This document shows positions 1-64,000 of a stretch of 64,000 nt of DNA, one piece after another (positions within the stretch are counted from its first letter, which is position 1; each line of letters starts with the position of its first letter). Origin of the DNA: Sclerodactyla briareus (Eukaryota; Echinodermata; Holothuroidea; Dendrochirotida; Sclerodactylidae). The stretch covers positions 124,001 through 188,000 of the forward strand of contig JAODTK010004443.1 in the NCBI GenBank assembly GCA_026419785.1. The letters run 5' to 3'. The translations under genes and the position numbers were made by a program. Below the pieces are notes generated by a model. It did not search any database, had not been told where the DNA came from, and saw nothing but the letters and a program-made list of their open reading frames with translations.

Positions 1-957
1 TGAAAATGACGTTTTCACTTAGCCTAGTGTTAGTTGGTTACGGTGAAGTTGCTTTCTTATACTCACATTTTACACCATTGATTCAGTAGTTTTCTCCGTT
101 CTTGTGCATTACCGCACGTTCACGTAGTCCATCATTTCATATTGTACTTGGATGCGTCGAATTTCACATCTCATTCACCACACGTACCTACTGATTTAGT
201 CTAGTACGGTACCTACATAGGCTAGATCTTGTTAGCATATAGCCGTGCAGTGCGGAAGGGGAGGGCCCCCGAGGAATGCCATCGAATAATTTTCCCTCCC
301 TTCGACTAAATGTGACGAAACATTCACTCCATCACTGCGTCTATCTAAGTGAAGTCTCATGTCTGCTGAGGTAAACATACGTTTCACCATTTCTCATTTA
401 TTCGGATGCGAATGTGGAATTCATACAATTTGTTATCCTTCTTCTCACCCTTCAATTGGAGCCCATCCCTCATTCATCGTAGATAATGGGTTGCTCCAGT
501 CAATATCTAGTCACGCTCCGACATCACCTTTCTATAACCACTCATCAGTAACAATGCTTGGCTTAAATTCGCGACAATGTTTGCATCTTTCAAGCTGTTC
601 AAGAAAAGGCGTTGCAGAAGTTTGATATCGTTACAAAAATGTCAAGGAATCCCTTTCACAACTTTTTGTTCTGTTATGCTAGATCAAGAACAAGCAGTCC
701 TGTTCGAACCTCTGATATATAATATATAATGGAATTCAATCAACTACTATAGAGTCTTGATCATCGCGCTCTATTTTATACTGTAATCTACACATCAACA
801 ATGTCAATATTTTCTTCTTGCAATTTCGCGCAACGTATATATATTTACAATATATAGGTTTCTTTATCAGCAGTAAAGTGCTCAATACCGAAGCAGAGCT
901 TGTATAAACATCTACAACGTAACTATTGCACATAACTTTGCATGCATGTTTGTAATG
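1..957. other. Unassigned sequence left of the inverted-repeat arm
   Basis: Reading frames here are short, the longest 88 codons at 359-625, and none shows a recognisable domain or compositional sign of coding. I see no transposon termini, SINE boxes or tandem repeats. The stretch runs into the (TA)n tract at about 958. It probably lies outside the large inverted repeat, because the sequence beyond the right arm (a PLE) does not match it. Confidence 0.4.
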
Positions 958-1118
958 TATGTATATTATATATATATATATATCTATATATCTATATATA
1001 TATATATATATCTATATATATATATATATATAAGATATTATATATATCCTATATCTATATATAATATATCATATATATATATATATTATATATATAATCT
1101 ATATCATATATAATATGA
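958..1118. repeat. (TA)n microsatellite, imperfect
   Basis: The tract is almost pure alternating TA with scattered C and G interruptions. It sits exactly at the outer edge of the left arm of the large inverted repeat: homology with the right arm starts within a few bases of its end. Such tracts are unstable and could mark or obscure the duplication breakpoint. Confidence 0.95.
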
Positions 1119-1503
1119 GAATCCATGACATCACGTGAGTCGGGTGCAGTCATTTCTACTATTTCGCGCTGTATTAACAGGAAGAACGGAACTAATATTT
1201 CTCATGGTATTAATTCAATATTCTCTAATCAATATTGAAAGACTTTGTTCGGATCCCATCTATGGTTCGTTGGTTCCCAGGTTTTCAAACGTACAATTTT
1301 CACATCGTCTTTGCTTTTGCAGGGAATCCGCGGCCCTCATCTCGTGCTGCACACAGCAATTTTGTCATTGGTTGAAATTTCAAGTCATCATTTAAGTGAC
1401 AATTAACCTCTAGAAACGTTGACAACATTCTCTGATCCACTGCTGCTGGCTTTTACGCGACCGGCCACATTCAACTATTCTCTCTCAGTGCACCACTTCT
1501 CTG

Positions 1504-2762
1504 CACTTGCGTTGCTAGAGGGGGGCCATGGGGGCCACCCCCCCCCCCCACAATCGAATTCCCCCCAATGTTTTTTTTTAATGTTTCACCTAATACAACA
1601 ACATTTGGCACTTATCTGCTTATGCGGCTCTCTCTTCCCTCATTCGCTGGTCAGATTGTTCGAATTCTCCTCTGACAGTCCCAATTTTTTGGCACTAATC
1701 CCCCACAGTGGGCAAATTTCGCTTCGTAGATACCCTTATATTACACGTTTTTTACTTTTTGGAGTTGCGGCAAGTTCCTCTAGATCATAGAATACACTTG
1801 CAGACGAGAGGGGGGGTGGTGGGTGCGTAGATAACACTCCAACAACTTTTTTCACTTATGTTGTTCCCGCTGTCCTCATTCCCAGTCAGATGCTTGAATC
1901 GTTCAATTGTTTGTCAATATCCAACCAACGTATGCGGGGTGCAAAGGGGGAGGGCACTAGCTAGCCTTTTCCAGTTCGGGCAAAAACAGTGCAAAATGAT
2001 GAAAAACCCTTCCCAGAAATCTTGACCCCCGTACCCATAGGGGGAATACATTCAATCACCTGATATCCCAGCAATGCGCAAAAAGCAAAAAAAATGCGTG
2101 CCTTCTTGGGCTCAGTAGTACCCGTGGTTTTGTTGTCTGCTTTCAATACAATCCGATAATAACTATTTGAGCAAATCTTGTTTTTTTGTTTTTTGTTTTT
2201 TTTTTTAATTATTGCAATTGTTGATCCTGTGGTTATTAGCATCCTGGGTACTCCCTGGCCGCGAAGCATGGCCATAAGAGGAGGAAGCGTAGACACTCCC
2301 TCACATTCATACCAAGACAGTTTATTTTCATTCGTCCAAATGAGGGAGCCGAAAAGGATAAAAATGATACCGATATACAGGCAGAAAATGATCAAAATTC
2401 AGACAAGGCGAAATTCAAGAGAATTTTCAATCGAACCAGCAATTTTTTTCGCGCGTTTCGCCCGCCGTACGTTCTTTTCCACCATCAATCGCGGCTTGCA
2501 AGATTTGGGGAAACTTTTTCTCCCCCCCCCAAAAAATGGATGAGTCCCGTAACGCCTGTTATATCTGAAGCCCGTGGCAATTGAAATTTTGACCACTTAT
2601 CAAGAACAAGATTTTTGTATAGGAAAAAATGACTTCAAATGATGGCAAATTTTGAACCAGATTTTATCTGAGGGTTCCTAAAATGCAAAAAATTTCCAAA
2701 GGGAAGGGAGACAACCCCCTCCCCTTAGACCCCTCCCCCATGGCCACCCCCAATCGCCAGTG
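1504..2762. mobile_element. Non-autonomous hAT-like transposon
   Basis: The insertion is flanked by near-perfect 8-bp duplications, CTTCTCTG at 1496-1503 and CTCCTCTG at 2763-2770. The ends are related in inverted orientation: the left begins CACTTGCGTTGCTAG and then runs into a G-rich stretch with CCATGGGGG, and the reverse complement of the right begins CACTGGCGATTGGGGG and also reaches CCATGGGGG. A CA(G/C)TGGCGTAGC-like end with an 8-bp duplication is typical of the hAT superfamily. The interior has homopolymer runs and only shadow reading frames, including overlapping ones of 121-144 codons without domains, so no transposase is encoded. The corresponding place in the right arm, around 54600, lacks the element. 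Confidence 0.75.
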
Positions 2763-2866
2763 CTCCTCTGACACACATCTAGCAACTGTATACAGTTATA
2801 AACGTCTTTTTTCAAACTAACTTCTTGTCCAATTGTGGAAGCAGACTATCACATAACTGATAGAAC

Positions 2867-3060
2867 CCTGGGTTCGAATACTCAGCTCAGCACAAAGGAT
2901 GAGGGAAGGAATGAAACTGCTGTTCAGACAGCACTGACCCCGTCCTCTGACATTCACAGCAAGGGCCCGGGCCCGGGCCCGGGCCGAGGTATCTCACCCC
3001 CACCGCAGTTAACAGTGTGTGCTCCAAAGTCAATTTTTTCTTTTCCCCCCCTGCAACGTG
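2867..3060 (+). mobile_element. tRNA-derived SINE, body type B, fragment in the left arm
   Basis: It shares the stretch CTCAGCACAAAGG, then AAACTGCTGTTCAGACAGCAC and TCTGACATTCAC, with the fuller type-B SINE at 53260-53510. The inverted counterpart in the right arm is at 54350-54535, so this insertion predates the arm duplication. The tRNA-like head is lost. A short GGGCCC-repeated stretch near 2966-2985 is expanded relative to the right arm. Confidence 0.65.
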
Positions 3061-3375
3061 GTGCCAGAAAATCCGATAGTGTTTCTTAAAACGCTGTTGC
3101 GATCAGGAATTTTGAAGTAAGTGATTAATCCTACTGATTGTTTCATTGCCATAACAAATCATGTTATCTTTAATAAAAAAAAAAAACGATCTACAGATAA
3201 AAAATACAATTATTATACCAAATCATCAGGAACCGAAAACTTCTTTGAGCACCTCGCGAGGGTTTCGTGACCCCCATGGTTCAAATCTTTTACATGATTG
3301 AAATGACGTGCGGCAGGAAAAGTTATAAGTAAACATTGCGCTTTCGAGTTCAAGCAGTCACCGGATGTTTCTCTC

Positions 3376-5349
3376 TAGACGCCCAGTTCCCAGAATCCAC
3401 CGGAGTGGGCAACACACGACGAAAGCTTGGTGGGGAACGCCTCAATAGGTTTCATAAGTGTTTTTGAAGTACTGATTCGAGACGTCTATTTCCCTATGTT
3501 GCAACCACTCTCTTTGCGTTTAAACGCGTGGAATACCTTCCAATACGTTCAAATGACCATGGAACTTTTTTGAAATTATCAGGAAGAGTCGTGATTTTGG
3601 GCGAAAAGAAGGATTTTATTGCGATTACGTAATGTTCATGACGTCACCAAAACCAATGACCAGAGGTTATACCAACGAAAACAAAACCAACGATCCGATT
3701 GCTCAGAGTCGTTTCCGGAATCAATTACAAACTATGCAACACACCAACCAAGGCCAGACTTGGCAGTTGCCACAGTCGTTCGCGTTGCACGCACATCAGT
3801 GTGATAGCAGCATGAAGTAAGTTCGTCTGTCAGATGAAGGCTTCATTTCACTGTTTAGAAGTTATGACGGTAAATATTATACGTTATGGTTAGGTAACGT
3901 AACCGCAAGGGCTACGTACCATCATAGTACTAGTAAAGGTCCCTTACAAGGCCTAACGTGGGCTATGCCCCGTAGGCTAGGCTTGCCCTTCATCATGAGT
4001 CGTGTCTCTGTGCTGTTGCATACTACTAACTAGCCTAAGGCCCGTCTGCACACCATTAATCAGGCCATCGGCCTAGGCCTACTACCAATGAGCACAGTCC
4101 GCTGTCCTCTTCACAATCCCCAAACCTGTCCGCTGCAATGCAGGTATTTATCCGATGTAGAGTGTGACTAGGATTTTGAAGAAACTTTGTTTCGATTGTA
4201 AGTTATAGAAGTATAAAATTACTATTTGGAGCTCATTTTAGTTAAAATGCCGGGTTCATTTACCTAATCCTAGGTCAACCAAAAGTTCTTTAGTTTAAAT
4301 CTGCCCTACTTTAGGACGATACTATTGTATGTGTGGAGTAAATCTGAAATTGTGATAAATGAATAGGCTAGGCTTGTACTTGCATAATGTTGTTACTAGC
4401 CATAATGTTTTATTTATGTTTGACACTGGCCATTGTGGAAAAACATGCTGTAGGCGTAGGTCAACACAGAATATTTAGGCGTGGCATGTCAGTAATAAGT
4501 GGCCAAGTTGAAAGCCTACATACAGTCTGTGCCTACGCTATAATTTTTGATGAGGAGTCACATAAAGGCTGAACAAACTTTCAATTGTGGCGCACCAGTA
4601 AAAAAATGTAGCTTGTCTTTCAATTACTTTACAGTTCATGTAAGAAAATCACACGAAACTGATTAGTTTTCTGTTTGTTATAACTCCAATGAGTTTTTCG
4701 GCTGACAATGTACAGTCAGCGTAACATTTACTTCCATGTGAGAAAATCCCGACATTTTTTGATGGTTTGTTTTTCAACACCTGTAGAAAATACAACAAAT
4801 CTTATTTAAGTTTGGTTTTTCCTAACTTAACATTACAAAATTTTACGAAATGAAATCCTATCATTGGGTGAGAGGATGCATTCCCTTCTGGGTAAGGCAA
4901 TGGGGAGGGGCCAAACTTCGGTGGGGATTAAATTATGGATGCAATAAAATGGTCCAATTTATACTATTATAAACTGATTGTCACTCTACAACATGCCATT
5001 ACTCACTATGGTCGTTAGCAGCATGGGATGGAATCCTCGCAACACTCATTGTTTTCACAACTTAATATAACAAGATGCTCATCACAAAGGCGAGTCATGA
5101 CATGCATGCCACCATTTGATATTGGCACCTTTTCTCCACCCAGAATACGGGTAGTTATGTTTAACGAGTGAGACAAAGCGGATAGGTCCTTCCTACTTAT
5201 CCCTATCTGTAATATATTTAATCACCCATATAACTCACCATTGACCACCCCGCACTGAAGGCTTTAAATTCTGGTTTCCGAAAACTCTGGGTCGCTGTAC
5301 AATACATGTAGTTGGGATGAGCGAGGTCTTAGTCCTCACTTTATAGTTC
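3376..5349. other. Unassigned central part of the left arm
   Basis: There are only short reading frames, at most 62 codons, and none is recognised. No SINE boxes, transposon termini or tandem arrays were seen. The segment lies between blocks that clearly match the right arm, but I could not align it with 50606-53084. Either arm may have been replaced or may have diverged here. Confidence 0.35.
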
Positions 5350-5610
5350 CGCTGTATCTAATGGAGTGGACCTCGTCGGTTCCTGGAATTTGTTTCGGTA
5401 TATTTGTTGTAATAAGTCTCGTCGGTCAGTTGGGAACATTCACGTTGAACATGAATCTCCATGTTTACCTGGTTCCGAGAATGTGGTTCGATACCGGAGT
5501 TCACTGTTCTCACTTTCAAATGGGGACGTAAATTAACAGTGACCGTCTCGTAAACCGTTTGGGATTGCTGTTTAGTGGTTACATCCCAGTATCGATATCA
5601 GTATGATTGA
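5350..5610 (+). repeat. Dispersed repeat C, copy 1
   Basis: This is a direct-orientation match to 17874-18115. Shared landmarks in order are AGTTCCGCTGTA, AAGTCTCGTCGGTC, CACGTTGAAC, GGTTCCGAGAA, TGGGGACGTAAA and CGATATCA. The sequence just upstream (GAGCGAGGTCTT, near 5319) also matches 16183-16215, so the family extends a little further left. The element class is unknown. No coding capacity was seen. Confidence 0.75.
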
Positions 5611-5867
5611 ACTCACCGAAAAGGTGCCCCAGAAGGAAATGTGGGGTTCCAGCTAAATGCGGATTTTTCCATATTTGTTTCGAGTGAAATGTATATTCTT
5701 GGCATGAATATCACTGCAAAAGATAACAAAATTAACCACAGATTGCATCTGGGACCCTCAATTGTTCAAAGGTTTCTCAGAGGCTTGGACACCCCTCCCC
5801 TCATGGCCTGCTCCTACCGACCGGCAGCCACAAACATCTCAGTAGTTCGCTTATTTAAATCACTAAT

Positions 5868-6220
5868 ATTTTTTATGTTGTACTTGCCGAGCAGAGGATC
5901 GAGCCTATTCAGGCCCCGCAAGTGCAGATCTTGATACTGCACCCTATTGTTACTGCGAATCCCTCACCAGCTACACGGATTAAGGCAATCAATAATGGCG
6001 GTACTCAATGTTGTGGGGGTTGGGGGTAATCACACGCAGACGGCAACTTTGCAAATTGCCTTCCCCTCGTTGTCCCTGCTCCCATCCCTAGTGCTGAGCG
6101 TCCAGCGAGAGCCCCCCCACCCCCACCCAACAGTTACCATTGTAAATCTTGATGACCGACCGTGATCTACCCCGTCTACCGTGGAGGCGACGCTCTACCA
6201 CTATGCCACCATTCTCGGTA
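5868..6220 (-). mobile_element. tRNA-derived SINE, body type A, near full length
   Basis: On the minus strand the tRNA-like head (A-box region around 6185-6215) comes first. A body follows that shares the GGCAATTTGCAAAGTTGCC-like and GGGATTCGCAGTAAC-like stretches and the CTCGGCAAGTAC 3' end with the copies at 14930-15264 and 49092-49448. Length matches the roughly 350-bp family. The B box is badly mutated, so Pol III transcription is unlikely. Confidence 0.75.
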
Positions 6221-7221
6221 CGCACTCCATGCACCCCACAAGCCTGTCGAAATACGAAGCAAACATGTTTTAATAATTCAGCTGATACACGATACACGTC
6301 GCTGATTTTATCGGTAGTTAATATGCTATATTACACGGCTTTCTTACTGTAACTGGTCACCATATTAATATAATTCTTGTTCAATACCGTTAAAGAGGCA
6401 TTATTGTCTGGTAGCAACCGTCGGATAAACGACGAAACGTTTGTATGACTATGATGCCACGAAGAAAAAACCGTATCAATGCAGTTCCGATGCCAATTAC
6501 GGTATATCGACAGTATGATAAGTCAATACAATTATGATTTCGATGTATCGTGGTTCTCCGTCGTGACATCATGAGACACCGTCCACTTTCTGCCGGTGTT
6601 GCCGATAGTCCTCTCTAAGTACTATTTCAATTATCATGTTCAGAATTATTAGGTACTCACTGAGTTGGTATTCCCACAGCATATTAGGGTCAGTCACTGA
6701 TGGTGAAGTATTCATTAGGATACATTCAGATCGTTCCAAAAGCCAATATCCCACAAAACAGTGCGAATGCAAGTACAGTATGACGAACTACACAACTCAT
6801 TCACTCCCCCACCACATTTTCAAGCTCCATCAATCTCGTCGGAATTCAAAGGCGTCCTGGCAGTATAAGTTTTTATTAGTTTCGAAAAGTGTGCTATTCT
6901 TAACAAGATGAAAATGATGCGGTCGTTAGCCTATGTTTACGTATGGGGCGACTATTGTTTACTTAATCGGTGACGTATAGCGATTGTTATAGTTTTATGG
7001 AATAAAAGAGATTCAAGCTGTTTGCAACAGCGCACTGGCCTAGGTCGTTTACGATTTAGGCATTATAGTAATAGACGTCCGAATAGAAGAGAGACAGAGA
7101 GAGAGAGGGGGATAGTTGAGGATGATGACCCACTCGCGTAAATTGCAAGATGAACACTTACTGATACCCAATAAACACTGGTATGTGCGACTATCATTTT
7201 TGTCCTGTATTCATCAATCTA

Positions 7222-8240
7222 ACGACCCAAAGCTTTCCGTTATGCGATACAGATTTCTGATTGGTTAATCCCAATCACGTAGCCGACTGTTATTTTTGCA
7301 ATAACAGTCCGCTAGTCAGAGTAACACAACAATCGAATACTTGCTCGATTTGCTGCGTCTTAAAAAAATAAACGCAGTACTTTTTTAAACGCGAATGTAA
7401 GGATGCGTGATCCTTTGGAAGTTTATGTTTTACACGCTCAATCCGGCTAGCTTCAGTATACTCGCGCTTCAGAGGGCGTAGTGCCTCAACGGAATACAAA
7501 CGGGCGAACGACGCGTCTCGCGTTGCATGTGAACGCCAGTTCACACGCTCATAACCCTCCGGTTTCGCCGCGTGGTTTGATTGCGTCCTCCGTGGAAGTA
7601 CGCACAGCACGCACTGCCAATCTTTTGTGTATGGTGCGCAATGCAATTTACTTCGATCTAACTAACGTAATAGTTACTCTAGCTGCTTAATTACTGTTTA
7701 GAGATCGAAGATATAGAGATATAGATATCTCTAATCGCCTGGGTAATTCTTGATTTGGCGGGTTGATAGAATAGGAATAAACTACAGCAGGTCGACTTTT
7801 ACTGGTTCATAAACAGTCTCGACTCTGAATTTAGCTTAATACCGAGCTCGGCTGCGCCCTCGTCCGTTTTTACCTAATTCATATTCTCGACGTTTAGTCA
7901 CCAGTCAGTCTCCCGTTTGCAGTTTATTCCTTAATTATGACAGACGTTAAGTTGCCTACACCATTATCCTACACCATTGTCTCAGACGCGCTACCTGAAA
8001 TGTCCCCGAAAGAGTAACACAGACCGAAGTTGATCAAACCATTTAACGCACGAAAATGTTATCCGCGTAGTCGGGATAATTTCTCCCTCAATTTGTCCCC
8101 GCAGAGTAGCGCATAACCGAGATGGTCAAACCCTTAAGCACATTAAGGTGATCGCGTGTCAATCCGAGTGCGGGGGACATTTTCAAATTGGTTCAATATA
8201 TTGCACGCGTTACCTCTCCAGTTAATATAATAGCTCCATG
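7222..8240 (-). mobile_element. Unclassified 1.0 kb insertion specific to the left arm
   Basis: The right arm (49640-49750) lacks this block. It is flanked by ATCTA at 7217-7221 and 8241-8245, a candidate 5-bp target-site duplication. Its right-hand end, read on the minus strand as CATGGAGCTATTATATTAAC and onward, recurs at 23976-24210 on the plus strand and, as a 25-bp stretch only, at 57151-57175. A roughly 98-bp unit is tandemly duplicated at about 7998-8160. I see no terminal inverted repeats, no TG..CA ends and no recognised ORF; overlapping frames of 118 and 69 codons at 7290-7690 look like chance. Confidence 0.6.
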
Positions 8241-8588
8241 ATCTATCCCCGGCAATCCAACAAAAACGCGCCTATACTGGATTGACGCCAGCGTGTAAAA
8301 AATAGAACAATGAGTAATGTTTTCTTATGCAACTTTACTATGACTACTAGCGAGGCATGTTCCACCGACTTTCAGCGTCAGCCGCTCTACCTGACGAATG
8401 TCCCCCATACCCGCACTGGAAGGGGCTGCGGCGGTTGCATTTGGCGTTCATACACATACTGGTACCTTTCGCACCCTACCTTTAGAAATTGTCCCCAGCA
8501 GCCCGCGTAATCGCGCGTATCATTGTTTACAGTATTTCCTCGTGCCATTTGATATGATTATTAAACAGACTTACAGACAAATACACTG

Positions 8589-9000
8589 AAAATGCCGCTG
8601 GTCAATAGGAAGCCACCCGCTGTTAAGTGATTATGAAGTCGTAATGAGGCACTGCTTAGTTTTTCCTACTCCGTTGAAGGTCCGTCTCAAGCAGGAGCAG
8701 TGATCCTGGGCAGGTGAGAAGGGGGGCAGGCAATAAATATAACATATCCCCCCCCCCTCATAAATACCTCTACTAGGAATATTTTTATGCCTATATTAAC
8801 ACATCACCATGCACATACTATTTGGGTGCATTTCTACTCTACTATTCTCCTTGCGCCCGACTGCCTTAGATACTCTATTGCGGTGCCATCAAATGAAAAT
8901 GCCGCTGGTCGACCTTATTGTTCACTCTTCCTCAGTGATGATACGGTGGCACTGGTTATTTTCCCTTACTCCGTTACAGGTCCGTCTCAATTAGTAGACT
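8589..9000. repeat. Internal direct duplication within the arm
   Basis: The motifs AAAATGCCGCTGGTC and TACTCCGTT(G/A)(A/C)AGGTCCGTCTCAA occur twice, beginning near 8589 and near 8897, about 305 bp apart. Both units are preserved, inverted, in the right arm at about 48350-48490 and 48830-48990. The tandem duplication is therefore older than the arm duplication. Confidence 0.7.
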
Positions 9001-9775
9001 ACGGACAACCATGAACATCACAGCTGCTGGCTGCTGACAGTGCCGTGCCAGAAATTTCAGACAGGAGGGCAAGAGATCCCACGGGAGACAGCGCCGTATG
9101 TTACTACCTCAATGGAAGGGTTCACCACAAATCTATTTTTTTTAAACACGTGACGGACCTAAATATGACCCATGCTCATTTTTTATCCCACCATGAATGT
9201 TCTTGCCTCCTCCTGAAGCGAATAAAATTTAGAAGCATCACAGGTCTTTAATCACTTTCCATCAAGATTGAATATGCTGGACCCAGCCCTAAGTTGCGAG
9301 TATTAAAAAAATCTTGGATTATATACTCAGCCAGTCAGCGAATAGCTCATGAGCCTTTGAATGAAGAGTTGCAAGTGTCTGTCGCTGCTTCCTGATAATG
9401 GCGCAAAAAATTCACCCATGTTCAAATGCAAGCAGCACCAAGTGACTCTTCCGGCTTGTGAACATTGATAGACGGATTGGACGATCGATTCGTCCCTCTG
9501 TTTAGATCGTACTCTCACGTAGCACTGCGCGCTACTTCTAAACGTCGATATACTTGCCAACATGTTGTAGGTGTCTGGAAATGAGCATCGTCTGGCATGT
9601 ACGTACATGAGGCAACTGCTTCGGCTGCGATTATGGACCTTCAATGAATTTACAGTGGTTAAAAAAAATCGACTATAATACCTGTGGGGGGATATTTCTT
9701 GGGGCGGCGGCCCCTTTCACCCCCCTACGACGAGCCTCCACCCCCCCCACATTGAGGTGCCAATTCTCCAACCAG

Positions 9776-9880
9776 AGAGGCGTTCCGCGTATAATCCTGA
9801 GGGATTCGCAGCTGACAGAAATAATTGTACTGGTTTCCAGGTCTGCACCCTTGTCAGACGAATATTCACGTGGTGTGGGA
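9776..9880 (+). mobile_element. SINE type A, 3' fragment, shared by both arms
   Basis: GAGGGATTCGCAGCTGACAG, then CAGGTCTGCACCCTTG, correspond to the 3' half of the type-A SINE. The inverted right-arm counterpart is at 47385-47490. The head is missing in both arms, so truncation happened before the arms separated. Confidence 0.65.
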
Positions 9881-10315
9881 GGGGGGGGGGGTTCCAGTTA
9901 GGACTAACTATTAGCTAGGTAGCAAATTATGCCATCGCTCATGGCTTATAATATGGAGCACCCAAAGTTTGAAGAAAATGTTCACTGATACAGAATTTTT
10001 TTCCATGGTCGAAGAGTTGCTGAATTCTCAGTTTTCTGATTGTCAAGAAGTTGGCGAGGTCAGAGACTTTTTTCAACAGATTCGGCAGAATCTGACCGAC
10101 CATCAACTTCCTCTCAACTGCCAGGAAATTCAACAAATGTCAACGCGGTACTCTCTACGTACCGCGCACAGCCAGAATACAAGAACGCAACATGGCGTAG
10201 TGATTCATTGCCAAATAATCCAACGCGTAACAAACGAGACTTTCAGGATCACCTCGGAAATCTGAATATTCATTTTATTATATATTTTATTCGATATTTA
10301 TTGAGTATTAATTAA

Positions 10316-10376
10316 TATGATATATATAGGATATATTATAATATATATATATTATATATATATATATATATAATCT

Positions 10377-10450
<74 letters not shown>
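10316..10450. repeat. (TA)n microsatellite at the inner edge of the left arm
   Basis: A nearly uninterrupted TA tract with a few TATTA breaks. It follows closely the point (about 10180) where homology to the right arm fades. With the tract at 958-1118, the left arm is bracketed on both sides by TA repeats. Confidence 0.95.
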
Positions 10451-10454
10451 ACTT

Positions 10455-10720
10455 AATATACGTTCCGTAACTTATGCAAGGTGCCAATATTGACAAGCCT
10501 GCACATACCCTTCCAGACCAGGTGACTATACTTCAGTGCGGTACTAAGTATTGTTATAGAGTTAAAGTGTACTCCAGGGAGTACATCTTTACAATGGATT
10601 TTATATCCCATTTTTTATTTACCGAAAGTTCATTGCCACGGTAGTACTGCTGTGGCCAAGTTACATTTTCATCGAATATTATACCTAGAAAAGTGACCGA
10701 GGCGATATTTCAATCTTTCA
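10455..10720 (-). pseudogene. Non-LTR retrotransposon RT C-terminal fragment
   Basis: Minus-strand translation of about 10600-10690 gives VTFLGIIFDENVTWPQ, matching the (V/I)xFLGxxxDExLxW signature just after the reverse-transcriptase palm in CR1, L2 and Jockey-type LINEs. No long frame remains. It lies downstream, on the same strand, of the endonuclease region at 11744-12700 and may be the same insertion with the RT core deleted. Confidence 0.55.
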
Positions 10721-11743
10721 TTCCGTTTAATAGCAAGGAACATTACGTGTACCTATCATTCTGTGTTTATTCAAAAAAGAAAAGCTTTTCGTTTTTCAAG
10801 ATTTCCAAGTATAGTTTCTTCGACTCTTAACCACTCTGAGATATGAGTGAATTCAGTATTCAGCCCCCACTAATCTGATCCAACTGGCATTCCTTACATT
10901 GCACATACCAAGGGCTTGCGTTTAGTTTACTCCTAATCCTTATTGTTTTATACAGCATGACGTGCTGCTTCTTGATGAAAGCTATCTGAACAGAAAACAA
11001 CGGGGCGGTGGTCATGCACTCCAGTAGGGGGTTACGTGATTGACGTTTGGCACTATGTAAAGTGCGGAGGCCTGACCAAAACATTTCTGGGAGTGGGGCA
11101 TGTAAACTTTGGGCAGAATAATTTCTGGAAAAATCGGAACTGGTAGATGGAATGAATGTCAAAGAGGATGCTTGTAGATTTTATTCCTTGTATCATCTCG
11201 AGTCATCGGCATGTTTGACATTTCTATTCATTCGTATTTTTTTTTCTCATTAACTTGGGATTGGCAGACATCGGGAACATCTTTCAAGGTTGATAAATGC
11301 AGCTTAGAACAACCCGGCAAGTGCCTTCTCCTGGCCATCTAAAGGTCCTCAATCCCAAGAATTCCTGGACGAAATCCGCGCTAACCAATGATGGCCTTCG
11401 CTTAGATACTATCCCCAACCAGTCTCAACCCCCGCCCCCTAATTCCAGAAACACATCTACCCACTGACTTCTTGTTAAAGAGAATAATTACATGAGTCAA
11501 CATTCGTAAAATGCCTCTGAAATAAATCTTTAAGAACATCATTTGAATTAATCAGAAGAACCAGAATTTCTTTCTATCTTTTTCAATTTCAACAACGAAT
11601 TCTTTCTTCCTTCTCGAGTAAGAAACACAAACAATGAAACTCACTGGATTCATATCATATACTCGAATGGTTTTTGGACACCATCTTGTATTCTCTCTGC
11701 CAGATCCCCCTCGCCACTGAATGACTAAAACCTGAAATTTCGT

Positions 11744-12700
11744 TCACGTTTGAAAAAGGATCATCGCCCTTGACAAAGACTTTATATCCGTATTCTTGTT
11801 TCTTCTAATCAAGAAATTTATTGATAGCTTTCTTCCAGACACCTCTTTTGTAGCTCTAATTTTCATATTTTGATAATAGCATTTCTTAGCAACAGTTATA
11901 ACAATAGTAAGCCTGTTTCTGAATCTTGTATAGAGTAACTTATTGGCTGCTGTGGGATTTCGAATGAACTCGGTATACATCCGCTGTTTTTGTCTATTAG
12001 GTGTTAGAATTGCAACGGTTATCCAAGGAGATTTGCTATAATTGATCTTCTGTTTAACCCTCATGATTCTGGCACATCCCGTATTTTTCTGATGACGTCT
12101 CCAGAAAATTATCATATGCGTTTCAGGATTGAAGTCTTTAGGCTAAAGGACCATTCCCCATTATAGAGCTCAGTTGTCAAACGTTCAATATTTCTCTGGG
12201 GAGTGTCATGTTCGAAAATATCTGAACATTGTTCTGTATCTTACTCGGTGAAATACAGAATTTGGGATAGTTGTCTGAATCGTCTGTTTCAAACAGCAGA
12301 CCACTCTTGTTGGTTTACACTCGTGTCAGTAAATAGATTATCAATTAGAGATGATGAAACTTGTGTCACTCTGGTAGGTTTATTATCAATGGATTTAATG
12401 AGTGAAGTGAAATACATTCACAAACTCTTACTTACTTTGTGAGGTCGACATTAGAATCCCCCACAATATTTTCTTATTTTCTATGTTCATATTATAGAGA
12501 CAATCATTCAAATGCTCGTTGAAATCATTCAGCTTACCATCGAGTGGTCGATATATTACACCAAAAAGAATGTTTTCCGTTGCATCCTCTCCAATCTCAA
12601 CGAAAATTGTTTCAGTTGCATTTCACTCATCTCAGAAGTTAAGTCGTCAGAAACAGTGTTGACGAAAGGCATTTTTTCTTCCTTTTTGGTAAATGTTTCA
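11744..12700 (-). pseudogene. Non-LTR retrotransposon: APE endonuclease C-terminus and linker
   Basis: Reading down the minus strand, 12590-12455 encodes GVIYRPLDGKLNDFNEHL, the (G/A)xxYRPP segment of APE-type endonucleases. The WGILMSTS that follows stands where GDFNxD is expected. Next, 12400-12290 encodes KPTRVTQVSSSLIDNLFT, the conserved KPTRxxxxSxxLIDxIFxN block. The 123-codon frame 12115-11744 then has SPWITVAIL, YTRFRNRLT and AKKCYYQN, the linker before the RT domain in CR1/Jockey-like LINEs. The order is correct, but frames are broken and the catalytic endonuclease N-terminus is absent. No host function is implied. Confidence 0.8.
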
Positions 12701-12704
12701 TCTT

Positions 12705-13080
12705 CCAGTTGATGATCCGCTTCTTTGATATATGATTGTGTTACGTATCGTCAGAGCACCTCCTTTATCGGCTGATTTGATGGTGATCTCGACATTGTTC
12801 CTCTTTGGTTATGTTCTTCGGTAAATCCTTTGGGTGCTTTCTAGGAGAATTCGTTGACGGGTGCTCTGGCTGCGCCCGTGAAGCTATCGATGTAAATGTT
12901 ACAGCCGTCTTTGGAGTTCAGCTGGATTTTTGAGAGGGTCTTGTGTAAGTTCTGGTCGGCTCTCTTTCCGCAGATTCACTCTTGTCGTGAAACTACTCAC
13001 GTACTTTCACTCTCCATTTGGAGTCCTCAGTGACGGAACACGTCCCAATGGTACCCACAGAACGGGTAGGGCCTACCTGG
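12705..13080 (-). pseudogene. Penelope-like element N-terminal fragment
   Basis: On the minus strand, 12795-12760 reads EITIKSADKGGAL, the I.IK.ADKGGA motif that precedes the RT domain of PLEs. A YIKEAD-like stretch follows after a frameshift. Further upstream, near 12970-12900, FTTRVNLRKESRPELTQDPL resembles the F.RRLRL region at PLE N-termini. The fragment abuts the LINE endonuclease remnant at 12700 on the same strand, so one element probably inserted into the other. Class confidence is good; boundaries are vague. Confidence 0.6.
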
Positions 13081-13729
13081 AGGAGGCGTACTTCACGGTC
13101 GCTGAGTTAGTAGTCGGACAAGTTAGCGATACTGTGCTTGTGATGTTGTGGCATAGTGCTTTGGTTGACTCGTCGGCTTCACTTATTTGGAACCTTTGGA
13201 AGACGAATAATGTAGGAGTGCCCATCGTTGGCCAAGTTGAGAAATTGTCGATCTTTCTCACCTTTCCGTTGAGACTGATGTCAGCTGCTTTTTGTAGGCA
13301 GATTGCAATGGTTCAAAATCCTCTGTGCTTGCATTCCAAAAATGCTATGTCTGTCCTCGCCAGCTTTCGGAAGAGATCCTCATGATGCCGTCGAGCGTAG
13401 AGTCCATTACTGTAGCCAAGGTGAGGAACGTGCATAATGTTAGGTGTTTCCACGTACACACCAGGCTGTAAATATAAAACCGAAACAGGAACATAGTGAC
13501 GATATGTTGTACGAAATTCATTGAAAATCAGAATTTCTTCAGTCCACCTGTAACCTTCTTCAACGATATTGTCATATCAACGCGAGATAAAGCAAAGAAA
13601 GACCCTAAACAGAGAGAATGGATTCAGGAAATGGAACTGATTATTGACAACTTCACCAAATTTGCAAGATCCCACCCGGATACCTTCCTCTCAGATGCTC
13701 CACTATGGAAGTCACCCCTAACATGTCAA

Positions 13730-15765
13730 GTCAGAGAAGACACGCCATGGAGAAACATCGGGCAACCCCGACATTGTCATCTGCCAGGTCTACAATGGAG
13801 GAGTTACCATCCTCAACGTCAGCGATAACATAGAAGAAGCTGATCAACTGATCTACAAGCAGCTACCACGAAATCCATCCAGCACGTAATTAATAACAAA
13901 ATATTGGGATTTCCCGATGACTCCGAGCCACAGGGGTAACACGTCTCAGGGTGAGAGATTCATCCAACGAAAACCCAAACTTGGTATATTCCACACGCCT
14001 CCTAAAATCCATAAGCTTCTTGTCCCGATAAAAAGGCAACGGAAACGTTCCGCGCATCACTGAGAACAACTGCCAACAAGGCGACATTGAACTTGATATC
14101 TTCCAAGTAGCTAAACCGCTAACCAATAATTTCGGGGATCGGTACTCTCAGCGAAGGAGGGCTAGGTTTGATATACTCTATTCTTAATCGTTCGTTATCT
14201 AGCATTTCTAGTTATCTCCAAGACACCGAGAAACCATATCGGTCCTCTTTAGAATGAATCCTTGCTCCACACTAGAGATGTGACTTCTCTGTACACGAAC
14301 ATCTCTCATGCCGATGGTATTCTTGATTGACGAAACTTTTTCATAAAACATTTCGACGACCATGCCATGATCTATGCAAGAAAATCCGAATTTATCGTTT
14401 TTCAGTTCAATGATAAATTTTGCATGCAAACTAAAGGCACTGGGATGGGCACTAAAATTACCCTGTGCTATGCTAACATCTTCCTGAGACAGCTCAAAAC
14501 CGAATTTTGTCATTTCCCTGCAACCCACGCACTACGACAGGTATGTTGATGATATTTTCTTTATCTGGTGCCATGACAAAGATTCCCTCTAGCGATTTTT
14601 AGAGCCACAATCTTGACAAACTTCGTTGGAACACCCCCTAACACTGTCGTATCCAACATTGTATGGGGGGTGTAGATGTAGTTGAAGTATTACACCACGA
14701 AATAGCTATTTCTAGCGCCATGAGTCGTGTGTGGTAGTAGGTAATCCAACAATTCTGTCCAAGATTGTAGCTAACATGCACATGAAAGCATGTTCACTGC
14801 TGAGATATCCAGTGATGTAATACGGTTTCTGGAAGTTGGGCTGGGTGATAACTCGATATCGACTTCAACTTATTACAAACCTAATACCAGCCGCGCCTTC
14901 CTTTTGACAGTTCCAAGAAATCGATGTTTTTGTTTTGTTTTTATCTTTATGGTATGCTTGCCGAGCAGAGGATCGAACCTATTAAAGACCCTGCAAGGGT
15001 GCAGACCTGGATATTTCACCTATTGTCAGCTGCGAATCCCTCGCCAGATACACGGAACGCCTCTTTGGCGGTATCTTAAATGTGGGGGGGGTTAAAAAAA
15101 TAGAAAAACTTAAAAAAATTTTTTTCCCCTGTTCCAATCCCTTGTGCTGAGGGCCAAGCAAATAGGTACCATTTTTAACGTTTTTGGTATGACCCGGTCG
15201 GGAATCGAACCCCGGTCTCCCGGGTGGAAGGCCGACCCTCTACCAACTGTGCTACCCACTCGGTGTACGCAGTCAGTCAGCGTCTCCGACACAAAAGTGT
15301 TTGTTCAGATGCGAATGATTACAATGATAAGTCACTGTCTTGGCTCCTTTTATCCTGACTGCAGGTTACCCTCAGGGTGTTATCATGAATGGAATAGAAA
15401 GGCTGCGGTCCCGCAACGAGCTCTTGCAATACAAACTCAAAACAGTGAGCAACTGTTTCCCATTTGTAATCGATTTCAACCTAGTCATGCTGACTTTATT
15501 TCCACCTTTAAGCGAAATTGTGCCAATCTCAAAGAGGACGGTAGGCTCAAAGGTCCGTTTGACGAACCACCCCTCCTGGCCAAGCGGCATCCCCCTCCCC
15601 CACCTGAGACATATACTTACGTCATCTAAGTTAATGAGCCACAACAATGATGGCGGTAACAGAATGTGCTGGATACGAGGCTGCCGACACTGTAAACAGA
15701 TAACAACTGGCAGCAGCGTATCTATCCCCAGTGTCGGATTCCCCCTTAAGACCCCCACCTCTCAC
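13730..15765 (+). pseudogene. Penelope-like element, decayed, interrupted by a SINE
   Basis: Fragments appear in PLE order: EEADQLIYKQL (about 13832-13865); TPPKIHKLL, the PKIHK block (about 13996-14022); QTKGTGMGTKITLCYANIF, RT motif B (14427-14486); YVDDIFFIW, the catalytic motif C with both aspartates (14542-14568); and IRFLEVGLGDNSISTSTYYK (about 14820-14880). After the SINE come GYPQGV, then RSRNELLQYKLKTVSNCFPF (15366-15470) and CWIRGCRHCKQI (15671-15706), the cysteine motif before the GIY-YIG nuclease. Several frameshifts and stops are present, so it cannot encode a working protein. The GIY-YIG domain itself is missing. Confidence 0.8.
14930..15264 (-). mobile_element. tRNA-derived SINE, type A, inserted in a PLE
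   Basis: The minus strand starts with a tRNA-like head at 15264-15190, with an A-box-like TAGCACAGTTGG and a B box GGTTCGATTCC. The type-A body follows, and the end at about 14950 is CTCGGCAAGCAT followed by ACCATAAAGATAAAAAC. The A-rich centre near 15095-15125 looks expanded. The PLE reading order resumes on the other side, so the SINE is the younger insertion. Copies at 5868-6220 and 49092-49448 are co-terminal. Confidence 0.85.
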
Positions 15766-16177
15766 TAGACACGAGAAATTCAATCACACCATCATCTCAG
15801 TAATCAAATGCTTCTAAAAGGCATAAACCATGATGGCGCCCAAATATTTATTCAAAATGGCTACTAATTCTCAATGTATACCAATAATGCGGTAACTTTT
15901 TAAGGACACGAGTAGGTAGTACCCGAAATGTGTGTAATGCATCCACAAAATTAACAGCATACCTTTTGTACACATATTCTCACTTGCCCCCCGTCGATGG
16001 TGCAATTTCTTCGTTATCGTCATCTGCTTGTACTGCAGTTGTGTTATGACATGACTGGCCAATGCCCTTAGGAGGGGGAGAATGGTAGAAGGGTATCAGT
16101 GACACTTTACAACCAAAATATTCCGGTTCGAAATTCATAAATCTTCCGGACGTGTTTCCCTAGGTGAATGTACTTTG
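15766..16177. other. Unassigned sequence
   Basis: No coding frame, tandem repeat or terminus is recognised between the PLE remnant and repeat C. Confidence 0.4.
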
Positions 16178-18115
16178 CGTTGAGCGAGGTCTTGTCTTCA
16201 CTTCATTGTTCCGCTCACGGCGTAAATCGCGGGGGGGGGGGGGGGAGGGGGTGCGGGGGATGTACCCCCCACCCCCACTTTTGAGGTAGGGGGGATGGCC
16301 TGTACAAACATCCCCCCAGTTTTGTCAGTCCCAATAATTATTTTTGACAATGATATTCATTCATGATTAGACCAATTCTCAAGGCAGCAACTGTCTCAGT
16401 TTAGATTCATCCACTTCATCAACCAAGTTGAATGGTCGAAAATAGTTATATCACAAAAACTATGGGCCAGGTGAATATTGAACAGTATCCACAACTTTTA
16501 ACATTTCGTTAATTATAAATGTAAACCACAACGGGAGAGTCAAGGGCCTGTCCATAAGTTACCCTACATACTTTGTACGCGCGACGCGTCTATAACCCGA
16601 CATTCGATTACCGAATTTTACGAATTTCAACGGTATCTCGCGTGGTTTCGGGATATGAAGATGTATGTGCAGAAAGTCGGATTCACCCAAACTGGAAGGA
16701 AAATTACCACTTATTGCGGCGACTTTTTGTACCCAACATAGAATTTCCGATGGGTCCCACTCGAAATACAATGTTGATTAATATGATTTAAATGAGTAGA
16801 ACACATTGACATTGAATATTCTGAAGTTAGCACTGTGAAATTGCACAGTTTTAATGTGTATGGATGCTGAGAATGACCCATTCAAAACTGTCGAAATTAT
16901 TCTTTCGATGGTTTTCGAATTCTTATACAATTTTCCTCACGGAATTTGCCTAAACAATCCACCGATCAATGTTTTCGAGTAAGGACCACAATATATCTCA
17001 CCTACATCCATGAAAATGGAACTTATATTTAATATTCCACTCTAGGTATATCCCATAACTTTTAATTTCCCGCAGTCCTGGTTTATCTGCATATTCATAT
17101 TGGCGACCTTTTAAATACCGGTAGTACTTCTCATTCACTATCGCTGCTGCCATTTGATTGGGGAAATAGAACGTAAATGAGATTTTGAAACGAACTGCAC
17201 CGACTCTAGAAAGCATGTTGCATTGCTGGTATGCTGGGTATATATAATATCATTTTAAAACATTTTAGGATAACATAATTCGCACAACACAATATGCGCT
17301 GATGCTAAGATCTTGATTGTTTTTTTTTTCTCGCAACACAACACAGGAATGGTGAAAGCAGTGGAAATTGTTTCGGAACAACTTCGCTCGTGGCGTCAGG
17401 AGGATGTTTTCCACAACCTCTTCCAGAGGAGCTCCCCTCCACTGGAGCTCCATCATCATACGCCCATGCGCATGTAACTTGATCGTCCTATCACTTAATT
17501 GGATGTATCAATTTGCCTGTGACTGACGTGGAGGTGATGTCCTGCCCTCATTACCAATAGGTTATGTTGTCTTAGCATATTTAGTCCTTTTCTTGTCGTC
17601 ATTTAACTGATCGAATGTTATATCTTTCAAAAGATTCAACAATTCTCTTTAGCAATTCACAAATCAGTGGACAATATATTCATTTTTGAAGGCTGAGTAA
17701 ACACAGCTGAAAAAACCCTGAAGTGCCGGTTTCCGGCGTCTGGGGAGGTTGTGAGAAGGCAGAAATTATTTTCTTGTACGACGACGCTCCGCGCAACACT
17801 ATGGTGGCGCTCCGTGCTAGATAGTCATCTAGTAAATCATCCCCCCACTTCAAAACAAAAATCTACGTCCCTAGTTCCGCTGTAATGCAGTGGATTTTCT
17901 GGGATTTGCTACGGAATATTTGCATCAAGTCTCGTCGGTCGGCTGTTAGCAGTCACGTTGAACTTGAACTTCCGCTCCTACAGGTTCCGAGAAAGTGGTC
18001 GGGTCCTGGAGATCACTGATCGTCCTTTCGCCTGGGGACGTAAAATGGCGGTCGCGGGAGCAGGTTGTGATTGGTTACACCCCTGCTTCGATATCATCTG
18101 AGTGAGCACTAGTCG
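16178..18115 (+). repeat. Dispersed repeat C, copy 2, split by an insertion
   Basis: The 5' piece 16178-16215 (TGAGCGAGGTCTTG to GTTCCGCT) and the 3' piece 17874-18115 together match the contiguous copy at about 5312-5610. They are separated by an insertion whose flanks repeat GTTCCGCT. Joining the pieces restores the order seen in copy 1, which acts as the empty site. Confidence 0.75.
16216..17873. mobile_element. hAT-like non-autonomous insertion with 8-bp target duplication
   Basis: It is flanked by perfect 8-bp repeats GTTCCGCT at 16208-16215 and 17874-17881. The left end CACGGCGTAAAT followed by a G run resembles, in inverted orientation, the right end, whose reverse complement starts AGGGACGTAGAT and reaches a G run about 15 bases later. 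A GGCGTA-like end followed by poly-G and an 8-bp duplication fits hAT. The interior (frames up to 72 codons) encodes nothing recognisable. The G-run near 16229-16250 may contain sequencing error. Confidence 0.7.
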
Positions 18116-20936
18116 AGAAGAGAAGGCGAGTCATCGCCGGTGCTCATTCACGATCAATACGGCCAGGGTTCCTAGATGGAACCTAATTGGCTTCCTGAAC
18201 CCGTGGAAATCAATCAAATCACTTACAGCTACAAGTCATATTGCACATGATCCCATGTCAAGCAACGTTTCGGATGCCACAGAGATGTCCACCTCTTCAT
18301 GAAATAGTGCTCCGTCTTGTTATTGCCACCCCATTCGGTTTGAGGAAGTTTGTTTCCCATTCATTAAAAGACGGACAATCACCTTGTTAAGTCACAATCT
18401 CGGCTGATTTGATGCAGAAAGGCTGATCAAATGTGATGAGGCAACATAGTTTTTGGAGAATCGATTTAGTGGAACCTGATGTCAATCTCTCAGGCCACTA
18501 TCTGTTTTTGCCGGAGATGTGTATTCATCACAGTTATACACTGTCAACCTGATCTTATTCGGGATGATCAGGGCAACCATATTATCTGTAATACGATCGC
18601 TCTGGTTGTTTGCACTAGTAACCTTGTCAGTTTCCTCCTTTTGTCATGGAGGATCCTGTTCGTTGAGTCATCTCCATATCGCTGCTGGAGTGTTCACCTC
18701 AGATGCTTCATATAGTACCCAATTCCATACATGAACGAGGCCATAATAATTTATTATTGCTGTTGAGGAACTTATTGAAAGCTTCCTCTTCACTTTTCCT
18801 CAAGAAATGACTGAGCACACCGTCGAAGGTATGTCGCTTTTGCATATGCATTTGTCATATGCAAGTCGTACCTGTTCTACAACATTTTCGCCCTTCTTGT
18901 CATTTCTTTTGCATACACAGTTCAAGACTAATGTTCGGAACCCCAGTGTTGATACACTGCTACTGCTCTTTCCCTGTAGGAGTCTTTCATCATGGAAAAC
19001 AGTCTCTGAACAGAACAGACGCTTTGCAGAAGTGATTGAACTTTTTCTTGTGTAATGTTTCCGACATGTTACATGGATTCTCGAAGGTGTTGTTATTTAA
19101 AAGAGACTGTTTTCTCGCTCTATGCTTACGTCCTTTAGCTCCAACTACTATAGTCTCAAATGAGCTTTGTTTGAAGATCATACAAGACACATCCATTGTC
19201 TATGATTGAAGGAGGAAGCAACATATTTATTTAAATGTGTCTGAGGTTTCCATCGAAATGGAATGGTACAACTAGTGTACAACTAGTACAATATGACCTA
19301 ATTCCATTTAGTCGTTTTCGTTCAAATTAATACGGCCTAGCTGTCTATAATGATAGATAAGAAATTGCATCCACGATATTCCAAATGGAACATTTTCGCT
19401 GTCAGGAAATTTACCTCCTGATTTCTGCAGCGTTGCTGTGCGTGAACTGTACAGGAACGTATTTCGCAACTCAACAGTGATTATTTTGAACGTTTCATCT
19501 TTTTGCTAGAACAACAAATTTTGGAGCTCATTGCTCATATTCCATATCAGGTACGTGTTCTCACCCTTAAAAGAATCGTCGAAATCGGTGTAGTTGATAT
19601 TCCAGGAATACAGCACAATTAATGCTTGCTGCCTCTGGATATACTAGCTATTTTATTATTACAAGACTCTTGACGATGCTGAAGAAATTCTGTCTCTTGA
19701 TCCGGTTAGCCGTTAGCAGGACAACGATGGCGACAATTGCTTCGTTCTATGCCTTCATTCCGCTATCGAACTCTATAACGGTCATTCACGTCTTTCTCAG
19801 GTGCGCTATATATTTATAACACTTATCTCGTTGGGTCGACAAGGAGTTCAAATTTACAATGAGGATTTCTTGTCATCTGTTTAATCGGTTATTCATGGCT
19901 GATGAGGAGGATCAGACAATTTTAGTCTATGAAAAGTTGTTGAGAAGTCCCCTAGCGAATTTGTCATGCGTGGTTGCAGCAGCAAAAAACACTTTTGACT
20001 GCAAAAAAGGAAATAGGACGATAATAACTCCTTTTGGATATGCACTCGTAATACACTAATCTGTCAGTTCTTCTCATCTAGAGAGCGGTTTATAAGATTT
20101 TTTCCGTTGAACCATGACCAGTAGATACTAATGACTACTTACATGTTAGGAGGCCGTGTCACAGCACACGCCGTGACTACTAACGACCGAGCGAACATCC
20201 TTACCATCACAGCTAATTTCTTAACGCCCGAGTATTGGAAAGCCGAAGATGAAATTCAGGCATTAATCCTCATCCTAATTACTACGATGAAGATCTTAAT
20301 CTGGGAATGGATCCTAGTACCGGTCATGCCTATCGGTTTATATGACTGGGTCACTTGTGTAATTATATTTAGAATTACCGCCGTTAGTTCAGTCGGTTAC
20401 ATAAAACGCAGTTGTACCACTTGAAGGATATAAACACAACATACTGAGTAGTTCACTTACACTTACACAAGCATTCCTGTACGGTAAGTTCATAACCCCA
20501 ATGGGTTCATTGGAATTGTTGACCTAATCTACAGCTACTAGCGGGCTGGTGGCCCAAAACAAATGGTTTACACAACGGCTGAAGATGTATTGGTCAACTT
20601 TCAAGGATAGAAAACTATAAGGTTTGTGTTTATGTCGATGATTACGTCACCTGAAATTGTAATGAGCAGTATCCCACTTTTCTGTCAATTGAAGTCCTGC
20701 AGACGATATGCTGGTAATATTCGAAAGAGCGATAGCCCCCTCTATTTTTTAGGAACGGCTCCGCCATATCCTCTGCTTTAGCAGGCTACACTATAACGTG
20801 CAATTGTTGTTTTATCAGGCCAGACAAATCCACAATAAAAACGCTATATTCTGTAATATAATGGCGGTTAGTTCACATGGGCCAGCATACAGACAAAAGC
20901 ATGCTATTCAGCTACTGGGTCAATCGTGAGGAAAGT
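18116..20936. other. Unassigned sequence with short ORFs
   Basis: The largest frames (97 codons at 20131-20424 plus strand; 82 at 18807-19055 plus; 68 at 18990-19196 minus) have no domain, signal peptide or repeat I can name and overlap one another. A short local duplication (GTACAACTAGT twice) occurs at about 19265-19290. I see no terminal repeats. It may be a decayed element with no landmark left. Confidence 0.35.
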
Positions 20937-21660
20937 GAGAATAGAATGAGCTACAGAAGGAAGCAGTAAAACAATTGGATAACTACACTACAATGTCAAT
21001 GAAAGCCAGAATGGGGTACGTCACCTGATAGAACAGACCTAGTTCAAAGGTCAGCCAGCTTGATTGATGAGGTCCTGTCGTGTAAAACTGAATTTATCTG
21101 CCAACTGTCATTCACGAGTCACACACTACATCTCTATGACCATCTGAACAGTTTTTGTGCAACGTGATAAAATTTGTGATTGACGGAATATTTGCTGCCA
21201 TGAAACTCAACCTAGCATGAGACTGTCACCATGGCCGAGATTCCTTTGTGTTAATGTTACGTTCCCCGTCAAAGATATTGCATTCGCTGATGACACTTAT
21301 ATTGCTCTTAGCATCCACTGGACATATTTTTAGGAGAGAAAATGAATGAATAATACAAGAGGAAGCGGTAAAACGACTGTATTATTGACCATTAATGTCA
21401 GCGAAAAGCCGGGGTATGATACCCCCGCCGCTGAGAATTGTTGTAAAGGGACCTGCTTGAGACGTCATATTGATTAATGATCTTCCCCGTCTTATAAAAA
21501 ACAAGATTTATCTGCCAACTGTTGTTGATTATTCACAAACTAGCACTCGAAGCTTTCAATTGGCGAACTATTTTCTGCCGCAAATTCCCGATAAGTTTTA
21601 GGGTGTCACTGTAGTCGAGCTAGTTTGCTTGATATTCACTGGGGACAGTGATTCCTTTCT
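20937..21660 (+). repeat. Dispersed repeat D, two tandem copies
   Basis: Units begin at about 20937 and 21338, 400 bp apart. Shared landmarks are AGAGGAAGCGGTAAAAC / AGAAGGAAGCAGTAAAAC, AATGTCA(G/A)(C/T)GAAAGCC, TTTATCTGCCAACTGT and (T/A)TTCAC(A/G)A, in that order. The second unit also resembles 38905-39090. Identity is roughly 70 percent by eye. No coding capacity was seen. Confidence 0.6.
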
Positions 21661-22264
21661 TATCTCTGCTATATGCATGATTATACCCAGGCAGAGCTAA
21701 GTAGATTTCAGTTCGATGTCCCTATATAAAGATATCGACCTTCAAAGTTGTTTGCCTTTGTGCAGAGAAATTCGGTAGAGTCTCTATTTGTGCAACGCTG
21801 CATGACATCCCGCTCTTTCTATTTGATTTCATTATTCTCCACAAAGCATAATATTGTACAGATGAATCCAATAAGGAGGCGAAACTTGTCGAGGTATGTA
21901 CCGCCAATAAAAGCATGCCAGTATTACTCACTAGAGGATGGACACTCGCTGCGCTCGACCAACCACACCGCTCTCCCAACACCACGCCCAATCAGCCTAT
22001 TCCATCGTCCGTATAGCAGGAACCACAGGACTGTCTAAACTGAACAGCTGAAGAGATTCATGAGTACGAACAAATGTACGGGAACATATCTTGTCTATGG
22101 AGTTTTTGATATTTTTCCAGAGCTTATTCCCACAGAAACTAACGTAGTTTTCTCGTATGCTTTCGTATTCTGATGCGGGATTCCCAAAGCATACTTCCTC
22201 CTAGTAGGATTCCTAAGATGAAAATGACCTGACAACGGACGAGAGAGCAGAAGTTAAGACCACT
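21661..22264. other. Unassigned sequence
   Basis: Opposing overlapping frames of 89 and 96 codons at 21722-22038 have no recognised domain. No repeat or terminus was identified. Confidence 0.35.
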
Positions 22265-23380
22265 TATACATCCGACCAATGATATTTTTTATCGGCGCTG
22301 CTCCGAACAATACTACAGTACGAAAGTGTCATGATTATGTTTAGAACATCAGACGGGACAGAATATCTAATACTGTATAAGACCCCTAAAATCTTAATTA
22401 CCTCGTTACACAATTTGTTTTCCTGTTCAGGGTAAAATCAAAGAGAATACCAGGAATGTTGCTGATATTATAAATGGATATAATGATACTATGATTAGAC
22501 GATATTGTGCTGGATGAAAAATACAAATTGCGTTTTACCTTCCTTCAACGACAGCCTGTTTGTCTTATCCCGATCAGAAATGACTTCGATCTCAATGTTA
22601 ATAATATTCGCAGAAAGAGAGGGGTATTGGCATTTGAATAAAATACTAGTATCAGCTGCAAAATGGCAAAACTTCACTTGTCTAAACAATGAAGAAGGTC
22701 CTTAATATGAATTAGAATAGAAGAGGGCCCAAATAAAACAAAAAAATGAAATAATTCCGCGGTTTGCCACAACTTGGCATTGTTGAACTTGCATGCTCTC
22801 ATCGAACAATTTTCTATAACATGAGCTCTCAGCTATCTCAAGTGAGGTTGTGGAGGTATTCTGTAGGTAGTAATAGAACGCCGATTTTTCTCGTGAACAG
22901 ACATGAGCAAGGAACCCGCGATCCACAAGAAACGTCTGTTACCCTGTTTTTAAAGGGCAATACTTCTCGAACTCCTTTGTTAGAACTTTAACGAAACTCT
23001 CATGGGCATAATTAACATTCGTGACATCATAGAGGCAGTTCCAGTCTATATGTTCAACGCATTCAAGCAAATTCTTAATGCTTCTATCACTTTTGCACCT
23101 CTCTAAAGGGGAGCGGTTTTACTATTATGACCCTCCTTACAATTATTCTGAACACAGTATACAGGAAGATGGCCACTCATGTCAGTAACTTCAATACCAG
23201 ATCAGTTGTTATGCAAATGATCGTAGCAGATTATATTATCATGTAGGGTAGCCATGTTTTTGTCATGCGAGTTGGTCTAGTAATGAGAGGTTTGCATGAA
23301 GAGGAATAGATAGTGAAATGATTATCTCTACCATATTGCACAAGAATTAGATTGAAATCACCTGCAATGGAGTTGTCTCC
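22265..23380 (-). pseudogene. Non-LTR retrotransposon remnant (endonuclease and RT pieces)
   Basis: Minus-strand pieces in order are IAGDFNLIL (23370-23340), the GDFN motif of APE endonucleases; TRPTRMTKTWL (about 23285-23250); SGHLPVYCVQNN (about 23180-23145); SIKNLLECVEHIDWNCLYDV and EFEKYCPLK (23095-22950), the usual linker; then QVKFCHFAADTSILF (22680-22636), RT motif C with the catalytic FADD changed to FAAD; ending with a degenerate VLYSIRYSVPSDVLN near 22370. A large part between linker and RT core is deleted. The family is APE-type, CR1/Jockey-like; the element is dead. Confidence 0.75.
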
Positions 23381-23975
23381 ACAGTCCTTATGTTCAAGGA
23401 CGATCGAAAGTCATCAATATAAGGCTTGTGGGAGGTCGTGGGGCGTCTTAGTGCCTATGGTCTCAATGAAGAGGCAGTTAAAAAAAGGCGAATGCATGCA
23501 TAAGATCTGTTCTCCCTTCAAAAGGACCTATCATTACGCATATGAAGACTCACTCCCCCACCTTCCCGATATTGTGAATAAATTTGTAATGTGGAATAGA
23601 AGCTATTTCAATAGGGGAATTGGGTTATTGGAACGTTTCGGAAACGGCTACAACTTCAAATGCATTGCGTAACAAGGGAATACCTTAGTGACTGTGGCTG
23701 TTGATGTGGCAATGCTAAAATCCTCTCTAGTGAGATTTCCATGCTTATTCTTGAAGTTGCTATACAATGGATCTCCTACATTCAGAAGCTCCAGATTGTT
23801 ATCACTCTCTGTTAATTGTTATAACCGGATGTTTTCAGCTCACCATGATGCTGGTTTTACGCTTGTCACCACCTCGCGTCGGCTGTTATAAAGTTTTGTC
23901 TACGACGATGTAATTGTTTTTTTCTCCGCGCCTTTTTCTTTAGCACATTGGGGCACGCTCTTCCCTGCGTCTCAC

Positions 23976-24210
23976 CATAGAGCCTATATTAACAGGAGAG
24001 GCAACGCGTGTAATATATTGGAGCAAAAAAAAATGTCCCCTGGACCCGTACTGACAGACACGTCGTTCACCTTCAGTGCGTTCAAGTGTTAGACCATCTA
24101 CGGTATGTGCTACTCTACCGGGGGCAAATTGAGGCAGAATTTCCTCTGGACACGGAATGACTCGCGGATTACATTTTCGTGCGTTAAATGGTTTGATCAA
24201 CTACAGTGAA
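23976..24210 (+). repeat. Second copy of the 7222-8240 element, partial
   Basis: It begins CATAGAGCCTATATTAAC, equivalent to the terminus of the left-arm insertion. It carries AACGCGTGTAATATATTGGA, a GGGGGCAAATTGAGG-like stretch and ATTTTCGTGCGTTAAATGG. Homology stops at about 24207, where CAGGGGCGTAGCAGG (24222-24236), a hAT-like 5' end, begins. This supports 8240 as the true end of the family. Confidence 0.7.
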
Positions 24211-24911
24211 ATCAGGGGCGTAGCAGGATTTGTCAGCCCGGGGTGCGCGGATCACTATCTAACTAAGCAAAGCGCCACTATAGGTTGGAGTGCACGTGAA
24301 AATTTGGGGGTCCCTCCCAGTTTCGCCGGAAATTGCCCCTTCGAGGCCCGGAAGGGACCGTTTTGCTCCCCCTATTGGTTGCAAACGAGTGCATGCTCGT
24401 GGTGGAATAACACTAAAGACGCCCAAAAGAATCTATGCACTCCGACTGGAATATGGTGATCTGGATGTTAGGGTTGGGTGTTCCTTCTCAAAATATATAC
24501 TCACACATACATAAGCCAACGACGCCATACGAGTGACAGCATTGACTCATCCGCCAGTCAGCCCATACAGTATATGCCGACACTAACACCGGTCTCATTC
24601 ATAGTCACTGATCTGATTGACTTCATTTTAGCCATTAATATCTGACCGCAAAGTGACATATGTGAGAGATGATTTCGCTGGGTATCAAAACGGAGCCCAA
24701 CCATAGATTTTGAGAGAGATTTCACTGAAATCGCAGGAAATAGTCATTTAGGTACTTGAGAGTTGGGTCCTGGGCGCGCTATTATATTCCATAGGGTCAT
24801 CCAGTTACTGAGCGGAGACCCAGCGTCTTCCCTGACGCTATTTTACGTAGCTTATGCAGTGACGTATCCATATTTTTTTGTGGGGTGCTGGACATTGAAA
24901 TGGTGGCCTTG
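24211..24911. other. Region with two possible hAT-like 5' ends
   Basis: CAGGGGCGTAGC at 24222 and CAGTGACGTATCC at 24857 both look like hAT 5' termini in the same orientation. I could not find matching 3' ends or 8-bp duplications. Overlapping frames of 74-100 codons carry no known domain. Confidence 0.3.
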
Positions 24912-27900
24912 GTACTGACCCGTTTGTAATACCGCTTCAATGTGGTAATAGCTGGCCCGTTTTGTAATAAAACTGGCCCGTTTTGTAATGCTTGCCCGTT
25001 TTGTAATAAAATTAGCCCTTTTGTAATAAAAAAGCTAGCCCGTTTTGTTATAAATTTCTGGCCCAATTTGTAATAAAAAGCCTGGCCCGTTTTTTTAATA
25101 AAACTGCCCAATTTGTATACACCTTTCTATGGAACACTGTGCTGGACTTAGACTCCGGGACAATCCCATATCAAGTGACATGTACGTATCTCTATAGCGT
25201 GAGAGAGAGAAATCGATTGGCATGATAACATCCTGGGAGCACCTGCAACGGTTGCTTATATTAGTCCGACCTTCTTCAGTGGCGATACGTTTTCAGGAGA
25301 GACCTCGTCTTCCGAAAAAATAACAGAAAATCCAATGTTTTCAGTCCGACAGTCCTCAGTGCGAAGTGAAAACACGTCGTCAGTTCGAAATAGAATGGCG
25401 ATTTCAGTCCGACACACCTTCGGCCTGCCAAGTCTTCATTCTGAAAGTAGAAACATGTCGTCAGTTCGCATAAGATACCGTTTTCCAGTCCAACACGCTT
25501 CCATTCCGACAAGTCTTCAGTCCGAACACACTGACACGTCGTGCAGTCCGAAAAATAAATAACGTGTTTAGTCCGACAAGTATTCAGTCCAAAGAACAGC
25601 ATATCATCGCCAGTCCGAAAAATCAATAACACGTCTTCATTCCCGAAATTCAAATCAAATACACCTCGTTAGTAAATTCACATGTAAAAGTCAATAAACA
25701 ATTCTGTGAACTTGAAGGGACAATGTCTTCTTCGAATCGTCTGCCACTTGACGTGATATCGATACGGTTTATCGCCACTATACAAAGTATGTTTTAACAG
25801 TTGCAGTTTATCTTAAATTAATGTTTATCGTCTGAGTGGATTCCTCCATTTGTTCGTGTGGGGGTTTATGCAGTATTCAGAGACAAATACGATGACGCAA
25901 ACAAGTTGGGCACAAGGCAGAACTATCAATTTTTCTTCATGCCTGAAATATGCTAATTAGGTGGAATAATTATCATAATTAGGTATTTTTTTACCTGTCA
26001 TCACTCATTTTGATGTAGATTTAGAAGATGGTTAAAGGTACCTATGTCGACGCTTCTGGTGCGTCCTAATTTTTAATTGACAACACGTGATATAGACTAT
26101 AGTAAATAAAACAGTAACAGGCATATAATTGGTGCATGCACATAATTATCCTCCCCCATTACAGCCATGAAGTCCCAGATATTAGGCTCTTGACAGTTTG
26201 TCAAAGTAACAGCAGCACATGGTCAAGGACCATGAGATTTAAAGAGGGGAGGTGAAAGAAGGGAGTGTATGAACAATAGGCAGTGTTGCTGTCAATATGA
26301 CAATTGAACGAGGACCTGTGTTACCGACCCTGCAGCCTGTAGGCATACGGTATAAGACCCGTTACTCATGCTTGATGGCGTATTATTGATGCTATAAACA
26401 TATGGTTATCATGCTAATAATCTTACAGCCATTGTCTTTGGAATTGTCGAAAGCTGTCTAGGGTCACCCACATCGGTATTGGGCATAAGATTACTTTACA
26501 CATATTTAAAATGACAACATCGCCAAAAATCTGAAATTTACCTTTGATGTCCTTGAAATGTCGCCATGTTGAGGGCAGGAATCACCTGATAATTGAATAT
26601 CGCCCAGCTTAGAACTTACCGAGATTTTACTCAGACTGACATTGTCGCAGTTTTCGTTTTAATAAAAAACAGTCATAGGTCTACTCGACAGAATCATCAT
26701 GTCTAAAATGTGGCGAAAATGTGTACTGCAACCCCAGCCGGATCAAGCGTAGTTGTTTGTTGAGTCGTGAGACAATCTGCAACTTGCAAACCCGACAACT
26801 GCCTCCCCTCCACCGACAACTTCCGGGATTATTGGCTCTTTGTATCATGTATAGCTTCACTAAGTATTCAAGCGATTAGCATCCCCGTCGTCCGTTGATT
26901 CTTACTCACTCAACTTTAAAACGGACGCAATCGTTACAAAATCCCTATAACAATGACGGGCCCGTTAAGTGTCTTAACACTCAAGCCTGGTCGGATTGTC
27001 AGAAACTTACCGCTGTAACAAGAGCGATTTTATTTCCCCTTTCCTAAATTTTAAGGTTTTGAACTTGTTTGGGATCACCGTATTGTCTTATATATAACAG
27101 GGACATACCGTATGAAAACCCCACGTCAAAAAAAAAGAGGAACCCGTTCAGACGATAATCATATTCCACGATAAACTGGCAACTGTTAAAACATACTTTG
27201 TATAGTGGCGATGTACCGTATCGACATCACGTCCTAATGGTTAATGTCTTGTTGTGACGTCATACACGAGTCGACTCTATTCGTAGACGAATTGCCCCTT
27301 AAAGCTTGAAAATTGTCTGACTATAGAAACCTGCTTTGACATTGATACTTCGACTGAGGGTTATTTCGTTTTTCGGACTGACAGTGTATAATTTGATTTT
27401 CGGCTGAAGGCGTGTCGGCCTGAAGGCGTGTCGGACTTAAGGCGTATTCTATTTTCGGACCAACGACGTTTTGTGAAGACTGGCATTCTTGTTTTACGTA
27501 CTTCTTTTTTTTTCATTTTCGGACTGAATCCTTGTCGGGACTGGACGACTGTCGGCATGTAACCCTTGAACGATGGATAGTCACAGTCTGCATGAGCCCC
27601 AACCCCCCTACCCAAGAATTCCCCTGACATTCCCCAGGCTACTAAGCATGTTACAACACCCCGATTATAGCGGACACTTACTGGAAAATGGAGATCGGAT
27701 CGCCCGGAGTTAAGTTCAGCCCAGGGTTCCATACAAGTGAGTTATACATATTGCGGCAGTTTATTACAAAACGGCCAGTTTTTATACAAATTGGGCCAGA
27801 ATTCAATTACAAAACGGGCTGCTTTTTTATTACAAAACGGGCCACTTTACAAAACGGCCAGTTTTATTACAACGGGCAGCTATTAAATTGCAGCGTTTAT

Positions 27901-27920
27901 ATTACAAAACGGGTCAGCAC
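24912..27920. mobile_element. Foldback-type element with long tandem-repeat inverted arms
   Basis: The left arm 24912-25880 and right arm 27100-27920 are reverse complements. The outermost layer repeats a unit around GGCCCGTTTTGTAATAAAA (24912-25115 and 27760-27920). The next layer repeats a short AGTCCGACA / AGTCCGAAAA unit (25263-25640 and 27360-27560). The innermost layer is unique and includes over 30 identical bases, 25771-25804 against 27179-27212. The 1.2 kb centre, 25881-27099, has no ORF. Layered inverted arms with outer tandem repeats match foldback elements: TU of sea urchins, FB and Galileo of flies. No clear target-site duplication is visible. Confidence 0.85.
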
Positions 27921-30415
27921 AGCTTGTCATATACTCCGATTTCAATTACCCAAATCTCTCTGGTGTCCTTTCACTTCTGCTTTACCCTGCCCGTATTTCT
28001 CCCATCCTTCGCCTGAGTTGCGATCTCGAGTTCTTTATCTCAACTATTATTCACTACCTCGGATCCTGTGATTTAGATTTGCCCAACTTGTTCTGTTATG
28101 TTCACCTTCTGTACTGCTGACTATATTGGTCAGGAAAATTTTGACTCAATCTCAGAAAATATTCACCATTTCTGAATGAGTTCTCAATAGTTTATCGAAT
28201 AGCGAGATGTGGTGACCAGCTAAGGCTCAAATGTAAAACCTGTGTAAATGCACAAACACCCGCAAACACAGCAGCCTCCGCGAGGCATACGAATGTTTTT
28301 GAACATTTTCAAACCTTCGACCCGTCGCGAATCCAAACTTTGCATAGCCCTCTGGACTGCTAGCTGTCAATCTTCTTTTCTCTCGAGGAATAGACCAACC
28401 TTTAATGAATGAGCAAGCACCCTACCTTACACCTGATGTACATCTCGCCAGGTGTTCCCCTCCAAAAAATAGACCCTATTGGTGTTCCTCTTTTTTTGGC
28501 CAGATGTGGGGTTTTAGCCTCATAGTCTGGATCCATTCCTGCTTAAGCACATGGATCTGGCCATATCCCATTCTGCTGCATAATTGTCCCATATAAGGGT
28601 TTCTTTCTCCGGGTCTGAGTGTGCTGTGATTTGCGAATGATTCCACTGTCCTTGATGGCTGTAATATGTGCCAGTGTAGTGGTGACGTCAGTCTGCAAAG
28701 ATAAAGAAGAAAACCTACCGGAACAACGTGGGCTGGTAGAGATAACACAAATGCATGGTTGTGAGTGCAGAATAGCGTTGTCTAAATAAGATTGTCGGTG
28801 GTCCACTGTCAGGCGTACGAAGATAAGGCATCGTAGAAAAGGCTGGCCATAATGTCGAGTTGCGAGGCCTGGAGTGTAGTACAATTCATTTTGCCTGGTG
28901 AAAGCGTAGGCACTGGAGTGAAGCGTTGAGTAGTTGGACTTCAGTGGAACGTGGCGTAGAGTGCTGATCCTGTGATAGGCTTTTGAAGTAACGGTCGAAT
29001 CGGAATGAGGAACCAACTTTTAAAAACCGTGCCTGATTTGGCTAAGCAGGAGGCAAGGAACGCGATGAGTTTTACTCGAGCTGACAGAATTGAAGGTTTA
29101 CATAAGATATTTCCATGATATGTAGGCTAGACAGTTCAACACCTCTGTGCGAGTGTCGTGAGATTGTGGCTGCGTAATTTTAGTGAGTCGCAAGCTGAGG
29201 CCGTGTAATCAGGACACTTCTGTTTACGGTGGGCTGGAGATGTCGCTGCACGGCGAGCGAAGCCTGCATGTAGCGCACCTGGTCAACAACAGCGTGGAAT
29301 ATAGTAAACGCGTAAGCATGCAGGTGATAAAATTCACGTCGAATACAATGAGTTCATTCCGCTGTAAACGGATAATAACAGTGACCCCCCTTAGAAATGT
29401 AGACGGTTTAATGACGGCTTGAATCATCTGGCAAAATTGTGTCGATCATAATCGATCAGGAAGGAATACGTTGTCACATGTTCCGTTGTTACCGGATTGC
29501 ATGAGATGTCAATTTTGGAGTTCCGCTACTTGGGCGCTTATCTGAAAGAGCCATTCGTTGCGGCACGTGTATAACATTCACTGAATATGGCATGTTTTCA
29601 TGGTATTTTCTGTCAATCTTCCCCGATTACGATATGTGTTTCATCCAGTACGTATGTCTAAAAGGGTCTGTTAACTTCAAGCAGTCATCACTCACAACAT
29701 CAACTGGTCAGACTCAGAGTATGGAAATTTAGAGATGCCATGCTTGTCAGCTTCAAAACAGATTGTGATGTCTAATACCCTGGTAAAAACGTGCCCTGGC
29801 CAGGAAGAGGGTGAAGTTACGTTATTAGGCCTAATCCAGATGAATATTCCAAACCTTATTGTCCCAACACTGAAATCCTACCCCTTATCCTCAATTAACC
29901 CTAAGTCTCCCCCTATCCCTCCTGCAACCCCCACATTTGGCCGAAAAATAGTGTGTTCCTCCCTGAATTTCAAAATTTTAGTCTACTTCCTGCCTTAATA
30001 GGAAATCAACTACGTTTTAAATGGGCAAAAATGATGTTTTTCTAATAAAATGGCCTTTTTTTTTAAAATTAATTCCATCCTGCATTTGAATGTGTCGCAA
30101 TTGTGAATTTAACGTGTTTTGTGTGACTATTTAGGTGTGTGCAAAATTTGACCATGTTCGGCTACTCCAAAGTTAGAGGCCGAAAAACCATAAGCCAAAT
30201 CTGACTGACACGCGAACGCACACACTATAAAGCCACACACGTAAACCCACACCACGCACACACACAAACGGACACCTTTTCGATGCACCTCATTGCTGGA
30301 CCCCCCGACACCCATGGGCACCCCACCATAAACTGTACCCCTCAATGATAATTCTCAACCACCAACTACGGTTACCATAGCAACCGTTGCTAGCAACCAG
30401 CAACAGTAATATATA
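27921..30415. other. Unassigned sequence, one 157-codon frame
   Basis: The longest frame in the window is here (28543-29016, minus, 157 codons), but it has no recognisable domain, no nearby consensus promoter, and opposing frames over the same bases. The composition looks non-coding. No transposon motif or array was identified in the rest. Confidence 0.35.
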
Positions 30416-30429
30416 ATGAATGGCAAACT

Positions 30430-30475
30430 AACTGACTACACTATCTCTCTGACCTTCGGACCGAGAGATAATATA
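30430..30475. repeat. Hairpin-bearing repeat H, copy 1
   Basis: ATGGCAAACTAACTGACT is followed by a stem in which TATCTCTCT at 30441-30449 pairs with GAGAGATA at 30463-30470 around a TGACCTTCGGACC core. A related sequence at 37965-38015 has the same preceding ATGGCAAACTGACT and a compensated stem. Confidence 0.55.
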
Positions 30476-30479
30476 TATA

Positions 30480-31974
30480 ATAATATCATATATAATATAA
30501 TAAGAATACTCCCGTTCTTATATAGCCTTTCCAACGTACATAGTACGTCTCACGCGTCTGAAGCCATTTACCCCGCGTCAACGGTACGTGTTAGCCCGCA
30601 CATAGTGCCCCCTCGAGCTATACACTCCTTGCAACGCGCCCTTATCACCCCCCTCCCCCCCCCACACATGTCCCGATAAAATTTCATCACACAGCTGCCG
30701 TAATCAGCGCACGTGTGATTACAAGTATCCTCTCAAGTTTCCAACAACGCCTGGTAAGACGAGGCAACGGAGATAAAGCGCCTTGCCCGAGGAGACCGCA
30801 CAAGTCCTAAGTTTCTCCCGACTGAACTAATCCGACCTCGAATAGATAGCATGCGGCTGAAATAAAAGTGAAATGATGATTCCGAAGTGATCCTATAATT
30901 GAGTATATATTTTTTGGTTTCTTGTCTCATTATAATTTGTCTCGGTGCTTCAACTGACAAAATGGGCAAACCAGCGGGGGCTCCGATGGGGGGGGGGGGG
31001 AGGGGGGGTGTATGGCCCTCATGGCACCACCTCTGATTTATGCTCAGCGTTAGGCCATCCCTTGTTGATTAGGAGAATGATCGGGAATAGAGTGTTACTA
31101 TATTAATATATTAACGTCATAAGTAGAATGTTGTGTAAAATAGGCCACAATACAGTTCAAACTTCGAAAGTTGTTGCACTATACACTATAACATCGCCCT
31201 CGTCTTGGATCTCGGCCTCGGACTTTCTGATCTCTCGGTCTCGGTCTCAACACCCTCTGGTCTTGGTCCTCGATGTGCTTTGGTCTTGACTACAACACTG
31301 CTGAGTCAGAAAAACGACATAAGCTATCTGAATGCAGCGTTATCAACAATACATTATGCGTTCTATATCGTCGCTAATAAACTGTTGGGTTAATCGTATT
31401 TTGCTAATAACTACAATCGATAGCCGAAAGGGATATATTAGGACTCATTGTGACTGTGCGTTAATGACATTTCTGACATATAACTCTCATATTCGAAACT
31501 GCGGAACTCAAATTCCACTTTATTCTGCTTATCTATTTTAGTAGTTCAGGATTCGCTACCTGTATCAACAATCAGCAATGGATATTTACTTATTAGGATA
31601 CACTATCGGATTATAATACTACTGCCTTAAGTTTAAATCTTTACAATACCTAAGAAGGCTGGGATTTGTGAAATTAATTGCTTCATTTGCTCTGATGAAA
31701 AGCGCAGAGGCCTCACAGTGTCTATATGGAGTGAGCTATTAGATGTAAGAATGAATAGCATACCACTCATGGTATCTTTCTTCCCAGTACCGATGAGGAT
31801 GGATCGGCATTGTTTGTAAAAGATTAAAGATACATATAGCAAAGAAAGGAAGTAACCCATATCCTGAAAGGTGGGCGAGGACCGAAGGACTGACGCCCTA
31901 AAGAAGAACAAGCAAAATTGTGGGGGCCATCGCAATATCGAAAGAGGTTACCAGTCTTATACAGACATCCAAAC
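30480..31974. other. Unassigned sequence with a poly-G run
   Basis: It contains a long G run near 30990-31008 and short TA-rich stretches. Frames up to 100 codons (31633-31935 minus) are unrecognised. Confidence 0.35.
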
Positions 31975-32510
31975 AAAACTACGTTCGTAATGACAGCCCG
32001 CAATAAAAAACAACCCCAAAGTGATGTGGCAGCTTTTTAGAAATGTGCATCGAATATTACGGACTGACCCCAGACCGTCTCCCAATCTTGTAATTGTCGA
32101 GGGAATCGCGTAGAACCCCGAAAGTTGCAAATTCTTTACATGATTTTACGTCTGTGTCACTCAGTATGTTTTTCTCAAAATAATTTTCAGATGACCGAGA
32201 ACTCCTTTCCTCTTCGTAAATATGTCAACGATAGGGTACCAGGAACATCACACAGTTTGACATCCCCTTTAATCTCAGATAGTTTTTTTATTGGAATTTC
32301 TTGAATCTCTAGATATAAAGCAAGCAACGGGACTTGATGGATTAGTGCACGGTTTATTAAGAACAGTGCTAATATTATAATAGGCCGAGAGTGTCACTGT
32401 TCCATTATCATAGAGTATAAACAGTAAACTGTTTTCTTCGAGTTGGAATTAGGCAAGATAACACCAGTTTTTAAGGTTTTCACGGTTTCTGTTAAGTAGG
32501 CGAAAATTTA
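31975..32510 (+). pseudogene. Non-LTR retrotransposon RT N-terminal fragment
   Basis: The plus strand encodes NPKVMWQLFRNVHRILR (about 32010-32060), the linker, then EFLESLDIKQATGLDGLVHG (about 32296-32355), matching the LxxLxxxKAxGxDGI entry motif of LINE reverse transcriptases. SSSWN and ARITPVFK follow (about 32435-32480), the next conserved block. Stops interrupt the frame and the catalytic core is absent. It resembles the linker-to-RT part of the LINEs at 11.7 and 22.5 kb and could be the same family. Confidence 0.75.
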
Positions 32511-32519
32511 GGCTTATGA

Positions 32520-34680
32520 GTCATACATGGAGTCTAGGGGATAATCATTTTCAATGTAATTGGAAATCTTACGTATCGAATAATGAGTTAGCAACCCCAG
32601 AACCTGGTCACTCCAGCAAATCGCTCACGTTGGGTATTCTGGTTAATACGGGTTTAAATAAAACTAACGCGGCCACGCCAACTTCCTACACAAGACGCTT
32701 TCAATACAGTGGCTTTACTTCGGTAAACAGTGCGCAATCCTGTGTACAGCATCAAAACGGCTATATTGAACATATACATCCGTTGTTAATTGGCTACACG
32801 TCAGGCATTCGACGCGTCTACGGAGAGATGAATCTGCTCGATTGCAACAAGACGTTCTGTTGAACAGATCAGAACTGTACGGGGGGGGGGGGGGGGGGTT
32901 GGTGGCACGCGCGTATTAATTTCCCATCGCTAGACACCAAATTCTCCATTCTCAGCTATCTATGCCTCCAAAGTTGTGGTAGTGACCCGGGGTTTATTTT
33001 TTAGCCATTTTATTTGACTGAATTTCCTAAGACACTCCAAGTAACTATTCCTTCTATAACACGACCAAAAGTGACCAATTTCTATTAAATTTTCAGCGTT
33101 TAAGTAGAAATAGATGGGAAGTTATTGACAGTTGGGTGTTTCAATTTAGTCGGGCTTGTGGTAGTAAAAATCGTCAACACAACCAACTATCGATTTCCAA
33201 CACGGTAGCTATCATGTATAGTTTGTTTGTCTGCCTGGTTTAATCTCAGGGGCGTGTTGATTTGTTTTTTCTCACGGAAAAATGGGGAAGACGGGGTCCC
33301 CATTGGTACATGTTTAGGACACTGCAGACCTTGTATGTAATAAGGTGAATTTGTGGGAAATGGCAACTGGATCTATAGGTCTAAACCTCATTCAATACGA
33401 GTTACTATTGGAGTTTGATCCATCATGTAAGAACTTAGGAGAATCAAAGTTGTTCCATTGGGCACTCCGCAGAAGTCAATGTGTCTGCCCTCTCTACCAA
33501 GTACCATCATCACCTACCACCCCCTACAGGCAGTCCCTCTCTCAACTACTTCTTTTCGACGTGAATTAACGGTGCACTTTAACAAACTGACAAGCCTTTT
33601 GCAGAGCTGTGCAAGTATGATAACATTCAATAGTGCATGATGGAATGCTTTTTGATCTGCGCAATGCACTTGCACAAACTTTAAATGGCCACTATAACCC
33701 TGTATCTCCGGGAAGTCGTATGAACGTGAAGTTTGGACAAAGAATGATTTGTGTTTTTTCTCAAGCTATTATTCATCAGCCGTCCTAATGAATGTATCTT
33801 TCAGTTTTTCCTTCAATACGTCACAAGGTGTCCATTTCATTTGCATCTAAGCCGAAATTCGGGGCCATAAAATTGTTAAATCATTCATTCCTATTATTCT
33901 AACGACGAAAATAATGTTATTTTCGTGTACTTTTTTGTTTGTTTTTTGTTTTTTGTTGCATTTATAATAACAAGAACTCGTAATACTATTCTCCATCAAC
34001 AGAAGGTACTGCTTAGTCTCACATCTAAATAGTAGTTCTATGCAACGTGTAGATAAACAATTTGAACAGCAACACCAAATGCTAAATTATGTGGTCAATT
34101 GTAGAGTTTGTAGTACAATTCCTTCCTCGGATCATCAAAATCAAAACTTTAAACGGTAAAACTTGAATGGCCTGTCTGATAAATGTGTGAGAAGAAAAAA
34201 TGAACGGGACATATACCGTGCTAGGCAACTATTTAGGGCAGGTGTGCGGCGTCTATTCGCGTCTATCGGGGCACGGATGACCCCTCCCAAATTACTCAAT
34301 AATAAACCGAAGACTCTGTTCTGTACGAATCCCGATCTCATTACAACAAGTCCGGCAAGAGATTTTATAGCCTGCCATTTAGGCCATGGGTCAACCTTAA
34401 AGCTCATATCCCTGGTTTTCGGGTCTACGAGTGAACGTTCAACCGCTCAATACTTACACATCGCCCCCTCTCTATGCCTATCAGGTCCCATTCTGGCAAG
34501 TTCTACCTCTCTCAATCTGGCCACCACATCGTCCTCTTTATCTCCAGAATTAGCAGCGGAGCAATCATAGGCTCATATTCTGCAGTGGAACTGCAAAGAG
34601 TACACTCTATCTAGTATGATGGAAATCAGTTTTGATTCAGCCTGTATATTCTTGGTGTCTGGCTCGTTTCAGGCAGTATA
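32520..34680. other. Unassigned sequence
   Basis: A 115-codon frame (32516-32863) ends just before an 18-G run at 32881-32898. A 135-codon frame at 34163-34570 overlaps an opposing 88-codon frame. None shows a domain. The poly-G run is a likely sequencing-error site. Confidence 0.35.
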
Positions 34681-34689
34681 AAAAAAAAA

Positions 34690-35090
34690 TAGTGGGGGGG
34701 GGAATAAGGAGGCAACATCACCCTAACATAACAAACCTGGGGGAACTGGGGTGGGCGTATTTGGAGGTGGCATAGTACGCTTAAACAACCTAGCTCTTTA
34801 GCCATAGACAGCACTCATCCTGATAACCCAAGGGCCTAGCAACCCCATGGCGGACAGGATGTATTTTGGGGAGGGGGCAGTGCTTGGGGTGGCATTATAC
34901 AATCAAAAACTACCTACCTCTATATGTCAATAACAGCACACACCCTAACAACCCATCGCCAAGAGATTGGCAACCTGGGTGGGGAGGGGAACATGGGATT
35001 TGGATTTTGGAAAGTGGATTTGTGGAGTGGCATAGTGTGGGTAATTTACCTCGCTCTTTGCATTTCAGCCAGGAGTGGGGTCACCTGTAG
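34690..35090. repeat. Degenerate tandem repeat
   Basis: Roughly three units of 110-170 bp repeat the pattern GGGGTGG followed by GGCAT(A/T)(G/A)TA, CTACCT or CTAGCTC, a run of AACAACCCA(T/A), and GGGGAGGGG. The units are divergent and unequal in length. Confidence 0.5.
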
Positions 35091-35639
35091 AAGGTACCGT
35101 GATTCACTACCCCAGGGACAATGCAAGAAATACAGGATCTGACTACATGCCACGGTGCTCCACTTGTTTTATCTGGAGTGACAACCATTGCAATCTTTCG
35201 GCCCAACTGAATAGCAACAAAGATTATTGGAAGTGATAATTTAACAATATCATTGGGGCAGTCAGGAACAACAAATTTCAGCGAAAACAACCGTGATTAG
35301 TATACTGAGACAGTATATATATATATGCAAATATATATTATTTCAATTTTGTCCTATTGTACCCTCCTTTGGTTGCCAATATGACATCACAGGACTTTAT
35401 CAAAACGCGTCAGTTCAACAATAACCACTAACCCCACATCGCAATAAAACTGGGATATTGGTGAATTGTATTGGTTATGATAGGAGTAGCCTAATAGTAA
35501 TTGATACTATTGACAATAGGAGAAGTGGGGGGGAATACAAGAACATTTGTGATAACATAGTGATCATGTGATAAAGGGGATAGGGGATAGGTTTGTTGCA
35601 ACAGGAAGAGTCTGGTGGTTTACGAAAACTGATTCAGAA
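35091..35639. other. Unassigned sequence
   Basis: A short TA tract lies at about 35318-35340. No coding or mobile-element landmark was found. Confidence 0.4.
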
Positions 35640-36060
35640 GGTCACAAGTTAAAGTAGGTCACCAGATGCAGTTTACACATACGTACAAAATTCTCCATTA
35701 TGTCAACCCCCCTCATTGCGAAGATATATGAAGATTTGGAATTTTTCAGTGTTCCAGAGGTTGTTTCACCTTCTACAGAGGACACATAACTGGAGATAGC
35801 GAGTGATAGAGGAGTATTATTACGTCTGTGCAATTGACTTACTGGTTTGTTGTAACAAGTCGTCACAAAGAATTGACCCTGAAGGTCAACCGGTCATTCG
35901 GTCAAAGAGGTCAAAGGAGGTCAAATGAGGTCATCAGATGTTGTTTGCACAGACGAACAAAACTCTCCATTACGCCAACCCCCTAAAATGTTTCGTTGCC
36001 GAAATGAATAGAGATATGAAGATTACTTCTCTGTGACCTGATGACCTTGACCTGACACCA
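35640..36060. repeat. AGGTCA-rich repeat E, copy 1
   Basis: Two related units follow each other, sharing TCACCAGATG / TCATCAGATG, a GTTT(A/G)CACA stretch, ACAAAACTCTCCATTA / ACAAAATTCTCCATTA and GTCAACCCCC. Between them AGGTCA occurs at 35883, 35908, 35918 and 35928; the last three are spaced exactly 10 bp apart. A direct-orientation relative is at 45350-45760. Confidence 0.7.
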
Positions 36061-36299
36061 TCAAAATACAGTTCTTCCCATTCATATATGCAACCCAAAC
36101 ACAGATTACAAGCAAATTGCGTTCATCAGTTATCGTGCGGGAACACTCTTTGAAGATTGACCCCTCCTGACCTTCCACAACCTTCAATTGACAATAAAGG
36201 TATTCCCCTACACGGGGGACACCTTCCTACCAACAATGAACTTGGAACATGCTGCGTTCTTCGATACCGCGTGGAAACCAATCCGGTCCAAGCGTCACA

Positions 36300-36306
36300 C
36301 ACACAT

Positions 36307-36342
<36 letters not shown>
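36300..36342. repeat. (CA)n/(TA)n compound microsatellite
   Basis: ACACACATACACACACAT leads into about 30 bp of alternating TA. It lies immediately beyond the head end of the minus-strand SINE of family F. Confidence 0.9.
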
Positions 36343-36349
36343 GTGATGA

Positions 36350-36440
36350 GAAGCTCATGACTCACCGGGATTCGAGCCGCGGACCTCTTGCTTTACGTGC
36401 AAGCGCCATACCAATTGAGCTATGGAGCCAAATGGTGGTC
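36350..36440 (-). mobile_element. tRNA-derived SINE, family F, head
   Basis: The minus strand has an A box TAGCTCAATTGG and a B box GGCTCGAATCC around an anticodon-like arm, CTTGC-ACGTAAA-GCAAG. The acceptor ends do not pair and base 33 is C rather than T, so this is a SINE head rather than a tRNA gene. A second head is at 36715-36800; both share the adjacent AAATGGTGGTCTCGAACCC (plus strand) with identical sequence up to ATACCTTTC. Confidence 0.7.
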
Positions 36441-36619
36441 TCGAACCCGAGGAACATGATACCTTTCACGATGGGATCTGCATCTTACACTTGAACAATG
36501 TTAGTTCTATTGTTGATGCACTATCCCCCTCCAGAGATCAAATTTTGAACATTCGACCTAGGCACCAATTGGTACCCACTATAGGGAGTAGTGAGGCTTA
36601 CTATTTTGTGAATGCAACT

Positions 36620-36835
36620 AGTGAAGCGTAAGAGAGACCTGTAGTAGCAATTGGTGGAATGTAGACAGAGCGGCAGGAAGGTCGGAAATTTGGAAGTGCT
36701 GAAAAGCTCGTGACTCCACCGGGAGGAGGGGATTGTGATGCTTTCAAGCGCGGACTTTTGCTTTACTTGCAAGCGCTTCACCAATTGAGCTATGGAGCCA
36801 AATGGTGGTCTCGAACCCGAGGAACATGATACCTT
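36620..36835 (-). mobile_element. tRNA-derived SINE, family F, head and body
   Basis: The minus strand shows TAGCTCAATTGG at 36790-36779, a degenerate B-box region, then a body with AGCTTTTCAGCACTTCC and TTTCCGACCTTCCTGCC ending near 36625. The body recurs, without a head, at 62275-62370. The B box is disrupted by an insertion near 36725-36750. Confidence 0.65.
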
Positions 36836-37107
36836 TCGGTATCAGTGCGTTTTATTTTATTTTGTTCTGGGTTATTTTTTTTGTCTCTTTCCAGCTGGAC
36901 AAAATGAGAGCAAAGGCTCTCCTAAGTCCTATTATTAAAATTAAAAACAATTTTTTTTTTTATTAAACTTTCAACTTGACAATAAATGACAATGAAACAC
37001 TGAATGAACAGGAATATAAACTAAGAGGGGAAACGAGAAACTGAAAATACAAAACAGAATGGAGTGAAGATACAGAAGACAAAATCAGAACATGAAAAGC
37101 AATACAA

Positions 37108-37215
37108 ACAGTAACATTTAGTGAAATTGCTTGATAAGGCGTTTAAAAGATGTTAAGGAATTTGTATTTCTGTATTCAATAGGCAGTTCGTTCCCATGCT
37201 GAACACGGTGTTGGG
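37108..37215 (-). pseudogene. LINE ORF2 C-terminal tail
   Basis: The minus strand encodes HGNELPIEYRNTNSLTSFKR followed by LIKQFH and a stop (37197-37120). This matches the WNxLPxxIxxxxSLxxFKxxL end of CR1/L2/Jockey-type polyproteins. An A/T-rich 3' region with a run of ten or more T near 36950 (plus strand) follows and could be the tail. Upstream coding sequence is too decayed to read. Confidence 0.6.
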
Positions 37216-37964
37216 TTCAACCCAAATTTTTAGTTATGTGTTATCAGGGTACCATATTCGTAAAATGTTATTTGCATGATCTCTTAAGGGTGTGTACGTG
37301 TCAGATACAGTGTTTAAGAGTAAGACTTTTTTCAAGCCCTTAAATATTAACTTTCAAACATGACGGGGTCAACTTCTAACCCGGATACGTACCGTATTCA
37401 TTTCAACTTTCAACGGGCAAAGAATATGGTACCATATAAAATTAAACGAACAGCTCAAGACAATCTCACATGGAAAATGTACAAACTAGAGAACCAATGT
37501 TCAGTAGCTTAAACCAGACAAACATTCAATATGTAGTGAACTGGTATGATATGTTATTGCTGTGTATTGGTTTCAGTTATACTGCCTACACACTGGTTCG
37601 TTTGCTATTCTCTATTTCATTTTAGACTAGTTGTGTTGAGAGCTAAAATCTACCGACTGAGCTATCGACGAAGATGAAAGTTGATAAATGAATGAATGAT
37701 GAAGATGACTAAGTAGAAATAACCGCTGCGTAACGTAAATATACAAATTTTAATGTGCTCTCAAACTGACCACTGGACTGGTATTAGCGTCAAGCCGATA
37801 CCATGTTGTCTTGAATATGTATCAATCTATTGTTAGTATGCTTGCGACTCAGTACGCTATTTACATACATAATTTCATTCATAATCACGCGTATCAGATG
37901 CACAACTAATTCAAGAATTAAACACTCTTCGAAGCATTAGATTGATATAAAAATAGGTGAAATG

Positions 37965-38015
37965 GCAAACTGACTATAATATCTCATTCGCACTTCGGAA
38001 CCGATGAGATAATAT
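37965..38015. repeat. Hairpin-bearing repeat H, copy 2
   Basis: ATGGCAAACTGACT precedes TATCTCATTCG, which pairs with CCGATGAGATA about 10 bases later. The stem sequence differs from copy 1 (30430-30475), but pairing is kept on both sides. Confidence 0.5.
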
Positions 38016-38019
38016 GAGC

Positions 38020-38904
38020 CGTACAGTATTGGAATTTCAAGCATGTTTACTCCCATGTACTCGCGGTCCCATTCAGGGATTTGATATTGCTCTCGGGCAG
38101 CGCCTTAGTTTAGTATATCTCAAAATGGTTGGTTCTAGTTTACAGTCCAAACCAAGTTCAATATCTGCTATTTCTGGGCTTTGGTAACGCCTAAGTAACT
38201 TGTAACTAGATTGATCGCATATACCTAATGAATATAGTTCCTGTTGTTATACGCTATAACAAAAATCAATTACATCTGTTAAACTCTACTAGCTCACCAT
38301 TCTGACAGTTTTACGCGTATATCGTGTTACTGTGTAAAAATTGTAAAAAAAAAAATGCTATTTCAGAATGACTAGTCTAACATTAAAAACTTTATATCTT
38401 GTGATATATGAGGTTGAGTTCATTCAGATCAAACAAAACTCTTGACACAGATCTATCGCAGCAGTAATTCGTCAATATGGCGATTTCACGACATATCGTA
38501 TACCATAGCTCGCATGGAAGGCATCGAGATATTAGTGGTATATTCGAATCTCTCCTTTTTGCGTCTGTGTGTTCTAATAAACCTTTTGTTATATTCCAGA
38601 GCGATTTGAATATCCATCATTTCTGAGCAATGTTTAGCGACTATAAACGTCTCGTTTTGACAGAATTATCTGTAGATCGTGTGTCTGTAGCAACACTATA
38701 AAAACACAATTACAGACTGAGTGATTTAAACGAGACTAACTTTCATCAGTTTCCTGTCATATACCGGGGTTAGATCACATGAACCAGCATGCGGACGAAG
38801 CCACGCTCGTACCTGCGTGCAGGTAGGTATAAACGATGGAATTCTGAGTTCAAGTTCAATGAGGAGCTAAGGTAGGATCCCCGGCTAATCTGCTAATAAG
38901 AATT
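38020..38904. other. Unassigned sequence
   Basis: No reading frame of 60 codons or more, and no repeat, terminus or array recognised. Confidence 0.4.
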
Positions 38905-39090
38905 GGTGAGAAGGGACCTACCTTGGATGTCACCTTTATTAATGAGATCCACCCAAAACGGAGTCCATCCGCCAATTGTGTTGTCAAATCACAAACTATA
39001 GCATATCTGCGAATTTTTTTAGGAGAATTTGTGCTACGCGTTGAAACTTTTGTTTGACGAAATATTTACTCACATGGAAGCCTGCCGAAC
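38905..39090 (+). repeat. Dispersed repeat D, third copy, partial
   Basis: It shares AAGGGACCT, GACGTCA/GATGTCA, TTAATGA, ATC(T/C)GCCAA(C/T)TGT and TCACAAACTA, in order, with 21435-21545. Identity is modest. Confidence 0.5.
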
Positions 39091-39156
39091 ATTAGGCAAT
39101 CACTACTCTCGGGATCCTTAGCACTCATCCCTTCCACTTCTCGCATTCCTGAATGG

Positions 39157-39317
<161 letters not shown>

Positions 39318-39344
39318 CAGTTACTCGATCAGGATGAATCGCTG

Positions 39345-39555
39345 AAGCCATTATTCTGGGAACCACCAATACATGCCAGACGGCAACCCCGTAATCTTAA
39401 ATCAATCTTGACTGACTCGCGCTTGCCCTCAGAATCCACTCCCACAGGGAATTGTAAATGCGGAGCAAGAAACTGTCTCGTCTGTAAGGCACTGGACATC
39501 AGCGCCGAATTATACCCGCCTGGTATTGACGTTAAAATCACTCTCCCACCCATGT
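39345..39555 (+). pseudogene. Penelope-like element C-terminal fragment
   Basis: The plus strand encodes EPPIHARRQPRNLKSIL, the (A/G)xRRxxNLxxxL block, then CKCGARNCLVC (39459-39491), the cysteine motif before the GIY-YIG domain, then AELYPPGIDVKI. The frame is open from about 39345 to 39620 but truncated at both ends: the RT is absent and the nuclease barely begins. It is followed by a short (TG)n tract at 39553-39571. It differs in sequence from the other PLEs here, so it probably represents a separate lineage. Confidence 0.7.
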
Positions 39556-39849
39556 GTGTGTGTGTGTGTGTATATAAAAGTACGCGCGTTACTGTATCAT
39601 CGCTATTGCTAAATTACTGAGTAGACAAAAGAAGAAACAAACGCGCATAACTATCTAAACAATTCAATTCAGCTACTAAGATGACGGTAAGCGCGTATTG
39701 AATTATTGACAATAACATGGCTACCCAACCTGTACTACAGAAGGATGGGAAAAGTAAACAAACACTTGCCTTGGTACGCACGGTACAACTAAACTACGCA
39801 TAGTATTATATGATAGTATACTGCTGAAATACTGTGTGTGCAAACTGCG

Positions 39850-40560
39850 TCTAATTAAATAATATTTAATTTTGTGTTCATACCATTCGGTTTCAGCGTT
39901 CCGAGCCTATATATAAATATGTTCTCTGTTTCTAGACGGCCATAGTCGGTACCCTTACCCTTCGCGATAACGGAGACGCTGAAATCCGTTATAGTACACA
40001 TGGATGGAACATTAAAGTGGGTAGCGACTGGCATACCATGCGCGTTCATCCTAATTGATCGTAGGTGTAATCTGTTGTTCTTGCATTTGATAACATACAC
40101 AACATCACAGGTGATATAAGAGAAATGGCCTTTAGCCTGGTATGATCCCTTGACCCCAGTAATAATGGGTTGCGTATCTTTAGATACCACTGCGCAAGTG
40201 TTACAATATGGACACCGGTTGCAGGGGAAGGTGCCATGAGGTGTCTCTGGGTGTTCTGTGTGAGATGCGACGCTCGAACGAGGTGGTTGGCAAGGTTACT
40301 GTCCCTCCTATACGGGTTGATGGGTCCGACATTAACGTTTTGTAATGCCTATAGATGATATTCCTGATAGGATATATTGTTGGATGGAACGGCAAAACGC
40401 ATGGGATCCCATTTTGATTGTGTTCATTCGTGGTTGAAGTGCGGTGTTACGTTGGACACGACTTACACGGAGGTTCGCGGCGCTTAAATACGTCTGCATG
40501 ATACTGGCGCTCCCTAAAGAACCCCTCCAATTGTTCACTGGGCGACTCAAACTTGTAATC
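39850..40560 (-). pseudogene. Penelope-like element: linker, cysteine motif and GIY-YIG endonuclease
   Basis: On the minus strand, FRERQYHADVFKRREPP (about 40525-40475) and RNIIYRHYKTLMSDPSTR (about 40375-40320) form the linker. LANHLVRASHL follows (about 40298-40266), then after a frameshift FPCNRCPYCNTCAVVSKDTQ (40233-40174), and the nuclease segment DVVYVIKCKN, PVATHFN, and ENIFIYRLGTLKPNGMNTKL to the stop at 39855. The nuclease frame is open for 111 codons, but the expected Y-V-G-x-T segment is degraded. The RT domain is missing. Confidence 0.8.
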
Positions 40561-40564
40561 TCCA

Positions 40565-41130
40565 AAGGACTAGAAATTCTTCAATTTCTTCGTATTAATC
40601 CCAGCACAGGCTATTAGACTAATTCACTGCACCCGACTAGTCCAAACTAGCTAGAACTTTTTTGTATGTACGTCGCTCGCACCAGCCTATAGGCAATACT
40701 CCGACGATATACGCGAAGTGTGTTGCTCGGCGAAGAGTACAACTACAAGTACCAAAATTGCTATTTCGCTATATTAATAATTCGATAATGACCAATGACC
40801 AATGTCTGGGTTCGTGCCAAATTCGTTTCAATTAACCAGTTCCCCAACCCTTCAGTCGACATGTCTTTACAACAAGCGGAAATTCCTGTAATGTCCATGA
40901 ATAATTGGGGTGACCCATATAGGCAACCAGCAACCACAGTACACTGTAGACTATTGTATGTTTATCTGGAAACTTGGTTCAACAGGTTCACCCAGGAATA
41001 AAAATGATTCTGGCGGATGTTGGACTGATAATTATAATATTCATTTGTGGGAAGAGATGATATACAGAAATACCCAAAACCAATCATAATAATGAAATAA
41101 TAATAAGGTGAAAATCCAATCGTCGGCTTT
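40565..41130. other. Unassigned sequence
   Basis: It lies upstream of the PLE fragment on its strand, where an RT would be expected. I see no RT motif in any frame. Confidence 0.4.
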
Positions 41131-41570
41131 ATGAGGAAGATATTCCATGGAATCTGTTGCAACAGTACATGTTGTAATGTTGACTCTGCAGTGCTCGTTC
41201 CCGTCCGTATTTGAAATACATTTTCACCCAAAGGAAACCCATATCCATCCCTGCAAATCGAATACAGCAGGGGTGCGGTATGAATTTCAAAATCGAATTA
41301 TTACGTTGATAAAGGTCGGCAAATTACATCAAACCACGTCAAGCTGTATGATGATGTTGAAATATCATAGATATACAGCAGCTCATGTATGTGGACGTCA
41401 GTTGGCTATATGAGGGAGATATTCCATAGGATCCATGGCAGTGCAGGCCATCACGGGTGAATTCACCTACACGGTGCTCGTTCCATCTTATTTGGAATAA
41501 ATTCGTCACCAGTGGAATCCATCTCCATCTTCGCAAATAGAATATAGCATAGAAGAGCACTGTCACCGTG
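41131..41570 (+). repeat. Tandem duplication, unit about 280 bp
   Basis: The units start at about 41131 and 41411. They share ATGAGG(A/G)AGATATTCCAT, GTGCTCGTTCC, TATTTG(A/G)AATA, CCAT(A/C)TCCATC and GCAAAT(C/A)GAATA. Identity is about 75 percent by eye. No coding sense was found. Confidence 0.65.
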
Positions 41571-44500
41571 TATGACCACGTGAATTTGGCATTAATGAGG
41601 TCATACCGCACTCCGCATCGGCACCTATGACATACCCTTAATTATGTACCGGTAGCCTTGCAGTGAAGAACTATGACATAAATCACATCAACAATGCAAT
41701 GCTTTCAGATGGGATTCTGATTGGTTAGTAGTATTATATATTTTATTATGGCTGGGGATTATAGGATTAGGAATTAAGGTCATTGTAGCCAACCACGAGA
41801 TTCTCCCGAGACAGGGCGCATCCACCCAACGATTAGCAGCCATAATAGTGCATAATAGGCCATGGGTTTGCACAAGATGAATGTATGGGCATAGAATTCA
41901 GATGATGATAGTGAATTAAACGCATTGTCCATTATTCTTATTTATTTTAACAGTAAATATGCGCTTCATTGGTTTCACGACGTCTTCTCTCAATTTCTTC
42001 TCACTATAGGGAGTCAAAGTCGTAATAGAGTACCAACAGTTATCATTTGGTCCAAATTGTCACGATAACGTTCATAATTTCACGTGGTTTCTTGTTTACT
42101 GCATAATTAGATCACAATAGGACTATTGGCATCAGGCATTAGCTGTAACAAGCGCTGTGATGGGGAGCGGGAGTTTTATAATACCATTGCCAATTGGCAA
42201 AATGTAATTGTAACTTTCCTCTCTTCACATTATTTTCGTTGACGCTCATCGTTTGGAGTGCATGAGGCTATGATTCATTGTTTCAAATAATAATATGGGG
42301 ACTGTAGAAAAAAAATCGGTTCCGAACAACAGGAAAAAAGGCATATTTTTCAAGCAATGGTATTTACAGAAGAAAGATGATGAGGTACGTAGAGGAACGG
42401 CTATTATAACAGATATTCTGACAGTAGAATTTAGTTATTACTGGATATTTCGAATTCGCTTTATGTTTAGCGTACACAAATATCCTAATATTGGAATAGA
42501 CTCTTGCAGTGTTTACATGTGAATATTTATTTCTCATTGGTCATTGTGTTTATTTGTGATTATGTGCTACTTCTGCTCTTATCACATCAAATAGTTTATA
42601 TAATTATGCTCTTGTAGCCATGATAGCGATAGGCGTTAGTGGTCAATTAGTTAATGCGATCAAACAGATTACATCAACGATCGACCTTGCTCTATTTAAC
42701 GAAAAAGAATGGTTTTGTAAAAACTGTAGAAATTGGGGCCTTATTATTTACTTTAAGAGAAGCTCCAATAAGTAAGCGGAGAATAGACGGCCGATTAATT
42801 GGCGACTATGCTATATTACAGGTATTTACTGCAATTACGCCGTATAACACGAGCGATTGTTGGAGCGGATTGAACTGCGAGTAACTGTGGGCTAATTGGG
42901 CTAATTGGATTATAGATTCAACATGTTTCTGCACAGATTACTTCAGTGCTGGAAGAACCACTGAACGGATAGTGGATCTAATTGGATTAGACAAAAAGGG
43001 GTCAATTGCTGGCACTTAACAGTCTGTTGATTATTGAATGAACGGAAGGCACAATATAGGTATATTTTAAAAATGACCTCGTCAATATGAATCATAGTTC
43101 AAATATTCTTTCATTTTACCCGTCTTCACGTTCAAAGATATCTGATAGAATAATATTTTAATGCATAAATATTTCGATATGACTGTATATTCATATAGCT
43201 TGATGCTGCTGCAATCCCAGCAAAAGACAAAACGTCTTCAAAATATTTTCTAAGTTTTCCTTCAATGTTCCTCAAATGTCACGAAAACGTTTCCTTACCA
43301 TTGCCGAAACATTTTCTTAAAATTTAGGGGAAAAATAGGATGGAATTTCCAGATAGCAATTCAGGTCCTCCGGCAAATGTGACTATAGGTGTTCCATCCA
43401 TATAGGATAAAGGATCTGCATTCGTGGGGGCTATAGAGATTAAGACAATCGGATCACAGTACGATACGATACGTTATCCTAGTAATGTTACCGAGGATTT
43501 AGGCTCACCAGTGATCACGCCGTTACAACTGCATGGTGGTAGGAAAAATGGTGGTGACTCAAACCCAGCGGCTATGGAATTAGGACTACAAACATACCAC
43601 ACAACGTGAAGCAGTATTAATAATCCGTTGTCCTCTGTTGGTAGTCGTGCTCGCTTTTCGCCTAATGCTGTACCTAGAACCCATGAACTGATGGTTTCGG
43701 GACCTTGCGTGACCTCCAACAGTTTTCCAGTAGGCAATTTAATAAATTGATGTCTTATTACTTCATTAAGCGTATCAGTTTAGTAATACAACCAAACAGA
43801 AGCAAAAGCTCACGTTGCAACAACTTTCATGGTTCTCGTTATGACGATAAACCCCTAATTCATTCAACTAGTAGAAAACAACTTAGCGACGAAATCATTT
43901 CCTGGTAGATGTAGCAATATTATATTTATTATACAGTCAACTGCAACTTAAATGCAAAGGCCGATATAACATCACATCACAAAAAACACAAAGGTACGAA
44001 CTCGCAATAGGAAGTGATCTCCGTCATAGATTAGCATAACTATAAACACAGCAGGCTGTTACCGACATTGAGATGAAAATGGAGTGTACAAATGATAGCA
44101 TAGAACAAGAAAGTATGCGTAGTGGTCCTTGCCATTTCTCTTCAGTAACATTCAGTTAATGTAACAAAAGGAGATCACCTAAAATCTGAATATTCATTCT
44201 GAGCAGACTAGTAGTACCACACACCAATACGTCCAGATTGTGCTGTCAAGTTGAGTTTCGAGAAACACGTCCCTCCGATGTGTCTGAGTGGACACCATAC
44301 GAATTTTACCGTTTATGTCTTCCTCGTTTCAAACGTCGCGGAAAATGCACTTAGTCGAGCCTTCCCATTGATTTTACCAATTATTTTTGGCCATTCGAAA
44401 TTCAATAACCAACTTATTGTGGGCAAGTTCTTATGCAACCATGCAATTATACATTAAATAAGTACGTCCGTAATGCCATTCAGCTGATCATTCATATTGA

Positions 44501-45349
44501 ATTATTCTTATATTTAGTGTATACCTCTTGTCACAATGCATTGCATAGTGCTGGATAACACCAGTTGTATTCATTCTGCTGATGAGGGACTCAATCCAAT
44601 ATTTAAAAAAAATCAAAGAAACAGATCTCTGTAGATTATTTTTAGTCCACCAAAGTATTCTGACAATATAGCTCAAATAGAACAATAGATTATCGAACAA
44701 TACAACTGGGGCAAAGTTGGAAAGTTTAACAGAACATTAACCAAGAACTTCGAAAAACTAAGGGAGGAAATCTGGAGTGCCCACCTAATCTGGCCTAATG
44801 GTGGCACATTTTGCAGCCGGCAGGCAACAAGTTATCAATGACGTATGAGAGGATCACACACCTAACAGGAGGAACCAGAATTTTCCTGAGGAGGAAGGGG
44901 TGGACAAGGTCTCTGACACGCAGACCACTTCTCATTTTCCTTTCAATATTTTCTTCTGAAAAATTCAAGGAATATTCCACATGTGAGCATACCCGATCGG
45001 GCTCTTCAGCAAAATCGGACAAACAAATTGTCGGTGGTGGGGCGGGGGGATTTTTTGAAGTGGCTCATGCCACCCACTCCACTTAGAAACAGGAAGTTGT
45101 ACCAAAGGTTGCTGGGTAACAAAATGAACAGTTTCGTTCACAAGTCTACCATAGATAAGAGAAGTGAGTGATGTGGCTATACCACTGAGAGCTTAATGAA
45201 TCAGTTAACTTTGAAAGGGTTTGTGTTTTTGACTGGTGGTAACAAAAAAAACAGTTAGCTTCAGCGTAGGTACAACCCTCATGAAAGATTATGTGCATGA
45301 ATTCACTGACTTGCAGTTACTGCATTGTCCACTTCTGAGATCTGGACAA
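41571..45349. other. Unassigned sequence
   Basis: Frames of up to 91 codons (44811-45086) are unrecognised and mostly overlap opposing frames. I found no transposase or RT motif, SINE box or array. This is the longest stretch where I see nothing identifiable, so an old element or a regulatory region cannot be excluded. Confidence 0.35.
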
Positions 45350-45760
45350 TTGTGTGTTACATAAATAGTTGGGTCCACTGGTACCCACGCAGACGAACAG
45401 AACTATCCCTCTAAGATGTTTCAATAACGAGAAATCAGTGTCGGACATGAAATTCATAAATGTTTCAGAGCTGTTTTACAGAGGACATAACTGCAGATAG
45501 CGATGTGAAAGAAGTGTTTTAGTATGTCAGTGTAATTGACTTATTGGTCTATTGCAACAAAACAACTCTGGTCGTCTCAAAGAACTTTACCTCATCAGGT
45601 CAAATGAGGTCAAAACGTCAAAGGAAGTCAAAGTAGGTAATCCGTTGTAGTTTGTACAGACGATTACGCCCCCCCCCTCCCAGAATGTCTTTTTTGCGAA
45701 GATATATAAAAGATTTGAAGAGACAAATGTACCCGTGCGAGCAGCTCTGAACGACAGGCA
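45350..45760. repeat. AGGTCA-rich repeat E, copy 2
   Basis: It matches 35640-36060 in direct orientation: CAGACGAACA, TACAGAGGACATAACT, GATAGCGA, AATTGACTTATTGGT, AAAGAA and GCGAAGATATAT occur in the same order. AGGTCA at 45597 and 45607 keeps the 10-bp spacing of copy 1. Confidence 0.7.
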
Positions 45761-45847
45761 AATGCACTTGTTATAAGTAAAATCGTTTCCGCAACTTACA
45801 GTTCGTGCTACTTCAACTTCTCGGTAGTCTGAGTAACACCCCTGGAT

Positions 45848-46042
45848 AAATCACACGCAGACGGCAACTTGCAAATTGCCTACCCCTCGTGTGATCCCTG
45901 CTCCATCCTTGTGCTGAGCCTCCAGCGAGAAGGCAACGGGTACCATTTTTAAAGTCTTTGGTATGACCCGACCGAGATATCGAACCCCGGTCTCCCGGGT
46001 GGAAGGCCGACGCTCTACCAATTGTGCCAACCACTCGGTTCC
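45848..46042 (-). mobile_element. tRNA-derived SINE, type A, 5' half
   Basis: The minus-strand head 46042-45965 has ACCGAGTGGTTGGCACAATTGG and a B-box-like GGTTCGATATC, followed by the type-A body down to the GGCAATTTGCAAGTTGCC stretch. The 3' half is missing. This is one of the best preserved heads in the window. Confidence 0.85.
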
Positions 46043-46989
46043 AAGAATGCAATGTAAACGCGTAGTTGCGCATATAAACAGGACTAGAGACTGTTGCTCT
46101 AGCCCTAGATCCAGAGCCCAGCAACATGCAGTTCAGTTTACTTCTGTACTCAACTGCTTATCAATTACATGAATGCCGCGCGTGGTGTTACTGCTGATGA
46201 ATTGTCCAACAAGCAAAGGAATTTACGAAGATTGAGAATATTTCATTGTTAAGTAGTAGCCTGGTAAGCTATAGGCTGCGGGTTTAAGTCGGAGATGAAG
46301 ATATCATAGAGCTAATACAATGAAATATTAGGCATAGGCAAAGTTATGCCTCGGCTGAATTACGTACAAACTATATGACGACGGTCGATTTCTTTCGCAT
46401 CATTGACGAATTCAACCGCTTATTTTAAAACAAAAAGTTCATTTGCACATATCCGTCGTTCTTCTAGAATACACCGCCAAAATTATGCTGAAAAGTTGAG
46501 CGATGTTGGGATGAAATACCGCCACACTTTCTTCGAGTAATTTAATGCTAGTCTAACGAGTCGCACTGGGCACTGGCTAGTATTACTAGCAGTAGATAGA
46601 AACCGTACCTAGATATGTACCTAACTATGTCGGTCCGTTATAACCCGGCGACTACGATAGCCTTTGAAGGACTTATTTGTAGGAATTATGTAAGAAACGA
46701 CGACTAGTATGAGAACAATGATTGAATGTTTGTTGTAGAAATGATTATTCTGTTCTGGTGCAATTGCGAGAAAGATGAAATTCATGATCGATGAGGTTCA
46801 TGTCCCTGGAAATTGTCTATTCATCGTAGATAGATGCATTTATGACTGTACCCCGGGACTGTACTGTCATTATAACAGAGTGTATGTTATTTTTCACTCC
46901 TGCCGAAGGCAAAAGGATCTATGCAGTTCATAGTTGTGAGTATGTGTGCGTGTCTGCTTTCCCACTTATTTGATCATATTTGTCGCGCT
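46043..46989. other. Unassigned sequence
   Basis: No ORF of 60 codons or more lies wholly here, and no repeat or terminus was recognised. It flanks the inner end of the right arm; the left-arm flank (the TA tract and LINE at 10316-10720) is unrelated. Confidence 0.4.
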
Positions 46990-47384
46990 GTGCGCGCGTA
47001 CATAAGGGGAATCTTTTGACATTTTGTTGAATTTCCTAGCAGTTAGAGAAAGATTTATGTTGGTCCTGATTTTGCCGAATCTGTGAAAAAAGTCTCTTCC
47101 CTCGCCAACGTCCTGACTGTCGGGCAGGCACTCAGATACTGAGAATCAGCAACTCTTCGACTATGGAAAACATGAATGATACCAAGAGTGAACATTTTCT
47201 TCGAACTTGGGGGCTCCATATTATAAGCCATGGGCGATGGCATAAATTAGGCCTAACGACACACCGTTCACCTACCTTCAATTAGGCTACGTGTGGTTAG
47301 TACTGTTAACTGAATGAAAAAATCACTAGGATGATTGCATATCCCACCCTCTGGGAAGCACCCCCCCCTCGTGAATATTTAAAA

Positions 47385-47490
47385 GGCATCGTCGGTAAGG
47401 GTGCAGACCTGGACACCATTGCAATCATTCCTGTCAGCTGCGAATCTCTCACCGATTATACGCGGCAACGCCTCTCTGGTGGAGCAGCGG
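47385..47490 (-). mobile_element. SINE type A, 3' fragment in the right arm
   Basis: AAGGGTGCAGACCTGG, then GTCAGCTGCGAATC (plus strand) are the type-A 3' body. The inverted partner is 9776-9880. It is headless in both arms. Confidence 0.65.
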
Positions 47491-48479
47491 CACCGCAATG
47501 GGGGTGGCAGAGTAGTCATGGGGGGCGAGAGGGGGCACAGCCCAAAGAAATATTTTCCCCCCTCCCCACAGGTATTCTAGTCGATTTTTTTTAAACCACG
47601 GTAATTTCATTGTAGGTCCGCAATCGCAGCCAAAGCAGTTGCCTCATGAAAGTATATGAGTAGAGGGCTGCTCATTCCAGACACCTACAATAGCTGGAAA
47701 GCATATCAACGTTTTAGGAGTAGCGCGCATTGCTCTATGTGAGAGTATATTCTCAACAGAGGGAAGAATCGTTCGCCCAATCCGTCTAGCAATGCTCACA
47801 AGCCGGAAGAGTCACAGATTTTTGCGGCTATCCCCAGGAAAGCAGCGGCACTTGCAGCTGTTCTAACTCGTTCAAAGGCTCATGAGCTATTGGCTGGCTG
47901 GCTGAGACAGTATTTCACAGTCTATATAATCCAAGATTTCTTTTTTAATACTCGAAACTTAGGGCTGGGTCCATGCATATCAATCTTTGGCTGGAAAGTG
48001 ATGGAAGACCTGTGATGTTTCTATTATTCTTAAAAGAAACACATGAGTTTAAAATCCAAAGCAAATACACATGTTACTAAAATTGTATATATTCAAATAT
48101 ATATCGAAATTTTATTTGCTTCAGGAGGAAGGCATGAACATTTATGGTGGGATGAAAAATTAACATGGGTCATATTTAGGTCCGTCACGTATTCCAGAAA
48201 AGATAGATTTGTGGTGAATTCTTCCCGTTGCCTACCCACAGACTCATTGAATTATTCCTGATACATTTGTTAATGCGGTAGTAACATACGGCGCTATCAT
48301 CGTGGAAACTCTTTCCCCCTGTCTGACAATTTCTGGCAACCGCACTGTCAGGTTCCGTAGTATACTCATTGAGACGGACCCTGTAACGGAAAAGGTAGAC
48401 AGTAAGGCTACGAATGGGTTATTACCTTGAAATCAAATACCCTGATATCGGACGGCTGCCCATTAACCAGCGGCATTTT

Positions 48480-48600
48480 CAGTTTAGTTCAGTTTAGTTT
48501 TAGTTTAGTGAGGAAGAGTCAGGAAGGACATAGTCCTCATGAATGACCCTGAAACCACAACCCCCAAAAATGCAAACGAGCCCATAAGCTATCGCCCACA
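48480..48600 (-). mobile_element. 3' tail of a CR1/L2-like LINE
   Basis: AGTTTAGTTTTAGTTTAGTG, then GTCAGGAAGGACATAGTCCTC and ACCACAACCCCCAAAAATGC match 57195-57275, the 3' end of the LINE at 57195-58116. The TAGTT-type repeat is the tail microsatellite. It has no visible counterpart in the left arm, so it is probably a right-arm insertion or left-arm loss. Confidence 0.6.
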
Positions 48601-49091
48601 ACAGTGTATTTGATGGCACCGCAATAGAGTATCTAAGGCAGTTGGGCGCAAGGAGTTAGAATAGTAGGGTAGAAATGCACCAAATAGTATGTGCTGGTGA
48701 TGGGTAAATATAGGCATAAAAATATTCCAGCCGAGGTATTCATGGGTGGATATGTTATATTATATCCCACACACCTATTTTCATGGAGGATCCCTCCCCC
48801 AGGATCGCCGCTAATGCTTGAGACTGGCCTTCATTACTGCAGAAAAGTTGAACAATAAGGCTAATAGGCTATAAATGGGTTATTACCTTGATAAATGAGA
48901 TGAATGAAATAATGAAATTCATAATTACTACCTTAATAATCCCTTAACCAACGGCCTCTCCCTATTGACTAGCGGCATTTTCAGTGTATTTGAAGTCTTT
49001 AATAACCATATCAAATGGCACGACGAAACGACGTAGACAATGTACACGCTCGTTCACGCGGGCTGCTGGGGACAATTTCTAGGTAGGGTGC

Positions 49092-49448
49092 TAAATTTAA
49101 CCGAGTGGTTGGCACAATTGGTAGAGCGTCGGCCTCCACCGGGAGACCAGGGTTCGATTCCCGGTCGGGTGATACCAAAGACTTTAAAAATGGAACCTGT
49201 TGCCTTCTCGCTGGGCGCTCAGCACAAGGGATTGGAGCAGGGACAAACGAGGGGCAGGCAATTTGCAAGTTGCCCCCGTCTGGTGTGGAATACCCCACCC
49301 CACAGTTAAGAAACCGCCAAAGAGGCATTCAGTGTACCTAGTGAAGGATTCGCAGTGCCAATTTGGTGCATTATCCAGGTCTGCACCCTTGCTAGGACCA
49401 TTTATCGGATCGATCCTCATGCTCGGCAAGTATACCATTAAAAAAAAA
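49092..49448 (+). mobile_element. tRNA-derived SINE, type A, full-length reference copy
   Basis: The head, 49098-49172, has an A box TGGCACAATTGG and a B box GGTTCGATTCC. The body runs through GGCAATTTGCAAGTTGCC, GGATTCGCAGTGCC and CAGGTCTGCACCCTTG to CTCGGCAAGTATACC and an A-rich tail (AAAAAAAAA) at 49439-49448. Sequence on both sides, TAGGGTGC and ATGTGTATGAACGC, is nearly contiguous in the left arm at about 8440-8475. That arm is therefore the empty site and fixes both ends within about 15 bp. Confidence 0.9.
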
Positions 49449-50684
49449 TATGTGTATGAACGCAAATGCAACCGTCTCAGCGTCTTCCAGTGCGGGTATG
49501 GGGAATATTCTTCAGGTAGAGCGGCTGACGTTAAACGTGGGTTGAACATGCCTCGCCAGTAGTCATAGTAAAGTTGCAAAAAAAGACATGATTACTCATT
49601 GTCCCTATTTTCTACATGCTGGCGTCAATCTAGTATAGGCGCGTTTTCGTTGTACTGCCGGGTATGGATGAATACGTCGTATACGCATGAAGTTCATTCC
49701 ACAATTCCACAATTGTGTAGGCAAATTCACGTCTTTCATAATTGTATAATAACAGAAAAATAATGAGTCGCACATACCATTGTTTATTGGGTTTCAAACG
49801 TGTCATTCTTGCAATTTACGCGAGTGGTTTATCATTCTCAGCTCCTCTCTCTGTCTCTCTCTCTGTCTATTACTATAATGCCTAAATCGTAAACGACCTA
49901 GGCTAGGAAGCTGTTGCAAACAACTTTAATCTCCTTTATTCCATAAACTAAAACAATCGTTTTATGTCACCGATTAAGTAAACAATAGTCGCCCCATACG
50001 TAAACATAGGCTAACGACTGCATTATTTTCATTTTGTTAAGAATAGCACACTTTCGAAACTAATAAAAACTTATACTGCCGGACGCCATTTGAATGCCGA
50101 CGAGATTGATGGAGCTTGAAAATGTGTGGGGAGTTGAATGAGCTGTGTAGTTCGTCATACTGTACTTGCATTCGCACTGTTCTGTGGGCTATTGGCTTTT
50201 GGAACGATCTGAATATATCCTAATGAATACTACACCATCAATTAGCAGACCCTTCACGTTGCATGGAAAATTACCAACTCAATTAGGTACCTAATAATTC
50301 TGAACATGATAAATGAAATATTACTTAAGAGGACAACACCAGCGGAAAGTGGACAGTGTCGCATGACGCCACGACGGAGAGCAACAATATATCGAAATTA
50401 TCATTGTATTGACTTATCATTATCATACTGTCGATAAAACCGTACTTTATAATGGAATTGCAATGAGACGTTTTTCGTAGTGACGTCATAGTCATACAAA
50501 CGCTTTCGTCGTTTTTCCGACAGTTCCCCCAGGCATTAATGCCTCTTTAACACGTTATTGAACACTAAAATATATAATTACCGATGACCGAGTTACAGTG
50601 AGAGCAAGCGATTTCATCACTCGCAACAATCAAGTCAAGCTAGCTACAACTATACTCCTCAAACACTGAACACACTGATGTGCC

Positions 50685-51310
50685 TCGTTTCTCCCTAGTA
50701 ACACTAACATTAGGCCCACACTACAGGCCTGAATAGGCCTAGTGCTGAGGCTACGTTACGACTACATCGTTATCACCGAGTACTTTTAGTGGTGGACTAA
50801 GGACTAACCTAAATCTTAGGAGGGAGGAGAATCAAAGAAATAAGAGAATACCGAATAACGTACACTTAGTTCCACGCCGCACAGTTGCTCCAGTACATGA
50901 AAACATACAATAACTTAACTCTAGTAACACTATCGTTAGGCCTACACTACGGCCACAACTATTAATAGGCCTGAGCTTGTGCTAGGGCTACGTTTACTAC
51001 ATGTACGATCACTTGTAGTTGTAACAGTGTTACAAAAACGATACTAATGTAGGCCTTTTACTATTAACAGTAACACTCAGTATAGACAGGTAGAACTTGA
51101 GCCTAAGTTAGAAACGGAGTGGCGGACTAACGTTTATAGGACTAAGTAACTTAGGAGTTACGACTACAGTGAACATGGAGTGTTAGTGTGGAGTTTGGGT
51201 AAGGGTTAACCTATATTCTAGCAGGGAATCAACTAATAAAGAATAACGTTACACTTTAGTTCTAGTTCTACGCCGTCGATGCGTCCAGTACTCTACAAAA
51301 GTTAGTCACA
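50685..51310. repeat. Tandem duplication in the right arm
   Basis: Two units (about 50690-50900 and 50930-51300) share CTAGTAACACTA, TTAGGCC(C/T)ACACTAC, AATAGGCCT, GGCTACGTT, AATAACGT(A/T)ACACTT and GTCCAGTAC. No equivalent was recognised in the left arm. Confidence 0.55.
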
Positions 51311-53084
51311 ATAACCTAACAGCCCTAGCGCTGTCGCCCGTGATGCTTTTTCTTGTGGAAAAATTCTAGATTTCGGAGCAGAGAAACAATAAAGTGTCAT
51401 ACCAACATTAAGTGAGGAAAATGAAATCTTGTCTGAAGGAAGATATTGGGGATTTCTCATTATTTTCCTATCTATATAAATATCATATATAAATATCATA
51501 TTTATGCTGAAAACTTTTCAAAGTGGCAAAAAAATAGAGTGGTGACGTAACTGCCTGTCAGGTATTTTCTATTCACGAAAGGAAGTGAGGCATCAAGATT
51601 GGATAAGAAATATTTCTTCAATGAAATAAACACATGGACCAATTAAAAGGAGGAGAGGACAGTCATGAGATATGAAATAAATAGTTGAGACTGCCAGTTT
51701 AATAGCGATCCATTCTATTCTGAGAAAAATATAGGCCTAATTGTGTTGTAGTCGTCAACGGTATACGACACTGTCACTTCTTTTATGGAAAAGGATCAAG
51801 CACGATCATCATACCTGTGAAAAAAATCTCTGCGCAACGTCATTGCAATTAAAAATACATTGTCGCCCAACTGCTGGGAGAAATGTTCCAAAATCGTTAC
51901 CTATTATTGCGATGAAACAAATCCACTAGGAAGTAAACATGTTTTACAGAGGAAACACAAAGTTTTGAATTGATGTCTAGCAAGTAATACAAACAAATGA
52001 AGCAATACTGCCTCTTCTGCGCAATATAAATTCATATTGAAGCCAGGACCAGGGCAAAATGATAATGTCCGGGCTTTTCCCCCAGTTTCTCTTGGCCTTT
52101 CTCATCCTAATTTGAACGAAAAACAGTTCCTCATAAAATTTATCCGAAATTACTGTATAATCAACTAATCACAAATTATTCTCGATTAAATACCAACTGA
52201 ATCGTATCTTAGATTCGCCGATTGTAACATGGCTATTGCAACTTCAGACTGCACATGACTACACAAAATCTGAGACAGACTCCTATGCAAGTGATTTCAT
52301 AGTCTTGTTCAAGACCTCGTGACTGTGACTCAATTTGCGCATCTCATGAAGGTTCATGAAGGTGCCTAATGCATAAGCATTAGCTGTATGAACGGGCAAT
52401 CAATCATACATCAAGTACCGCCTAACGTTAAGAAAGGCTAAGTTAGTTAGTCGAAAATTATCAATCTTTTTAGGCCTACTTGCGTCAAAAATTAATCAAC
52501 AACGAGAAACGTGTTCATTAGTAATTAGCGGCGAAAATGAGCTCTCTTACCGTTCCCACTCGGCTGAGAACTTTCGCTGCAAAGCATTAAACAGCTTGGA
52601 AAACTTCACATTCTCGATGGTCTCTCACAACTCACTAGGTCTATTTCCTATATCGTACTATTCATGTTGCCTATTCTTGTCGAATAAGATATTCAAAATA
52701 GCAATAATAAATTGCAGATTTCTCCGACAGAAATGAATGTTTCGTTCCCATCTGTCAATATTATTAATTTTCATTCCAGACATAACACACATATTGGAGA
52801 AAAATATAAAACTTCAGTATGTTAGTTTAATAGGGTTCCTCGTAGAAGCCGAATTAGCAAACCCACGAGACGTAAACAACTACGTGAAACGTGGTGTGAT
52901 TGGCTTCTTTAGATTGTAAAGATAATGACTTCATATTGAACAGTTCCCCAAGACGAAGCTATTGCCATTCACCAGTCACCACTGATATATACGATAGCTG
53001 GAAGGCACAACTGGCTGGTTCGTTGCAACGAAGATAAAGAGTGCTAGCTTCGTCTTAACCCAAGACTATTGATTTCATCGCTCG
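51311..53084. other. Unassigned central part of the right arm
   Basis: Frames of 60-65 codons are unrecognised. No match to the left arm could be traced, and no SINE boxes or termini were seen. Confidence 0.35.
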
Positions 53085-53259
53085 CAGAAACGTCGGTGAA
53101 TGTTTGAACTCGAAAGCGGAATGTTTGCTTGCAGGGCGTCACCGAGAACATTCTCTCACACTTCCGCCTAGAACTGCGAACTTTGAACATTTAGTAATGT
53201 TACCACTTTTCTACGGCAACTAAAATGAATGATGATATTTGCAAGAACATAACGGTGCA

Positions 53260-53530
53260 ATGCTTTGGCTGGCACAGTTGGTAGAGCGTCGGCCAGTTGG
53301 TAGTATCCCAGTCGGGTGTACCAAACTGCCAAAGACTTCAGAAATGATATTCTCGCTGGGTGCTCAGCACAGGAGACTGAAGCAGGGAAGGAAACTGCTG
53401 TTCAGGCAGCACTCGCCCCGTCGTCTGACATTCACGGCAGGTCGGCTGGGTCCGAGGTGCCGGGTTCACATCGTACGCTCCTATCTTTACACTTTTTTTC
53501 CTTTCCTAGCATGACCTCGATTTTTTTTTT
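53260..53530 (+). mobile_element. tRNA-derived SINE, type B, with head
   Basis: The head has TTGGCTGGCACAGTTGG and TAGAGCGTCGGCC; the B-box part is shortened (CCAGTCGGGTG). The 5' body matches type A up to CTGGGTGCTCAGCACA, then diverges into AACTGCTGTTCAGGCAGCAC, TCGTCTGACATTCACGGCAG and a T-rich end near 53520. Types A and B therefore share a head and proximal body but have different 3' bodies. It lies in a block absent from the left arm. Confidence 0.8.
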
Positions 53531-53794
53531 GAATTCTACTAACCTAAGGCGAGATGTACTATCGGCATTGGCACAACCTTAACGATCGTTGGGAATATAA
53601 AAGGAAAATAATGAGGATTGTCACTAAAATCTCAAAAGCGTGCCGTAGTACACTCCAGCTCTCAGCGATTACTATAGACTGGGCAGGAACGCAACTACCA
53701 CATCAATTACAGAATAAGCGGCGTTACATCGGTAATTGGTGAATAATAACAAAAAAGGATTCAACGTATACAAGAGCTCTCATCAAATCTCAAT

Positions 53795-54110
53795 ACTTTT
53801 GCAATTTACGCTGGCGGTTTGTCAGATCAATATTGTCCTTAGTGATTCTCTCTCGGTACTTTCGTATCCCGATATCTTTTAAAGGAATGCATAAAGTCTG
53901 AACGACCTGGCTGGTAGAACCGTCGTATATCTTCGTGGCTTGGGGTTATAATGGCTTCGCATGAAAGCAAACAATCCCACCGTTTTATGTCACCGATTGA
54001 GTAAACTTCAGTCGTTCCAAATGTAAACATCAGCAAACTACTCCGTCTTTCTCATGTTATTAAGAATAGCTACACATTTTTTAAATGAATTACTGCCGCA
54101 CGCCATTACA
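53795..54110 (+). repeat. Third copy of an arm segment
   Basis: It matches 49810-50100 in the same orientation and about 6880-7190 inverted. Landmarks are TTTGCAATTTACGC, CGTTTTATGTCACCGATT(G/A)AGTAAAC, ATGTAAACAT, TTAAGAATAGC and TACTGCCG(C/G)ACGCCATT. It sits exactly where the left arm is continuous at about 3330, so it arrived after the arms separated. Confidence 0.75.
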
Positions 54111-54349
54111 ATCATGTAAAAGATTTGAACCATGGAGGTCACAGAACCCTCGCGAGGTGTCCAAAGAAGTTTTCTGTTTCTGATGATTTGGTATAATATA
54201 TTTATTTGTTCATCTGCAGATCAGTTCTCAAAGATAACATGATTTGGGGCAATGAAAGAATCAGTAGGAATAATTAGTTACTCAAAATTCCTGATTGCAA
54301 CAGCGTTTTAAGAAACACTATCGGATTTTCTGGCACCAAGTTTCAGGGA

Positions 54350-54535
54350 AACGAGAAAAATTTGGAGCACACGCTTTAAACAGCGCCTGGCTGCGGTGAG
54401 GGGGGATATTGATCCCGACACCTCGGCCCGGGCCCACTTACTGGGAATATCAGACGATGGGGCCAGTGCTGTCTAAACAGCAGTTTCCTTCCCTAAACCT
54501 TTGTGCTGAGCTGAGTATTGGAACCCAGCGTTTAC
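54350..54535 (-). mobile_element. SINE type B fragment in the right arm
   Basis: The reverse complement reads CTCAGCTCAGCACAAAGG, then AACTGCTGTTTAGACAGCAC and CGTCTGATATTCCCAG, matching 2867-3060 in the left arm and 53340-53460. The insertion is shared by both arms and headless. Confidence 0.7.
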
Positions 54536-55229
54536 AGTGATGTGATGGTCCGCTTCCACAATTGGACAAGGAGTTAGTTTAAACAAGACGTTTATAACTG
54601 TGTGCACTGAGAGAATAGTTGAATGTGCGTGTCCGAGTTAGAGCCAGCAAGCAGTGAATCAGAAATTTGTCAACATTTCTAGAGGCTAATTGTAACGTAA
54701 ATATGAATCGACTTTCAAGCAATGCAAAATTGCTGTGTGACGTCACGGGAAAGGGACCGCGGATTCCCTGTGTAAAGAAAAGGCGATGTAAAACTTGTAC
54801 GTTTGAAAACCTTGTAACCAATGAACCATAGATGGTATCCGAATGAAGTCTTTCACAAATTATTGGAGAATAATTTCATTGATTTCCATGGGAATACTAA
54901 TTCTCGTCTTTATGTCATTACTGCGCAACATCGTAGAAATGACTGTGTAGTGTCTATGAGCGGCCTTTACATCGTTCCCCCGTGATGTCATGAATTTCTC
55001 AAAAGATGAATCGAAAAACTCAACAAGACAACATGCTAAAACCTTCAAAGTGGGGTTTGAGGTTTTGGTATGTCCTCCTGTCAACCTTACTAGTTTATGG
55101 GATGTCTGTTACATGACCATTTGCCTTTATTCACGCATGTTTTCCGGTCCACGAGTGAGAAAGCTTATCTCATACTTGTCCCACGCCCCCTCGATCTCCA
55201 GTTCTACCTCATCCCCAAAACATTCGGCT

Positions 55230-57150
55230 CAATGTTGGGGATCCAGCATTTCGAAATGAACTTTTGAAAATTTTGGATTCGTTTGATCCTGCTTCATCAC
55301 GTAAGATTTTGCCATTTTCACCTAAGTCTCCCAAACCTGGATGTTTTTTATATACCCAAGATTCACAAGTTAGCGTCGCTTGTTGCCATGAATTTAGGCC
55401 CAGGTATCAGTGTCGATAGCTCCGATATTGAGAATGTTATTGAGCATGCTAGGCGTTTAGATATCGCCCCACCAGGCCGCCCTATATCATTGCTGTTGGT
55501 ACGCTGACTGAGCACTTATCAGGTTTAATCGACTCCTATTTGCAGCCCTTATGGACCTTATCCCAGCTACACCCGTGATACTACCCATTTCCTGCGTAAG
55601 CTTGAAGAGATGCCTGATCTCCCAGATCATTCCATACTCGTCACCATGGACGTTTCTGCCCTTTACACGAATATCCCCCACAACGAAGGCGTCCAGGCAT
55701 GTAGTGATTTACTACGTGAGGGTCCCACACTAGATATACCTGTAAGCGAAATTGCCACTCTTATTGAGTTTGTCCTGAAACACAATAATTTTGATTTTAA
55801 CGGCAACCATTACGTGCAGCTAATGGTAACAGCCATGGGTACTAAGATGGCGCCTGCTTACGCTAACATATCTATGGATAAATTGGAGCGTCAGATCTTA
55901 GATGCAGTGGTTTTGAAACCCGTATTTTACACTCGCTATATCGATGATATTTTCATGATATGGACGCATGGTCATGAATCTCTCAATGTATTCTTTGACT
56001 TTGTGAACACTTTTCACCAGTCTATTAAGTTCACGCATGAATGCTCCACCACAGCGATACCATTCGGGATGTCATGTAATTGTTCAGGATAACTCCCTAT
56101 CCACGTCAATCTATTCTAAACCGACTGATGCTCATACCTATCTAGGGTATGGCAGTTTCCACCCTTGCATCTCAGAGATTCACTTGTGTATAGTCAGGTG
56201 ATACGCCTCAGGCGCTTGGTTCTGACTCAGATTACCATTGCCAGCTAACGGCCCTTGCTGGCCAATTCCTAAGACGGGGATACCCGCTATCAGTGGTAAC
56301 TAGACAAATTAACAAAGTGTCAAAAATCGAACGACCTACCCTTCTCTTCTCACCTATAAAGATAAGAAGGCTACCTCCCGCGTCCCTCTAGTCACCACAT
56401 ATGACTAAAATCCTAAAAGCAAAGGGACTTGCCTAGATAATTAGGCTTCTTGGCGCGTCCTTAGGCAACATCCCAGTCTTGCATATGAATTTTCTCTGCC
56501 ACCTTTATATGCTACCAAACAACCCCCTACCTAAAGTCTCTTCTGGTTCATAATCGATTACCTACAGAGAGAGAGGGGAACTATCCCGTGCGGCAAGCCA
56601 AGGTGTCGGGTGTGCCAGGCATATGTGATTGCAAGGAATGCCCTACCAAGCAGGCACTATTAAGCCGGGTAGATTCGATTGTGATCCCACTAACGTCGTG
56701 TCCCTCCTGATGTGCTCTAAGTGTCCCCATAGTTTGTATGTAGGCGAAACCTCCCCTAACTTCCGACTTCGGTTTATAACCATAAACAGAGCATCCGAGA
56801 TAACCGTGTTGGCGTCCCAGTTGCCGCCCATTTTAACAATGGCGGACATTCTGTTGATGATCTTAAGTTTTCCATTATATCGGGTAATTTCAGATCCCCA
56901 GAACAGAGAAAAACTGCTGAAGTTAAACTTATCATTAAATTGAACGCGCACACACGTGGGCCTCAACAGGATTTTTGGCATTCGCGTCGATCATGTTTCT
57001 TCCGATGACATGCATCTTACCATGCCTTTTGTTCGTCCAGACAGCGCGCCTGCATTTCCTTCTTGTGCGTATTACCAGTCTGATACTTATTCTTTCAACC
57101 CTCACGCGCACATAGTATCCCGTACTTTGTTTACGTTCTGGTATATTACA
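55230..57150 (+). pseudogene. Penelope-like element with RT and GIY-YIG endonuclease, best-preserved copy
   Basis: PLEs are retroelements with a telomerase-related RT and usually a GIY-YIG nuclease. Visible in order are FYIPKIHKLASL (about 55347-55383); GRPIS (55480-55494); LVTMDVSALYTNIPHNEG, RT motif A (about 55637-55690); VTAMGTKMAPAYANISM, motif B (about 55828-55878); YIDDIFMIW with both catalytic aspartates (about 55936-55962); CGKPRCRVC, the cysteine motif (about 56600-56627); LYVGETSPNFRLRF, the GIY-YIG core arginine helix (about 56733-56774); then in another frame HKQSIRDN, PVAAHFNN, KLIIKLNAHTRGPQQDF. The longest RT frame is 160 codons (55610-56092). Several frameshifts and stops make it inactive as written. 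Confidence 0.9.
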
Positions 57151-57175
57151 TGGAGCTATTATATTAACTGGAGGG
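57151..57175 (+). repeat. 25-bp match to the terminus of the 7222-8240 element
   Basis: The sequence from CATGGAGCTATTATATTAAC through CTGGAG is identical to the end of the left-arm insertion read on its minus strand. It lies between the PLE 3' end and the LINE tail. It is a short relic or a chance micro-homology. Confidence 0.4.
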
Positions 57176-57189
57176 CATCAGGACATTCT

Positions 57190-58116
57190 ATATAGTTTAG
57201 TTTAGGGAAAAAGGGTCAGGAAGGACAAAATCCTCATAAGAGACCCCGGAGCCACAACATCCCAAAAGAGAAGAACAACCCAGTCTCAAGAATGCGCCCA
57301 CAATTCTTGAATAATGAATCGAGACTGTTCTTGAATGCATTTCCCACTCTAAGACAGAACAACATCATCAGAAGGCTTTTCCCCTCATTAATAACTCTCT
57401 GGGAGAAGAAATATTCCGAATGTCCAATCTACAGCGTTTACCACGAAGTTTGAGACAATGACCCCTATTGGTGGTAACTTTGGAAAACTCAAAGAAATAG
57501 CCGAAGGAAAGGCCCTCGAAACCATGAACAATTTTAAAAACCTGAGTCAAATCACCACGAATTCGCCTCAGTCCCATCGAAGTCAAACCGAGACGCCTTA
57601 ATCTCTCTTCGTAAGGTAAATCTCTAAGAGATTGAATTAATATAGTGGCCCTCCGCTGAACGTTTTCAATTACCTGCTTGTCTTTCGAGAATATGGATTC
57701 CATACTTGGACAGAATACTCCAGGTGAGGTCTCACCAGCTGCTTAAACAACTGACACAACACTTCTTACGAGGGAAATTGAAGTGACGTCTAATCAAGAA
57801 TCCAGTTACCTTTCCTCGCGCTTCAGCACACTGCTTAGAAGGTTTCAAAGAAGAATCAAAATGAACACCGAGATCCTTTTCTGAATTCACCTGTTGAATA
57901 TTCGCCCATTCAACTGAAAGAAGCGTTGCGATTGTGGAATCCATCATGCATAACTTTGCACTATCGGCATTAAAAACATTTGCCAATCGAAAGACCATTT
58001 GGAGATATATCAAGAGCTTTTGGACAATTGCAACGTCATCGTTCGAAGCAACTTCCCGATACAACTTGGTATCGACAGCAACCTTTTTATACTCATATCT
58101 ACTATGAGATTCCATA
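57190..58116 (-). pseudogene. CR1/L2-like non-LTR retrotransposon 3' end
   Basis: The minus-strand frame 58115-57732 contains VDTKLYREV (RT motif C region, FADDTKL in the family, here degraded), FNADSAKLCM, EKDLGVHFDSSLKPSKQC and ARGKVTGFLIRR. The next frame, 57703-57368, has KDKQVIENVQRRATILIQSL, LPYEERLRRLGLTSMGLRRI, RGDLTQVFKIVHG and RGHCLKLRGKRC, the standard C-terminal domain of CR1/L2 polyproteins. The 3' UTR ends in a TAGTTTAGTTTAG-type tail (plus-strand view) at about 57193-57206. The copy is 5'-truncated with one frame change, and relatively young-looking. Confidence 0.9.
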
Positions 58117-59449
58117 TCTCATAGTAGTTGTTGCATCCATGATGTATTATTATACTAGACGTTTCGAACAGGTCTGCTGTCCTTGATCACTAGTATAACA
58201 AGAACACAAGTTGTGTAGCCTAGTGATTCCTTCCCTATTCGTAACGATATCAAACTTCTGTAACACCTTATTCTCGAAGCAGCCTCGAAGAGTTGAACTC
58301 TCTGTCGAATCATACCAAATGTGGTTGTTTCCTCGTAGTATAAACAGAGTAACAACACGGAAAGACATGATACCTTGTAGAGCTGCTCACCCGCGGCTAA
58401 AAAATGAAAATTGTATTCTTGTATGTAGTATCAACTAAATGATGAACAATTCATGACTATTGTATAAACTGCCAATATATGTCAGTGGGAGCAAGGATAA
58501 AGTATTCATTCATTACCAAGTTCGAGTGAATTACTGTCGCCACCTTCGTCCAAAGTTGTGGAGATAACAGAGAAGGAATCTCGACCACGGTGAGCCACGG
58601 CTTGCCATTTCTCATAGCATATATTTAAGGCCTTGCAAAAAGCAAATTCAAAACGACAGAGGTGGTGGTTCGTAATCAATCATCGACATCTGGCAAATAA
58701 TATGAGAGTTATGTGACAAACAAACCAACAAACAACCCTCAACAGGCGGGCATACCTTGCCGACATTGAAGGCCCAGTATTCCAGGTTCCAGCTCAGCCA
58801 TATACATGCCATCTATAGGCGGACATTCTACAAGTGGGCTTTGAAGGCTCATTACTGCAAGCCCCCAGGACAGTCTTTTACACTCAATTTACAGGCGGAC
58901 ATTGAATTGGAGCCCTCCATGGGCAGACATTGAAGGTCCGGTATTCCAGGAATCCCTGTGTTTTGCTGCCTCCTTCTCTAGCTTTTTTTTTTTTTTAATA
59001 TTCCTTCAAGACCGTCTACTGTGATTGATCTCCAGTTTGCTTACCTATATAAACCCTACCGAATATGCTACCTATTCTTCTATTTAGGCCAGTCAAGCAC
59101 CCACTCTGTAATTGATGTTTTATAGTGTAGATATAGCTACGGGAACACGATATCGGAATAAATCTGTTACAATATGACGCTCAGAGGTTATATCCATTGC
59201 TCAGATAATGACAGTTACCGGTATCAGATTTGCTTTGTTCCGTAACCGGAGAGGAGGAACACATATGGAATCGCACATGGACTATTTTCCAGTACTATAA
59301 ACAGGGACGATGCGCACTCTCTCGATAGAATTCCTGGGTAGAATTGTGTGTAAAGGAAAGAATGGGATTTAACAATTACCAATAAGTATTCTTGCAAATA
59401 TATTCAAGTCGAACTATTTGGGTGGAATTCTAACAAGGCAATTGAAATC
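58117..59449. repeat. Mostly unassigned; degenerate repeats at 58745-58960
   Basis: Between 58745 and 58960 the motif (C/A)(G/A)GGC(G/A)GACATT (or GGGCATACCTTG-type) occurs about five times, several followed by GAAGGCCC or GAAGGTCC and AGTATTCCAGG. This is an irregular array of roughly 60-bp units. The rest has no recognised feature; overlapping frames at 58150-58438 are unassigned. Confidence 0.45.
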
Positions 59450-60300
59450 TGGTGATTACTCGACTGCCTTCACGACCTTTCACTTGAAATTGTTAACCTT
59501 AGATGACCTTTGTCCTGACTGCAAGACAATGGGGATCATGTACTCATTATGGACACACACCAATATGAGCTACATCCACTCTTTTCTGCTGTGTCATGTA
59601 AGCTTGAATTGAGTAGACACCTTGGGTCTATGGAGTCTTAATTTCAGCTGGATTGGGCCAAGCATTCTGGAATTATCGTGTTAACAAGAATTTCAGACAC
59701 TTTAACCTCTATGACTTCAGATGACCTCTGACCTAACCCCAAAACAAAAGGGATCATGTTCTCATTATGGGGAACACACATACCAAGTAGGAGCTACAAC
59801 CAACCAGGTGAGATCGAATTATTGCGTTAACGAGCCAAAATTAGCTCACTATTTCCCGATTTTGTCTCGGACCTCGGTCTGAACTAAAGACAGTAGGGTT
59901 CCTGTACTACCCATACGAAAGCAATATACAAATTTCCAAGGATGAGCCGAGCATTTTGGTCTTATCGTGTTAAGAGGATTCTCGAACTTCTAGACCTCTG
60001 GTGACCTCAGATGACCCCTGACCTGACCCTAAAACAATAGGGATTATGTAATCATTATGGCTAAGTATGAGATACATCCAACCAGGTGGGGTTGAGTTAT
60101 TGTGTTAACGAACTTAAATTAAAATACACTAAAGACAGCAGTGTTCCTGTACTTTCTTGAAAGCAACATACAAATTTTCTATGGATGAGCCGAGCATTTT
60201 GGTCTTATCGTGTTAAGAGGATTCTCGAACTTCTAGACCTCTGGTGACCTCAGATGACCTCTGACCTGAACCCAAACCAATAGGGATTATGTACTCAGTA
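59450..60300 (+). repeat. Tandem repeat block with embedded AGGTCA direct repeats
   Basis: Four units of about 220-290 bp share GA(T/G)C(C)GAGCATT(T)TGG, TTATCGTGTTAA(C/G)A, GACCTC, AGATGACC(T/C)CTGACCT, ATAGGGATTATGTA and TCATTATGG. The third and fourth units are nearly identical (59935-60050 and 60183-60300), so amplification was stepwise. Each unit has one TGACCTNTGNCCT motif: 59504, 59722, 60012 and 60255. Confidence 0.8.
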
Positions 60301-60479
60301 TGGTGAACACACATGCTAAATTGAAGTTTGACATGCTGCCATGTTATGTGGAGTACAAGAACCTTGATGTTTTCTGGTGTAGACCGGAGGTCTTTTCATG
60401 GGAAAATGGGAAAATTGTGGAGAATCATATTCTGGCCAATGTGGCTGTTAACATGATAACTCAAGATCCAAGGCCCAAG

Positions 60480-61920
60480 ATAAGTAGTCATAGAGTCAGA
60501 TCAAGTGACATCTGAGGTCAATAGAGGTTAACGATCGAAAACGTTAACACGATGAGTCCAGAATGGCGATTGAAAACGTTAACACGATAAGTCCAGAATG
60601 CTGGGTCCAATCAAGTTGAAGTTGGGTTTGCAGCATTCTTATGCTAAAATTTATTTTTGCTGAAAAATGGGGAATGGTGAATCGATATTTCGGCAAATTT
60701 TATGGATCGAAGTTATGGTGAAATCAATGATACAGGTTGGAGAAGAATTTGCGTGAATTCAATGAAATGATGGAGGAATAGAATACCACAATTAGGTGCT
60801 CCAGGCAATTAGTGCTATGTGCTGTTCATCTGTGCGTCTGTACCAGTTACTAGACTACGGACACAGTTCGTCGAAATGGAATAACAAAACTACGTGAAGG
60901 GGGAGGTGGGGCATAAGCCCAAAAAATTCGTCAAATGGTCACTCAACTTATGGGGGGGGGGGGACTTCAGTAATTTTTGCCTATTAACACGATACCTCGA
61001 ACCCACTTGGATGGATATCATACTCGGTATATAGGTTCTCCATGAGTAATTGATCTCCATATGTTTGAGGTCAAGTCTGGAAACCTGGAAACATTATAGT
61101 ACAGAATGCTCGTGAACACGTTATTTCGACAATGTCCGATGGCTTAAGTTCATTCCCGGTGTGTGTGTTCCCCACGATGAGTATGTGAACTGTATTTCTT
61201 CTTGGACTGGGTGAAGAAAGAGATCAAATTTGTTAAACTGTTTCATTTTAGGCAATTCCAGCCCTTACGTCGACTATACCTGGGTGGATGAAGCTCATAC
61301 TTAGTATGCGTGTTCTTCATGATGGGGACATTATCATAATTCCTCTCGCGTCGGGTCGAATGTTTTCAGAAATGAGTCAAGGAATCAATAAGAGTGGTGA
61401 GCATTACGACTGTGCAACGAAAAAATGTGAAAACATGATGGTTGATACTCGGTATGTAGGTTTGAGATGAGGGGGTGAATCAGCCCTATTGTTTCGGGTC
61501 AGATCCAGAGTCATCTGAGGTTAACATTAGTCGGTGTCCCGAAACCTTGCAAATCTGCTATTTATTTCAAGCAAAGAAGTAAGAGACTCATACTTAGCGT
61601 ATTGGATGGCCATGTGGAGGTATATAGCATTTTCCCGTGAATTCACGGTCAACGCAGCCAACAGAGGTCAAATTATGAAAACATTGTAAACACAATAATT
61701 GTGCAGCTGCAAATGATGTAGATACATCTGTACTAGGCATATAGATTTGGCCATATGGTAATAGATGTCTACGATTGCTTTTTGGATCAGGTCAATGTCA
61801 CATGAGGTCAACAGAGGTCGAAGTATGGGAGCTGTTCAAACGTGATAACTGCAATGCAGACATGTGGAGGGCTCATAGTTGGTATGTAGGTTGGCCATAA
61901 AGAGTGTTATGATGTCATAA
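60480..61920 (-). repeat. Inverted, more diverged relatives of the 59.45-60.3 kb units
   Basis: The units read in reverse: CGTTAACACGAT(A/G)AGTCCAGAATG occurs twice at about 60541-60600, and AGGTCA(A/G) with (G/A)AGGTT or AGGTCG follows at 60516-60530, 61500-61530, 61665-61685 and 61785-61825. With the left block they form a loose inverted array centred near 60400. Short frames within it are not recognised. Confidence 0.55.
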
Positions 61921-62274
61921 TCAGTACTAACGACTGAGCTATCCTGACGTTGATTGTTCCGCGTCACCACATGCCTACTAACCTTAGTATATCATTACGC
62001 GCTATTATTACGCACACTGTATATACAGGGTATATCTAACGAAATTATCAAGTCAAGCACATCTGTTACCGCCCGCGTATATCAATGGGCCCCACAAATT
62101 AGCGCACCATGATTATTACCGAGGAAGTATTGTTATATTCATTTGTTCACATGTAACGGTTGCAATAAGCAATCATTCATCCATAATAGAAGCACACATC
62201 TTCGCTTCATTTACATAATAATCTATATATGAGTCTATATTATTGAACTGGTATAGATGCAGATTGAATATCAG
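61921..62274. other. Unassigned sequence
   Basis: No feature recognised. Confidence 0.4.
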
Positions 62275-62370
62275 AGCCGTGAGTGAGAACCTGTAGTGGC
62301 AATCGAGGGAATATATACAGGGAGTGAGGAAGGTCGGAAATCTGGATGTAAGGAAAAGCTGATGACACAA
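62275..62370 (-). mobile_element. SINE family F body fragment
   Basis: It matches 36625-36715: GAGAACCTGTAGTGGCAAT, GGAATATATACAGGGAGTGA, GGAAGGTCGGAAATCTGGA and AAAAGCTGATGACAC. No tRNA-like head was found. The minus-strand translations of the two copies are also visibly similar, which reflects the shared repeat rather than a protein. Confidence 0.65.
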
Positions 62371-62814
62371 GAGACTAGGCTATTTTCCAGCTTTGCCAAT
62401 CAACTTCTAACACGTCAATGTTTTTCCGAACATGAACGATCACGACATGATTTTCTTATGTTTTACTCCTCACGTTTCTACCCTCCTAAAAAACGAACAA
62501 ACAGAAACGTGCTGGGTCGATCTGGATCATTGCTGACTATTTTCGCGTTTTTCTCCTAATGAATGCCTTAAAAAGATCGGCATGTACAACTGTTAAAACA
62601 CCACTCTTCAGCTCCAAGTCTGGATCGTAATTTTCGGTCTATGCTTACTAGTTTGTATCACTTAACTGAAATAGTTCGATTGTTTTCCCTGACGGGGCGG
62701 AGGGCATGAAATTGATTTTCATTCATGTTTGTTAACCCGTCGAATCTATAGAGTCGATTGCGGTATACGACATACCTTCCACGACTATTAAGCTACTCTG
62801 TGATAGTCGCTTAA
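62371..62814. other. Unassigned sequence
   Basis: An 87-codon frame (62296-62559) overlaps the SINE fragment and is unrecognised. Nothing else was seen. Confidence 0.4.
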
Positions 62815-63985
62815 CACTGTGTTTCTCAAAGTGTCCCTACGGCCCACCGGGGGGGGGGGGGGACTGGGAAGTTTTAGGGGGCGCTATAGAATCAATGGGA
62901 GTAGGAGGCGTTGAGACTGATTCGGGGGCCCTGATGAACTACGGGGTACCACATTCCTTGTCGGGTTGGGAACCGATCTCGATATTCCGATGAACAATTC
63001 GAGCGGCTCCTGCTGCATACTGAATTCAGATGGTTGTCAAAAGGTAATGTTCGATGCGTTTCCACGCCATCTTCTCTACAGTCGTCGTGTTCCTGTCAGA
63101 AGTGGATATGCAGCTGTCAGAAGAAGTGGATGCGATTGCGCATGATGTGGCTTACCTCACAGACATATTCGAAATACTGAACAATGACAACAAACAACTC
63201 CAGGGTGACAACATGACGCTGATTGAAGCGAAGAAAGTAATCGGCGCATTTATAAGCAAGGTAGCATTGTACAGAGACACACTCAGTCGCAGGGATATGT
63301 ACCACTTTCCCCAGTTGGCGAAGAAGCCGACATTTCTGTGGCCACCTTGAAAGATTGGTGAAGTTATGAAGTAGCGTTTCAGAGACATGATAGAACTCTC
63401 AGTGCCAACATGGGTTAAAACCCCATTCCGATGTTCCTGTTCAAGATGTCAAGCATGAATTGCAGGATGAAGTGATGAGGAGGCGAAGGCTAGATTCTCA
63501 CAGTATGAATACGGAGATCTCTGGAACGAGAGGAATACCCTGCACTGTGGAAGGAGGCAAACTCCTACTTATGGCGTTCCCTACATCCTACCTCGTTGAA
63601 AGAGGTTTGCGCGGCGGTCATTGTGTTGCTTGTCCAAGTATCGGAACCGCCTTGACATCACTGGGAGGGGCGATCTGCGGCTCTTCCTTACTAAGATGCA
63701 GCCAGACATTCGAAATCTGACATTGTTGCACCAAACTCACCCTTCACACTGACTGAACTTTGAGCCCAATTTCAGAGTCTGTGGTAAGTTTATCGTTGGC
63801 ACATATTTGTATACTGTAATCATGGATCAAATACTGTAATTAGGATCAATTGACAATTCCTGAAACTTGGTTCATTTTTTAATGGTTGACTGGAGAAAAG
63901 GTGGGAAAGGGGCGTTGGAATCGTTCAAAATGTTGGAAGGGGGGCAGTCTGAAAAAAGTTTGAGCGTGCTAATGGGCGTTACGAG
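62815..63985 (+). pseudogene. Internally deleted hAT transposon (ZBED5/SCAND3-like transposase relic)
   Basis: The 5' end, CACTGTGTTTCTCAAAGTG followed by a G run (62813-62866), and the 3' end, GGGGGGCAGTCTGAAAAAAG then TTTGAGC (about 63940-63966), resemble hAT termini in inverted orientation. Between them, 63010-63054 encodes LLHTEFRWLSKGNVR; 63063-63290 encodes FLSEVDMQLSEEVDAIAHDV, YLTDIFEILNN and KQLQGDNMTL; and 63555-63720 encodes, across frames, LLMAFPTSYLVERG, CLSKYRNRLD and GDLRLFLTKMQPDIRNL. This is the C-terminal half and dimerisation domain of ZBED5-type hAT transposases. The BED finger and N-terminal catalytic part are gone, and frameshifts are present. Confidence 0.8.
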
Positions 63986-64000
63986 CAGATGACCGTGTTA

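What the first reader, a model, noticed from the sequence alone, without database searches (positions are those of the whole stretch)
1121..54995. A giant inverted repeat: 8-9 kb diverged arms around a 37 kb interior
Ten or more landmark blocks in 1121-10180 recur in reverse complement and in the same order in 46990-54995. The arms are diverged, with numerous indels, and carry different insertions, so they have coexisted for a long time. Possible explanations are a very large transposable unit with multi-kilobase terminal inverted repeats, two inverted copies of an undescribed long repeat, or an old inverted segmental duplication. No ORF with a known mobilisation function was seen inside, so the transposon reading is unproven.
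Basis: seen in the sequence. Interest (0 to 1): 0.85.

Follow-up and report, generated by a model that had tools for sequence, protein, structure and literature searches.

The report
Old inverted duplication of animal-like DNA
A stretch of several thousand bases was once copied backwards about 37,000 bases away in an animal-like genome, and the two copies have since decayed and collected different insertions; this is an ordinary kind of genome rearrangement rather than a giant transposon.

Summary
Twelve blocks in 1147-10172 recur, inverted and in the same order, in 54945-46987: 3346 aligned bases, 88.7% identical without gaps. Divergence is homogeneous over the 12 blocks (p 0.95), as expected if one event made the pair. 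A further block (586-750 and 58291-58121) lengthens the arms to about 551-10172 and 58325-46987.

The window lies in a 319 Mb assembly. Two of three arm blocks searched there occur near full length only in these arms; their other scored hits are short and mark interspersed repeats that both arms carry at the same place. The third block also has older partial relatives on C1037 and C2880. The C2880 relative runs past the inner end of arm B in short blocks, which argues against a transposon terminus. No Pfam family reached E 0.1 in the scanned arm parts or in 30 kb of the 37 kb interior read through.

Best reading: an ancient local inverted segmental duplication, possibly left by a staggered-break inversion. 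The giant-transposon reading is not supported. A known kind; interest low.

The parts
551..10172 (+). Arm A of the inverted duplication
   Evidence: 12 collinear inverted blocks from 1147 plus the outer block 551/586-751
46987..58325 (-). Arm B of the inverted duplication, reverse complement of arm A
586..750 (+). Outermost arm block; partner 58121-58291 on the minus strand
   Evidence: 160 aligned bases, 86.3% identity, K2P 0.152
1147..1493 (+). Arm block; partner 54602-54945
   Evidence: K2P 0.156
2792..3372 (+). Arm blocks; partners 54090-54601 and 53086-53130; interspersed repeat pieces embedded within about 2794-3027
   Evidence: genome matches
6342..7201 (+). Longest arm block; partner 49756-50603; short interspersed repeat within about 6374-6594, the rest matched only in the two arms
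8241..10172 (+). Inner arm blocks; partners 49669 down to 46987; partial relatives on C1037 and C2880
10173..46986 (.). Interior between the arms, 36.8 kb, no inverted symmetry detected at its ends apart from a TA tract
   Evidence: no Pfam family at E<=0.1 in 10181-40182, six frames
49100..49448 (-). SINE-like repeat in arm B only; absent at this place in arm A and in the C1037 relative
   Evidence: related piece at 45849-46040 is of high copy number; SINE label by eye
1494..2791 (.). 1.3 kb present in arm A only (B is continuous at 54602/54601); insertion in A or exact loss in B, not polarised
54960..58118 (.). Stretch in the outer part of arm B without partner in A: a reverse-transcriptase fragment and an element also at contig 257159-258052; read as later insertions (inferred)
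   Evidence: RVT_1; repeat; Penelope-like and LINE labels by eye, recalled

Best explanation
This is an ancient local inverted segmental duplication in an animal-like nuclear genome. A multi-kilobase segment, already a patchwork of unique DNA and fragments of interspersed repeats, was copied once in reverse orientation about 37 kb away. It spans 9.6 kb of arm A and 11.3 kb of arm B today, with about 3.5 kb still alignable; its original length is unknown. The likeliest routes are a repair or replication template switch, or an inversion of the interior with staggered breaks whose filled-in ends leave the same segment inverted at both breakpoints. The two copies then decayed as non-coding DNA and took different insertions. 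Shown: the collinear inverted homology, its uniform divergence, the low copy number of two blocks among scored hits, the shared embedded repeats, stretches present in one arm only, and no Pfam domain in the parts scanned. Inferred: the single event and its mechanism.
For: (1) The substitution proportion is homogeneous over 12 blocks (chi-square 4.58, 11 d.f., p 0.95, numbers), as one event predicts. (2) Block 6342-7201 has 11 matches genome-wide: 2 near-full, both here, and 9 short ones within query 33-253. Block 2792-3372 has 40 scored matches of 88 candidates: 2 near-full, both here, and 38 short ones within query 3-236, one of them a second piece in arm B. (3) Those short repeats sit inside continuous A-B alignments, so the segment carried them before it was duplicated, unlike a clean transposon copy. 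(4) The two closest copies lie 37 kb apart in a 319 Mb assembly, which random insertion would rarely give (inference). (5) C2880 is collinear with arm B and goes on past the inner arm end to window 45713 in short blocks, so arm A looks truncated there and the boundary does not look like an element end. (6) No Pfam match at E<=0.1 in six frames of A 1120-10181 and B 45700-54962, while the same procedure found RVT_1 beside arm B. (7) No N in 264 kb of contig around it.
Against: Two older partial relatives exist elsewhere: C1037:696340-698153 (K2P to A and B 0.26 and 0.24, against 0.19 between A and B on the same columns) and C2880. The inner part of the arm is therefore a small dispersed family, which a dead low-copy repeat would also give. 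Only three arm blocks were searched genome-wide; the search is candidate-limited and skips very common words. The blocks of C2880 beyond 46987 may include dispersed repeats; the search that would show this did not complete. The middle 2.5-3 kb of the arms does not align. The ancestral arrangement is unknown because no related genome is held.
Confidence: 0.8

Rival explanations
1. Two inverted copies of an undescribed, extinct, long non-coding repeat (9 to over 12 kb) with few surviving copies, which landed near each other by chance or by local hopping.
For: Relatives of the inner arm on C1037 and C2880 at 71-89% identity by piece. The C1037 copy is only about 1.3-1.4 times as far from A and B as they are from each other.
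Against: Two of three arm blocks have no other near-full copy among the scored hits. The relatives cover different, partial intervals. Interspersed repeats sit at shared positions inside both arms. The closest pair lies only 37 kb apart. No Pfam-detectable coding remnant in the parts scanned.
Confidence: 0.13
2. One giant transposable unit with 9-11 kb terminal inverted repeats and a 37 kb interior, of the size class of Teratorn or Polintons.
For: Geometry only: inverted arms around an interior. Teratorn has long inverted repeats beside a unique region (passage in PMC6431247).
Against: No Pfam family at E<=0.1 in A 1120-10181, B 45700-54962 or 10181-40182. The inner end of arm B is crossed by homology to C2880. 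No second arm pair in the three arm-block searches.
Confidence: 0.03
3. Assembly artefact: two diverged haplotypes of one locus joined in inverted orientation in one contig.
For: The window was not checked with reads; the organism and its heterozygosity are unknown.
Against: About 11% substitutions plus kilobase stretches present in one arm only is very high for alleles (general knowledge). The 36.8 kb spacer shows no paired halves apart from a TA tract. The contig has no N over 264 kb.
Confidence: 0.04

Closest known systems
Inverted low-copy repeats at the 2Rj inversion breakpoints of Anopheles gambiae (PMC1952172; abstract and section 6 read)
   Same: Multi-kilobase inverted arms around a spacer, no coding capacity, made of degraded repeats, judged by its authors not to be a transposable element.
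   Different: There the arms are 5.3 kb, over 99% identical, with a 4 kb spacer, and the module sits at both breakpoints of a known inversion; here the arms are about 11% diverged with a 37 kb spacer and one pair is known.
Inverted duplications left by staggered-break inversions in Drosophila (PMC5080602; passages read)
   Same: A segment duplicated in inverted orientation at the two ends of an inverted interval is the signature of this mechanism.
   Different: There the non-inverted arrangement was known; here there is no outgroup, so the inversion is only a possibility.
Teratorn and Polinton/Maverick giant transposons (PMC6431247; passages read)
   Same: Large units with inverted repeats.
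   Different: Those carry transposase or integrase and viral genes; none was detected in the parts scanned here.

Membership tests
Inverted segmental duplication (low-copy repeat) | Segment of 1 kb or more present as collinear copies of low number | tested here: met
   12 collinear blocks; 2 near-full copies for two blocks; third block 2 copies plus partial relatives. Three blocks searched.
Inverted segmental duplication (low-copy repeat) | All parts of the pair have one age | tested here: met
   Homogeneous substitution proportion over 12 blocks, p 0.95
Inverted segmental duplication (low-copy repeat) | Copied DNA is ordinary genomic patchwork, shared repeats included | tested here: met
   Interspersed pieces at the same place in both arms
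Inverted segmental duplication (low-copy repeat) | At least 90% identity, the usual cut-off for recent duplications (recalled; an operational limit for recent ones, not part of the mechanism) | tested here: not met
   88.7% without gaps; hence called ancient
Staggered-break inversion footprint | Interior inverted relative to the ancestor, single copy of the arm in the ancestor | not testable with these tools
   No related genome is held
Giant DNA transposon with long terminal inverted repeats | Transposase, integrase or equivalent inside | tested here: not met
   No Pfam family at E<=0.1 in A 1120-10181 and B 45700-54962 or 10181-40182. Not scanned whole: 551-1119, 40183-45699, and the minus strand of 54963-58325.
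Giant DNA transposon with long terminal inverted repeats | Arms end at the element's interior borders | tested here: not met
   C2880 homology runs through the inner end of arm B in short blocks
Giant DNA transposon with long terminal inverted repeats | Target-site duplication at the outer ends | tested here: inconclusive
Giant DNA transposon with long terminal inverted repeats | More than one unit in the genome | tested here: not met
   No second arm pair in the three arm-block searches; candidate-limited searches

The most novel reading that the evidence does not exclude
The arms are the best-preserved copies of an undescribed, extinct, very long (over 12 kb) non-coding mobile repeat, of which C1037:696340-698153 and C2880:87237-90198 are older fragments, and the element tended to land near and inverted to its source.
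Probability: 0.1. Interest if true: 0.4.

Novelty: new member of a known kind. Interest (0 to 1): 0.2.

Why it matters
It shows that a spaced inverted duplication can stay recognisable and collinear down to about 12% substitutions while each arm takes in its own insertions. It is a usable relative clock for mobile-element activity at this locus. It may also mark an old 37 kb inversion, which a sister genome could test. It does not add a new class of element.

Tried and rejected
Giant transposon: looked for domains in six frames of A 1120-10181, B 45700-54962 and 10181-40182; no Pfam family at E<=0.1. Of 10 single open frames scanned, one gave RVT_1 (55529-56089), one gave a match below its cut-off (28546-29019, COP23, E 0.017, 15.3 bits against 27), and 8 gave none. 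The X-read scan of the + strand of 54961-63962 found only RVT_1. The control is therefore one positive, and weaker remnants that I read by eye, such as a hAT-like stretch near 63 kb, were missed.

Homology in the middle of the arms (A 3373-6341 against B 50604-53085) and just inside the inner ends: none by nhmmer. Wider blastn of the flanks gave only short or out-of-register matches, a TA tract, and the outer block.

Structural RNA: one tRNA family hit (34 bits) at 36358-36429, not in the arms; ARAGORN, bacterial settings, found none.

Ongoing exchange between the arms: the longest identical run is 53 bases, above the shuffled median of 33 and 95th percentile of 46; four of the six longest runs lie in block 6342-7201. 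A little clustering of identity is thus present and unexplained (slight constraint or old conversion), but no long recent tract.

Divergence figures: A-B K2P is 0.122 by block realignment but 0.188 on the 943 columns of the three-way MAFFT alignment. The two differ in columns and gap treatment and should not be compared directly.

Naming the organism: not attempted with a marker gene. 'Animal-like' rests on the repeat types, read by eye, and CpG 0.85 and is my inference.

Genome searches asked for but did not complete: 46050-46990, 1-960 and 1117-1493. So the copy number of B's inner flank without its SINE, and of the outermost arm blocks, is unknown. How common such pairs are in this genome was not measured beyond the 264 kb of this contig.

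Literature: one search returned no paper; searches gave listings, from which PMC1952172, PMC5080602 and PMC6431247 were opened in part. No search was made on this locus itself, so no claim is made about its being in print.

Full report
OBSERVATION. The window has no N and G+C about 42%, CpG observed/expected 0.85, and 14 stop-to-stop open stretches of 130 codons or more. A sensitive comparison of 1-13000 with the reverse complement of 44001-58000 gives a collinear series of 12 blocks from 1147-10172 to 54945-46987; 4 further inverted matches printed are out of order, and matches starting in the two TA tracts were not printed. In the direct orientation three minor matches were printed. Realigned block by block, the series has 3346 aligned bases, 88.7% identical without gaps, K2P 0.122, and 293 gap columns. 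Fifty Markov randomisations of both arms gave 2 matches in all at E<0.01, the best 34 bits. In 264 kb of the same contig this is the strongest inverted chain: 12 blocks, 3271 bits; the next inverted chain has one block and 630 bits. Direct chains of similar score exist there, from tandem arrays.

EXTENT. The arms are longer than reported. Block 586-750 matches 58291-58121 inverted, at K2P 0.152, like its neighbour 1147-1493 at 0.156; nhmmer extends it to 551-751. On the B side the gap of about 3.2 kb holds a reverse-transcriptase fragment (55529-56089, RVT_1 E 2.6e-10) and an element also present elsewhere on the contig. Beyond 551 / 58325, and inside 10172 / 46987, only short or out-of-register matches and a TA tract were found.

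ONE EVENT. Per-block K2P runs from 0.103 to 0.156, and the substitution proportion is homogeneous (chi-square 4.58, 11 d.f., p 0.95). The blocks are therefore consistent with one age. No absolute date is offered, since the species and its rate are unknown.

COPY NUMBER. The window is C2437:124001-188000 of a 319,486,128-base assembly in 3171 contigs. Block 6342-7201 gives 11 matches: arm A, arm B, and 9 short ones within query 33-253. Block 2792-3372 gives 40 scored matches of 88 candidates: arm A, arm B, and 38 short ones within query 3-236, one of them a second, inverted piece in arm B itself. Block 9230-10172 gives 9 matches: arm A, arm B in two pieces, C1037 at 74%, C2880 in two pieces, and short ones on C1435, on C363 and at window 14994-15068. 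The tool scores only the best candidates and skips very common words, so these are lower bounds; only three arm blocks were searched in this way.

SHARED EMBEDDED REPEATS. The short matches mark interspersed repeats inside blocks that align continuously between A and B. The segment carried them before it was duplicated. This is what a copied piece of ordinary genome looks like.

OLDER RELATIVES. C1037:696340-698153 is collinear with A 8354-9725 and B 49552-47520. On 943 columns of a three-way alignment K2P is 0.188 (A-B), 0.264 (A-C1037) and 0.244 (B-C1037), with 81, 68 and 120 changes unique to A, B and C1037; the A-B value is higher than by block realignment, with other columns and another gap treatment. 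C2880:87237-90198 follows arm B from 47926 past its inner end at 46987 on to 45713, in short blocks. I read this as follows: B keeps its original inner neighbour and A is cut at 10172. One caution is that the short blocks beyond 46987 may include dispersed repeats. A search of 45700-46990 was swamped by the SINE-like piece (2926 first-look candidates, 40 scored; the 39 matches other than the query itself lie at query 944-1147), and the search without it did not complete.

LATER HISTORY. The SINE-like piece 49100-49448 is in B but not at that place in A or C1037, so it most likely came after the duplication. The 1.3 kb at 1494-2791 is in A only and is not polarised. The centre of the arms, A 3373-6341 against B 50604-53085, shows no homology, so at least one arm was replaced or expanded there.

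CODING. Six frames of A 1120-10181 and of B 45700-54962, stops read as X, gave no Pfam family at E<=0.1. The same was true of 10181-40182; one interior open frame, 28546-29019, had a match far below its cut-off when scanned alone (COP23, E 0.017). The + strand beside arm B gave RVT_1, so the method can find a broken element here. Not scanned whole: 551-1119, 40183-45699, and the minus strand of 54963-58325.

MECHANISM. The best explanation is one local duplication in reverse orientation, made by template switching during repair or replication, or by an inversion with staggered breaks. The second predicts that A keeps its outer neighbour and B its inner one; the C2880 evidence fits the inner half of that, but a plain copy of B into A predicts the inner half too. 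I put the inversion footprint at about one third and the plain copied insertion at about one half of the duplication reading; this is judgement, not measurement. Functionally the locus is most likely neutral (inference). The longest identical run between the arms is 53 bases, a little above the 46 of the 95th percentile of shuffles, so recombination between the arms that would flip the interior is probably rare now (inference).

COMPARISON. The nearest described case I found is the inverted low-copy repeats at the 2Rj breakpoints of Anopheles gambiae: non-coding, patchwork, judged not to be transposable elements (PMC1952172, abstract and section 6 read). Staggered-break inversions with inverted duplications are described as the prevalent mechanism in Drosophila subobscura (PMC5080602, passages read). 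Giant transposons such as Teratorn carry transposase and viral genes (PMC6431247, passages read), which were not found here.

VERDICT. It is an ordinary, old inverted segmental duplication; interest 0.2.

Noticed in passing
24912-25172 and 27920-27691; 25371-25438 and 27472-27405; 25750-25876 and 27233-27105: A second, smaller collinear inverted repeat (arms about 1 kb, 76-82% identity, 1.2 kb between the inner blocks) inside the interior; tandem copies of a motif like GCCCGTTTTGTAATAAAA lie in its outer block.
   Followed up: no
   Followed up: partly
45849-46040, 49100-49448, 5869-6219, 14939-15264: Copies of a tRNA-like SINE family (label by eye) of high copy number: a query holding the 190-base piece had 2926 first-look candidates.
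   Followed up: partly
36358-36429 (-), 36371-36467 and 36743-36837: tRNA family hit (34 bits, cut-off 29) overlapping a 92% identical direct repeat; ARAGORN, bacterial settings, calls no tRNA there.
   Followed up: no
39332-40580 and 54960-57005: Remnants that read by eye like Penelope-like retroelements; RVT_1 supported only at 55529-56089, and no Pfam match for 39858-40295.
   Followed up: partly
8028-8229, 23985-24202; L035 (C2880:83752-86470): A dispersed repeat of about 200 bases that occurs several times within 3 kb on C2880, just before the relative of arm B.
   Followed up: no
59496-60623: Cluster of direct and inverted short repeats, related to repeats at C1037:689364-692798.
   Followed up: no
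62938-63400: Peptides that look by eye like a broken hAT-type transposase or a gene derived from one; not found by the Pfam scan of the + strand.
   Followed up: no
contig C2437:78958-81077: Large tandem array outside the window, many registers at about 78-87% identity.
   Followed up: no
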